Positions 1 through 64,000 of a stretch of 64,000 bases of DNA are shown in pieces (the first letter of the stretch is position 1; the number at the start of each line of letters is the position of its first letter). A model generated the notes under the pieces. It was not told the origin of the DNA. It ran no database searches and saw nothing but the letters and a program-made list of their open reading frames with translations. Source of the DNA: Bolinopsis microptera. Lineage: Eukaryota > Ctenophora > Tentaculata > Lobata > Bolinopsidae. The stretch covers positions 11,392,303 through 11,456,302 of the forward strand of contig NC_087075.1 in assembly GCF_026151205.1 (NCBI RefSeq). The letters run 5' to 3'. The position numbers and the translations under genes are program-made.

Positions 1-862
1 TTTTCCCACTTTGTCACTGTATTTACTCACATTATAGGCGCTGATAAAACACCCGATATCTGATCTAAGGGGGTGTTATAACTGAATGAAGGTGTTTGCT
101 AGAACCGTCTCCGGGGGAAAACAGAAGTGTACTTGCTGGAGCTTGGGAATAGGTTCGTGTTTAACGGTGTAGGGAGTTAAAGTGGGATCTTAGTTTATTA
201 TCCAATTATTACTTTCGACACTGCTATATAACGAATAATTTTAGGACTTATAATATAGAACAACTACGGAGATGTCATCCGAATTGTGGTGTTTTACTCC
301 CTATTTAACATATTATATTATGCAATTACACACTTGCAATCCACCACGTGAATTTTTATATCCAATCATCATGAATTCGTATTTTAGTTGAGATTGTATT
401 ATCGCGCCTCTTACTGTTGTGACGGGCCCTTGTCACTGTCAGGGCCTTTATGTTGAGTTTGTCCGTATGGGTATGACAACTTGTTAGGCATAACAAACAA
501 TATAAATAATCCCAAAATAAATCCCAACCCTGCTCGTTAAATAAAGAAGCAAGGGTTGAACATTTTAAAACTCCCATTTAATATATAATTCCTCAAAAAG
601 TTATTACGATAGATTTTTAAAGTGTTTCTGAAAAACAAAATGCCCGCGCCAAATTCCTGAAATTCCTGAAATCTCGCAATTGATTTCAAGAAACACTAAC
701 CTCTCTACTAAACGCTACTTCCCTCAAAATAAATTTTGCGAAGTTCAAATTCAGTAAATTCTGTGTTTCGTTCAGAGTTCAGAGTTCACTTAAATATTAT
801 AAGCATGTTATTGATATTAACATTAGCATCAGCAAATCTCAATTTACCATCTTATATTTCAG
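1..862. other. Upstream/intronic DNA of the LIM gene, no gene seen
   Basis: This is AT-rich sequence with no exon I can support. The only sizeable frame, 736-993, simply runs into the first LIM exon through its splice acceptor (TTTCAG at 857-862) and does not look like a real start. Zyxin-family proteins carry a long proline-rich region before LIM1 and none is visible here. The window therefore most likely opens inside an intron, with the 5' part of the gene outside it. Confidence 0.6.
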
Positions 863-2305
863 GACTGTGTGCTAAGTGCAAAGAGAATATAATAGGACAT
901 GAGAACGGGTGCAAGGCTTTGGGAGCGCTCTACCATGTAAACTGCTTCGTTTGTCAGAAATGCAGTAAGTTTCGTTTGTTTTCCTACTTGTAGACATAGT
1001 TCTGGTGGGGAAATGAGAGATATTTATTGACACGCAATCTCACGAAAGCTTTTCAAACGAACGAGTTTTAGCTGACTTCAATCTGTGCCCACGGGTTAAA
1101 TTTAACATATCTGTAATCTAAATACCACTCACCTCCTAAACACTTTCGCTTTCATTTTAACAATACCGCACCTGCAGGAGACCCGCTAGTAAAGAAGCCG
1201 TTCTACCATACCGACGGACTGACGTATTGTGAGAAGGATTATCTGGACACCCTAGAGAAGTGTGATGTGTGTGAGGAGCACATTAAGGAGAGGGTAAGTT
1301 TACAATCAACCGATAAAAATACTGTATTTAATCACCTGAACCATAGATTATTTCATAAAGTGAAAGTAAATGTGAAACTGAAAGTAGAAGTGAAAGTGTT
1401 TTGTTTCAGATCCTGAGAGCGGTAGACAAACAGTACCACCCTGAATGTTTTAAGTGTACAGATTGTACAAACTGTTTGGACGGTGTTCCCTTTACTTTAG
1501 ACGCTACTAACAACGTTCTATGTGTGCAGTGTTACAATAAGTAAGTTATATTGTGTTTACTTTTAATACTTAGATTTATTTAAGTTTTATTTAAGTTTTA
1601 TTTATTAATTGAGTTGGCTAGTTTTAATCAGCATGTTTCAAGTAGTTAGTTATGTTGATTTAATAATTGTACTGAAATTGATGCCACCCTCAGTGAAATC
1701 GTACCATTCATTACTTTTTAACCCCAGAAAGTTTGCGTACACGTGTGCTTCGTGCAGTAAACTCATCGTGTCAGAGGACGGCGCAGAGACCTACCGAATC
1801 ATCGCAATGGACAAAGATTTCCACGTTGCCTGCTACAAATGCGAGGTGAGTTTCGGTTTCACTTTCACTTTCATACGTTGGAAACAAAGAAGTTCTACTT
1901 TATTCTGATTTTAGTTTATTCTGGGGATTCTGATTTTAGTTTATTCTGATTCTAGTTTATTCTGATTCTAGTTTATTCTGATTCTAGTTTATTCTGATTC
2001 TACTTTATTCTGATTCTAGTTTATTTTGATTCTAGTTTATTCTGATTCTAGTTTATTCTGATTCTAGTTATTCTGATTCTAGTTTATTCTGATTCTAGTT
2101 TATTCTGATTCTAGTTTATTCTGATTCTAGTTTATTCTGATTCTAGTTTATTCAAATTCCAGTTTTATTCAATTTTATTCTTTATTAAACTCTTAATTCC
2201 CAGGTGTGTGATTCGAAGTTTACAAACGACGAAGGACAAGGATGTTATCCTCACGAGGACCGTCTCTTGTGTCACACTCACTACAAAGAAGCTGTAGCTC
2301 AATAG
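863..2305 (+). CDS. Zyxin/LPP/TRIP6-like triple-LIM protein, C-terminal exons (5' partial)
   Basis: Five exons are visible: 863-964, 1178-1293, 1410-1540, 1728-1845 and 2204-2305 (stop TAG). All have GT donors and AG acceptors, and all phases agree. The joined frame gives three consecutive LIM domains. LIM1 has C-x2-C, H-x2-C and CQKC and ends in YCEKDYLDTLEKC, which leads straight into LIM2 (CDVC, YHPECFKC). LIM3 (CASC, FHVACYKC, then VCDSKF and a terminal His/Cys) precedes a very short tail. The tight linker, the 'RIIAMDK' stretch of LIM3 and the end soon after LIM3 are typical of the zyxin/LPP/TRIP6/Ajuba group. Those proteins are adaptors that move between focal adhesions or actin stress fibres and the nucleus. 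The N-terminal proline-rich part is not in the window. Which paralogue this is cannot be decided from the LIM region alone. Confidence 0.9.
1892..2165. repeat. 16-bp intronic minisatellite
   Basis: About fifteen head-to-tail copies of a 16-bp unit (ATTCTAGTTTATTCTG and variants) fill most of the last intron of the LIM gene, between the donor at 1846 and the acceptor at 2203. Copies differ by one or two bases, and one is shortened (near 2067). Confidence 0.85.
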
Positions 2306-3480
2306 TTCAACACAGGAAGCAATTTGTAAAACTCTTTCCTCAAACACAAGGAAATATTTTTCTGCGTCGTATTTATTTATTAGGGAAGAGCTGGGTAGTT
2401 AATTGTTGGATTGTTTTTATCCCTCTGTGGGTGGGTAGGTAGTTTGGTTAGGTAGATAAAGATATTTGTAATGAAACATACCACTTACACAATGTGAAAT
2501 GATCATGATATCATCAGTCATGAATTTTCTCTTTTATTTGAACTTCGATTGAACCTGCAATTCTGGAGCCCCACTGCATTTTGTTCCGATGCCAATTTTT
2601 TTATTTAGCGTGGAATATGTGGCTGGGACCCTAGGAACTGCTACAGGTGAACAATATTTCGTTTTAGAAAATTTAAGTTTAACTTAGCTTTTTGATAGAC
2701 GTAAACCTGTGATAGATTATCAATGGTTGTAAACGTATGTATCATAAGATTGAAATACTTACGACGCCATATTTTAGAATTTAAATAGCATAGAATTATC
2801 TACATATTAAGATATGTAGAATTTTTGATAGCTTAAATTTAAAGTTTTAAACAATTGTAAATACACATTTCTGTTTTTAAATGAAAGGATTATGATATTG
2901 ATGCAATCTCACTCTGCAAAACACCACATGGATAAAATGCCTCCATGCACCTGTGTTAATTTTGTACAGTACAATTAACTATATAGAGTACGTTTTTTAA
3001 AGCCTTCTTTGGAACAGTTTAGAACATTATATTATACCAGTGATCGATATCAGTTTTCTATGTTTTCCATAAATTTAAATATGTAGGCTCGACTTCAATT
3101 AAGTGGAACACTATATCAATTAAAGCTGAAGTTCTCAGTTTTCATAAAAAATTCGGTTTTCATCCAAAATTCTCCCAATGCTCACCTGCGCACTCTGTTG
3201 ATTTCTTAAATCTTATATTTAATATTTATTTTGTAAAGCAGACATCATTATTTTTGTACCACGAGATAGTGTTTGATTTAGCATTCTTTAAAGTTTAAAG
3301 TTTAACTTTCCATGAATGGTATTTATATAAGATAGCAAGATGAAGAAATGCACCCGTTTCTGGGGTTACTAGATTTTCAACCACTGCATGCTCTGATCAG
3401 TGATCAGTTCACTTTATAATTCCACGAATAAGATCCGTGGAGTCACTTTGATTCAAATTACATTGTACATTGACAGATGT
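2306..3480 (+). other. 3' UTR and downstream flank of the LIM gene
   Basis: This is AT-rich DNA with no open frame of note. The first part should be the 3' UTR of the zyxin-like mRNA. A weak ATTAAA at 3119-3124 could serve as a poly(A) signal, but nothing in the sequence singles it out. I see no RNA gene or other coding signal. Confidence 0.4.
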
Positions 3481-3620
3481 TGCATTTCAATTTTCACGAA
3501 AGAAACTTAATTCTGTGTAAAATATTGAAAGCAAAAAGTGAATGATCATACTCAAGTCTGTGTCATATAGGGGTAAGACGAAATCAATCGATGAATTTAC
3601 TTGCCTCACGTTGTAAGCCC

Positions 3621-3640
3621 GCCGCGCACGAGTGCGCGGC
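3621..3640. repeat. Perfect GC-rich palindrome
   Basis: A 9-bp arm (GCCGCGCAC) is followed after two bases by its exact reverse complement. This forms a very stable hairpin in otherwise AT-rich DNA. Just downstream, TGAAACCCCG is repeated directly. It sits at the left edge of the repeat cluster and may mark the end of an old mobile element. Confidence 0.6.
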
Positions 3641-3955
3641 TGTGAAACCCCGGCATACTGATGAAACCCCGACACTAAATTGTAAATGAAATGACAATGG
3701 GGGTCACGACGTACAAGAATTCACTAGTGACTAGGTCACGCCAAAAACATGCATGACTATCGACCCTTTTGATGACCATCGATGATTGTTACCTAGCTTG
3801 CTAATTTATTGCCCGCTTCTCTCACGGATCCTGTTTTTAACACTACGTCATGGGGGGTGATTCGGAATCAGGGTCCAAAAATACACCGATCTAGATCACT
3901 TTCATGCCTAAAGGGCCTTTTCACAAGAATTTTCTTAAAATTTGGGCGAGCGATT

Positions 3956-4052
3956 AAGTTTACTGGGCCGCGCTCAGCCTGTCATTCCGCCAAATCTATA
4001 TTCTATCTATATCTATGTTAATGAACATAATAGCCTGGGGTCCTCAGGTAAG
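3956..4052 (+). repeat. Inverted-repeat arm 1 of repeat cluster
   Basis: This roughly 97-bp arm is matched in reverse complement by 4450-4540. Shared landmarks are ACTGGGCCGCGCTCAGCC, the string GTCATTCCGCC and a CCTGGGG/CCTCAGG motif. The spacer is about 400 bp. The layout resembles a non-autonomous inverted-repeat element or two head-to-head copies of a short repeat. No coding frame is present. Confidence 0.75.
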
Positions 4053-4142
4053 ATTAAGTAGGAGCGCAACCCTCCAGTGCAGTCTGTACACTTGACACTG
4101 TAAACATATAAGTATTATTAACTATTAATTATTAACTATGAT

Positions 4143-4540
4143 ACTCGTCTAAATTTCTTTGAAGTTAAGTACAAATAACAAAGTAGCGAAGCACTGCTTT
4201 ATTCTCGACTCGAAATATTATTAGCCGGAGGCAAGTGCATGCTACGAAGTAGCGCGCGCCGGGTTAAGCCATTATTATTAACAATTGAATGGAAGATTTA
4301 ATTAGCGCGAGCGAACCGCGAACGTTATGAACTTGCTGTTTAGTCGCAATCATCTTTAATATAATAACATATATAGCCGGCCCGGTGCGGTAAGTTTTAA
4401 TAAATTTACTGCAGGTATAGTACTAGTAGGCTTAAATACATTGATTGACATTACCTGGGGACCTCAGGCTATTATGTTCATAACATCCGCCGAATAGAGA
4501 TTCGGCGGAATGACAGGCTGAGCGCGGCCCAGTAATGATT
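4143..4540 (-). repeat. Repeat unit A with inverted-repeat arm 2 and hairpin
   Basis: It starts with ACTCGTCTAAATTTCTT and carries an AAGTAGCGCGCGCC block. It ends in the 4450-4540 arm, which is the reverse complement of 3956-4052. Inside that arm, CCGCCGAAT (4487-4495) and ATTCGGCGG (4500-4508) make a perfect 9-bp stem with a 4-nt loop. The same order of blocks recurs in direct orientation at 4961-5155, so this is one copy of a dispersed or tandem repeat. Confidence 0.65.
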
Positions 4541-4960
4541 GACAATGCCAATCCTTCACACATGTCACAGCTCGGAGCGGCCCATCGGGCTCAATAGTCA
4601 ATAGTGCAAGATTGATAGTATTGCTGATATATGATCGCTACAATTTGTAGTATGGTTGCTTGATTGACGATGTCAACCCATTGAGATCGTTGCTTTGCGA
4701 AGAATGCACTAGTTCGAAAAGAATGCTAGTTCGCGCGGCGCGTCGAAGCGGCGAAGTCATCCAATATGCAGTTGCTAAAAATATTATTTGATGCGCGGCA
4801 CAGCCTAGTCACAACAAGAAGTGTTACCTGTGACTTGTAGCCCGATGCACTACTGGGCCGCGCCACGCATTTTCTCGCAACCGTAGATCGGCGAGATGCA
4901 CCACTGGGCCTCGCCGAGCTGGGAAGGATTGACACCGTGAATCAACTTGACGGATGTTAC

Positions 4961-5155
4961 TCGTCTAAATTTCTTCGAAGTAGCGCGCGCCGCTTTCTTC
5001 TCGAAATTGCCCGACGGCAAGTGCTACGAAGTAGCACGCGCCGGGCCAGACCATTAACAATGGTCAATGAATCAACCTGTGACCTGGGGACCTCAGGCTA
5101 TCATGTTCATAAACATAATAAAGAATAGAGATTCGGCGGAATGACACAGTAGGCC
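4961..5155 (-). repeat. Repeat unit B, shortened direct copy of unit A
   Basis: This is a direct repeat of 4143-4540 with the middle (about 4290-4446) missing. It keeps ACTCGTCTAAATTTCTT, the AAGTAGC(G/A)CGCGCCG blocks (4978 and 5031), CCTGGGGACCTCAGGCTA and the ATTCGGCGGAATGACA end. A further GTAGCGCGCGCCTGCCG block lies at 5233. No protein is encoded. Confidence 0.65.
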
Positions 5156-5536
5156 TGGCCTCAAACTGATTTCGAATGAGACATATTTGCGATTACTCAG
5201 CATTTGCTCTAACCAGAGGCCTTTCGCTTGCAGTAGCGCGCGCCTGCCGAAGGAGTATATTCTACTTGTGAAACAAGCGCGTCATGCAGTACGCGTATAC
5301 ACATGGCTATGTGATACTCATATCAGCATGAATTTTATTTCTTGACGAGTTATGAGCAAATAACCATTTTTGTCAGACGCGCGCACGTGAAAGGCTTGTA
5401 AAACGATATTCCAGCTGTTTATGCTTTAGGATTGGAGTCAGTTTTGGTTTTAAAGTAATTGTGAAGATAGTATAAAGATTTAAGTACAGATTTGTGCACT
5501 TTAACTTTAAGCATTTACCATAAAAATCAAAATTAG
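5156..5536. other. Flank or possible 5' UTR of retroelement 1
   Basis: No open frame or recognisable motif is visible apart from a single GCGCGCC block shared with the upstream repeats. It may be the 5' leader of the first retroelement or host DNA, and the sequence does not decide this. Confidence 0.3.
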
Positions 5537-7989
5537 CATTTTGTTTTGTGGCAGGCAGGTAAGTTAGAAGAGTTGCTGCGAGAAGGACAGGAGATTCAGA
5601 GAAGAATGGGAAAGGGGAAACATGAACATGGCCATGTTGAGAGAGTCTTCACTCGACTTATGATGAAAGGTAAAGTCAGTGCAGCAATGAGGTGGATTGG
5701 CGAAAATGCCACCGGGATTCTTGAACCCACTCCAGATGTGATAAAAGTACTGAAAGAGAAGCATCCCAAGGCATCACCTGCATCAAAGGGAAGCTGTCTG
5801 AGTGGACCAGTGAGGAGAGTAGAGCCGGTTATCTTTGACAGTATTGACGGGGAATCGATAAGACAAGCAGCAAAGAGAGAGCAAAGAGAGTACAGGGTAC
5901 AGGGTGCTGCAGGGCCTTCAGGAATGGATGCGGATGCGTGGAAGAGACTACTGTGTTCTAAACAGTTTGGTAAGAAGTGTGAGGATCTATGCAATGCTAT
6001 AGCAGGGATAGCAAGGAAACTATGTGTCAGGAATCTGGATCCAACGATGTTGACCTCATTGACAGCATGTCGACTTGTTCCCCTGGATAAAAAGCCTGGC
6101 GTCAGGCCTGTTGGCATTGGTGAAGTCTTACGAAGGATAATAGGGAAGACAGTGATGACCCTCCTACAGAAGGATCTGGTTGGTGCCACTGCTCCTATTC
6201 AAGTGTGTGCTGGTCTTCAGCGAGGAGTGGAAGCAGCTGTTCATGCTGCGAGGGACTGCTTTGAAGATCCTGAAACTGAAGCCATCATCTTAGTGGATGC
6301 AGAGAATGCATTCAACTTGCTGAACCGAGAGGCAGCTCTTAACAACATGTATATTGTATGTCCAGAAGTTGCTACCTACATTATGAACACCTACAGAATG
6401 CCTGCTAGACTGTTTATTGCAGGAGAAGATGAACATCTTTTTAGTGAAGAAGGGACAACACAAGGTGATCCACCTGCTATGGGATTTTATGCATGTGGTA
6501 CAATACCATTGATTGGTGCAGGAAACATTGAGAGAAAAGTGACTCAGATCTGGTATGCTGATGACTCTGCTGCTGGGGGAAAACTGGAAGAAATTAGGAA
6601 ATGGTGGGATAACCTCTGCATTAAAGGACCACTTTTTGGTTACAACCCTAAATCTTCCAAGACATGGGTGATAGTCAAGCCTGAGCACGAATTGAAGGCA
6701 AGAAACTTGTTCCCAGATGTCAATGTGACAAGTATTGGTCGACGATATCTGGGCAGCTTTATCGGAACTGATGAAGGAAAAGGGGCTTTCATCGAGGAAA
6801 AAGTTCAAGAATGGTGTCATGATCTTAAACAATTAAGTGATATAGCATCACCAAGATATGGAGGATTGGGTATACCAGTTATGATGGACATGGCAGACCG
6901 AGAGTACAAATTCTCATGTAGAGCCACAAAACCCCTTAAAGAAGCTATTCTCAAGCAGGTAGACAACTACACAGAGGACTGGAGAGTAAGCAAAGGAGTG
7001 AAAACTGAGATAACAACTGAACGAAATCTCTTCTATCGACAAAAACAAGCGGAAATACGCCAGGAGCTCGAGTCAACACCACTGGCAAAGTTGATGTTCC
7101 AACTAGCTGCTGAGAAAGGGGCAAGTGCTTGGTTAACAGCACTACCTTTAAAAGAGTATGGATATCTGATGAACAAACAACAGTTCTCAGACGCATTAGC
7201 TCTCAGGTACAACCTGAACTTAAAGGACAGCCCTAAGACATGTACGTGTGGCCAAAAGTTCTCAGCAAACCATGCGCTCATCTGCAAACTCGGTGGATAT
7301 GTGTCACTGCGGCACAATTCGCTGAGAGACACCTTTGCTGAACTAATGAGAACTGTGAAATGCAAGGATGTGCAGACTGAGCCAGTTCTTCTTCCAGCTG
7401 ATGGTCTGAAGTTGCCTAAGGGAACAGTACTTGGAGACCAAGCTAGGCTGAACATCTCTGCAAGATCGATTTGGAATGCTTCAGAGAGGGCATATTTTGA
7501 TGTAAGGGTATTTCATGCCCCAGCCCCCTCCAATGCAAGCAAATCGATCCCGGCAATGTACCAGTCCCATGAAAATGAGAAAAAGCGATGTTACAACGCA
7601 AGGGTTCTTGAAGTGGAGAAAGGAAGCTTCACACCTTTAGTGTTCTCGACTTCTGGTGGAATGGGTAGTGAAGCTGAAAGACTGGTAAAAAAGCTGGCCA
7701 GTAAGATGGAGTACCACACTGGCCAGAGGTACTCGGATGCTGTAGGTTACATCAGAAAGCGCCTTCGCTTTGAAATCCTAAGAACAACAGTGATTTCTCT
7801 CCGTGGAGACAGAGGTGCGAGAAAAAACATTGTCAATATAAACAGTCTAGATCTTAACTTGGAGCCACAAGGCCAAGGGTAATTTTTGAGTGTTTAGGGA
7901 ATTTTTATATTCTTAAAGGTTTGATTTTATATAGGGTCATTGCTATATTATGTGTATATTGTTTGAATAATTTTATAAAAAAAAAAAAT
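5537..7989 (+). mobile_element. Non-LTR retroelement copy 1 (defective)
   Basis: One long RT frame is followed by a short 3' region. That region contains a 25-nt block (7938-7962) identical to 11298-11322 downstream of the second element, and then an A-run (7978-7988). The shared 3' end and about 50% similar protein make 5.5-8.0 and 8.3-11.3 kb two members of one family in the same orientation. The open frame reaches back only to a stop at 5534-5536 and has no ATG where the second copy has its N-terminus. The copy is therefore 5'-truncated or lost its start. LTRs and a separate APE-type endonuclease frame are absent. Confidence 0.75.
5546..7882 (+). CDS. RT with C-terminal CCHC and nuclease-like region, internally deleted
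   Basis: The frame codes for about 778 residues. RT landmarks in order are GPSGMDADAW; the CRLVPLDK...GVRPVGIGEVLRRI block; palm motif A (ILVDAENAF); motif B (EEGTTQGDP); the catalytic box WYADDSA near residue 337; and the 'KSSKTW' motif after it. The C-terminal part has a CxC-x7-H-x4-C zinc-knuckle-like cluster followed by GGY...RHNSLRD, ARLNIS, YFDVRVF and VEKGSFTPLVFST, matching element 2. Compared with element 2, about 63 residues are missing in frame near 6848-6856, between the RT and the RYGGLG segment, where the thumb should lie. The leftmost codon available is TTG, so the true start is unknown. It is probably inactive. Confidence 0.75.
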   Translation: MWQAGKLEELLREGQEIQRRMGKGKHEHGHVERVFTRLMMKGKVSAAMRWIGENATGILEPTPDVIKVLKEKHPKASPASKGSCLSGPVRRVEPVIFDSIDGESIRQAAKREQREYRVQGAAGPSGMDADAWKRLLCSKQFGKKCEDLCNAIAGIARKLCVRNLDPTMLTSLTACRLVPLDKKPGVRPVGIGEVLRRIIGKTVMTLLQKDLVGATAPIQVCAGLQRGVEAAVHAARDCFEDPETEAIILVDAENAFNLLNREAALNNMYIVCPEVATYIMNTYRMPARLFIAGEDEHLFSEEGTTQGDPPAMGFYACGTIPLIGAGNIERKVTQIWYADDSAAGGKLEEIRKWWDNLCIKGPLFGYNPKSSKTWVIVKPEHELKARNLFPDVNVTSIGRRYLGSFIGTDEGKGAFIEEKVQEWCHDLKQLSDIASPRYGGLGIPVMMDMADREYKFSCRATKPLKEAILKQVDNYTEDWRVSKGVKTEITTERNLFYRQKQAEIRQELESTPLAKLMFQLAAEKGASAWLTALPLKEYGYLMNKQQFSDALALRYNLNLKDSPKTCTCGQKFSANHALICKLGGYVSLRHNSLRDTFAELMRTVKCKDVQTEPVLLPADGLKLPKGTVLGDQARLNISARSIWNASERAYFDVRVFHAPAPSNASKSIPAMYQSHENEKKRCYNARVLEVEKGSFTPLVFSTSGGMGSEAERLVKKLASKMEYHTGQRYSDAVGYIRKRLRFEILRTTVISLRGDRGARKNIVNINSLDLNLEPQGQG

Positions 7990-7992
7990 TAG

Positions 7993-8227
7993 CATTTTTA
8001 CAAATGTACACAGAACGGTCCAAATCAAATCGCCACAAAATAGTATAATTGCATAGTATAATTGCATAGCATAGCATCAATGATTAATGAAAATAAACAA
8101 ATTAACATTTCTCACATATCATGTATCATACTACTTATATATATAATGACTAAATGAATTTTCGAATAAAAAATTTCAATCGCTTGTACTTGTATTTTAA
8201 TCATTAATAATATTCTTTATATATCAT
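7993..8227. other. AT-rich spacer between the two retroelements
   Basis: This short AT-rich stretch contains a few tandem copies of ATAGTATAATTGC (around 8039-8075) and no coding signal. It may include the 5' leader of the second element. Confidence 0.4.
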
Positions 8228-11200
8228 TGAGCATAAGCAGTGATACAACGTATCTCGGGATGATCCGTAGAGTCTCGACTAGTTTCGGCTTACCGCCATC
8301 AACAGGATCGCCGATCGATGAATCATCTCAAATTTGCAGATGCTACCAAGTGGGAAAGGCTATCGTTCGCACTGGTTCATATCTTCTTGCCAATCATGTT
8401 GCAAAAACCGTCAAGCAAGTCAAAAGCAAGAGACCATGTAACATATCTCACCAAGCGTTTGGTTAAATGGAAAAATGGAGAACTTGACGATCTAATGATG
8501 GAGTGCAGGAGTATTCAGAAAGCCTTGGTGCAGCAACAAAAAATCAGCGAGGAATCCAGGAAGAAGAGTTTCTGCCGACTAATGCTTCTTGGGAAAATTA
8601 AACAAGCCACCAAATTTGTCGACAGTTCCAATGACACCTCAGGAGTTCACAGCCTAACAGCAAACATTAAACAGGTCCTTGGGGACAAACACCCTCCAGC
8701 TGTTAAAGCAGATCCAGTTGTTCTGCACCCTCACATTACTCCTCCACCTCAGGAAGTGATATTTGAGAGGATTGACGCAGAGACTGTCAAGAGGGCTTGT
8801 TTATATTTGGATGGATCAGGCGGCCCAACACTAACGGACTCAGATTTGTGGAAGCATATCATCTGCAGCAAATCATTTGGCAAAGCATCAGTGACACTTG
8901 CTGAGTCTATAGCAATTGTTGCAAGGCGCCTTTGTAGAGAAGATATCCATCATAGCTGTCTGAAAGAGTTCACTGCATGCAGATTAATCCCTCTTGATAA
9001 AGGCCAGGATAAGAACGGGAAACCTGGTGTAAGACCAATTGGAATCGGCGAGATATTGCGCAGAATCATTGGAAAAGCAGTTATAATGTCTTTCAAAACT
9101 GATATACAATATGCTGCTGGCCCACTGCAGACCTGTGCAGGGCTCAAATCAGGAATAGAGGCTTCCATTCATGCAATGAGACAGATCTGGGAAGACAGTG
9201 ACACTGAAGCAATACTACAGGTTGACGCTGATAATGCGTTCAATCGTCTTAATAGAGAAGCAGCCCTTCACAATGTTCATGAGATCTGTCCTCCGCTCTA
9301 TCAGTATCTAAAGAACCACTACCAAAAGCCAGCAGACCTGATCATTAATACTACTGAGGACCACTACCAACTTAAGTCTGAGGAAGGTTCAACTCAGGGA
9401 GATGTAGCAGCAATGGCATTCTATGCGTTAGGGATCAAGCCTCTAGTAGATGACCTAGCCACAGCCTCCAAGCCCAGTGTTTGCAAACAGTCTTGGTATG
9501 CAGACGACAGTAGTGCTGGTGGAAAGATTGAAGGTATTAAGATATGGTGGGATACGCTGTTGGAGCAAGGGCCAAAGTATGGATATTACCCAAAAGCCAG
9601 TAAGACCGTCCTGATTGTGAAGAATAGCGAAGACCTAGATCTTGCGCAGAAAGTTTTCTCAGGCACTGGTATTAAAATTGAGTCTGAAGGAGAACGCCAT
9701 TTGGGTGCAGCAATTGGCAGCGAAGCTTTTAAGAACAAATATGTCTCAGATAAAGTTCATAAATGGTGTCAGGACATCAAGCTGTTGTCATCAATTGCTG
9801 TTGAGGAGCCCCAAGCTGCTTTGACTGCATATAATAAGGGAATTTGTCACCGGTGGACGTTCATTCAGAGGACCATCCCGGGTATAAGTCACTTGTTTCA
9901 ACCATTGGAGGATTGCATCAGAACAGATTTTATTCCAGCAATCTTGGGTAAGAACGTATCAGACTTGGACCGCTCCATATTTGCATTGCCAGTCAGACAT
10001 GGTGGCCTAGGTATCTCCAACCCAGTTGAAAACTGCAATAGAGAATTCACAGCCTCAGTCACCATCACAAAAGACCTCACAGACCTGATTATCAACCAGC
10101 AAAACACCCTTGAACATTACAATATGTCAATTCAAAATGACACTATAAAAAGTCTCAAGGCAATCAAGGAGAAACACTTATTTACGGTTAGCAAATCAAT
10201 AGAGGACAGTGTAAGAGATCCCAACCTAAAGAGATCTCTCCAGTTCATCAAAGAGAAAGGTTCAGGATGTTGGCTTACTGCACTTCCATTGAAGAGATTT
10301 GGCTACTCCCTTAACAAGATTGAGTTCCGTGATGCTCTGTACTTGCGTTATGGTTGGGAGATCCCTAACACCCCATTTCACTGTGCTTGTGGAGAGAGAA
10401 ATAATGTGAATCACACACTTATATGTAAGAAAGGTGGCTATGTTTCTATGAGACACAACAACATCCGCGATCTAAATGCAGAGCTTCAGCGTGAAGTATG
10501 CAGGGATGTAGTGACTGAGCCAGCATTGATACCCCTTGATAATGAAGAAATTGTTGGTACCAATGCTGATAGAGCTGCACCTGATATATCCTCACGAGGT
10601 CTCTGGAGCACATTTGAACGAACATTCTTTGATGTCTGTGTTACCCACCCCAACTCACCCACATATTACAAAAAAGATATGGAACAGATCTATAAAGCTC
10701 ATGAAATGAGGAAAATGAAAAAGTACAACAACAGAATCATCCAGGTGGAAAAAGGCACCTTTACCCCACTTATATACTCAACAAATGGCGGATGGGGTCC
10801 ACAAGCCACAAGATACCACAAGAGACTCGCTGAAAAACTATCCCAGAAGAGAGGAGAAGACTATGCGGCTATTATGTGTTACATGCGCACCAGGATTAGA
10901 TTCTCAATCCTCAGGAGCACCCTGATAGCGGTCAGGGGTGAGAGAGGGAGACGGCAATCGTATACATTGCCAGTCAGTGTAACTTCGTTTAACTTGATAC
11001 CTGCCACCATGGACTATGAATGTTTCTAGACACTATCATATCCTTTTGATATTGAGATATTGGTATCTCAGATCACGTGTACATCGTTCCTTTTTTATGA
11101 CACAGTAATTTATTGACACTCACAGCTATAATTTTAATCATTGAATCAGTATTTTTATCTGTGCTCTGCCTAATGCATCACATGAATCAGTTTTTTAATC

Positions 11201-11345
11201 TATTAACTTATTACACATTTGTGCTCTGCTTTAGCATCACTTGACTATTTAAAAAAATTGTTTGTCCAGGCCATGACCTTATAGTCAGCCAATTGGCCAT
11301 TGCTATATTATGTGTATATTGTCTTATCATCTCAAATTATTTGTT
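8228..11345 (+). mobile_element. Non-LTR retroelement copy 2, intact ORF
   Basis: This element has a single uninterrupted ORF and about 300 bp of 3' region that includes the 25-nt block 11298-11322 shared exactly with copy 1. Ends are approximate because no target-site duplication could be fixed by eye. A YADD RT with a C-terminal zinc knuckle and PD-(D/E)xK-like nuclease region in a single ORF is the general layout of early-branching non-LTR elements (R2/NeSL-like in broad terms). The clade was not determined. Confidence 0.75.
8318..11029 (+). CDS. RT with zinc-knuckle and restriction-like endonuclease-type C-terminus
   Basis: The ORF has 903 codons from an ATG. The N-terminal 150 residues are charged and helical, with no motif I recognise. 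RT landmarks: CRLIPLDKG...GVRPIGIGEILRRI; motif A ILQVDADNAF (Asp about 303); motif B SEEGSTQGD; catalytic WYADDSS (about 393-399); 'KASKTVLIVK'; and a complete thumb-like region ending RHGGLGI. The C-terminal third has GCWLTALPL, then CACG...H-x4-C (from about 689), RHNNIRD (712), PDIS (about 755), FFDVCV (about 770) and KKYNNR...VEKGTFTPL. I read this as a zinc knuckle plus PD-(D/E)xK-type nuclease that would nick target DNA. The same C-terminal signature is familiar from cnidarian RT proteins. A 79-codon frame overlapping the start (8227-8466) is in another frame and is probably not real. Confidence 0.85.
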   Translation: MNHLKFADATKWERLSFALVHIFLPIMLQKPSSKSKARDHVTYLTKRLVKWKNGELDDLMMECRSIQKALVQQQKISEESRKKSFCRLMLLGKIKQATKFVDSSNDTSGVHSLTANIKQVLGDKHPPAVKADPVVLHPHITPPPQEVIFERIDAETVKRACLYLDGSGGPTLTDSDLWKHIICSKSFGKASVTLAESIAIVARRLCREDIHHSCLKEFTACRLIPLDKGQDKNGKPGVRPIGIGEILRRIIGKAVIMSFKTDIQYAAGPLQTCAGLKSGIEASIHAMRQIWEDSDTEAILQVDADNAFNRLNREAALHNVHEICPPLYQYLKNHYQKPADLIINTTEDHYQLKSEEGSTQGDVAAMAFYALGIKPLVDDLATASKPSVCKQSWYADDSSAGGKIEGIKIWWDTLLEQGPKYGYYPKASKTVLIVKNSEDLDLAQKVFSGTGIKIESEGERHLGAAIGSEAFKNKYVSDKVHKWCQDIKLLSSIAVEEPQAALTAYNKGICHRWTFIQRTIPGISHLFQPLEDCIRTDFIPAILGKNVSDLDRSIFALPVRHGGLGISNPVENCNREFTASVTITKDLTDLIINQQNTLEHYNMSIQNDTIKSLKAIKEKHLFTVSKSIEDSVRDPNLKRSLQFIKEKGSGCWLTALPLKRFGYSLNKIEFRDALYLRYGWEIPNTPFHCACGERNNVNHTLICKKGGYVSMRHNNIRDLNAELQREVCRDVVTEPALIPLDNEEIVGTNADRAAPDISSRGLWSTFERTFFDVCVTHPNSPTYYKKDMEQIYKAHEMRKMKKYNNRIIQVEKGTFTPLIYSTNGGWGPQATRYHKRLAEKLSQKRGEDYAAIMCYMRTRIRFSILRSTLIAVRGERGRRQSYTLPVSVTSFNLIPATMDYECF

Positions 11346-11615
11346 ATATAGTAGTGTTGAAAGTATTAAAACTTGGGAGGATTGCGGCTAATTAACACCC
11401 TTGCTGGACAATCTCTACTTTCCTTAACGTCAGCGAAAGCTTTATCAATAATATTCTTTTACACTCTTGATATAACAACAAATATACTTAGCTTATATAA
11501 TACTCATTTTGAATTGTTTCGTGTTTATTTTTTAATGTTATTCTGTATTTTAGCCAGGTTTTCTGTATTGGAATTAATTGTATTGAAATCGACTAGCTAA
11601 ATCTCTTAACACTTT
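11346..11615. other. Convergent spacer between retroelement 2 and the receptor gene
   Basis: No coding frame is supported. It should contain the 3' UTR of the minus-strand receptor gene, including the AATAAA listed separately. Confidence 0.4.
11524..11529 (-). terminator. Candidate poly(A) signal (AATAAA) of the receptor gene
   Basis: TTTATT on the plus strand reads AATAAA on the minus strand, about 87 nt past the stop codon of the last receptor exon. It is the nearest canonical hexamer. AT-rich DNA makes chance matches common. Confidence 0.45.
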
Positions 11616-11947
11616 CTATGCACATGCAGTTTTGTTGTGGATAATCGTATCGTCATGCAGTTTTCCACTTCTGTGAGAAACTATTTCGGAAGTATCAGAG
11701 TAGAGATTGGAAGGGTGAAGAATAATATCATCATTACAATAATTGTAATGATCTGGAGTGGGCGGAACTGGACCGTTGTTTTCTTGTAAATTTGTTGTTT
11801 TCTTGTTGAGTTTGAATTCATTTTCCGTTCCAGCAGAGCCTCCTTTTGATTTCTTTTTTGTTATACAAAATCCAGCTAGCACCAGCAAAATACACGTCAA
11901 CACTGCCACACCTGATCCGATCCAAACTCGAAGGCTGACAGGTTTTG
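11616..11947 (-). CDS. Receptor exon: transmembrane helix and cytoplasmic tail
   Basis: The acceptor AG lies at 11949-11948 and the stop TAG at 11618-11616. The exon enters with two bases and joins the previous exon in phase 1 (ACA, Thr). It codes for a hydrophobic segment, SGVAVLTCILLVLAGFCI, followed by the stop-transfer stretch TKKKSK and a tail of about 80 residues. The tail has a PVPPTP proline motif, two tyrosine clusters (HYNYCND, which contains a YxN motif, and NLYSDTSEI) and no kinase or death domain. Binding of SH3 or SH2 partners is inference. Confidence 0.85.
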
Positions 11948-14900
11948 CTGAAATGGCTATGATTCAATAGTACTAGACATGTATGAATTTGATGGCACTA
12001 TGACTCTATGATTAAACGGGTGCCTAAAATCAACCATATATAATTATAGCTAGAATATAATGAGCCCAATAGAATAATCAACGAAAAGTTGAAAGTGTTT
12101 TATTAAACTATAAAAATCATTCTCACCGATAACCTCAATTCTTCAAAATTTACCAAATTTCATTTTACGATTCCCATATCTATATCGCTGTGATCTATCA
12201 GGAGAGAGAGCCCACACATATTGCCAGGTAGAAGGTGTCAAAATATATCCTTATTGAACTTTATTTGGACAGACATTAATTCAAATTACTTCTGACAAGG
12301 TAGGCGAAGTGCTGTGATCGTTTGTTGCACTCTTGCTGAGAATAGAAGTATTTCATACAAGAAAGAGAAAATGTTAAAATGATACTCACTGTTCATTGTA
12401 ATGGTTGTTGCACTTTCAAGGTTAGTTCCGGCAGCAAGGCCAGTGTAAGTAACAATACACTTATAGACCCTTGCATCGTTGGTAGAGGAGATGGTGATGG
12501 GGAGGGTACTAGACACCGTAGAGCTGTCTTCGGCAACCACATTTGCATCAGCTGTTTCAGTAGCAGCTGACTCTCCTAGCAGCCATGTGAAAGTTGGAGT
12601 AGTAATATCTGCATGGGACTCTGCAACACAAACCAGGTTGATGTTATCTTCAGAGTTGCCTCTAGTTGGGGTGACCAGAGGTGTGGATATGGAGAACACG
12701 GTCAGGGTAGATGATGTTGGACTGAACTCCAGTTCACTCTTTCTACATGTGAAGGTGTCCCCTTTGCTTGCTGCATCAATTGTTATCACATACTCAGCTT
12801 TTGTCTTTCCTCCTTCGAGTTTAGTTGACGATGCAGCAAGATCTTGGGAGCCATTGTGGAATCTAAGTTCAAGTTGACTTGGGGAGGTAACTTGGCAGCT
12901 AAGTGTGACCATCACTCCCGCTCCGTAGGTGCTGTAAAGGGCAGCAGGGCTTACCATCTCTATCAGGTTCAAGTTCACATTAGAGAAGACACCTTCAGGT
13001 ACTGTCAATGTTCCTTCGGCAAATGCAAAGGTACATTTGTATTCGCCACTAGAGTCTGAACTTGCTAGGTAAAGGATGTGAATATAGTCATTGCTTTCTT
13101 CATAACTGTACTGTGAGGTTCCTATTACGCCATCTGGACCTCTCCATGTAATGCCAGACTGAGCATCGCTGGCATCAAGGGTGCAACTCAACTTTAATCC
13201 TGCGTTAGTATAACTATAGATATTGGCATCTGTTGGGGTCTTGGTGACAATTCTTACAACTAGTGTTCCTTCAGAATGGTAATTCTCAGTATCAGATACA
13301 ACAAACATGCACCGATAACTTCCAGCATTTTCTATTGTGATACCGGCCGTTTTTATTGTTAGTGTTGTCTTGAAGAGGCCGTTGGTGATGGAAGACTCGG
13401 TTTCTACGTCATATGGGTCGGTGTAAGCAATTGGTGTACTGTCAGTATCAACGTAATTCTTGTACCTGAAGAGAGAGAATCGTTTTAGTCATAACATTGA
13501 ATGACATTATATGATGATTATGCTGATTGGAACCAATAAGTAAACCATCCTGCTTGAATTATTGGACATCTCTTTTAAGAACATGCAACACAGTGATTGG
13601 AAAATCAAATATTTGCATACCAAGCAGTAGAGGTAGGTACCGCACCATCAGAACCCACACCCAGGGAGCACTCCATCGTGACGGCAGCCCCGATTGAGTA
13701 GTATTTGGTATTCAGTCTGGCGTTCAGGCCTGAAAATAACAGCTTGAGAAACTAAATTTAAACATTTAAATTATTGATCAAAATGTGAGTGCGCTACACA
13801 GGGTATTAAGCCGTGTAATGTTTGTTAATTAGGTATATAAAGACGTTTTTGAGTTTCTGAGTCAAGAAGAATGATATCCTTCCAATGTATTAAAAAAATC
13901 AACCAAGTTATCTTATCAAACCAACCTCTGAACTTTAGGACTGTTTTTGCAGTAAGTTCCGCTTTAGGGTTGGTGAATGAGTACTTGCAAACAATTACTT
14001 TGCTGGCATCAGAGTAGGTTCGTCCCAATATGGTGAGCTCATCAGACCTGAATTATCAGGTTTATAACCTTCAACAAAGCTGAATTAGTATTACTGTACT
14101 CGTCAACGGTACCTACACGAACAATCTAACAGATCGCTGCTAAGGAAGTAAGGATAAAATGTTGTACCTTTCATTTGTTCCGGTATTCAAAGTTCCTGGA
14201 GTAATGGTTATTCCATCATCAGAGTCCAAAACAATTGAACCAGCTACAGTCCAGGATACAGATGGGTCGTCTGTTCCCTTGTAGTTACAAGTTATGGTGT
14301 GCGAGGCCTCGCTGGAGACTTCCTCTGCGGCCAAAGCGTCGACAGCTACAATGTAAGCGTGAATTTTAGGAAAAAAGTTAATAAAAGTAAACATGCAGTT
14401 AAGGATTTTGATTGAATTTACTTGTTTTAGCTCGCGACCTAAAACACTGAGAATGAGACTTCTTCAAACAATGATGATATAAATTAACATTATTTATATC
14501 AACTTACATCGAACCCTGAAGTTAGTGGTGGATTTGATGTCATCACCAGTTCCTGAGAAGGAGTAAGCACACTTGAGCGCTCCTCCACTGGATTTTATGA
14601 TCAGGTTCAATGTTAAAACAGATTCCCACTTCTTGCTTCCAGTAACGTAACTTCCCTGAAGTATGTGAAATCATAATAGCATGATTAAAAATGTATTATA
14701 TGCAACCATGTAACTTCTCAGTTCTCTCGCTATCCACGGAAATAAAAGGGATAAGACATGATTAAACTTATACCGTAAAAGACCTTAACAGAAAGTTTAA
14801 TACAGAGTAGAACTTATTTCTAACCTCAGTAATAGTATATCCAGCAGGCAGAGCTAAATCGTTATAAGTCCACGTGACACCACCCACACCACTGTCTCCA

Positions 14901-17900
14901 TGATATTCACAAGTGAATGTTTGGGATCCCCCGAGAGCAGTGACAGCTGTATACTCGTCCAGCGGCTTGGATAGCTCTGAGATGGTTTTAACATTTAATT
15001 TCGTGTATTTTGGTTGTCTGGATAGAGTGGAGAGGGGGTACAATATTTATTGGTTAAAGATACTTCGCCACTTTGTCGTATGTAATCCATATTCCATAAT
15101 ATGCTCTCTTGTGTTATTCCGATATTATATACCATGTCAATGTATTGATTGTATTGAATGATTTGTTTATTGCTTAAACAAGAAGGCTTACCTCGGATGT
15201 AGAGAGTTGCAGTTGTGCTTTCTCTAGTAAGGGTCGCATCTCGATAGCGTACACAGCCTCGCATTGTAAACACCCGCATTGTCCATGGTGGCACTGAAAA
15301 GTTGTACATTCAAATTCAAATTTCAGAGAAACGCCCTGATGATAACACAGGCCATGGTGTTCCTAATTCCTTACTATTTATTATGATGTTGTCACATGCA
15401 CATGATATAAGCTACTATACTGTGGTGAATTAGAAGATTTTTGTTCTTCTGAGTCAATAGGAGAATTTAAGACATCCACGATGCACCAGACAAATTACAC
15501 AATTTATTACTTATAACTCTGTTCCATGAAATTAACTTAAATGTGACGGTTAAACTCACGATGAGAATGTCAAAGTGGATGTTCCAGGGTTAGCGTTATC
15601 AAAGTTGATGAGGGACACGTCCATAGCAGTGCTGGTTCCATCCACAACCTTGTACCAGCTGAGACTGGTAGTGGCACTATCTGGGTTCTTAACCGTACAG
15701 GACAGTTCAGCGTCCTCCCCAACAAGATGGGAAACATCAGAAGGGTTTATAGTTATACCAATATCTGTGGGAAAGGAAACTGTTACGGATCAATCCATAT
15801 AACCAACTGAACGCATATAACGAGTATTTACTGAATCAGAAGAGGCTAACAGAGCGATTGGAGATCAAGTTGGTGGGAGAACCAATGAAATCTTCAAAGA
15901 GGATAAGTTGACATTTTCAAAAATAATTAGTATCATCTTGCATTATATAGTTTTAACATAGCAGAAGAAGCAAAATCCCAACCATAAACAGCAATAGTAG
16001 CAGTGGCACTCTCAACAGTGGTTCCTCCAAAGTCGGCTGTGCACTTATACACTCCACTATCGGCCTCTGCTGCAGTGGCGATTGTAAGGGTGCTCGTCGT
16101 TTTCGGGGCAGTGTAGGTATCTATATCACCAGACACGAGAGATGTATCTTTTGTCCTGATTGGATTTAAAGTAAGCTTTTGTGTAATATTGACTTTGGTT
16201 GAAAACAAATTGGGACGAGCTAAAGAACTGATTGTCACAGGCGAGGAGCATGAAATAAACGAATCGGGTAAAAGGCATTATATTATAGTTATTGTGGATA
16301 AAACTCTATACATAATCACAGAGAATGCCTGGAATATCTTACCATGTGATGGTAGCTTGTACGTCTCCAACAACCAAGCAACTGATTTCAAGTTGAGATC
16401 CTAGATTAACATTGGTATCAGCTGGGTCAGTTTCAAATCCTCTCACTGTAACATCAATTGTTCCAGTCAGGATTACTGCATTAGAACCGTCACTGTGGGA
16501 GTATGTGGCAGTGCAGATATAAGCTCCTGTATCAGCTAGTGCCAGGCTGGAGAAGGATAGAACGCTGGTGTAGGAAGAGTCGGAGGTGGAGGTCGTAACT
16601 CCGGACGTTATCTGAAGGGTGAGGAGGGGGTAAGGGGGGTGAGGATAATAAGTGTGTAGCCCATTTTGGTCTGTACTCTGTACAAGGGACATTGGGGTAA
16701 CATGTTCATTTTTAGCAATTAGTCTCTTCCTGTTGATCATCAATCCCTATTGCATAGCTTTTTAAACCATTAATTAAAGTAAAAATAAAAAGTGTACTAA
16801 CGTCGGCGCCTCCGTCTAATTTCCAGGTTACTGCTTGTGTTACGAAAGTATCATCCAGATCCATCGCACAGGACAGTTGAGCACTTGCTGCCGCCAACAG
16901 GATTTGGGCGGAGTCAGGTGTCACGACGAGACCTAGAAAAGTGTAAATTTAGATAACTATAACATTCAGGGATATCACCATCACGTGGTAACATGTATTT
17001 ACTGAAAATATCGTGCATCATAGACGAATCAAGTGTTTCAAGCAATTACGGCAATTATCGAATGACATTGCAGATAAAATAATATTTTCTACGGTAAAAT
17101 AGTTACCTAATATAGCCAGGGCTAGTTCTGCAGATTGGTCATCTAAAATGGGGTCTGCGTAATCCACTCGGCAAGAGTAGTCTGTATCAGCAGAATCAAA
17201 GTTGAGAATGCTCAGATCAGATGTCGACTGTTTTGTTTCGCCATCAGCTTCAAAGCTGGTGGCCAAGGTCGTGGCAATAGTATAAGCAGAGTCATCACTC
17301 ACCAAAGCAGTTCCAGAATCACCTTTAAACCATAGGATACCATCTCCAACATCGTGTGCTAGAACAGCACATGAGACAACACCGCTGTCACCGGACTTGA
17401 TCGAGGGTGTGGGGGCAGAAATTGTCACTTCTGAAATATGCATAATCCATTTAACACCACTATTACTGTAAAATACGAATGGTATTCAAGCTCGTTAAGT
17501 TATCAATATCAGATTCACAGAGATAAACTACTCACGTCTACAAGAAGTAGACCACTATGTGACTATGACTATAAAAGATGAACGGTATTCAAGTTCGTAA
17601 ATTAATCAACATTAGATTTTTTTAATTTTATTTCAAAATTCAAATAAACTTTACATCAATGTATTACAGTTATATTTAGAAAAGACCACAATATCTCCTG
17701 TGAAGCAAAAACATGGAAAAAGAGAGCTAGAAAAATATTCATGAGACTCAACACTACCAGACTCAGCTGGAGTGAGAAACATTATGTAAACATCATAGTA
17801 AAATTTATTTCGGCTGAACTAAAACACGGTGGTAAAACCATAATTACATTGGTGCCGACCCTACATAAATCATTAATCAATAATCAAGAGAACAAATTAA

Positions 17901-20900
17901 AATGTATACGATACCTTCTTGCTACTACTCCACAGACTTACATGACATAACAACAGAAAAACATAATTATATATTATAATATACCAATCTATCTAACCAC
18001 TCCATGGACCTTAACGTACCGCGTGACGCTCTTGTTTCATAGAAGAAAAAACGGCGCGTTCTACTGCAGGTGCGAGTATAACATTTATAAAGTAAAATAT
18101 ATAATATTCCATGCTGGGCCGTCTAATCACAGAGTTGTAACTTGAACATTTTTTATTTGATATTATGTTATCTTACATGTTATCTGACTACAAAAACCAT
18201 GTATATAGTACTACTCACGTCTACAAGAAGCAGGGAAGTTGTTGGTTGAACTGGAGCAGACTATGGTTTGTGTACCGGCGTTACCGTAGGTGTAATCAGT
18301 ATTACAAGTCATGTCTACATTACCTCCCTCCGCTACACGAGATCGGGATCTGTACTGGCTACGAATTTCATCGTGGGCACGGTACAGACAGCTGAAAGCA
18401 GGAGTTGAGTAAAGCAAATGAATAACTTAAGTTAAAGGACCAGTTAACTGAAAAAAAAGTTATCCTCATATTTTGACAGATTGTGACAAATAGCAAACTG
18501 AGCAACGAGTCGAAATTCCTAAATCTCTAACTGCTCTCTAACGCGTGTAATTAGCGTTTGTATTATTTTGGCGATGACGTCATAAAGTCCCTTGCGCGCA
18601 CAGAGCAGCTCGTGAGACTGTATTTTACAGGTAAAAATGGACATAATACAATGTTTCTCCCCCAAATAACTCGAAAAGTAAGTGTTTTAGGGTACATGTT
18701 GCTTCATAAGTTGTACATAAACATGGCCATTCTGCACAATTTGCACTCATTCAAAAATCTGTTTGGCCTTCATAGCCCAATTTACGAGATACCCATATTT
18801 TTGCATGATTTCTGGAACCGGAAATCAGTTTTTCGCCAATAACTGAAAAAGTAAGCACTTTAAGGCATCTGTTTCTTCGTAAGTCATATATTAATATGCT
18901 AATTGCGGTTCTTTTGCACCCTGTCTAAAGACTCTATCACGATCCTATCGAAAATGGGCTCAGCACCACGCCCAAAATGGTTTTTGGCGAATTTCTCGAA
19001 AAGTAAGGATTTTAGGCCATGTGTTGCTCAATAACTCCTATATAAACTTGCATATGCGGCTTCGTTTAAGCCTATTTTGAAGTCTCCACGACCTTCAGAA
19101 GCAAAGGGTCGGTTACGTTATTGGGTCAATATCGGCGTGGTCAATATGTCTCCAACCGAAAATCCTTTATTCATACTTTTGGGAAGGTCTTTGCAAAATT
19201 TCGTGAGTATACGAAAATTTGCAGGTTCAATTCCATAAATGTCCATAAATGACTGGACTACACAAGTTTAGAGTTAACTTTAGAGAAACTCATAAATCAT
19301 TATTATCTAAAATTAAGCTGTCAGTGTCCATGATCAACCTATGGCTACAATGTTTTACGTGAAAATTGAAATGTAAAAATCAGGAGTAATATAAAAAGTG
19401 TATTTTTAGATTAAAGTGCTATCTCATAGTTTAAGAATTGTATAGATTAACGTTTGTCGTTTAGCCATCTAAGAATCGATCGTGCCGTAATATATATGGC
19501 CAACGAATAATAGGGTCTTGGAAATTCTATAGTTGTTGAGTGGGTCGATTGACTGAACACGTTTGCACTAATTGGTATTTAATTTTATGATCATACAAGT
19601 AGGACGATAACTAGGTAAGTCAAATTCAAAACACTCCGCACACTGTACACTCCAATCAGTATTTAGTAGATCGGGTATTTTTCGGTTCCCACGGCACCGT
19701 TCTGATAGGAGCTACTTCTACTAATGGTCCCATGGGAACGGCCGTAAAATAGCCAGACTTCTTGTCTCCTGTACTGTCTGGCACGTGTGGATTAAAGTAA
19801 GAGATTTCGCTATGCTAAAAATATAATTGCTCTCGGAACTATGTCTTTTACAGCGAACCATTCGACTGCTCGCATTCTTCCGAACAACTGTAATATTATA
19901 TTACAGAGTTACACTCTGATCAGCTATATTTAATATATAGCACATTATTTTGTGTATTAGTTTCATGTGCTGGGGAAAAATAATCGGTACAGTCTCCCTT
20001 CGTTTGTAATGAAGCAATGAAAACAATCCAAAATTATCACATATGACATAACTTGTAATAGCAGAAACTTTCTAACCGTACATTCACCCGCCACTGTTCA
20101 AGAACTTATGTCACTGTTTAAAATCCTGACGTGAGCACTGTACATCCAATCAGCTATTCATATAGTTAGGGTGATAGCCAAAACTATAAGGATTTTGTAG
20201 AACTAGGGAAATAGTCATAACTCTAAAATTTGAGTGAGTTACACGTGTTTTATTGACGATGATAAACATTTGTGCATTGTATTACGCTATGCAAGAGCGC
20301 ACTGAGGGACTTTATGACGTCACGCGGCCACAGCTTATTATTGCAATAACACGCGTTACACGTACGCTAGAGAGTTAGTTCTTTCGGCGATACGATTCTT
20401 TACCAGTTTGTCACAGCTGATTTAAATCTTAGCCAAATTGGAGACTACAAATTTTTCAGTTAACTGGTCCTTTAAGTTAGTGGTTAGGGAACAATTCTTA
20501 GTAAAAACGTGGTGCTTAGGCCGAAAATAATTTCAATTAAATGTATCATTATATTATAATAATCATGTTCCAGACGATTGAACTACAGTGATATATGAAT
20601 TGTAGTCACTCCGATACTAAATCATAAATTTCCTTATTGTATTATTTATTATTATTATTTTTTCGAGTAGAATGTAAAAAAACGTGAATGAAGATAATAC
20701 ATATGAAAAACTTAAAACTGTTAACATACCGATACAATCATCAACACCATCTGAGCCAATGTCCAAAGTACCTAATCCTGCACCACAGGCTGTACATTCT
20801 ATTGCTTCATCAGCACTGTACGTGTCAAGAGCGCACGAAGCACAAACTTGAGCATTTTCATCTGCCGTGTTAGCGTATGTTCCTGCTGTGCACGTGGTAC

Positions 20901-23900
20901 AGGTTTCGTCAGAGTTCTGTATCTGGCCACTTCCACAGTTCGACTGTACAACGTCTTCAGTATCAACATTTTCAAAATCTGCCGGGTCAAAGTTACGCTT
21001 CTTACGGCTGTGTGTTATCTGAAAAGCAATAGAGTATCGTCAGATGTGTATCTATCATACCAGTATGAGATTGAAACATAAAGAAATCATATTAGTTCTA
21101 GATCTAGATAGGCAGTAGGCACCTATATAAAATTTGTAAAATTTGGTGGCAACAATTTGTATAATGTATCATGTTACATTTTATATTTAATAAAACAAAT
21201 ATATAATCACAACATACCGAGGAGCTGTTAGGGATCAGTAAATGAAGACCGAGAGGATATGATCTAAGATAATCAGCCGCTGTCTCCAGGATCTGTCTTT
21301 GCTCTGTTAAATTCTTCATTGCTCTCGATGCTACAGTGACTGATAAAACAGTACCATTCTCAGAAGCGTTGCATGAAATGTTGCTGACCATGCAGTTTTC
21401 AGTCTGAACACAAATGAGGCTTTCTCTAATGAAGGAGAGGACATTTTTCTTGGGATCAGGTAAAGAGCATCCGGTGAAGTCTGGCCCGTACCTCAATCTC
21501 AGCTTGATCGGCTTCGGGGAAACATCTGAAAGTTTTAGATTCAGTCCTGATGTTACCAAAAATATGTGCGCTATCTTAATAAAACAAATATTTTAATAAA
21601 ACAAATATTTATTTTTACGGCACAATCAAACAATATCAATAATAAATAAATCAGGGGAGGTTTGAAGAGGTTTCAAGTGCCGAAGGCCACTGCTTATCTT
21701 TAGGATTTGAGAGTGACCTGTGCTTGAAACCCCCTCAACCATCCACTACGTCAATATACTAATTACAGTATACAAATATAGAAAAATATAATAATCTTAA
21801 ATTACTTATTGGTTTAGTTTGGTGACAAAGGAGAGCCCAGTTGAGTTTTAGTTTAGCTTTAGGTTTTGAATCACAGTTTAAAAGGTTAGCCATGTTTCAT
21901 GGCAGAGAGAGATATCATGTGTGCATAGCCGTACCGGATGTAGAGTTTGAGATATAATATAGATTAGTTACCATGTATTAGGGTCATCTCGATTTTGGAG
22001 GGATAGCAAGTGCTTTTTAAGGTTAGATTTAATAACACCTGACGAAGCTGATAAGTCTGAATTCTTGGAAGAACCCGGGATTATCAACCCATCTACATTA
22101 GCATCACATATTTCGAATACATAGGGGCTGAGGTCATTCCAAATTTTCGTAGAGGTGTACAAAAAGTTCTGTTGGGAGATATCTAACCTCAGTAATGGGA
22201 CAATCAGACGAAGTTTTTCATTTCTAGGACAGAACTTGAAAAGATCTTTAATCGACTGGGGGACATCAAATTTAAGAATTTTGAATAATTCCATAAATGT
22301 ATGGTACATGTGCAGATTCTCCAGGTTCATAATTTTCTGCTCGGTGAATAGCGGTTTAGTGTGTTCAAGACAGTAGTTCTTGCTAGCCATATGTTCGTTA
22401 TAAGTTCTTGAACGTGCACAGGTTAAATAGTATTCTTTATGATCAAAATTGGGAATGTTACCAAATAGCAGTCTTATACATCGTTTTTGAATTGCAAAGA
22501 TTTTATTCAGCTTATGTTTAGGGATCCCACCCCAGCAACTTATACAATAGCTAAGATGTGACATAAAAAGAACATTGTATAGTTTCAAATATTCAGATTT
22601 GGGAATGAATTTGCAAATTCTCTTAATCGATACAATACTGGAGTTCAGCTTTAAAGATAAATGATTAAGATGTGGTTCCCGGCTTAGCTGTTCGTCTATT
22701 ATCACCCCAAGAAACTTTGTACATTGAACTTTTTCTAGCTTTTTGCCATCTATTAAAATCGTTAGATTCCTGTTAAAGGGCCGTGTTCTGGCACAGGTCT
22801 GTGTTGCTCTTGACAAACCTGGCTGAAAATGCATATAACAACTTTTCCCTGCATTTATATGTAACTTGTTAGACTCCATATAGTTACTGACTTGTTTCAT
22901 TACATGATTAGCTTTTTCAAAAGCTTCCTGTGCTGAACTACCTATCACAAAAATATTTGTATCATCAGCAAACAGGACGAATTCAGCCAAGCTTGAGGAG
23001 CTCACAATATCATTTATATAAATCAGAAATAGTAGAGGTCATAACACTGACCCCTGGGGTACACCATACTCAACTGAACACTTGTCCGACTTTTCAGTTT
23101 GAAAATAAGTTACTTGGCTACGGTTTGTTAGATAGCTAGCAAGAGTTTTTAGTGCAATACCTCTTACTCCATAGTGTTCAAGTTTATGCAGGAGTTTATC
23201 GTGCTCAATTGTGTCAAATGCTTTACTTAGATCAATAAATATTCCAATTACATGATTTTTCTGTTCAATCTCATTAAATATTTTATTGACAGAATAGTTT
23301 ACGGCATGAGATGTTGAGTGTTGTTTTCTAAAACCAAATTGTCGATCATAAATCACGTTCATAGCACTGAGGTAATTATATAACCTATTATAGATTATTT
23401 TTTCAAGTATTTTTCCAAATATCGGTAACGTAGAAACAGGTCGATAGTTATCAAGGCATCGTGAGTCTCCTTTTTTATAAATTGGTGTAATAGAGCCCGT
23501 TTTAAGCTTGTTTGGAAAGACCCCATTGTCCAAGAACCAATTAAAGAATCTAGAGATATGACCAGACAGATAATTTACACTCTTTTTTAAGACTTTAACA
23601 GAGATATCACTTGCCTTCCCATTTTCAAGGCTACCAATGATTTTACTTATCTCTTCCTCGTCACAGGGGCTGAGAAAAAAAGAGTTCACTATTCTTTCTC
23701 TGCCCTTGAGGTATTGTTTAAACTTCGTCTTAATAAAATTGCCATCAGTTACCGTACGAGATGGTACAGAAGATTGAACTTTTGAATTAAGATTACGAGC
23801 AATAGACGAGAAGTAGATGTTAAATCCGTTAGCAATCTCACGGCGTTCAGTTACAATTCGACCATCAATTAAGAATGATGCTTTTATATCTTTTTTAGAT

Positions 23901-24843
23901 TTACCCCTGAGTTCGTTAATCAATTCCCAGGTTTTTTTAATATTTCCTTTAGCAAGTTCAAATTTTTTTCCATAGTGGGCTTTTTTCGCAGATTTTATAG
24001 CTTTGTTTAGGATAGAACGATACTCCTTATACTTAAGATATAAAGTTTCCTCACCTAATGGGTTGATTTTGGTACACGAAGCCTTCCATCGCTTGTAGTG
24101 AAAGCCTTTAGTAAACACAGATTTAATTAACGCAGAAGTGATCCATGGATTCATCAATCTATTGCGAATCTTGATTCTGATAACAGCTTACACAGCTTGA
24201 TAGGCAAAGTTATTTCACTGCGATCATTGATTTGCAATGTCAAATTGGTCATGTTATTTAAAACTTACAAGCACATCTAATGTGAGGAGGAGATGCTCTA
24301 TCACGATGATAATGATTCCAGTACCACTCTCTGCTTCTTGTATTGTAGGAGCACCTAGGTATCACGTAATTTTTTAGTAATCATCATTATTATCAATTTG
24401 TTTTACCACCTCCTAATATTAAGTTTATCTAAATCTATCGACCAAAAACACCAGTATTTCTAGATTGACTAGAGCTATAATAAGATAACGTGAATAGTTA
24501 ATAGGTAATTAGCTTATGCAGTGAGTTGAAATAACCTAGCAACTAGTATAAGAGTTAAAAAAATACATAATATTTAAATCAACCTGCATCGGATCCACAA
24601 AAATAATTGAATTTGGTAATATAAATAACACAAATAATTCTACCTCATTTCCCTAAAGCGTTTATCAAGAAGAAAGAAGCCCCTGTCCTCATGACAGTGT
24701 GCCCTGACAACCACCTCACCATCATCCTGCCAGACAGACAAGTTTCCTGCTGTCACGTGGTGTCCAAGTGTGGGGTGTGAAGCTATGGGATCTGGGAGTT
24801 CCACACAACTTCCGTAGTCGTCCAGTTGTGCGGCAGCCTGGCC
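11616..24843 (-). CDS. CCP / ephrin-receptor-like / 10xIg single-pass receptor-like protein (18 exons)
   Basis: Exons from 5' to 3' on the minus strand: 24843-24644, 24354-24269, 21525-21218, 21018-20730, 18391-18219, 17430-17107, 16932-16802, 16611-16343, 16155-15983, 15764-15560, 15293-15192, 14976-14825, 14655-14508, 14345-14168, 14047-13926, 13729-13621, 13465-12390 and 11947-11616. They total about 4.4 kb (roughly 1,460 residues), and the protein is extended N-terminally by the cysteine-rich array at 25.4-31.4 kb. Domain order: CCP; a domain of unknown type; an RKKR site; two cysteine-rich GCC2/GCC3 (ephrin-receptor-like) repeats; CCP; ten Ig-like domains with the usual Cys...Trp...(D/S)xGxYxC pattern; TM helix; about 80-residue cytosolic tail. 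The N-terminal half recalls SVEP1-type proteins, while ten Ig domains and a TM do not. Two 1-nt lesions break the frame here (exons at 18219 and 15192). The first is absent from the second copy. Signal peptide and start codon were not found. A cell-surface recognition or adhesion role is inferred from architecture only. Confidence 0.85.
12390..13465 (-). CDS. Receptor exon: second half of Ig7 plus Ig8, Ig9 and Ig10
   Basis: This unusually large exon (1,076 bp, 358 codons plus split ends) holds more than three Ig-like domains without introns. Landmarks are NAGSYRCMF (end of Ig7), LSCTLDASD...SSGEYKCTF (Ig8), LSCQVTS...GDTFTCRK (Ig9) and LVCVAES...FTWLLG...DARVYKCIV (Ig10). The donor GT lies at 12389-12388 and the acceptor AG at 13467-13466. 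Ig9 lacks an obvious core tryptophan. Its fusion into one exon, unlike the split upstream domains, suggests intron loss or a separate origin. Confidence 0.85.
13621..13729 (-). CDS. Receptor exon: first half of Ig7
   Basis: It codes for the B-strand cysteine (VTMECSLG) and reaches the core tryptophan. The Trp codon is split TG|G across the intron to the next exon. The exon starts in phase 1 after the previous domain, and donor and acceptor are canonical. Confidence 0.85.
13926..14047 (-). CDS. Receptor exon: second half of Ig6
   Basis: It codes for SDELTILGRTYSDASKVIVC, the F-strand half of an Ig domain, and ends AKTVLKFRG at the domain border with a phase-1 donor. Confidence 0.8.
14168..14345 (-). 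CDS. Receptor exon: first half of Ig6
   Basis: It contains the Cys and Trp of an Ig domain (HTITCNYKG...SVSWTV). It starts in phase 1 and joins the next exon in phase 2 (AG|G, Arg). Confidence 0.82.
14508..14655 (-). CDS. Receptor exon: second half of Ig5
   Basis: It codes for GSYVTGSKKWESVLTLNLII and then GALKCAYSF, the F-strand cysteine region. It enters in phase 0 and leaves in phase 1 (T|CT, Ser). Confidence 0.8.
14825..14976 (-). CDS. Receptor exon: first half of Ig5
   Basis: It codes for QTFTCEYHGDSGVGGVTWTY, giving the Ig B-strand Cys and core Trp. It enters in phase 1 (G|AG, Glu) and leaves in phase 0. Confidence 0.85.
15192..15293 (-). pseudogene. Receptor exon: second half of Ig4, with a 1-nt frame break
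   Basis: The exon starts in the frame set by its upstream partner and reads SATMDNAGVY, a clear Ig F-strand start. The frame set by the downstream exon instead reads DATLTRESTTATLYIRE for the G-strand. The 102-nt length gives one base too many (or two too few) to link them, and the upstream frame meets TAG before the donor. The break lies between about 15275 and 15240. Either a base-calling error or a real lesion would explain it. This exon is not present in the second copy, so it cannot be checked within the window. Confidence 0.7.
15560..15764 (-). CDS. Receptor exon: first half of Ig4
   Basis: It codes for HLVGEDAELSCTV...TSLSWYKVVDG, with the B-strand Cys and Trp, and ends in the E-strand STLTFSS. 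It enters in phase 1 (G|AT, Asp) and leaves in phase 2. Confidence 0.87.
15983..16155 (-). CDS. Receptor exon: second half of Ig3
   Basis: It begins with the G that completes the split Trp codon. It reads TKDTSLVSGDIDTYTAP, then AADSGVYKC-like text (AAEADSGVYKCTADFGG), and ends at the domain border in phase 1. An alternative acceptor eight bases further in would break the phase, which fixes this start. Confidence 0.87.
16343..16611 (-). CDS. Receptor exon: end of Ig2 and start of Ig3
   Basis: This exon spans a domain border without an intron. ADTGAYICTATYSHSDG ends Ig2, and LGSQLEISCLVVGDVQATIT starts Ig3. The Ig3 Trp codon is split TG|G at the donor, exactly as in Ig7. Confidence 0.87.
16802..16932 (-). 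CDS. Receptor exon: first part of Ig2
   Basis: It codes for AAASAQLSCAMDLDD...AVTWKLDGGAD. It enters in phase 1 (G|GT, Gly) and leaves in phase 0 just after the core Trp strand. Confidence 0.85.
17107..17430 (-). CDS. Receptor exon: Ig1, a complete one-exon domain
   Basis: A full Ig-like domain lies in one exon flanked by phase-1 introns on both sides (a classic 1-1 module). It reads GVVSCAVLAHDVGDGILWFKG and ends DSADTDYSCRVDY...LALAIL. The 5' end of this exon (from 17343) is the left edge of the segment duplicated at 58887. Confidence 0.9.
17431..18218. other. Intron with a decayed exon-like fragment
   Basis: GAA(T/C)GGTATTCAAG(C/T)TCGT-type sequence occurs twice, about 101 bp apart (17478 and 17579). 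TACTCACGTCTACAAGAAG at 17531 repeats, over 22 bp with one mismatch, the 3' end and donor of the next exon at 18213-18234. No open frame accompanies it, so it looks like a dead partial duplicate of the CCP exon end. Confidence 0.5.
18219..18391 (-). pseudogene. Receptor exon: second CCP (sushi) domain, 1-nt deletion in this copy
   Basis: Three of the four CCP cysteines and the loop sequence are visible at the end (GNVDMTCNTDYTYGNAGT...TIVC...FPASC). The first part is out of frame because one T present at 59889 in the second copy is missing near 18343. The second copy reads AVCTVPTMKFVASTDPESRV into the same domain without interruption. Length here is 173 nt, where 174 are needed for phase. Confidence 0.85.
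18436..20471. mobile_element. 2,036-bp TTAA-flanked inverted-repeat transposon (non-autonomous, piggyBac-like target)
   Basis: Terminal inverted repeats of about 20 bp start AGGACCAGTTAACTG and are flanked by TTAA on both sides (18432-18435 and 20472-20475). The second copy of this intron has a single TTAA at 59978-59981 and nothing else, which is a perfect empty site. Degenerate subterminal inverted homology runs on for about 180 bp; GACGTCATAAAGTCCCT occurs near both ends. No transposase frame exists; the longest frame is about 94 codons without similarity I recognise. TTAA duplication is typical of piggyBac-type transposases, which would have to act in trans. Confidence 0.9.
18650..19110. 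repeat. Three degenerate ~165-bp tandem repeats inside the TTAA element
   Basis: Each unit has a (T/A)CTCGAAAAGTAAG-like start (18669, 18841 and 18996), a GTTGCTTCATAAG-like block about 35 bp on, and a GCAT/GCAC run near the middle. The copies differ considerably and encode nothing visible. Confidence 0.6.
20730..21018 (-). CDS. Receptor exon: dibasic site and ephrin-receptor-like cysteine-rich repeats
   Basis: It begins ITHSRKKRNF, where RKKR fits the furin-type consensus. It continues with SNCGSGQIQNSDETCTTCTAGTY..., CASCALDTYS and CTACGAGLGTLDIGSDGVDDC. Two GCC2/GCC3 (ephrin-receptor-like) repeats of about 45 residues with C-x2-C-x2-GTY spacing are seen. The donor is phase 1 into the CCP exon. 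Cleavage at RKKR would give a two-chain protein, which is inference. Confidence 0.88.
21218..21525 (-). CDS. Receptor exon: domain of unknown type between CCP1 and the RKKR site
   Basis: About 102 residues run from VSPKPIKLRLRYG to LHLLIPNSSS. The exon has four cysteines (CSLPDPKK, ICVQTENCMV, ISCNASENG) and alternating strands and a helix. Its position between a CCP and ephrin-receptor-like repeats, just before a dibasic site, is similar to SVEP1-type proteins, but I do not recognise the fold from sequence. N-glycosylation sequons (NIS, NAS, NGT, NLT) support an extracellular location. Confidence 0.8.
21560..24180 (-). mobile_element. 5'-truncated LINE (Jockey/CR1-type RT), copy 1
   Basis: Inserted in the intron between the exons at 21218 and 24269. 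The RT region is present, but the APE endonuclease that normally precedes it is missing, so the insertion is 5' truncated near 24,180. The 3' region below 21968 contains a hairpin (GAGGTTTCAAG at 21667-21677 against CTTGAAACCCC at 21723-21733) and ends at two 17-bp tandem repeats (21576-21592, 21593-21609). Short tandem 3' repeats are typical of CR1/L2-like lineages. The same insertion lies in the second copy, so it predates the split of the two copies. Confidence 0.8.
21968..24157 (-). pseudogene. LINE reverse transcriptase, copy 1, broken by a nonsense codon
   Basis: RT motifs in order are NYRPVSTLPIFGKILEKII, QFGFRKQHSTSHA, IDLSKAFDTIEHDKLL, YGVPQGSVL and FVLFADDTNIF, with a C-terminal region ending QNRDDPNTW. 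A TGA at 23041-23039 interrupts motif B (SVL|GPLLF). The second copy has GGA there. Frames 24157-23039 and 23005-21968 are otherwise collinear. The N-terminal NPWITSALIKSV is the usual segment just after an endonuclease domain. Confidence 0.88.
24269..24354 (-). CDS. Receptor exon: second half of CCP1
   Basis: This 86-nt exon reads CSYNTRSREWYWN...PPHIRC and supplies the last cysteines and Trp of the first CCP domain. It enters in phase 2 (AG|G, Arg) and leaves in phase 1 (T|AT, Tyr) with donor GTAAGT. It is too short to stand out as an ORF and is supported by phase and by the second copy (63776-63861). Confidence 0.78.
24644..24843 (-). CDS. Receptor exon: first half of CCP1
   Basis: It codes for GQAAAQLDDYGSCVELPDPIA, then VTAGNLSVWQDDGEVVVRAHC and FFLLDKRFREM. 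The C-x-x-LPDP start and 'G..V...C' core are typical of CCP/sushi modules. It enters in phase 0 and leaves in phase 2. Confidence 0.82.
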
Positions 24844-25431
24844 CTAAAATTTAAATATTTCAATACTGGTGAGACGACTAGAGCTGAGGCAACCTGGTAC
24901 AGAAATTAAAATGTTTGAGGCAGATCATTAGAAATAGCGGGTAATGGCGGGTTTTTGTTAGTGTAAGCTAAACTTGTTCCACCTCCCCGCAATTAATATT
25001 GTCTCTTTAACTGTGACCGTGGGTTCATGTTCAGCATTTAACTGCAAGGCGGCACTCAAAAGGCGGCACTCAAAAGGCGGCACTCAAACACAAAATAGAC
25101 GTTACGTACCATGAACCATATTATCAAGAATTTCCAATTCGCCATCAATATTAACTATTTAATGTGACTGGCAGCCAAAGAGAAAACACAAATAAATTGT
25201 AAACCTTAGGAAGTAAAAAAGAAAATAAAAACTCTCTCCTGGTGCTTTTTTCCTTCAATCACTATCAAGTGACTACATCTCAATACTCATTCACTTCTGC
25301 CTGGAGCTCTGGCTACTCACATTAATGTTTCAAGTTAGTTACATGCTTTTTTCCCTTTGGGTTATTCCCTTCGACTCACTAATCCTTGTGGCCAAATTTC
25401 ACAAGAGTTTGGTTCCAAAAAAAAATTTTAC
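24844..25431. other. Intron between the cysteine-rich array and CCP1
   Basis: No coding frame is visible. It carries three exact 15-bp tandem copies of a GGCGGCACTCAAAA(A) unit at 25046-25090. A possible donor (GTAAAA, 25431-25426) bounds the array on its right. Confidence 0.5.
25046..25090. repeat. Three 15-bp tandem repeats
   Basis: GGCGGCACTCAAAA occurs three times head to tail in the intron. No function is apparent. Confidence 0.7.
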
Positions 25432-27470
25432 CCTTCTGAGCAAGAACAGTGGTCCAAACTTGGAGCAGGATGTTGATCTATTGGGCAACTATGGACATGA
25501 ATTCCTTGCTCACTCTTGTATGTTCCGTAGCACAGGACTTTACAAGATCCGTGATGAAGATCATCCCAACTCCATATCTTACCAGGAGGACAAGCACATT
25601 CCCTTCCTTCACTCAATGACTGATATCCTAATGGACAAGGAGAGCACCAGAGTGAACCTATCTGACTTGAAGATCCTCTAGCACAGTCGAGACAAATGGT
25701 ACCGTTCCAATATTTACCTTCAGAGCAAATGCATTTTTCGGAGCCGGCTTCTGAGGATGTTCCTACAGGGCACATGGAGCAAGTGGTCATGTTTTGGTTT
25801 TTGAAGGTGCCAGGTATGCAGGAACAACTGTCAGATCCAACATGTGAGTTGAGAATGGTGAGCAAGGGGCACAATCAGACATTTGGGAGTCTTTGTAAGT
25901 GTTCTCTTGGCATATATTAACAAGATCCGCTGTCTTTATCTTTCCAGTTCCATTCAGAACCCGAAGGACAGCTGCATGCTGTTCCGTTATTCAATGCTTC
26001 TGAGCCAGTTGGACATTCTTGATATTGGAGGGATCCATCTGAGCTAACTAATCCTTGAGGGCATCTTTCACACGCTGTTAAGTTCCAAAATTTACCTTCT
26101 GAGCAAGAACTGTGGTCCAAAACTTGGAGCTGATGTTGATCTATTGGGCAAAATTAAGACATGTAAATCCCATTTGCTCATTTTGTTATGTTCCGTTGCA
26201 CAGGACTTTACAAGATCCGTGATGAAGATAATCCAACTCCATATATACCAGGGAGGGACAAGCACATTCCCTTCTTTCACTCAATGACTGATCTAATGGA
26301 CAAGGAGAGCACCAGAGTGAACCAACTTGCTTGAAGATCCTCTGGCACAGTCGAGACAAATGGTACCGTTCCAATATTTACCTTTCAGTGCAATGGCATT
26401 TATTTTTCGGAGGCCAGGCTTTCTGAGGATGTTATCGACCAGGGAACATGGAGCAGTGGTTATGGGGGGGGGTTTTTTTTTTTTTTTTGGGTTTATATTT
26501 TGAAGGGTGCCAGGTATGCCAGGAACAAACTGGGCAGATCCAAAATGTGTAGTGAGAAGAGAGCAAGGGTACAAGCAGACATTTGGGAGTCTTTGTAGGC
26601 ATTCTGAGGGCATAAACTACAAGATCCGCTGTCTTTATCTTTCCAGTTCCATTCAGAACCCGAAGGACAGCTGCATGCTGTTCCGTTATCCAATGCTTCT
26701 GAGCCAGTTGGACTTTCTTGACATTGGAGGGTTCCTTCTGAGCTCACTAATCCTTGGGGGCATCTTTCACACGCTGGTTAAGTTCCAAAATTCACCTTCT
26801 GAGCAAGAACAGTGGTCCAAACTTGAGAGCAGATGTTGCATCTATTGGGCAATACTAAGACATGAATCCATTTGCTCACTCTTGTTATGTTCCAGTAACA
26901 CAGACATTTACAAGAACTCCGTGCTTGAAGATCCTCCCAACTCCATATCTTACCGGTGGGGACAAGCACAATTCCCTTCCTTCAACTCAATGACTGATAT
27001 CCTAATGGACAAGGAGAGCACCAGAGTGAACCTATCTGACTTGAAGATCCTCTAGCACAGTCGAGACACAAATGGTACCGTTCAATATTTACCTTCAGAG
27101 CAGATGCATTTTTCGGAGCCGGCTTCTGAGGATGTTCCTACAGGGCACATGGAGCAAGTGGTCATGTGTTTGGTTTTTTGAAGGTGCTGGTAGACAGGAA
27201 CACTGGCAGTTCAATAGGGCGAGGTTTGAGATAATGGTGAGCAAGGGGCACAATCAGACATTTGGGAGTCTTTGTAGGTATTCTGAGAGCATAAATTACA
27301 AGATCCGCTGTTTTCATCTTTCCAGTTCCATTCAGAACCCGAAGGACAGCTGCATGCTGTTCCGTTATTCAATGCTTCTGAGCCAGTTGGACATTCTTGA
27401 CATTGGAGGGATCCTTCGGATGACTTCAACTAATCCTTGAGGGGGCATCTTTTTCAACACCCGCCTGTTA
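25432..27470 (-). CDS. Cysteine-rich (GCC2/GCC3, ephrin-receptor-like) tandem array, readable part
   Basis: Three units of about 690 bp (starting near 26083, 26784 and 27472 on the minus strand) each code for about 230 residues without introns. Within a unit the order is CSEGKFWNLTACERCPQG, CQECPTGSEALNNGTACSCP, WNWKDKDSGSC, CSMCPVGTSSEAGSEKC, GKYWNGTICLDCARG, CSPCPLGYQSLSEG and HSCPIDQHPAPSLDHCSC, that is four to five ephrin-receptor-like repeats of about 50 residues. Units are very alike, so the array is young or homogenised. Several short indels break the frame. Because corruption grows to the right I take most of them as sequence errors. It forms the N-terminal extracellular part of the receptor. 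Confidence 0.75.
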
Positions 27471-30400
27471 AAGTTCCAAAAATTTTTTTTTTTTTTTTTT
27501 TCTGTTTATCACTTTTCTGGAGGCAAGAGAACCAGTGGTCCAAAATCAAACTCACACCACATATCGAAGCGACAATAAAAGGGGCTGGGATGTTGGCATA
27601 TCTATTTGGGGCAAACTAAGAACAATGAAAATCCCAATGTGCTTCCAATTTGTTTTGTTATGGATTCCCCGTAGACACATGGGGAACTTACCAAGATCCG
27701 TGATGGAAGGGGGGATCATTCCCCCAACTCCCAATTAATCCTTTACCAGGGGGGTGGCAAAAACCAAAGGCAACAAATTCCCTTTCTTTCACCTCAATGG
27801 TGGAACTGATTTATCCCCCTTATGGGAGGGGGATCCAAGGTGAGCCCACCCAGAGTGAACCCAAACTTGGACTTTTGAGTATCACTCCTTGGGGGCAACA
27901 GTCGAGGGGGACAAAAATGGTTTTTTACCACGGTTCCAAATAATTTTTTTACCTTTCAAGTAGCATAAAAATTGGCATTTTTCGGAAATGGCCGGCTTCT
28001 GAGGGATGTTCCTACATGGGCACCCCATGGTGGCCCAAAGTGGGTCAATTGTTGGGGTTTTTTTGGAAGGTTGGCAAGGGTAGACAGGAAAACAAAATCT
28101 GGGGGGCAGATCCCCCAACTATAGGTTGGAAAGTTGAGGGGATTGCGTGCATGGAATAATAACAATGACTTTTCAACATGCATTTCTTTTAGTGTCTTGG
28201 TAGGTTACATTTGGAGGGGGACATAAAATTACAAGATTTTCCGCTGGTTTCTTTATTGTTGTCCCCCCCAAGTTTACTTTGTTTTTTTATCCCATATTTT
28301 TCACCAGGGGGATAAACCCGGAAAAAAAGGGGGGGGGGGGTGGAGGGGTGAAAACAGAAGGGGGGCTTGTGCACCCAAAAATATGGACTTTGTTTTTTTT
28401 TGTCACCAAAATTTTTTGTATTTTTGTTTAAAAAATGTGCTTTCGGGGGTGGGGGGATAAGGGGGGCCTGGGTGTTTTTGGTGGCGCGGGGGGCCAATTT
28501 TTCTTTCGTTGTTGTTTGGGGGGCCCCAATTGTTTGGGGGAGGGGGGGGGGGGGGGAAATATTTTTCCATTTTTTTCTTTGGAATGATGCTGAAAATAAC
28601 TTTTTTAAAAAAAAAATAAATTTTTATTTTTTCCACCTTTTTTTGTGGGGGAGGGGGGGGTTGTGGGGACCCCATTTTATGGGTGCTTTGTTATCACCCG
28701 CAAATATTTTTCGGCCTGAGGTTATTTATAGAAAAAAATATTTTTTTTTTTTTGTTTTTTTTTGTCCCCCAAGGGGTTATAATAGGCTTGGCCCATTTTG
28801 GGGGCAGGGATGCATTTTTTCGGGAGGGGGCCGGGGCTTCTTGATGGTTGTTCCTACCAGGGGGCACCATGGGATGCAAATTTTGGTTTCATGTTTTGGG
28901 TTTGTTGAAAAAGGTGCCTGTTAGGGACAGGGGGGAAACAAATGGCCGGATCCAAAATCAAGTGTTGAGGGTTGTGTGAGTGGTGCGAAGGGGCCCCACA
29001 ATCTGACATTTTGGGGGGGAGTCTTTATTGTAAGTGTTTCTTCTTTGGGGGGGCATTATGTTAAAACAAGATATTCCGGCTGTCCCTTTATTCATTTCCC
29101 AGGTTCCATTTTCGGAAACCGGAATGGGTAAGGATCAGGCTTTTTTGGCATGCTGTTTACCGTTATTTCCAATGCTTACTGCAGCCCAGTTCGGGACATT
29201 CTGTGGACATTGTTGGGAAGGGTTTCCTTCTGAGCTCCACTTTAAATCCTTGTGTGGCCATCATTTTTTCACAACGCTGTTTAGGTTCCAAAAAATATTT
29301 CCTTCTGAAGCAAGAATACCAGGTTGGTCTTCGAAAAACTTGGGAAAGCAGTATGTTGCTAATCTGATTGGGGGGGCAATACGAGGGGGTCATGGAAATC
29401 ATTTTGCTCATTTTTTGGTATTTGTTTCCCAGTAAGGGCACCAGTACTTTACATGATCCGTGATGGATGGTAGGCTCATACCAAATCTCCATATTTTACC
29501 AGGGTGGCCAAGCACATTTCCAATTCTTCCCAAACTTCTAAGGAAATGAATATCCTTTAATGGGGGGACAAGCGAGAGGCACCCAGGAGTGAACCAAAAC
29601 TTGATTTGAAGAAATCTTCTGGCACAGTTCGAGGGTACAAATGGGTTTATTTCCGTTTCCCCTTTTATTTACCTCAGAGCAAAAATTGCCATTTTTCCGG
29701 AGGGGGGGGGTCGGACTTTCTGAGGGGATGTTTCCTTGACCAGGGGGGCCACCTTGGGAAGCTAAAGTGGTTTCCATTGGTTTCTGGGTTTTTTTGAAGG
29801 TGGCCAGGTATGGGGGCAGGGAAACAAATAATAAACTGGGCAGGATCCAAACATGTGATGTTGTGAATGGCGGTGCCCAAGGAAAATCCCACATGGGCAT
29901 ACATTTTTAGTGTTTCTTTTGTAGGTAATTCTGAGGAGGGGGCATTATAATTTACTAGATATTCCGCTTGTTTTTAATTTGTTTCCAGTTTCCAATTCAT
30001 GGAACCCGATGGGATACAGCTGCAAAGGCTGTTCCAGTTATATAAAATTTGTCATCGGGGGGATGAGGCCTTTGTTGGGCATTCATTGGCCCAATTGGGG
30101 AGGGAATTCCAATTCTGAGCTAACGTAATCCTTGGAGGACAAGCTTTTTTCGGCATGGCTGTTTGAATTTCCTGTAGCTTTGGCCATTTAAGGGCCTGAA
30201 TGGACTTTTTTTCGGAGCCGGGATTTCTGAGGGATGGTTTCCTTCCCAGGGCCCACATGGGGGAGCAAATTTGGTCATGGTGTTTGGTTTTTTGAAGTGT
30301 GGCCAGGTAGGGGACAGGAAACAACTGGGGGCAGGATCCAAACAGGTTTGAGGGTTTTGAGGGGAATTAGGTTTGAGGCAAGGGGCAACAAATTCCCGGA

Positions 30401-31450
30401 TCATTTTGGGAGTCTTTTTTGTGTAAGTTGTTTCTTCTTCTTGGCCATATGTATACAAGTTCCGCTTGTTTCTTTATATTCTTTTCCAAGTTCCATTTCC
30501 GATAACCGATGGGACAGCTTGCCTTGCTGGTTTTCCGTTTTGGTTCATTTTAAATTTCGGGGAGCCAGTTGGACATTCTTGGGGACATTTGGGGGGGGGG
30601 GATTTCCATTTGGGAGCGAATACTAACCCTTGGTGGCCGGGGCATGGTCTTTCCCCCACAGGCTTGTTTTAGTTTCCAAAATTTTACCTTCTGGAGCCAA
30701 TGGAAAAGTTGGGTCCCGAACTTGGATGGGCAGATGTGGGCAAAAATCTTTGGGCCATCTAATTAAGGACATGATTGTTCATTTGCTATTTTATTGTATT
30801 GTTCCTGTAAGCCCACAGTGGACTTTAATAAGATCCGTGTTGTATTGCCTCATTTTCACATTTCCTCCATTTCTTAACCAGGAGGGGTGTCAAGGCCAAC
30901 CTTTTCCCTTCCTTTCCCAAATCAATGAAGATATTGTTACCTATATTGGTCAAGGGAGGAGCACCAGAGTTGGAAAACCAACTGGACTTGGAAGGATCCT
31001 CTGGCACAGGTCGAAGGACCAATCATTGGTTGGTACGTTTTCCAATATTTACCTTCAGAGCCAAATGCATTTTTTTTTTCGGAAGGGCCGGCTTCTGAGG
31101 GATTGGTTTCCTACAGGGCACATGGGGAAGCATAGTGGGGGTTTCATGGTTTAGGTTTTTGAAGGTTAGCCAGGTAGGGACAGGGACAATCCAAATGGGC
31201 AAGGTATTCCAAAAACATCTGTGAAGTTTGTGATGGTGAGCAAAGGGGGCACCAAGCAGGCGGACATTTTGGGTGGGGTTTCTTTGTAGGGTTATTCCTG
31301 AGGTGCATATAAGTTTTTTCAAAGGGGATCCGCTAGTTTTGCTCTGTCCATTTCCTGCTAGGTGTTAACAAATTGGGGGGACCCAATCAGCCAAAAAGCT
31401 GTTTTGTTATTTACGGCCCTTGATCCGGGAACGGGACACAGCTCACGGGC
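27471..31450 (-). pseudogene. Corrupted continuation of the cysteine-rich array
   Basis: The array's landmark TTCGGAGCCGGCTTCTGAGG recurs in distorted form at about 27981, 28819, 29695, 30211 and 31080. Added to 25737, 26405 and 27112 in the readable part, this gives eight copies. Spacing rises from about 690 to about 870 bp because of inserted G and T runs. No reliable frame remains. I interpret this as unpolished consensus over a real repeat array, not as natural decay. Confidence 0.65.
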
Positions 31451-32885
31451 CATTGAAGGGCCTTTTTCATTTGGGCTTTACACGAAATTTAATAAAAGGG
31501 CAACATTCCCTGAAATGGTCAACCATTAAAAGCCTTTCTTTTGTAGGTTTTTTTCCTGAGGGGCAGATCTGGGGGGGGTAACACAATTCGGTGAGTTTGG
31601 TCTTCCAGAAATAAACATGCCTTTTCCCCAATGGGGCCTAGGGGACACTGGTCTGAACTGCTGCAGACGAGGTGGGAATCATCCTGGAAACAGGCTCGGC
31701 ACAACGGTCTTCATTTGATTCACTTTCTTGTTCAGGTTCTTTTCTGTACTGGGGAGATAACTACGTTTGGCCGTAGTAAGATTTGTTCCAAGGCTCCATT
31801 ATCTTTGCCCTGCAGGGACAAATACTGGCCCAAGAGTTTGCCCCAGTAATTTTAATGGCTGAAAGGTCCCGTGGGGGGCTGTTCAAGGGCCCAAACTGTA
31901 AAAGGTCACCGGACTGGGGGACTTGCATGAGCTTGCGTGTACAGTGGTTTTGACAATTAATAAAAATAAACAAACTGTATAATCTCAAATAACCATGCCC
32001 AGCTTTGGCAGGGAAAGGCAATTGGGAGGGAAAATAACATCCCAGTAGGTGGGAGGAGGATTGGACCTCGGGGCGCATTGAAGGGTTTTTTACAGGGAAG
32101 GGGGCCTTAGTCCCTTGTCCAAGATACGTAAGTGTTAGGGCCGGGGGGCCCACTTGTACTTTAAACATTGGGGGACTTAGTTTCTACTATTATTGGGTGG
32201 GACCCTGGGGGTGGGGCACATGGATCATTCTTGCAAATACTTAGAATACATCTCAATACCTTGGGACCACTCAGGTTATGGGGCTTGTTCGGGTAAAAAC
32301 TACATTGAAGGGGGACCCAATTCGGAGAGGTGGGCCATATAACATTCATCAAAGAACCTTATTAGAATAATCTTTACTTTTGCCGAGGATGGCCCACTTT
32401 GGTTTTCCGGTTTTTCCCCCAGCTATTAGGGCTTGATTTCCAATATTCCCCAATCCCCCAACTTTTATCATATGGGCCCCACTGGGCTCTGGGGGGGAAT
32501 GTCCCACTAAAAGGCCTATTTTCGTCACACCTACCCAACGTACACACCCATTATTACAGTTAGCCCAGGGGGTACCTATGTTTTTTCCTTTTTCAATTTG
32601 CTTAATTCGGACTTTCCCCGTTTACTCTATTTAACCTGGGGGGGATGCTGCAACCTGTAAAAAACCGTTTTTAAACCCCATTGTTCCGTTAACTTTTCTA
32701 ATTTACCGTGGGAAGGTACAATGATGGGACATATTTAGGTTTGGGGTCACAAATTGTTATTCTGTAAATGAATACTGGGACTCGGAGCACTTTCCCTGGA
32801 TTCAAAAGAAATTTAGGGACCGCGGTATTCATTCGGTCCAAACGATGTAGGATATTTTCCTAGTACTTGTGTTTTAATAAAACTG
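31451..32885. other. Noisy sequence between array and satellite, no gene seen
   Basis: Sequence quality is still poor (runs of G, T and C). Frames of 60-135 codons occur on both strands but contain no recognisable domain. The receptor's N-terminal exon and signal peptide may lie here or beyond and cannot be read. Confidence 0.4.
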
Positions 32886-35800
32886 GGACTAGTAAGAACA
32901 CATGATAGTAGCACCACGCTTAGTGCAACACTGCTAGTTTGCCACTTGCTAGTTGAGGCACACTATTGGCTAGTAAAGCCCACAACTGCACTAGAGTAGG
33001 CACACTGCTGGTTAGTCACACTTGCTTGATTAGTTAGGCAATCGCTGCTTTGTAGCACACTCTGCTGGTTGCACAACTGCTATTAGCCCACTCTTGTAAG
33101 TAGGCCACACCACACTGGCTGGTAGAAAAAAAATACCACGTGATTGATACACTTTTGGCTAGTAATTACACTGGCTTTAGTTTTTGTATTTTCCTACTGC
33201 CTTTGTTTTAGCCAACAACTTGGCTAGTAGCCACAACTTGCTTGTAGCACCACGTGCTTGTAGCCCACACTTTGCCTTGTAGCACACTTTGCTTAGTAGA
33301 CCACACACCAAAGCTAGTAGCATACACTGCTTGGTAGGCCTAACAATGCTTAGTAGGCACCACTTGGGCTAGTAGCCACCACTTTGCCTTTTTTTGCCCC
33401 ACACTGATTTTGTAGCACACTGCATAAGTTAGGCCACACAGGGCTAGGGGGGATAAAGCACCCAACAGGCTATGTAGCCAACTGCTTAAGTTAGGGGGCT
33501 AAACTTGCTTGTAAGTGGGGGGTGGGATATACACTGGATGGTAATGCACCACTGCTTGTAAGCACCCACTGCTTGTATGAACACTTTGCTAGTAAGTTAC
33601 CCACTGCTAGTTATTAACATGCTTAGTATTAGCCCCCCACTGGCTTTGTAGAACCCCAACTGGCTAGTTGGGGCCTCACTGACTAGTAGCCAATGGCTAG
33701 TATAAATACACTGCTTAGTAAGCCACAAACAGGGTCCCTAGTAGCCACACCAGTTGCTTAGGAGGGACCACTGCCTAAAGGTTGCCCACCCACGAGGCTA
33801 GGGTTGCAACACTGCTCAGTAAGCCCCTCCAAACTGCTGGTTAGATAAAAACCCAAAACTGCCTGGTTAGCCTCCACTGCTAGTAAGGCCAACAACTTGC
33901 CTAGTTGCCACCCACTGCTCAGTAGTACAGGCTTTTGTTTAGCACAAATGCCTTAAGTAGGGCAACTCTGCTAGTATTTAAACCCAACATGCTTGTAGCC
34001 AACACAAAAAGCTAGTAATTGCACACACCCCCCCCTACGGCTAGTAGCAACAATGCTTAGTTGCCCAGCTGCTGAGGGTAGCCGCTGCAAGTAGCCCAAA
34101 CCCACAACTTTGCTTATGTTAAGTACACTGCTTAGGATCACGCTGTTATTTGTAAACCACGCTGCTAGGTCAAGCACATCTGCTAGTATAAAAACACCAC
34201 AACTGATGTTAGGCACACACGCTAAGTTGCTCCCACAAAGCTGTAGTAGCACCAACCATGCTTGTTAGACACACAGGGCTGAGTTGCCACCCACTGTTAG
34301 TAGCACCCACAGCTTAGTTTGCACAACAGCTAGTTGCCACCAACTGCTAGGGTAGCCACGCGCTAGTAGCACCCGCCTGCTAAGTGGGCACGGTTGTAGG
34401 TAGCACCCACATGCTAGTTAACTACCATGCTAGTAAGCCCCCAAACCTTTGGCTGGTTTGCACACTTGCAGTAGGCACACAGGCTTAGTAGCTCCATTTG
34501 CTTTGGGTTAAAAAGCACATCTTGCTTAGTAGCACAAAAGATTGTAGCACACCACCCCTTGCTAGTTATAGCACAACCATGGGCTTAGGTAGCCTCCACC
34601 ACTACTTAGTAACACATTTGCTTAGTAGGGGTCCACTCCGGCTGGCTAGTATGGCACACTGCTAGTTGGAACCCAATTGTGGTTTGGGCAACAAAACTGC
34701 TAGTTTTGTCCCACCCACATAGCTGGTGATGGCACCACTGCTTAGTAGCCACCCACTGGGCCAGAGTAATTGCCCACAACTGCTAGTACACCCAAACACT
34801 GCTTAGTTAAAAACACTTTGGCTTAGTAGGCCCCAACAATGCTTGGGTAGCACCACTGCTGTAAAACAACCACTGCTAGTAGCCACCCAACTGCTTAGGG
34901 GGCCTCACTTTTGCTAGTAAAGCACCCCAACAGGGCTAGTTGCACACTGCTAGTAATTGCAACCCCTCAGCTAGTAGGCAAAACAATGCTTAGTAATAAC
35001 ACACTGCTAGTATGGGCACGCTTGCTAGGTGAGCACGCTTGCATAGTGTAAGCCACCATGGCCAAGGGATGTTGCAACACTGCTAGTAACCACCACTGGC
35101 TAGTGCCACACACTGCTAGGTAGGGCACACTGGCTAAGTTGTACACTGCTAGGTTAAGCCCCACCACCCACAGGCTAATAGAAACTAAACCAGCTTTAGC
35201 CCCACACTAATGGCTTATAATAGCACCACTGCTTTGTAGGAACCACAGCCTAATAGCACTCGGGCTAAGTGGGGGACCACCCCCAAGCTAGGCAGCACAC
35301 TGGATAGTAAGGGCCACACTGCTAAAGTGGCACACTTGGCTGGGTTAGCCCAACAACCAACTTGCTTAAGTAAATTACCCAACGTGCTGTTTAGAAACCA
35401 CACTGCTTAGTGAGCACACCCCCCACTGCTAGTAAAAGCACACCAGCTTTAGTTAGGGGCACCACAGCTAGGTAGCTACACAGCATTTGTAGCCCAACAC
35501 AGCTTTAGTAGCACACAAAGCTAAGTAAAAACAAACCACCCCCAAACTGTAGTAGCAAACGCTGCTAGTAAACACACTGCTAGTAGTATATTGCTATGTA
35601 GCCAAACCACAGCTTGTTAGCTGTAGTTAACGCGTTAGGTTTGCACAACAGCTAGTATAAACACCATGCTTGGAGCCCCACGGGCCTTGCTAGTAATACT
35701 TCGCTGGGCTTGTTAGGCACAAACAGCTAGTAGGCTCCACAGCTAGTAACCTCCACTGCTAGTAGCCCGCTGCTAGGTAGGGCACCCACTGGCTTGTAAG

Positions 35801-38800
35801 CCACGGTGCTAGTAAGCACGCTTCGCTTTACTAAGCCTACAGCCTTTTAGTAGCCACACAGGCTAGTGCCACACCAGGGCTAGTAGCCCACCACAAGCTT
35901 CGTAGCACACCAAGGGTAGTAACCACACTTGCTTTAGGTAGGCACGGCTATGTTAGTTAGCACCCCGCTGCTACTAGGGCCACCTTGCAAGAGTAGCTCA
36001 CTGCTAGTAAAAAACACACAGCTAGTTTAGCCAACATGCTTAGTTTAGTAAGGCCACACTTGCTAGTCAAGCACACAGGGCTAGTTAGCTCAACAGCTAG
36101 TAGCAACATTCTGCTAAGTAGCCACACTGTAGTTTGCCAACCATCTGAGTTATCTAACCCCCCCCACTGCTAGTTGCCACAACCAGCTTGATAAACCCCA
36201 CCACTGCTAAGTAGTTTTTTTTCACTTTGCTTAGTAAGCACAACAGGCTAGTAAGGCACACAGCTAGTAGCACAACAGCTTAGGCTGCCAACCCACTGCT
36301 TAGTAACCCACAATGCTTGGTTGTATAAAAAAAAAACCTGCTTAAGGTAGCACAGCTGCTTAGTTTAGCACGCTGCTACTAGCTCGCTGGCTTAGGGTTA
36401 GCACGCTGACTTACTTGGCACACAATTATGCCTAGTTAGCACACATGCTAGTAGCCAGGGGTGGGGTCAGGCTTAGTAAGGCTCACAACACAAGCTGTTG
36501 CACATACCAATCTCTAGTTTTGCCCACACATTTCTAGTAGCACCACCAGGCTTTGTTAGCACACAGCTAGTAGGCATCCCACCAAAGCTAGGTAGCCACA
36601 TCTTCTGTTAGCATGACAAGAGTAGTAGCACACTTGGGCTAGTTAGGGGCAAACACAAGCTTAGTAAGCAGGGGGATCAGGATTAGGGTATAGGGGCACA
36701 AACAGGATTTTTGGTAGGGGCAACACATAGCTTAGTTAGGCACAACATCTATAGTAGAACACAAGCTAGTAAGCCACCCCTCATCTAGGTTAAGGGCCAC
36801 ACAATTGGGCTTAGTTGTGCTCGCTGCTATAGCTCCCCCCACATATGGCCTGAAAGTTTGCCTCACACTTGCTAGTAATACCACAAACTGCTAGTAGGGC
36901 ACAACTGCTAGTTAGCACTATGGCTAGTGCACACACGGCTAGGTAGGCACTCTGATTGGTAAGCACACAGCTTGTAGCACACCGATTTTGTTGGCAACAC
37001 CCCCACAGGCTAGTTTATGACAAAACCATGTCTTTGGGTAAACTCAAATGCCGAGTAGGGACCAACAGGGCTAGGTAACCACAACCTTGCTTTCGTAGGA
37101 ACCATTGCTGGTAGCACACCACTGTGGTGGCCCCCACAATGCTAGTAAATTACCCACTGGCTAGTTTGCAAAAACAGGCTGTAAAGGGGCCCAAACATTC
37201 TTTAAGTAGCACCACTGGCTTTGTTATGCACACAGCCTTTTAGTAAAACACCTCTGCTTTAGTAAGTGTCCATGCTAGTTATGCCAACACAGCTAGTAGG
37301 CACCCACACTGGCTATAGTAAACACCAATTGGCTTAGTCAATGGACCTCTGCTTTGGTATTATACACTGCTTAGTTAGCCACACTGCTAGGTAGCACGCT
37401 GCTTGGTTGCCACGCTTTGCTTTTGGTTAGCCCACACTGCCCGTAGGTATTCACCAACGCTAGTAAAACAACCAACAGCTAGGGCACCCCACTGGGCTAG
37501 TAGCACAACTGCTAGCTAGTTACTACTAACTAGTAGGGCCACAATCAGGAATTAGGACCACACATCTATATAGGCCACCTCTGTCTTGTAGGCACAAACT
37601 GCTATTAAAACCACCCCCCACGGTGGGGCTGTTGGGGGACCCACAAACAGGCTTGCTGAGCCACAACTGGTACTAGTAAGACCACACAGCCTAGTTAGCT
37701 CAATGCTGGGAGCACCCACTGCTTAGTTATTATCCAACGCTGATTGTTAAACCCCTCACTGTGCTGTATAGAACCACTGCTAGTAACGCACCCACATGCT
37801 ATGTAGCACACAGCTAAGTAGGCACCACCCCACATGTAGTAGCCCCCCACCACCCAATAAGCTAGTTGGCAAACCACAGCTAGTAAACCACCACTTGGCT
37901 AGGTAGGCACGGCTGGCTAGTAAACCCAAAAATGGCTTTTTTAAAATAAAAATATGTAGATTTACACTTTTTGCTTGTAGGCACACCAGCTAGTAGCAGA
38001 CAGCTTGTTAAAACACAACAGGCCCTAGTAGCCAACACTCGGCCCAGGGGGAGTTGGGCAACCAACTGGGCCAATGAGGTAGGCAACCCCACCACTTGGC
38101 TTAGTTGCCACGGCTTGCTAGTAAAGGGGCACCCCGGCTTGGGGCTTAGTAGCACGGCGCCTATTGTTGGCAACCGTTGCTAGTAGCCACGCTGCTTGTA
38201 AAGGGGTGCCACGTGCTAGGTAAGCACAGCTGCTAGTTAGCACGCTTTGCTTTGTTGCAACGCTGCTTAGATAGCACACGCTGCTAGGTAGCACGCTGCT
38301 AGTTACCAACCCGCTTTGTGTGTAGTAATGGGCACCGCTGGGCTAGTTAAGGCACCGCTAGCTAGTTAGCCACGTTGGGCTAGTTAGGCTCGCTGCTAGT
38401 TAGGCACCACGCTTGCTAGTAGCCCCAACGCTTTGCTTAGTAGTTTTTACACTGCTAGTGAGGGGGGTCCACGCTGCTTAGTAGGCCCCCCGGGCTGCTA
38501 GTGCACGGCTTGGCTAGATAGGACACGCTGCTTGTAGCACACTGCTTGTAGCCAACACGGCAAGTAAGGCACACAGCTAGTTGGGCACCACAAGCTAGGT
38601 TAATGCATACAATTGTCTTTTAGGAAAACACCACACTGCTGTAAACAACACCAGCTAGCAGTTTTAAAACCAGCTAGCCAGGTTAACCCTGATTTAGTTA
38701 GCACCGCTGTAGTAGGGCAAACTGCTAGTAGCCACCACTAAAAGGGCTTGTTACACACCAGCTAGTAGCAAACCTGCTAGTAGCCTCACTGCTAGTTTAG

Positions 38801-39334
38801 GCAACCACTGCTAGTAAGGCAACCCAAACAGTAAAAAGCCAGTTTTTTGTACCCAACAGCTAGGGCAGTACCCAACAGGCTGTAGCCAAACACAGCTAGG
38901 TTTCACATATCAGCTTGTATAACCACTGCTAAGTAACCCATCCATGACTATTTGAACAACAACAGGCTTGTAGGCCACGCAGACTAATAGCCCACACAAG
39001 CTCGGGGTTGGTCTACTGTTAGTTAACACACTTGCTAGTACCCACACCCACGGGCCTGTTTAACACCAATGCTTTGTTTAACACATGCTTATGTATGGGC
39101 CACAACCTGCTGGTTAGCGCACTGCTAGTACAAGACCAACACTGCTGTAGCACACAACTTGCTAGTAGGGGCTACAAATCAGCTAGTAAAGGCCCACAAC
39201 AAGCTAGTAGACCCCCACCATGGCTAGGTGAGGTCCCACACAGGCCTAGTAACCACACACTTGCTAGTTTAGCACGGCTTTGCTAGTAACACCCACTGGC
39301 TAGTAGTTTACACAGCTTGTTAATAAACCCCAAC

Positions 39335-39510
39335 AACACCCAGCCGCTCGCCCACCCACCGCGCCCCCCCTCCCCGACTCCCCATCAGGTGTGAGGCACC
39401 CCCAACAGTCTCCCCCGCCCCTAGGCCCCTACACGATATGTATGTCAAAACCTAGCCTAGATGTAGAGTATAGATCCGCACAGCAGACCTAGGCATCAAC
39501 AGCCCTCCCT
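39335..39510. other. C-rich non-satellite island in the array
   Basis: The 14-bp pattern stops for about 175 bp and is replaced by C-rich, unrelated sequence. Similar islands lie near 42320-42480, 43935-44160, 44255-44375, 45150-45310 and 52410-52620. No coding potential is visible. They could be erroneous base calls. Confidence 0.5.
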
Positions 39511-42500
39511 AGTTAGCACACATGCTAGTAAGCACCAATGCTTGTTGTGCAACCACTGCTTGGTAGCTCACAGCTAGTTGCACACAGGCTCGTAGCACAC
39601 TGCTAGTAAAACCACATCTGCTAGTTTGCACACCAAAGCTTGTAGCCACGCCAGGGGTTAGTAAAGCACTACAAGCTTGTTGCACCACAGCTTAGTAAAC
39701 AACAATGCTAAGTTACCCCACCCAACTGGCTAGGTAAACCCCCACCACTGCTAGGTAAAAACACCACTGCTTAGTAGGCAAACACTTGGTGGTAAAGCTC
39801 ACTGTCTGGTAGGCTCACTGCTTGTAGGGCTCACTGCTCAGGTAGCAACACGGCTAGTTGCACCAACAAGATAGTATGCTACACAATGCTAGGTAAAGCC
39901 AACCAACTGGCTAGTAGGAAACTAGCTAGTAAGCAACACAGCTAAGTGATGGGCATCAGGCTAGTTGCCACACTTGCTAGTAGCCACAACTTGACTGGTT
40001 GCCACCACCACTAGTAAAGCACACCGCTAGTTGCAACTGATTGGTAAACACTCTTGCCTAGAAGGTCTCAACAGGCTTAGGTAAACACATGGCTTTGGTA
40101 GGGGGCACACTGACAGTAAGCACCCGCTGCTAGTATACCCCACTGTGCTAGTTAGCCACCACAGCTTGAGTTAGCAGGGGGACCAGGCTTTAGTATATCC
40201 ACACATTGCGGGGTAGCACACTGCTAGTAGCTCGCTGCTAGTTTAGCATTCCCACTGGCTAGGTAAGCAACAACTGCTATTTTGCCAACAGCTTTGTAGG
40301 GCAACCCTACTGGCTAGTAGCACCACTTGCTAGTTAGCACCACTGCTTGTAGCACCACAGCTAGTTTTAGCCACACAGCTTTGGTAGGCTCACGGGCTTA
40401 GTAGGCATCCTACTGGCTTAGGTAAACATAATGGCTAGTTAATCACTAACTGCTGGTTAGCCACCACTTGCTAGTATAGGGCACCACAGGCCTAGCCAGT
40501 TAATACAACAAGACTTAGTTGGCCCCCTATTGCTAGTTAAGGGCCCACACTGCTAGTAAACCCACCCACTGCTTGGTAGGCCACACTGCTAGTTGCCCAC
40601 CAACTGCTAGTGCCACAATGATTAGTAGTAACACTGCTAGTTGGCACACAGCTAGTTGGCAGACAGCTAGTAAAAAACACATTGTGGGTAACACAACTGC
40701 TTAGTAGCCCAAACGCTGCTAAGTTGCACCACTTTTGCTGTTGCACACCAAGCTTATTTAGGCACCACAGCTAAGTAAAGCACCAAATGCTAGAGTTTAG
40801 CCCACACTGCTTAAAGTTAAGACACTTTTTGCTATTGTTAAGCCACCCAACAGGCTAGTTAGCATCCCACCTGCTTAGGTAGGCACCCCACGGCTAGTAA
40901 TGGGCACCAATTAGCTAAGTTTAACATACTGCCTATGTAAATACAACACTGCTTGTAAAGCCCCACCACACTGGCTAGTTTAGCAACCACATCCAGCTAG
41001 CAGTATTGCAACAAGCTTGTAAAGACTCAACTGCTCAGTTAAGCCACAAACTGCTAGAATTAAATAACACACCCCAACTGCTAGTAATTAAATAAAAACA
41101 CCACCCAAGCTTAGGGTAGGGTCACTGCTTAGTAGGGGGCCACACAGCTTGCTGGATTTTACAACAGGCTATTAGCACTACTATATGCTTTGAAAAAGCA
41201 CCAACTTGCTTGGGTTATACACACTGCTAGATTACTCACCAGGCTGAGTAGCCACCCAACAGCTAAGGGTAGCCACCCCGCCTTTGCTAGTTAAATGCCA
41301 CCCAACTATGCTGCCAGTGACAAACTGCTATTAGTATGCCACACTGCTTGTAACCCTCGGCTTGCCTGAGTAGCCACCACTGCTAAGGTTAACCACTTAT
41401 GCTTGTTGCACACTGCGTTTTGTTAGGGCCACTCAAAGCTAGGTAGCCACCCATCAGGGGCTTGTAAGGACCCCCCACCTGCTAGTAGCACCCTCTGCTA
41501 GTAGTTCCCACTGCTTAGTAGCTCACAAGCCTAGTAGGCAACAGCACTCAGATAGGGTAATTTCACTGTGCCACTAGGAGGCCACCAATGGATTGGTTAC
41601 CACGCTGCTAGGTATGCCCACCCACTGCTTAAGTTTAACATCTCTGCTTAGTTATAGGCCAACACTGCTAGTTAAGCCAAACCCCCACTGCTAGTAGCAA
41701 ATTTGCTTTAGATACCACCCACCCACTTGCTAGGTAGCCACCTAACCTGTGCTATAAGCCAAACACCTATGCTTGTAGGCTCGCTGATTAGTAAATTCCC
41801 ACTGTCTGCTAGTTTAGGGCCCACCATCTTTTGCTGTAAATAATAAAACTACTCTGGCTTTTTGCTAAGTTGCACCAACTTGCTAGTAACCCACCCACAT
41901 CCTTAGTTGCCAACTCTTCTTAGTTTGGGCACCAACTGCTTAGTTTGGGCACCCATCCAGCTAGTAGGCCACACTGCTAGTAGCAACACTGCTAGGAGGG
42001 TTTGACTATGCTTGTTAGCCAACTCTGCTTTAGTAAAACACCTTCGGCTAGTTGATAACTTCTGCTTAGTATTTACCCACTGCTAGTTTAGCAACCCAAC
42101 TGCTAGTGTACAACCTCTGGCCTTAGTTTAGCCCACATTGCTAGTAAACCTCTTTGCTAGTAAGTCCACAAACTGATAAAGTAAACCACCTTCGTGGCTA
42201 GTCAGTTACTATCTGGCTTAGTAGCATCACTTGTGGGCTTTGTAGCAACACTTTGGGCTTTAGGTAGGCAACACCTACTTGCGAGTTAGTAACACTTGCT
42301 AGTAGCTCACTGCTAAGTTTCCCAGTCTCCCAACTCCACAATACACTACACCATCTCACACGCTCCCCCAGATCCTGCCACAGTTGGAACACCAAACTCG
42401 CACATCTCCCTCCCACACAGTATCCATCCTGCTTGTAAAAGCCACTTCTGATCCCCCCCACTAGACGCCAGCACCTCCCTGGCTGTTGGAACCACTGGCT

Positions 42501-45500
42501 TGTTAGTCCTCTGCTAGGTTAAAGCACACTGCTAGTATAAAACCAACTCTTGCTAGTAGGCACCAACAAGGCTAGTAGCACACTGCGAGTAAAAAACCCA
42601 CTCTTGATAGTGGCACCACCAAGGGGGGCTTTTTTAGTTAAACACATTCTTTGCTTGTTTGCCACCCATATGCTTGTATTACTTTTGGGGCTTGTAAAGC
42701 ACCCACAGCGTGTAGCACCTCTCTGCTAGTTAAAAACACTCTGCTAGTAGCACACAAGCTAGTAAACTCTCTGCTAGTTGCGCAACCAATTTGCTTGTAT
42801 TTACCCACTGCTTAGTATAGCACTCTGTTTAAGTTTAAAACCACCCCACTGCTAGTAAAACCACTTGCTAGTAAGGCACACGGGCCTAGTAACCCACTAT
42901 GGGACTTTAGTAGATACATACATTTCTAGTAACACCCCCCCCCAACTGCTTCAGTTGCCACCCCCACTTGCTAGGTATTTTGACAGGCTAGTTTAGCGCA
43001 CCTCGCTGGCTAGTAAATCCCACAACTGGCTAAGGTTAAAACCACTCTGGGCTTGTAGGCAACCACCTAAAGCTAGTATATTTCCCTCTCTGGCTAGTTG
43101 GCACCATCAATCTAGTTAAACACTTGCTAGTAGGTAGGCACAAATGCTTAGTTATCAACACAACGGCTAGTATACACTTGCTAGGGGGGTAGCCCACACT
43201 TTTTGGCTTAGTTCCCCACCTCTGCTTAGTTAGCTCACAGCTTTAGTTAAAACAACTCTGCTAGTAGCACAACATCTAGTCACACCACTAGCTTGTAGGG
43301 GGGCAACCACTGCTTTAGTATTACATGCTAGTTGACAACACTGCTTAGTTAAACCCCACTCTGCTTGTAGTACACTCTGCTATGTAGCACAACCACTATT
43401 AGTAGTTTACACCTGCTAGTAGCCCAAACTGATAAGTTATCACACTTGCTCTAGGTTAGTAACTTGCGACAGTTGCCCCAACCCCACTTGCTGTTAAAAC
43501 ACTGATTGTTGTACCATTGCTATGGTAAAAGCCAACACTGCTAGTATAAACACCTCTGGCTAAGTGCACAACATCTTAGTAAACTCACTGGTTTAAGTAA
43601 GCACCCCCCCTACTGCTGTGATTAACCCAATTTGGCTGAATGCCCCCACTCTGCTAGTAATAAACCCCTCACTGTTGTAGTTAAACACTGGCATTGTAAA
43701 AGCACCACTGCTATAGAACACATCTGGTAGTAGTCACACTTGCTAGTAAACCAAAACTTATTGCTAGTTTAGCACACTGCTAAGTAATTTACTCCAGCTA
43801 GTAGGGCACACTGCTTAGGGGCCACACTGGCTAGTAAAGCAAACAAGCCTTGTAAATAACACTTTGCTCCAACGTGTAGCACCACAGCCTAGTAGTAACC
43901 ACTGCTCCCCCTAGTAGCCCACCACCAGCTAAGTAACTATAGATACAATCCTCCGCACACACGCTAGCACCCCCCAATAGACTCCGCCCTCCAACATCAC
44001 ACTGCTCCCCCTGTACTCAACTCTCCCGCTCATATCATAGTGCACCATCAAGGCCACCTCTGTCCACCACAGCTTGCACACTGCTCCCCCCTCGCTCAGC
44101 CCCACACCATCAAACTTGCTTGTTCCCAACAACCACCCCTCCCCCCCCCCCGCGAGACATCCCAGTAGCCAACACAGCTAGTAGTTTCACACTGGCTAGT
44201 AGGGCAATCACACCTCTCCTTGCTTAAGTTAAACCCCCTACCTACCGCGGACCTCTTGTAAGCAAACCCACTTCGCTCACAACAGTTTGCACCCACCTAC
44301 AGAGTCGCAGAGACTCAGCGAGAACACACAACCCCTCCCCCCCCGTGACCGCAGCCCCGCACGACCCCCCCACTACAGCATATTACCACTTTGCTGTTAA
44401 GCTTCCCACTTGCTTGTAGTAAACAACTGCTAGTAGCCCCCCACACCCACTGTAGTAGGGCACAACAGCTAGTAGCACTCTCGCTAGTTGAATACTCTTG
44501 CTATGTAGCACACAGCTTAGGTAAAACACACTGCTTAGTAAGCACCACATTGGGCTGAGTTGGCCACCACAGCTAGTAGCCAACCACTGCTTTAGTATTA
44601 ACATGCTAGTAGCCCCAACCAACCACCTTTTGCTAGTATTACCCTCTCCTGGCTAGTAGGCCCCCCCCAAACTTTGCTAGTAATAGCACACTGCTAGTAA
44701 GGCACACAGCTGTAGCCCCCCACCCCCAATGCTAGGTAACCACTGCGGGCTAAAGGTAGCCACTGGCCTAGTTACAATTTACCAACTCTGCTAGTAAACA
44801 CCCACTGCTGTAAAACCCCTACCTCACTGGCACCCTCGCACCAGTCCTCGTAACCTCCCCACCCCCCACTTGCTAGTTAACTACACTGCTAAGGAGTAAC
44901 ACGGCTCCCCAAGTAAAACCACACAGCTAGTTGGCCCCACCCCTACTTTGCTTAGTTATGAACACTGCTGAGTAAAAAAAAAAACCACTCTGGCTAGTAA
45001 ATAACCACTTTTCTTGCTAGTAAGACCCCCCACCCCCACTGCTAGAAACACGGCTGCTGTAGTATTAACACTTGCTTTAGTAGCAAACAGCTAAGTAGGC
45101 ACACCAAGCTTAGTAGCACCCACTGCTTGTAAACCCCCCCAACTTATTGCTTCGCCGCCCCTAACACACTTGATCTCGAGACTCACAAACTCCCCTCTTC
45201 CCCCGATAGTAGCACCCCCACACTGTGAGGTAAACCAACGCGGGCTGTTTTAGTACCACTTGCTTGTTAAGCATAACATCCCCGCGCCCCCCCCCCACTC
45301 CCCCGTAAACAACCTCTGGATTAGGTAAATATAAATAACCCCCCCACTCTGCTAGTTTAGCCACCCCCCAATTGATAGGTATTAACCAACTTGCTTAGTA
45401 GCACAACTGCTGTTATACCAACTTCTGCTTTAAGTAGCCCCCACACTGCTAGTAGTACACTGGCTAGTAGCACACTGCTTAGTAGCTCCACAGGCTACCA

Positions 45501-48500
45501 CGAGTAACCCAACCACAAGCTAGGTAGCCCCCACGCAGATAGTAGGGCAAACACATCCCCCGCACGCCTCGCGTCTCACATCCAACAATACTATGATACT
45601 CAGCAGACATCGAGACCCCCAGTAGTAATAAAACACTGCTGTAAAGCAACACTGGACTTAGTTATTACATACTCTTGGCTGTTAGTAAAAGGGACCATGC
45701 TTGTAGTTACCACTGCTAGTAGCCACTCTGTAGTAGCACACAGCTGTATACACCACAGATAGTAGGCACGGCAATGGTAGGTAGAAATACAGCTAGTAGC
45801 ACCCTGCTTAGTAGGAACCCAACTTTTGCTAGTAGCCACACTGGGCTAGTTTCACCCTCTTCTGGTTAGTAGCACACTGCTAGTTTTCCCCACTGCTTTT
45901 TGTTAAGCTCAATGCTAGATTACCTTACTTCTGCTAGTAGCACCCACTTTGGCTAGTAAAAAACACTCTGCTAGTCTAAGCACCACTGCTTAGGTATTTT
46001 TCAACTGCTAGTACACCACTGGCTGAGTAACCCCACTTCTTGATTGGTAGCCCACACTAGCTGTAAAATCACTCTGCCTTTAGGTTTTTCCACCCCCCCC
46101 AATGGGCCTGGTTTTATGCACACCTTGCTAGTAGGCAACACCATCTTGGGCTAGTAGCACGGCTGGCTGTAGCACAATGATAGTATTGGGCACACTGCTA
46201 GTTTAATGGTCATCACTCTTGCTTAAGTATACACTATTGCTACGTAAGCACACGCTAGTTAATATACAACCCCCCACTCTGCTTTTTTGGGTAGCCACAA
46301 TGCTCAGTAAAATCACTTGTTGGTAAGGGCCACAACTGGCTAATTTAGACACTGCTAGTAGTTTTTTTTACACCTGTGTTGTAAGCCACCACTGCTTTTA
46401 GTTTCACTTCTTGCTAGTTTAAAGTAGCACACTGCTCAGTAATACACATTGCTTTAAAGGTAGCTACATTGCTAGTTTAAGCCACACAAAAGCCTGTTAA
46501 GGCCACACACTGCTAGTAGCTCACTTGGGTAGTTAGTACTACTTGCTTAGTATAAGACCTACTGGCTAGGTTAAACAACTATGTTAGTATAGGCTCACCC
46601 CACTGCTGTAAAACACTCCGCTAGTTAGGCAACTCTGCTTAGTATTTACACTTGGCTGTAGCTCTCAGGCTAGTAGCCACACTTTGGCTTTTAGCCACCA
46701 CGTGCTTAGTTGAAATCACATACTTGGGGCTATTTAAGGCAACAACCCAGCTAGTAAAGGCCACACAAGGGCTAGGTACGGCACACTGCTAGTATGGCAC
46801 CACTGCTAGTTATGCACACTGCTAGTAAATACCCAACTCTGCTAGTTGGCCAACACTTCGCTGTAAAAACACTCTGCTAGTATAGCAAAAAATAAAAATA
46901 TAAAAACCCCAACAGCTTAGTAATAAACCAACAACCACTGCTTAGTAGAACGCTGCTAGTACCAACACTTGCTAAGTAAGCCATAACCACTGCTTGTACG
47001 CACCCCATCAAGCTATGTTGCTCAACAAGCTAGTAGCCACCCCATCCAGGGCTTGTAAGCCCACATACTGGCTAGTACAACCACGCTGCTAGTAACACCC
47101 CACTGGCTTAAGTTAACAACAACTGCTTAGTTAGCACCACTTAGCTAGGTTAGCCCACACTGCTAGTTACGGAGCTCAACTGGGTCTAGTAGCACCCAGG
47201 GCTAGTATAAGCACCACAGCTAGTAGCAAAAACAAGGCTGTGTTGCACACAGGCTAGTTTAGCACCAAAACAAGCTTGTATAAAATAAAACCACTCTTTT
47301 GCTTTTAGTTAACACTCTGCTAGTCAGCCCCACCACTGCTAGTTAAAGCACCTTTGCTAGTAGCCACCCAATGGCTAGTATACCACTCCTGCTTAGTAGC
47401 CCACACTGCTAGTTATACAACTTCTGCTTAGTAAGCACCCCCCAAAATCTGGCTTGTTTAACACATTGGCTTTAGTAACAACACTGCTAGGTAAATAACC
47501 ACTGCTAGTAGGCACAACTGCTAGTAAATAACACACTGATTGTAACCCACTCTGCTAGTAGGCCATCACAGCTTTGTATTACCACTGCTAGTAGCACACT
47601 TTTATGCACCCCCCCCCTAGTTTAACACTTCTGCTTTGTAAGCACCAAAACTGCTTGTTGCACACAGCCTCAGTAACACAACAGCTATTAGTACACTGCT
47701 AGTTAGCCAACCACTGCGAGTAAATATTTACCCACAACTTTGGCTTAGTAAGGCCCACATCTAGCTAAGGTAGGCACACAGCTTAGTTGCAACCATGGCT
47801 AGTAGCCCACACACTTTGCTTAGTAACACAATTGCTAGGTAAGGGCCACAACTTGCTAGTAATACTAAAAACACTCTTGCCTTTGTATTACAACTTTGGC
47901 TTATGTAGCAACAAAAGCTTTAGTATTACACTGCTAGTAGGCACACCAACACTTGCCTTGTAAACTCTTTTTTGATTTAGTAGGCACCACTGCTAGGTAG
48001 CACACTTAGGCTATAGCCACCACAGCTAGTAGTACAACTGGCTTAGTATGCCACCCACTGCTTAGTACAAACCACTTCTTTGCTAGTTAGGGGCACACAG
48101 CTAGTAGCCACACCCAAGGCTAGTAGACACCCCCCACTGCTTATGTAGCAACCCAACTGCTAGTAATACCACAACTTGCTTAGGAAAACACTTCTAGCTT
48201 ATTTAGTAGACTAATGCTGTGTTGTACCATGCTAGTTTTTGCACCAATGTGCTTGTAAACCCAACTCTGGCTAGTAAGCACAAATTTTGCTAGTAGCACA
48301 ACAGGCTAGGGCAGCACCACTTTTAACTAGTAAGCCAAACAAAGCTAGTTTGACATGGCTTAGTTTATGCACTCTGCTAGTTAAACACACTGCCTATTGT
48401 AAAAACCCACTCTGGCTTAGGTAGCAACTTGGCTAGTTAATTAACTCTCTGGTAGTAGCACCAAACTTGCTAGTTTAACCAAACTCTGGCTAGTAGTCAC

Positions 48501-51500
48501 CACCAGGCTAGTAGCCACACAGCTAGTATTACCCTGGCTAGTGGGCCAACAACTTTGCTAGTAGTTTTACACTTGATTTAGTTTAATAGCCACCCCCCCC
48601 CCACTTGCTAGTTAAACCAACTCTGCTAGTAGCTCACTGCTAGTTTTAACCCCCTTACTTGCTTGGTTAGCCACATGCTTAGTTGCTACTATGGTTTAGT
48701 AGCATACACTAGCTAGTCACACCTTCTGCTTTTGGGTTGCCACAACTTGCGTATGTTAATTTAACCTCAAGGCTAGTAGCCAAACTTGGCTAGTAAGCAC
48801 CACTGCTAGTTAGGACCCACTGTCTTGTAAGCACACAAGCTTAGGTTGCCCACACAGGGCTCGTTAAAAAATGCACAACTGCTAGTTTTAAAATAAAAAC
48901 ACTTCGGCTAGTAGCCAACACTGCAGTAACACCACTAGCTTAGTAACACGCTGCTAGTTGCACCCACTGCTAGTAAAAATACAACTTCTTGCTAGTTAGC
49001 ACTTGGTAGTAGTTAAACACTGCTAGTCGGCCCAACACTTTGCTAAGTAAAAACCTCTGCTAGTAAGTTTAACACTGGCTAGTAGGCAACAAGTTGCTTA
49101 GGTAGTTCCAATGGCTAGTGGCCCACGCTGCTTGTGTAGGGCCCTACAACTGCTAGTTTAAACCAACTGCGTAGTCTAAACATCCTACGGATAGTAGCTA
49201 TCACTTTGCTGAGTAGTACAACTGCTTTGTTAAGAACCACTGCTTGTAAAACACTGCTAAGTTGTTTTACCACTTGGCTTGTAAGGCACCCACTGCTTAG
49301 TTGTACACGTGCTAGGGGTTAGCACGCTGGCTTTTAAGTAGGCACCACTGTAGTATCCACCACTAGGCTAGTATCAACTCTGGCTGAGCCCACCAATTGT
49401 AGGTATTTTAACACTGCTAGTAGCCCTACCGAACTGCTAGTAAGCAACCCCCAATGCTAGGTAAAAAACACCACAAGATAGTAGGCCCCCACACCTTGCT
49501 AGTAAACACTTCTGCTCCCCCCCACCCCAGTAGCACAAATTGCCTAGTGCGCCCGCACAACCTGGCTGTAAAGCACCACCAAGCTAGTAGTCGCACACCC
49601 AGCTAGTTAAGCACGGCTTTTGCGAGTAGCACCACTGGCTAGGTAGTAGCCACCACAAGCAGTTAGTCCTATACAACAGTCTAGGTATTTACCACTTTGG
49701 CTTGTTAAAGGCAACATGTAGTAGTTTAACCAACTTTGCTAGTTAAGCCCAAAACCCACTGCTAGTAAACACTCTGGCTAAGTAGCACACCCACTGCTTG
49801 TATTTACACTGCTTTGTTTTAAGCCCCTCCCACCAATGCTAGGTGTACCCATCTGCTAGTTAAACTCGTGCTTAGTTAATGCCAACACTGCTAGTAGCAC
49901 ACTTTGCTAAGGAATATTAAAACACAACCCAACTGCTAGTAGTTACAACTTGCTAGTAAGGCACCCACTGGCTAGTATAAAACACTCTGCTTTAGTAAAT
50001 TTACAACTTGCTAGTCATTACCCCCACTGGCTAGTAGGCCCACACTTTGCTTGATATGCAACTCTTATGCTTTTAGTGTAATAGCACACACTGCTAGTAA
50101 CACTCTTGCTATTCGTAGGCACCCACTTGCTTAGTAGCAACACTGTGTAGCCCACCCACTGGCTAGTTAGTTGACACTGGCTAGTTGCCACCAACTTGCG
50201 TTAGGTGTTACACTTCTGCTTAGTAGTTACACTGCTAGTAGCACACCACTGCTTTTAGTAGTACAACTGCTAGTAGCCACAAATGCTTAGTAAATAAACC
50301 ACATCTTGGCTTAGGTTATAAACACTGCCTTGTAGCCAACCACTTGGTCTAGTAGTTTCCCCAACTTGCTTAGTTTAGCCATCCACTTGGCTTAGTTACA
50401 CTAAGATCGTATTACCACTGCGAGTGCACCACGGGCTAGTTAGGTAACACTGCTGTTGCACACTGCTAGTTACACTTTCTGCTAGGTATTACACTGGCTA
50501 GTATTTTCCAAATGCTAGAGGCACCCCACTGGCTAGTAGGGGCAAAACTTATGGCTAGGTTGACTCAGCTTTGCTAGGTAAACCCCCACTCTGCTTGTAG
50601 CACACATGCTTTAGTAGGCAAACCACTGGGGCAGTGAGTACACTGGCTTAGTGAGCCACCCAAACTGCCTAGTTATACTCTGCTAGTAGCCCCAAAACAC
50701 CAAGGCTAGTTATTATAGCAAACACAAATAGCTAGTTTATTCCATTGCTAGTAGCACACTGCTTCGTAGTACCCCACTGCTAGTTAGCCACATAGCTCGT
50801 AAACACAAATTCTGCTAGTAAGCCCTACCCACTGCTCGTTATTATACACTGCTAGTAGCACACTGCTAGTAATTAAAAAACACTCTGCAAAGTAACCACC
50901 ACTGCTAGTTAGGCACAACTTGCTAGGTTATGACCCCACTGCTAGGTTAGCACCACTGCTATTAGTTTAAAATAACATCAACTGCTTAGTAGTTTTTTTT
51001 ACACTGGGCTAGGAGCACACCCACTTGCTAGGTTAACATCAAACTTGCTAGTTAATCACTCTGATAGGGTAAGGCTCAACTTGTTTTGTTAGCACAAACC
51101 AAAGCTAGTAAGCAACCCTCTGGCTAGTAGCCCAACAACTGGCTAGTATGCCACAACAGGCTAGTTGGCCAAAACACAGTCTATGTAAACTCTTCTGCTC
51201 TTAGTTGCACTCAGGCTAGGTATTTTACTCTGCTTGTAGGGCACACTGGCTTAGTATGTACACTGCTAGTTTAGCCCACAAACTGCTTAGGTTACCCCAC
51301 TTCTAGCTTAGTTTGGGGCACACTGCTAGTATTACACTGGCTAGTGGCCAACACTTGCTTAGTAATAATAACACACTGCTTGTAGTACCATGCCTAGTAG
51401 GGGCACCACTTGCTAGTAAAAAAACACACTTGCTAAGTAAACACTTCTGCTTAGGTAGCACCACTTGCTAGTAGCACCACTGGCTTAGTAGCCACACCAC

Positions 51501-52409
51501 TGCTAGTATGACCACTTGCTAGTAGGACTCAACAGCTTAGTTCGCAACAACAGGTAGTAACCTACTCTGGGCTTAGTTTAAGCAGCCACCAAGTAGTATT
51601 TCTCTGCCTAGTTAAGCCACTACTAGGCTAGTAGTTAAACACTTGTAGTAGCACCAACTGCTCGTACCACTTCTGCTAGTTGCCCACCACACTGCTAGTT
51701 ATTACACTGCTTGTAGCACACTGCTAGTTTAGTTACACTGCTTTAGTAGACCACTCTGCTAGTACCCCACTAGGGCTAGGTTGCACCCCCACTGCTTGTT
51801 TTTTTTTTTTTACCAACTGCTTGTAGCACCTTCTTTGCTTTGTTATACAAACAGCTTAAGTAGCACAACTGCGTAGGTAGCCACACCCACTGCTAGTAAA
51901 TTCCACACAACTGCTTGTTTAACACTCTGGCTAGTAGGCCAACACTGCCTAGTAGCATCCATTGCTAGTAACCAAAACACCTGCTAGGATAATTAAACCC
52001 CACTCTCTTGGCTAGTTTATGCCCACCCACTGCTAGTATACCACTCTGCTAGAATTGACACTTGCTAAGTTTAGGCCCCCCATCTGCTAGTAAATTAACC
52101 TCCAAACGTTGTAGCACCAACAAAGCTTAGTTTAAAAGCAAACCACTGGCTAGTAGGGGCCACAACTGGCAGTAGTTAAAGGCACAACAGCTTTAGTTGC
52201 CTCCCCAACCCAGCTAGTTACCCCCACTATGCTAGTAGCACCCACCCACAGGCTAGTATTACACTAGGGCTCAAGTTTACCACTGCTAGTTTAGCATCCA
52301 CGTGGCTTGTAAATTAATTACAAAAAAACTCTCTTGCTAGGTAGGCCAACTGGCTAGTTTTTTACTCTGGATAGGTGTGCCCCTCTGCTGTTTGCTAGTT
52401 TACTCATAG

Positions 52410-52620
52410 GCGTGGTGCTCTCGGCGGCTTGGTTGTCATAGGCCTGGAGCATCGCGACCCCCCTCCCCCCTCACAACACCCACACCCCCCTTCCTCAACC
52501 CACGCTACCCGGTCCATAACACCACAGCGTTTCTCCATGCGTGGAGCCATCTCGGCCGTGGTGCATACAAAGCGCGAGGTGCACGGAGGAACTAAAGAAG
52601 TAACTCATGACTAATATGAC
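52410..52620. other. C-rich island near the right end of the satellite
   Basis: This is a roughly 210-bp break in the satellite containing GC-rich sequence. A 61-codon frame here has no recognisable feature and I do not call it a gene. Confidence 0.4.
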
Positions 52621-53045
52621 TTTGCACACACTGCTAGTAGGCTACAACAGCTAGTAGCCACCCCCTATCCCACACACCCCCACCAAGCCCCCCCTACAGA
52701 CCCCCTACATACACACACCCCCCCCAACCACACCCCCCCACCCCCGCCCTCCCCCCCTCACACACTCTGATAGTTGCCACCACAGCTAGTATTACACAGC
52801 TAGTATTACACTGCTTGCTAGCACACCAGCCTAGTTAATAAACACTGCCTAAGCTATTACACTGCTACAGTAGCCCACCTCTGCTAGTAACAACCCCACA
52901 CTGCTCAACACTCACTAGTTAGCACTCTGCTAAGTAGCACACTGCTAGTAAGGCCCCCCCCCCCACACAGCCTAGTAGCACACAGCCTTAGCTTAACACT
53001 CTGCCTAGTAGCCACACAGCCTAGTTATTACACAGCTTAGTATTA

Positions 53046-53150
53046 CACTGCCTCCCCCCCCCCCCCACCACAACCACCCCCCCCCCCCCCCCCCGCCCCC
53101 ACACACCCCCCCCCCCCCACCTGTGACCCCCCCCCAAACCAGCCCACCCA
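53046..53150. repeat. Poly-C tract at the right edge of the satellite
   Basis: Long runs of C broken by A mark the end of the satellite. They are probably inflated by sequencing error. Confidence 0.6.
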
Positions 53151-53169
53151 CTGCCCTGAGTAACCACTC

Positions 53170-53309
53170 TGTAGTAGCAACCGTAGGACGTGTTGCACCA
53201 GTGCCGGCGGGTGATTTGGGAGGAAATGCAGCCCATATTGTTACCGCAGCGAGTAATTTAATGGCTTTCCCATCAATAAATATTAACCCGCCTATAATAT
53301 CCCGAGTAA
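53170..53309 (+). other. Possible exon of unknown gene
   Basis: A frame reads GRVAPVPAGDLGGNAAHIVT...INPPIIS and stops being protein-like at a GTAAGG donor-like site (53308). Base composition differs from the satellite. I do not recognise the peptide, and with such poor flanks it may be chance. The opposite strand is also open. Confidence 0.2.
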
Positions 53310-53559
53310 GGGTATGTAGTATATATTATATCATTTACATATCAGAAATCGCTGTAATAATGCCACAAGAGCACAATAATGTAGAACCTGTTGCCTGTGT
53401 TCCAGGCGATGGTAAACAATGAGGAAAGGTCCTGTGCAGTATGAAAGTGCGTAATAACTAGTCGTGTAAGCAAAATACACCAGCGCTTAGCTGGATACTT
53501 ACCTTTTGATGAGCTTATCCCTTAGCTAAGTTTGCCAAACTAGTTGCTAAATTAGTTAC

Positions 53560-53790
53560 ACTCTTAGTTTGACAACTTAGTTTGACAACTCTTAGTTTGA
53601 CAACTCTAGTTTGACAAACCTCTAGTTTGGACAACTTAGTTTGGACAAACTCTAGTTTGACATCTTAGTGTGTGACAATATTGAGTTTGGACAACTCTCG
53701 GTCATGAATCCGCTCAGTTTGACAACTCTTGTGTGACAACTTCTAGTTTGTTTGACAATATTCTAGTGTTGGACTGTAACTCTAGTCTTT
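53560..53790. repeat. Second 14-bp minisatellite (AGTTTGACAACTCT)
   Basis: About fifteen copies of AGTTTGACAACTCT with frequent indels. The unit length equals that of the large satellite, and both contain CTAGT followed later by an ACNACT/ACACT end. They may share an ancestor. Confidence 0.75.
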
Positions 53791-53927
53791 TGGCGCGCGC
53801 TGTTCTTGCTTTATCTTCTTCTGGCTGTTTAGCGTGCAAGAGCATCTGTCGGCAATTTTCTTAACCGACGACATTTTCGTTTTCATCATCCGTTTTAGAA
53901 TAACAAATTGACCAGCGTTTTCTTCAA

Positions 53928-54224
53928 TTACCATTGTGCGGTCCATAGGCTATACTCTGCATGGTTAATACTAGAGCTGAATTGAACGGGGAATGTAGGT
54001 ATCATACAACTGGTCGGACTTAGATTGTCGACATAAAGTACTGGTGTTTTCATACCATGGTTTATTTGTCCAAGTTGTTTACTGTTTTCAGGCAGCTTCT
54101 CCACAATTTTTGCTGGGTCACAACCAAGATCTGGAGCATGTATTTTTACATCGTCTATATCGCACTGTTCAGTCTCTAGAAGACAACAGGGGGTCGTCTC
54201 CGACACTAAACTCAACCAAACCAC
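53928..54224 (-). other. 98-codon open frame, no recognised domain
   Basis: It lies in a short stretch of better-quality unique DNA. The peptide (LETEQCDIDDVKIHAPDLG..., KLPENSKQLGQINHG) has ordinary composition and could be a real exon. No motif, splice site pair or neighbour supports a function. Confidence 0.25.
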
Positions 54225-54715
54225 CCTCTTTTTTCTTTCAGTTCGTTTGTTAAGCCGTTAGTATTTTTAACATACATATTACATTACACTGGATCGGCTT
54301 ACCACAGTGTAGATTTCATCCAGATCTGTGCCGCGCGCTATATAAACCAACGCACGCTCGCGGGCGCTGACGTGGAGGAGTTACTCTGAAAATTACACTG
54401 TTGTAAAGCCACACAGTGTAATGTTAAATATGTGAGATTATAGACTACAGGCATACTTTCAGGCTATCACTGTATCTAGATTGTTTAGTTTTTCGACTGA
54501 CCTCAGGAGTGACATAACTTCCACAGAATGCCAAAGGTGAGGGGTGGGAGACAGCAAAGACAGCTGTCTCTTTGAAAGTCGGTTGGCCTAACGTTTTGTT
54601 GGTACCAGTTTACTTCCTGGCATTTGTTGTGGTGGGTGTAGTAGCACGGTATTGCCCTTTGTGGTCTGCTCGTATTACCAAACGACACGTGGTGGAGTAT
54701 TTAATTTTTGAGACC
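54225..54715. other. Unique AT-moderate DNA, nothing identified
   Basis: This stretch reads like normal genomic sequence, with a GCGCGC-containing patch near 54330-54370. No gene, repeat or RNA is supported. Confidence 0.4.
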
Positions 54716-57700
54716 GGGGTGAAAAAAGGAAAAAAATTTCCCCCGTAAACTTTTTTTACTTTTTATTTTATTTTTTCCCCATAAATTTTAATTTTAAAGG
54801 GTTTTTAAATATTTTGGTTCAAAGGAGTTCCCAGGGAAAAGGGTTATCGGGTTAAAGGGGGGAATCCTTTATTGGGGGGTTCCATAAAATTTCCCAAATG
54901 GGGACGTGGGCCCCCCCATCGGGGGTTTTTAAGTCGGGGGCATTTTTAGCTTTCCTTCCCCAAACAAGGGGGGCAAACACAGGGGGTTTTAAAATTTTTT
55001 TACCAAAAATTTTTTAAAGGAAAAACTTTAGGGTCAAATCCTAAACCCAAATTCCAAAAAGGGGGGGGCCAAAAAACCGGAAGGTTATTGGGGGTTAAAA
55101 AATTAAAATTTAGGCCCCAAAATTTTTTTTTTTAAAATTTTTTCAAAAATTTTTAATTTTGGGGGTTTCAAAAAAAGTTTTTTGCAATTCAAATTTTGTT
55201 TTTTTTTAAAAAGGAAAAAAATTTTAAAAAATTTTAAAAAAAAATTAAATTTAAAAGGGGGCCTATTTGGGGAAAAACTAAAATTTTTTTAAATTTTCCC
55301 TTTTAACTTTTGGGCTTTAAGGAAAAAGGGAAAATTGGGGAAATTTCAAAAAAGGGGGCCAAAAAATTTTTTTTCCAAAAATTTCCTTTCCCAACCAAAA
55401 TTAAAAATGTTTTAAGAGAAATTTGTTTTTTTAAAAAAAATTTTAAAAAAATTTTTTTAAAAAAAACCTTTTTAAAAGGGGTGGGGGGTTTTCCTAAAAA
55501 ATTAAGGGGGAAAATTTTTTGGGGAAAAAATTTTTTGGGGAAAGGGGGTTTAAAAAATTTCCTTTCCGTACATTTTTTAAAAAATTAAAAATTTTTTTAA
55601 AAAAATTTTAAATGGCTTTTTTTTTAAAGAAAAAATTTTTAAAAAAACGGGGGTTTTCAAAAATCTTTGGGCGAAAAATTTTAAAAAGGGTTAAAATTTT
55701 TTTAAAACCCCCATGGGGGGTTTAACCCTTTTTTTAAACCTTTTTTTTTTTTTTTTTCCCCCTTTTTTTTTGGGGGAAAAAAAGACAAATTGAAGTTTTT
55801 TTAAAATTTGCCCAATTTGGGCTAAAAATTTCTTTTAAAATTTTATCAATTTTTTAATAAAAAAAACCCCAGGGGGAAAAATTTTGTTTTAAAATTTTTT
55901 TGGGGGGGTTTTTAAAAGGGGGAACATAAAAAAAAATTTCCCTTTTTTAAAAAATTTTTGGGAAAAAAAATTTTCCCCAATTTTTTCCCCCTTTTTTTTT
56001 TTGGGGTAAAAAAAATTTTGGGGGGGGGGGTTTTTTAAAAATGGGTTTTTTGAAAAATTTAATTTTTTTTTTTAAAAAAATTTTTAAAAGAAAGGGGGTT
56101 TTTTTTGGGTGCCCCCTTTTTATTATGGTTTCCCCAAAGGGGGGGAATTTTTTTTGGGTATTAATCGTTTTCCCAGGGGAAAAAATTTGGCATAAAATTT
56201 GATAATCCGGGAAAAGAAAAAAGGAAAAATTTCAATTTTGGGGAAAATTTGAAAAAAAAAACGGTGTCCGCCCCCACACTTCCCCTCACTTTGAAAAGGG
56301 AAGCAAACAAAAAAAAGGGGAAAATTTTTAAAAAAAAGGGTTTTAGAAATTTAAAAAAATTTTTTTTCTACAGGCCCGGGCCCCCAAATTGAAAAGGGTT
56401 TTGAAAAAAAAAATTCTGAGAAAACCCAAAAAAAAAAAATTTTTATTTTGCCCCCAACTTTTCCTTTTTCCAAAAAGGTTAATTTTTGGGGGGGGTTGGG
56501 GAATTTTTTTTAAAAACCTTTTTAAAAAAGGTTAAAAAAAAAAAAAGTTTTTCTATAAAAAAAAAACCCCTAACAAAAATTTTTGGGTTTTTAAAAATTT
56601 TAAAAAAAAAGGGGGGGCTAATTTTGCCCCATTTGGGAATTTTTTTTTTTTTTTAAGTTTTTAAAAAATTCGGGAAAAAAGGCAACAAGGGGTTGGGGGT
56701 TTAAAGGGTGGGAAAAACCAAAAAATTTAAAGGGGTTTAATTGGGGAATTTTTTCAAAAAAAAAATAGTTAACCCCCAATTTTGTTTTTAACAAAAAAAG
56801 AAAATTTCCCAAAAAAAAAAGCCCATAAATTTCCACTTTTTAATTTGGGTTTTCCCAAATTTTTCCCCGGCAAAAATAACCCACTGGGGGGCCCCTTTCC
56901 CCATCGGGGGGGGCCCCTTTTTGGGGGGAAATTTTTAAAATTATTTTTCCCCCCGGGGGATGAAGGGTGTTCTTTTTGCCCTGTTGGATTTAAAAAACCC
57001 GGGGAAAAATTTGTCTTTTTTTTGGAAAAAAAATTTGGGGGAAAAGGGAAGGGGTTGAAAAACAGGAAAAAATTTAAGAAAAGGGGGAAAAAGGGGGGGG
57101 CTTTTAAAAAGGGGTTTTTGGGTTAAAAAAACCATCTTTTCCCCGGAAAAATTTGGGAATTTTAATTTGATTACCCCTTTACTTTTCCAAAAAATCCCTG
57201 ATTTTTTAAAGTTGGATTTTGGGGTTTTAAACAAAAAAGCTTTTTGTTTCAAAATTTTTTCCCCTGTAAAATCAAGGGGTTTTCCACCGGGGTCGTTAAA
57301 ACCTTTTCCCACTGTTTTTATTTTCCCCAGGGATTGATAGGCCCCCTGAGTACCGGGCGGGAGAAATTGGGTTCGGGTGTTGGGGGGGGCGGGGGGGAGG
57401 TGGGAAAAACGGGTTTTTTAAAAAGGGGAGGGGGGGGGAAGGGGGGGTTTTAATTTTGGGGGGGGGGGCCCCTTTTGGGGTTTTTTTAGAAAGGGGGGTT
57501 TGGGGGGGAAAAAACATTTTTTTCATTTTTCTTTTAATTCTTCCTGGAAACCCCTTTGGGCAGGGGTTTTTTAAAAAATTTTAAAATTTGGTAAAATAAA
57601 AAATGAAAACTTCCCCCCTTTTTTTAAAGGGATCCTTTTTAAAAAAGTTTAAAAAAAGTCCCCCCCGAATTAGTTCTCCCGGAACAAAAATTTCAAATTT

Positions 57701-58555
57701 CATGCGGGGGGACGGAGACTGTTGGAAATTTTTGGGGGGGGAAATTTTTTTCGGGGGTTCCCCCAACGGGAAAAAAAAAGTTTTAAATGAAAAATATTTT
57801 TTGGGATATAAACCGTTTAATGTTTCAATAATTCGGAAAATTTACGAAAACAGGTTTAAAAATTTTTTTTCCCCGGAATTTTTCCCTTTAATATAAAAAA
57901 TTTTTTCGGGAAAATTTGGGTACTAAAATTTGGGGGGGGGTATCCCCCCAAAGGTTTGGTTTTTTAAAAAAGGGGCCCAAAATTTTTTGGGGGGAAAGGG
58001 GACGAGTCGGGTTTTTGGTTTCCCAAATAGCTTCCAAAAAGTGGGGGGCCTGGTTTTGGGCAATAGTAAAGGGGGCGGGGGGGGGGCCCCCACCCCCCCT
58101 TTAAAAACAAAAAAAAAACCAAAAACCCTTAAAATTTTTTCCCGGGGGCCCCCAAAATAGGGGAAACGGCACGGGGGGGGACTTTAAATTGGGGGGGCAA
58201 AAATTTTTCATTTAAAAAGGGAAAAAAAAAATTTAAAAAAAAAATTTTTTTGGGAAAATCATTTAAAACAACTTTTTATGAAAATCAATTTTCAGTTCCA
58301 AAAGTTAAAATTCCGTTACAAGGGAAATAACCCCCCCAGGGCTGGGGGGGGCAAAAGTGGGGGATTAAGGAAAAAAAAATTTAACGTTTTTTTTTTATTT
58401 AAAATTTTTCAAAAAACTTAAATTTTTTAATTTTTTTTTAAAAATTTTTTTAAAAAAACCCCAAAATTATCTTTGAAGAAAAACCCGGAAAAAAAAAGGG
58501 GGGGAAAAAAATTTTAAAAAAGGGGGGGGGGAAAAAAAACCCCAACCCGGGGAAA
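54716..58555. other. Homopolymer-stretched low-quality sequence
   Basis: Nearly the whole stretch consists of runs of A, T, G or C of 3-15 bases with almost no normal words. Open frames here are rich in F, K, G and P because of the runs and are not genes. I see no biology that can be trusted. This looks like uncorrected long-read sequence. Confidence 0.85.
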
Positions 58556-58880
58556 CTCAGTGGAGTGGGGGAAAAATTAGTGAACATCATAGTAAAAATT
58601 TTTTTCGGCTAAAAAAAAAAAAAAAGGGGGGGGGAAAAAACCCTTTTAAAATTTTAAGACCCAACAAAAAAAAATTCATTAAAAATAATAAAAAAAAAAC
58701 AAATTAAAATTTTTCGATTCCCTTCTTCTCTACTCCAAAAGGGGATTACGGGGACATAACAAAAGAAAAAACTTTAATTTTTTATTTTATTTTTTTTAAC
58801 CAATCTATCAAAAAACCACTCCAGGGGGACCTTAACGTACCGCGGGGACGCTTTTTGTTTTCATAAAAAGAAAAAATTTT
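58556..58880. other. Garbled third copy of 17750-18060
   Basis: Words such as CTCAGTGGAGTG, GAACATCATAGTAAA, CCAATCTATC and ACCTTAACGTACCGCG follow the same order as in 17770-18030, with inserted bases. It lies directly before a clean copy that starts again at the equivalent of 17343. The same intron is therefore represented twice in a row, in an order that a genome is unlikely to have. Confidence 0.75.
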
Positions 58881-58886
58881 ACGCCT

Positions 58887-58974
58887 TCTCCAACATCGTG
58901 TGCTAGAACAGCACATGAGACAACACCGCTGTCACCGGACTTGATCGAGGGTGTGGGGGCAGAAATTGTCACTT
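58887..58974 (-). CDS. Second copy: 5' part of the Ig1 exon (cut by the junction)
   Basis: This matches 17343-17430. The acceptor at 58975-58976 and the VTISAPTPSIKSG start are kept. The rest of the exon is absent because the clean copy begins here. Confidence 0.8.
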
Positions 58975-59763
58975 CTGAAATATGCATAATCCATTTAACA
59001 CCACTATTACTGTAAAATACGAATGGTATTCAAGCTCGTTAAGTTATCAATATCAGATTCACAGAGATAAACTACTCACGTCTACAAGAAGTAGACCACT
59101 ATGTGACTATGACTATAAAAGATGAACGGTATTCAAGTTCGTAAATTAATCAACATTAGATTTTTTTAATTTTATTTCAAAATTCAAATAAACTTTACAT
59201 CAATGTATTACAGTTATATTTAGAAAAGACCACAATATCTCCTGTGAAGCAAAAACATGGAAAAAGAGAGCTAGAAAAATATTCATGAGACTCAACACTA
59301 CCAGACTCAGCTGGAGTGAGAAACATTATGTGAACATCATAGTAAAATTTATTTCGGCTGAACCTAAAACACGGTGGTAAAACCATAATTACATTGGTGC
59401 CGACCCTACATAAATCATTAATCAATAATCAAGAGAACAAATTAAAATGTATACGATACCTTCTTGCTACTACTCCACAGACTTACATGACATAACAACA
59501 GAAAAACATAATTATATATTATAATATACCAATCTATCTAACCACTCCATGGACCTTAACGTACCGCGTGACGCTCTTGTTTCATAGAAGAAAAAACGGC
59601 GCGTTCTACTGCAGGTGCGAGTATAACATTTATAAAGTAAAATATATAATATTCCATGCTGGGCCGTCTAATCACAGAGTTGTAACTTGAACATTTTTTA
59701 TTTGATATTATGTTATCTTACATGTTATCTGACTACAAAAACCATGTATATAGTACTACTCAC

Positions 59764-59937
59764 GTCTACAAGAAGCAGGGAAGTTGTTGGTTGAACTGGA
59801 GCAGACTATGGTTTGTGTACCGGCGTTACCGTAGGTGTAATCAGTATTACAAGTCATGTCTACATTACCTCCCTCCGCTACACGAGATTCGGGATCTGTA
59901 CTGGCTACGAATTTCATCGTGGGCACGGTACAGACAG
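59764..59937 (-). CDS. Second copy: CCP2 exon, intact frame
   Basis: This 174-nt exon reads CTVPTMKFVASTDPESRVAE, then GNVDMTC and FPASC, giving a complete CCP with correct entry (phase 1 from DDCI) and exit phases. The T at 59889, missing in the first copy, restores the frame. Confidence 0.9.
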
Positions 59938-59977
59938 CTGAAAGCAGGAGTTGAGTAAAGCAAATGAATAACTTAAG

Positions 59978-59981
59978 TTAA
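59978..59981. other. Empty TTAA target site of the 2-kb transposon
   Basis: ACTTAAGTTAAGTTAGTGG in this copy equals the sequence formed by joining the two flanks of the element at 18436-20471 with one TTAA removed. This is the unoccupied site, so the insertion is younger than the split of the two copies, or was precisely excised. Confidence 0.9.
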
Positions 59982-60235
59982 GTTAGTGGTTAGGGAACAA
60001 TTCTTAGTAAAAACGTGGTGCTTAGGCCGAAAATAATTTCAATTAAATGTATCATTATATTATAATAATCATGTTCCAGACGATTGAACTACAGTGATAT
60101 ATGAATTGTAGTCACTCCGATACTAAATCATAAATTTCCTTATTGTATTATTTATTATTATTATTTTTTCGAGTAGAATGTAAAAAAACGTGAATGAAGA
60201 TAATACATATGAAAAACTTAAAACTGTTAACATAC

Positions 60236-60524
60236 CGATACAATCATCAACGCCATCTGAGCCAATGTCCAAAGTACCTAATCCTGCACCACAGGCTGTA
60301 CATTCTATTGCTTCATCAGCACTGTACGTGTCAAGAGCGCACGAAGCACAAACTTGAGCATTTTCATCTGCCGTGTTAGCGTATGTTCCTGCTGTGCACG
60401 TGGTACAGGTTTCGTCAGAGTTCTGTATCTGGCCACTTCCACAGTTCGACTGTACAACGTCTTCAGTATCAACATTTTCAAAATCTGCCGGGTCAAAGTT
60501 ACGCTTCTTACGGCTGTGTGTTAT
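60236..60524 (-). CDS. Second copy: dibasic-site and cysteine-rich repeat exon
   Basis: Same exon as 20730-21018, intact, with a silent A/G difference in the 'DGVDD' region. Splice sites are kept. Confidence 0.88.
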
Positions 60525-60723
60525 CTGAAAAGCAATAGAGTATCGTCAGATGTGTATCTATCATACCAGTATGAGATTGAAACATAAAGAAATCATATTA
60601 GTTCTAGATCTAGATAGGCAGTAGGCACCTATATACAATTTGTAAAATTTGGTGGCAACAATTTGTATAATGTATCATGTTACATTTTATATTTAATAAA
60701 ACAAATATATAATCACAACATAC

Positions 60724-61031
60724 CGAGGAGCTGTTAGGGATCAGTAAATGAAGACCGAGAGGATATGATCTAAGATAATCAGCCGCTGTCTCCAGGATCT
60801 GTCTTTGCTCTGTTAAATTCTTCATTGCTCTCGATGCTACAGTGACTGATAAAACAGTACCATTCTCAGAAGCGTTGCATGAAATGTTGCTGACCATGCA
60901 GTTTTCAGTCTGAACACAAATGAGGCTTTCTCTAATGAAGGAGAGGACATTTTTCTTGGGATCAGGTAAAGAGCATCCGGTGAAGTCTGGCCCGTACCTC
61001 AATCTCAGCTTGATCGGCTTCGGGGAAACAT
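60724..61031 (-). CDS. Second copy: unknown-domain exon
   Basis: Identical in translation to 21218-21525, with the same splice sites. Confidence 0.85.
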
Positions 61032-61473
61032 CTGAAAGTTTTAGATTCAGTCCTGATGTTACCAAAAATATGTGCGCTATCTTAATAAAACAAATATTTT
61101 AATAAAACAAATATTTATTTTTACGGCACAATCAAACAATATCAATAATAAATAAATCAGGGGAGGTTTGAAGAGGTTTCAAGTGCCGAAGGCCACTGCT
61201 TATCTTTAGGATTTGAGAGTGACCTGTGCTTGAAACCCCCTCAACCATCCACTACGTCAATATACTAATTACAGTATACAAATATAGAAAAATATAATAA
61301 TCTTAAATTACTTATTGGTTTAGTTTGGTGACAAAGGAGAGCCCAGTTGAGTTTTAGTTTAGCTTTAGGTTTTGAATCACAGTTTAAAAGGTTAGCCATG
61401 TTTCATGGCAGAGAGAGATATCATGTGTGCATAGCCGTACCGGATGTAGAGTTTGAGATATAATATAGATTAG

Positions 61474-63664
61474 TTACCATGTATTAGGGTCATCTCGATT
61501 TTGGAGGGATAGCAAGTGCTTTTTAAGGTTAGATTTAATAACACCTGACGAAGCTGATAAGTCTGAATTCTTGGAAGAACCCGGGATTATCAACCCATCT
61601 ACATTAGCATCACATATTTCGAATACATAGGGGCTGAGGTCATTCCAAATTTTCGTAGAGGTGTACAAAAAGTTCTGTTGGGAGATATCTAACCTCAGTA
61701 ATGGGACAATCAGACGAAGTTTTTCATTTCTAGGACAGAACTTGAAAAGATCTTTAATCGACTGGGGGACATCAAATTTAAGAATTTTGAATAATTCCAT
61801 AAATGTATGGTACATGTGCAGATTCTCCAGGTTCATAATTTTCTGCTCGGTGAATAGCGGTTTAGTGTGTTCAAGACAGTAGTTCTTGCTAGCCATATGT
61901 TCGTTATAAGTTCTTGAACGTGCACAGGTTAAATAGTATTCTTTATGATCAAAATTGGGAATGTTACCAAATAGCAGTCTTATACATCGTTTTTGAATTG
62001 CAAAGATTTTATTCAGCTTATGTTTAGGGATCCCACCCCAGCAACTTATACAATAGCTAAGATGTGACATAAAAAGAACATTGTATAGTTTCAAATATTC
62101 AGATTTGGGAATGAATTTGCAAATTCTCTTAATCGATACAATACTGGAGTTCAGCTTTAAAGATAAATGATTAAGATGTGGTTCCCAGCTTAGCTGTTCG
62201 TCTATTATCACCCCAAGAAACTTTGTACATTGAACTTTTTCTAGCTTTTTGCCATCTATTAAAATCGTTAGATTCCTGTTAAAGGGCCGTGTTCTGGCAC
62301 AGGTCTGTGTTGCTCTTGACAAACCTGGCTGAAAATGCATATAACAACTTTTCCCTGCATTTATATGTAACTTGTTAGACTCCATATAGTTACTGACTTG
62401 TTTCATTACATGATTAGCTTTTTCAAAAGCTTCCTGTGCTGAACTACCTATCACAAAAATATTTGTATCATCAGCAAACAGGACGAATTCAGCCAAGCTT
62501 GAGGAGCTCACAATATCATTTATATAAATCAGAAATAGTAGAGGTCCTAACACTGACCCCTGGGGTACACCATACTCAACTGAACACTTGTCCGACTTTT
62601 CAGTTTGAAAATAAGTTACTTGGCTACGGTTTGTTAGATAGCTAGCAAGAGTTTTTAGTGCAATACCTCTTACTCCATAGTGTTCAAGTTTATGCAGGAG
62701 TTTATCGTGCTCAATTGTGTCAAATGCTTTACTTAGATCAATAAATATTCCAATTACATGATTTTTCTGTTCAATCTCATTAAATATTTTATTGACAGAA
62801 TAGTTTACGGCATGAGATGTTGAGTGTTGTTTTCTAAAACCAAATTGTCGATCATAAATCACGTTCATAGCACTGAGGTAATTATATAACCTATTATAGA
62901 TTATTTTTTCAAGTATTTTTCCAAATATCGGTAATGTAGAAACAGGTCGATAGTTATCAAGGCATCGTGAGTCTCCTTTTTTATAAATTGGTGTAATAGA
63001 GCCCGTTTTAAGCTTGTTTGGAAAGACCCCATTGTCCAAGAACCAATTAAAGAATCTAGAGATATGACCAGACAGATAATTTACACTCTTTTTTAAGACT
63101 TTAACAGAGATATCACTTGCCTTCCCATTTTCAAGGCTACCAATGATTTTACTTATCTCTTCCTCGTCACAGGGGCTGAGAAAAAAAGAGTTCACTATTC
63201 TTTCTCTGCCCTTGAGGTATTGTTTAAACTTCGTCTTAATAAAATTGCCATCAGTTACCGTACGAGATGGTACAGAAGATTGAACTTTTGAATTAAGATT
63301 ACGAGCAATAGACGAGAAGTAGATGTTAAATCCGTTAGCAATCTCACGGCGTTCAGTTACAATTCGACCATCAATTAAGAATGATGCTTTTATATCTTTT
63401 TTAGATTTACCCCTGAGTTCGTTAATCAATTCCCAGGTTTTTTTTAATATTTCCTTTAGCAAGTTCAAATTTTTTTCCATAGTGGGCTTTTTTCGCAGAT
63501 TTTATAGCTTTGTTTAGGATAGAACGATACTCCTTATACTTAAGATATAAAGTTTCCTCACCTAATGGGTTGATTTTGGTACACGAAGCCTTCCATCGCT
63601 TGTAGTGAAAGCCTTTAGTAAACACAGATTTAATTAACGCAGAAGTGATCCATGGATTCATCAA
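61474..63664 (-). pseudogene. LINE reverse transcriptase, copy 2, frameshifted near its N-terminus
   Basis: The RT core is open through motif B (SVLGPLLFLIYIND) and FADDTN to the C-terminus (frame 63480-61474). A run of eight T instead of seven near 63440-63447 shifts the frame just before KKTWELINELRG, so the upstream part (from NPWITSALIK) is separated. Each of the two copies thus has one different break. Confidence 0.85.
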
Positions 63665-63775
63665 TCTATTGCGAATCTTGATTCTGATAACAGCTTACAC
63701 AGCTTGATAGGCAAAGTTATTTCACTGCGATCATTGATTTGCAATGTCAAATTGGTCATGTTATTTAAAACTTAC

Positions 63776-63861
63776 AAGCACATCTAATGTGAGGAGGAGA
63801 TGCTCTATCACGATGATAATGATTCCAGTACCACTCTCTGCTTCTTGTATTGTAGGAGCAC
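63776..63861 (-). CDS. Second copy: second half of CCP1
   Basis: Same as 24269-24354 with identical splice sites. The partner exon lies beyond the window. Confidence 0.75.
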
Positions 63862-64000
63862 CTAGGTATCACGTAATTTTTTAGTAATCATCATTATTAT
63901 CAATTTGTTTTACCACCTCCTAATATTAAGTTTATCTAAATCTATCGACCAAAAACACCAGTATTTCTAGATTGACTAGAGCTATAATAAGATAACGTGA

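Follow-up and report, generated by a model that had tools for sequence, protein, structure and literature searches.

A candidate Ig-rich membrane receptor with a cysteine-rich extracellular part in the ctenophore Bolinopsis microptera

In this study, we report the analysis of a 64,000-nucleotide stretch of the Bolinopsis microptera genome (NC_087075.1, positions 11,392,303 to 11,456,302; hereafter the window) that probably holds one animal gene encoding a large type I membrane protein, extending from a cysteine-rich array to a tail of about 80 residues. We give this reading, including the suggested role as an adhesion or recognition receptor, a probability of roughly 0.6, and it is best understood as a receptor built of polydom-like and IgCAM-like parts. 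The exons, the Ig domains, one ephrin-receptor-like (TKE) module and the transmembrane (TM) helix of the receptor model were directly observed. From the outside inwards the coded order is a CCP-like segment, an unassigned domain, the TKE module, a CCP, ten Ig domains, the TM helix and an 80-residue tail.

Exon chain, Ig domains and tail

The gene was read on the minus strand as a chain of 18 exons running from 24843 to 11616, with AG/GT borders at all 17 junctions. Phases agreed at 13 of the 13 junctions joining intact exons; splice sites were chosen by eye among alternatives, so that this agreement is not a blind test, and the four junctions touching exons CCP2 or Ig4b provide no test of it. 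Of these 18 exons, 16 have open frames and fitting phases in the main copy. The remaining two, CCP2 and Ig4b, are frame-broken: Ig4b has no open frame fitting the neighbouring exons, from which its phases were assigned, and CCP2 fits only as read in a partial second copy of the gene. The 18 exons with agreeing phases of the original prediction therefore stand as regards borders and intact junctions, but not for the two frameshifted exons. In addition, Pfam Ig matches span exon junctions within Ig2, Ig3, Ig5, Ig6 and Ig7, and the 18-exon reading is thus backed independently of the phases.

Searched singly, all ten Ig segments matched an Ig Pfam family at E ≤ 0.1, with best values from 7.5e-14 to 0.057. 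Four of them (Ig2, Ig3, Ig6 and Ig10) passed a Pfam cut-off and the other six remained below it. Exon Ig1 (17107-17430) matched ig (E 5.3e-4, below cut-off). Exons Ig2a (16932-16802) and Ig2b (16611-16343) encode Ig2 (Ig_3, 3.7e-7) and the start of Ig3, the remainder of which lies in exon Ig3 (15983-16155; I-set, 7.5e-14). The fourth domain is divided between Ig4a (15764-15560) and Ig4b (15293-15192), and its Pfam search covered the first of these exons alone (Ig_3, 1.4e-4, below cut-off). Ig5a (14976-14825) and Ig5b (14655-14508) gave Ig_3 at E 0.017, below cut-off, and Ig6a (14345-14168) and Ig6b (14047-13926) gave ig at 1.2e-5. Ig7 to Ig10 are encoded by Ig7a (13729-13621) and the long exon Ig7b-10 (13465-12390), with best Pfam values of 1.9e-4, 3.3e-4, 0.057 (Ig9, the weakest) and 3.8e-7, respectively, Ig10 alone being over cut-off.

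The last exon (11616-11947) encodes, according to hydropathy and its open frame, a TM helix (mean hydropathy 2.35 across 21 residues), 80 residues beyond it and a stop. The tail contains the motifs PVPP and YCND, the latter being its one YxN. In pattern scans the tail lacked [ILVS]xYxx[ILV], and Yxx[ILV] did not occur anywhere in the last exon. Of the original prediction, a single-pass receptor with ten Ig domains is supported, and its short tail does bear a tyrosine.

The proposed extracellular head

The first part of the CCP-like segment is encoded by exon CCP1a (24644-24843; phase 0 in, 2 out) and its end (..PPHIRC) by CCP1b (24269-24336; phases 1/1). It had been called a first CCP, an identification that gained no profile support: 403 of 1000 shuffles scored as well with a home-made profile, and only three of the four cysteines of the CCP pattern were found by eye. 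A sequence search of the segment against the PDB returned a single row, which does not bear the name of a complement or CCP protein.

The exon of the unassigned domain (21218-21525) has a beta-alpha-beta-beta-alpha-beta order in its predicted structure (mean pLDDT 64.6, pTM 0.54). Foldseek returned no match at E ≤ 0.001 and weak ferredoxin-like matches, and Pfam a single implausible match under cut-off (Herpes_UL92, E 0.022). The predicted order is compatible with that of SEA domains. A SEA identity was rejected: Pfam gave no SEA row at E ≤ 10, in a search whose HMMER filters drop most matches above 0.1, and no SEA entry appeared among the best 50 of 1065 Foldseek rows.

The following exon (20730-21018) carries a furin-type RKKR motif and then the TKE module, which matched Ephrin_rec_like at E 9.3e-7 (29 bits against a Pfam cut-off of 23.1); EGF_Sp38_C overlies the same module under cut-off (E 0.032). 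RKKR, at residues 197-200 of a 288-aa spliced segment, is a four-residue motif match and a putative cleavage site. The segment from CCP1 to TKE found nothing in the PDB at E ≤ 5 by sequence search.

Exon CCP2 (18219-18391) has a frameshift in the main copy but an open frame in the second copy at 59937-59764, where it enters in phase 2 and leaves in phase 1. This reading scored 15.9 bits with the home-made CCP profile, and none of 1000 cysteine-fixed shuffles did as well, which supports CCP2 as a probable CCP domain on the strength of that profile. Pfam Sushi had no match in the readable segments, CCP1 and CCP2 included. A sequence search of CCP2 against the PDB gave 10 rows (best E 0.09), none of them labelled as a complement or CCP protein; among them was 8xs3_C ('Protein OPG190', E 1.1), which was also returned by a CCP search. 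The single-sequence structure prediction was too poor for use (pLDDT 44.0). The second predicted CCP is thus upheld by profile and shuffles, but its exon is broken in the main copy and has no Pfam match.

Upstream of these exons lies the cysteine-rich array (25368-31355, minus strand), with a coding unit of about 0.7 kb present in seven detectable copies and one partial copy. Using a 726-bp unit (25428-26153) as query, blastn located further units at 26092-26852, 26795-27485, 27588-28093, 29301-30172, 30208-30755 and 30684-31355, and the partial one at 25368-25488. Pfam matches to Ephrin_rec_like and TNFR_ELAPOR1 were weak and below cut-off. Frames are broken, worst above 27.4 kb, and bases in homopolymer runs number no more than 86 per kb up to 27 kb, then climb to 135 and 336 in the two 1-kb bins that follow. 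Given this homopolymer-rich, frame-losing sequence, the length, frame and 5' end of the array are not readable; the repeat units of the predicted array are real, but its extent is lost in errors. The link to CCP1 consists of one candidate donor, with 25380 as the final exonic base and a phase of 0 judged from the other units, and the splice is not secure because similarity to the repeat unit extends past this donor.

This weak junction leaves room for a pair of adjacent genes in the same orientation, an upstream secreted polydom-like cysteine-rich protein (the array, CCP1 and perhaps as far as CCP2) and a downstream ten-Ig receptor, an arrangement that we regard as unlikely. Two introns exceed 0.8 kb (2743 and 2338 bp) and both contain mobile elements, a LINE and a 2-kb element respectively; the remaining 15 measure 120-788 bp, as expected of one compact gene. 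The longest without a known element, 788 bp, does separate CCP2 from Ig1, but the phases of these two exons (1 out, 2 in) are compatible and the other element-free introns are short.

Second copy and state of the assembly

Part of the gene recurs at 58884-64000 (minus strand; 99.64% and 99.85% identity), up to the end of the window. This second copy repeats 17340-24493 and includes part of Ig1, the CCP2, TKE and unassigned-domain exons and a LINE lying in an intron (reverse transcriptase (RT) frames 21968-24187 in the main copy); a 2-kb element in an intron of the main copy is missing from it. Next to the clean copy, which starts at 17340, the stretch 17618-18051 occurs again in noisy form at 58387-58876. 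The contig is probably misassembled in this window. Since the noisy copy sits beside a clean copy of the same stretch, a misjoin of two alleles is favoured over a true tandem duplication for the 39.5-kb repeat.

In this regard, array and receptor might themselves come from different places and have been united by misassembly, which we consider rather improbable. The misassembly just described and the position of the array in degrading sequence speak for it; on the other side, the cleaner array units (25.4-27.4 kb) pass, by eye, without obvious break into the clean sequence bearing CCP1a, and the second copy matches the first up to 24493, although within the window it stops short of CCP1a and the array. 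Quite improbable, too, is a degenerating gene or allele in which CCP2 and Ig4b truly carry frameshifts and no full-length protein is made, for the breaks in two exons and the mobile elements within two introns are outweighed by the open CCP2 of the second copy, the intact remainder of the chain and a visibly unpolished contig in which sequence errors are likely.

Searches of viral contigs found no relatives of an RT or of the CCP1-TKE segment, and prokaryote genome contigs held none of the LINE RT of the second copy; both results are silent on rarity in animals. NCBIfam profiles gave no relevant row for this gene and one weak irrelevant match on another.

Comparison with known receptors and significance

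With tandem Ig domains, one TM helix and a short tail, the predicted protein belongs to a broad single-pass IgCAM-like kind. In PDB sequence searches Ig5-Ig10 best matched DCC (E 7.8e-6), LRIG1 (4.3e-4), NCAM2 (0.0086) and NCAM1 (0.011), with PD-L1 and antibody chains among the weaker rows. It differs from these IgCAM-type receptors in that no fn3 match was obtained with Pfam in its readable part, and we know of no TKE/CCP head in DCC, LRIG1 or NCAM. The Alr allorecognition proteins of Hydractinia have an Ig-fold ectodomain and a single TM; to our knowledge their ectodomains are short and contain neither CCP nor TKE.

The literature searched agrees with the original prediction in offering no family with this domain order, but near precedents are described in Nematostella (PMC12549020) and Botryllus (PMC12065747). 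According to the former, polydom-like proteins share an EGF-Sushi-HYR-TKE structure, polydom is called secreted, and some Nematostella members bear terminal TSR or Ig-like domains. The likeness to polydom/SVEP1 lies in a TKE module over cut-off and a CCP supported by the home-made profile, within a multi-domain extracellular protein. An N-terminal half of SVEP1 type is partly upheld by these two modules, but HYR, vWFA and pentraxin had no Pfam match in the readable part and EGF appeared only below cut-off; the N-terminal vWFA of this family would fall in the unreadable 5' sequence. Whereas polydom/SVEP1 is secreted, with a pentraxin and Sushi tail, this protein ends in its ten Ig domains followed by the TM helix and tail.

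The fester co-receptors (FcoR) of Botryllus are described (PMC12065747) as type I membrane proteins of 520-610 aa with the order Ig-sushi-Ig-Ig-TM and tails bearing ITIM, hemITAM or YxxI/L/V. The combination of sushi and Ig domains in a type I membrane protein is common to both; the ten Ig domains, TKE module, cysteine array and lack of Yxx[ILV] set ours apart. Membership in FcoR was rejected, as CCP2 precedes ten Ig domains and pattern scans found no ITIM, hemITAM or YxxI/L/V motif. Drosophila Hig, with five CCP and one Ig, likewise unites both domain types; TKE and TM are not mentioned for it in the portion of PMC9083331 available. For Eph receptors, the models Ephrin_rec_like, Sushi and EGF serve to describe the cysteine-rich region (PMC6485061). 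An Eph identity was discarded, since Pfam matched neither an ephrin-binding domain nor fn3 or a kinase in the readable part. The whole looks like a new combination of well-known adhesion and matrix modules.

In such a protein the tandem cysteine-rich array would lie outermost, followed by the CCP-like segment, the alpha/beta domain, the furin-type site and the TKE-CCP-Ig stem. The Ig rod and cysteine-rich head would reach another cell or the matrix, possibly after cleavage at RKKR, and the tail, through PVPP and YCND, would recruit SH3/SH2 adaptors. A bolder version, which we hold very doubtful, is a giant recognition receptor processed by a proprotein convertase, in which RKKR cleavage would split a polydom-like cysteine-rich head from the ten-Ig membrane stem, the head being built on an in-frame tandem array with units alike enough for their copy number perhaps to vary between alleles. 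If true, the result would be a self/non-self or adhesion receptor with polymorphic repeat length, a kind that the literature searched did not offer.

The locus is also a warning of how readily receptor genes rich in repeats become garbled when long-read contigs are left unpolished. If confirmed, the gene would represent a relative of the polydom theme that is anchored in the membrane, is rich in Ig domains and joins matrix-type cysteine-rich modules to an IgCAM-type stem, and would bear on the domain-shuffling origin of adhesion and allorecognition receptors.

The exon chain and its introns

The 18-exon chain on the minus strand (24843 to 11616) is, in a reading to which we assign a probability of about 60%, a real and mostly readable gene for a single-pass receptor with ten Ig domains, a head of ephrin-receptor-like (TKE) and CCP modules and, probably, an N-terminal cysteine array. 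Splice sites were enumerated around open segments picked by hand and the exons were then chained. The head comprised the CCP-like segment CCP1 in two exons, CCP1a (24843-24644) and CCP1b (24336-24269), followed by the exon of a predicted strand/helix domain (21525-21218), an exon with an RKKR motif and the TKE module (21018-20730) and the second CCP candidate, CCP2 (18391-18219). The Ig domains were encoded by Ig1 (17430-17107), Ig2a (16932-16802), Ig2b (16611-16343), Ig3 (16155-15983), Ig4a (15764-15560), Ig4b (15293-15192), Ig5a (14976-14825), Ig5b (14655-14508), Ig6a (14345-14168), Ig6b (14047-13926), Ig7a (13729-13621) and Ig7b-10 (13465-12390), and the last exon (11947-11616) carried the transmembrane stretch and the tail.

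AG/GT borders were found at all 17 junctions and phases agreed at 13 of the 13 joining intact exons, an agreement that is partly by construction given that the analyst chose the splice sites. To this extent the 18 exons with agreeing phases of the original prediction stood, while two exons of the chain were broken and were left unrepaired in the model: CCP2, frameshifted in the main copy of the duplicated stretch (copy 1, 17340-24493) and open with a fitting phase in the second occurrence (copy 2, 58884-64000; exon at 59937-59764), and Ig4b, through which no single reading frame runs.

The introns favour one compact gene that extends from the CCP1 exons to the tail: 15 of the 17 measured 120-788 bp, and both of the longer introns, of 2743 and 2338 bp, contained mobile elements. 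One is a LINE, with reverse transcriptase frames at 21968-24187 (RVT_1, E 1.2e-7 in copy 1 and 2.3e-38 in copy 2). The other, between the TKE and CCP2 exons (about 18436-20471, or 18428-20479), is an element of about 2 kb at a TTAA site. Its ends are inverted, with 28-nt arms of 96% complementarity; it is missing from copy 2 and is apparently non-autonomous and of piggyBac type. Elsewhere, two plus-strand open frames of 781 codons (5537-7882) and 921 codons (8264-11029) matched RVT_1 with E 0.011, below the cut-off, and 4.9e-7, respectively.

Assembly and second copy

With its spliced Ig-rich gene, LINE reverse transcriptase and LIM-type exon, the window (64 kb, no N) has the look of an animal contig assembled from long reads without polishing. 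The LIM-type exon belongs to plus-strand cysteine-rich frames resembling a LIM-domain gene (733-2442); the one frame put to Pfam, 1117-1416, matched LIM below the cut-off (E 5.1e-4). A 16-base repeat in 15 copies occupied 1927-2170.

Two stretches of copy 1 recur as direct repeats, 17340-18435 at 58884-59981 (99.64% identity) and 20472-24493 at 59978-64000 (99.85%). A real duplication is a possible explanation. Directly before copy 2, however, a noisy, 68%-identical version of 17618-18051 was found at 58387-58876, so that one stretch is present twice in succession, first noisy and then clean. This argues that the junction of copy 2 is probably a misjoin of reads or alleles and the 2-kb element an allelic difference. 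The region 54700-58860 was very noisy and its homopolymers were inflated: in each of the four 1-kb bins of 55001-59000, runs accounted for 438-564 of the 1000 bases. The stretch 33000-53000 held about 20 kb of noisy tandem repeat, mainly of a 14-18-base unit resembling CACTGCTAGTAGCA, with the core GCTAGTA 7-15 times per kb.

The N-terminal head and the cysteine-rich array

The TKE module of exon 21018-20730 passed the Pfam cut-off. Pfam Sushi was absent from CCP1 and CCP2 up to E 10, where filters already discard most weak matches. On a small home-made profile built from 18 CCP domains, CCP2 in its copy-2 reading scored 15.9 bits, a value reached by 0 of 1000 cysteine-fixed shuffles (best, 10.6), while CCP1 scored -1.0, equalled by 403 of 1000; three further segments of the gene scored -1.2 to 0.3. 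Of the predicted CCP pair, therefore, only CCP2 can be taken as a probable CCP, CCP1 being unproven. The AlphaFold single-sequence model of CCP2 was of too low quality for use. The 21 bases at 17527-17547 match the 3′ end and donor of the CCP2 exon (18210-18230 in copy 1, 59755-59775 in copy 2) and may possibly be a decayed additional CCP exon.

The domain of exon 21525-21218, with five N-glycosylation sequons, was predicted as strand-helix-strand-strand-helix-strand (mean pLDDT 64.6, pTM 0.54). Foldseek gave 0 matches at E <= 0.001, the top ones being ferredoxin-like proteins with E near 0.01. The RKKR motif in the next exon fits the furin pattern, and the protein may be cleaved at this putative site.

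Further 5′, a unit of about 0.7 kb was found at seven sites (25428-31355), plus a partial copy (25368-25488). Three units were the cleanest, namely 25428-26153, which served as the query, and two next to it with 85% and 89% identity; the remaining four showed 67-70% and many gaps. Homopolymer-run bases did not exceed 86 per kb below 27 kb and then climbed to 135 and 336 in the following two bins, which suggests that the decay would reflect sequence error and not divergence. All Pfam matches of the array frames were below the cut-off (best, Ephrin_rec_like 4.4e-4 and TNFR_ELAPOR1 8.2e-4), and a fourth frame (31764-32183) had no Pfam match. A candidate donor with last exon base 25380 would be in phase 0, compatible with the phase-0 acceptor at 24843. 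The putative splice link to CCP1 is nevertheless weak, because the similarity between units runs on beyond this donor and nearly identical bases occur in another unit.

Ig domains, tail and related proteins

Searched singly in Pfam, all ten Ig segments (Ig4 by its first exon only) matched Ig families at E <= 0.1, from 7.5e-14 (Ig3) to 0.057 (Ig9). Ig2, Ig3, Ig6 and Ig10 passed the cut-off; the other six fell below it, which slightly lowers our confidence in the receptor reading. Matches spanned exon junctions within Ig2, Ig3, Ig5, Ig6 and Ig7 (those of Ig5 and Ig7 below the cut-off) and thus support these splices independently of phase. Pairwise identity between nine of the domains (Ig4 excluded) was 15-29%, which argues against a recent Ig expansion. 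The last exon contained a clear transmembrane stretch followed by 80 residues with the motifs PVPP and YCND, and a pattern scan of it found no Yxx[ILV]. The predicted ten Ig domains, membrane span and short tail were in this way supported.

Polydom-like proteins of Nematostella are built as EGF-Sushi-HYR-TKE, and Ig-like domains occur in some of them (PMC12549020). They share TKE, and probably CCP, with our product, but the latter is membrane-anchored, with no HYR match and no EGF match above the cut-off. Botryllus FcoR receptors also combine sushi, Ig and transmembrane parts but differ in order, size and tail motifs (PMC12065747). In Eph receptors, Ephrin_rec_like, Sushi and EGF models cover the cysteine-rich region (PMC6485061); Pfam found no Eph-defining domains in the readable part of our gene. 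Five CCPs stand beside a single Ig in Drosophila Hig (PMC9083331), and in a list of sponge transcripts a 'Matrilin-2 like' gene combines EGF, Sushi and Ig-like domains (PMC6208332). None of the families tested was matched in full, and the domain order was not described among the literature matches listed, from a search that covered mainly open-access journals; within it, the original view that this architecture is not known as a named family holds. A further comparison is with the Alr allorecognition proteins of Hydractinia, which pair an Ig-fold ectodomain with one transmembrane span and are not known to carry CCP or TKE modules. The parts of the receptor are familiar; its function we only infer, and the product fits just the broad kind of IgCAM-like receptors.
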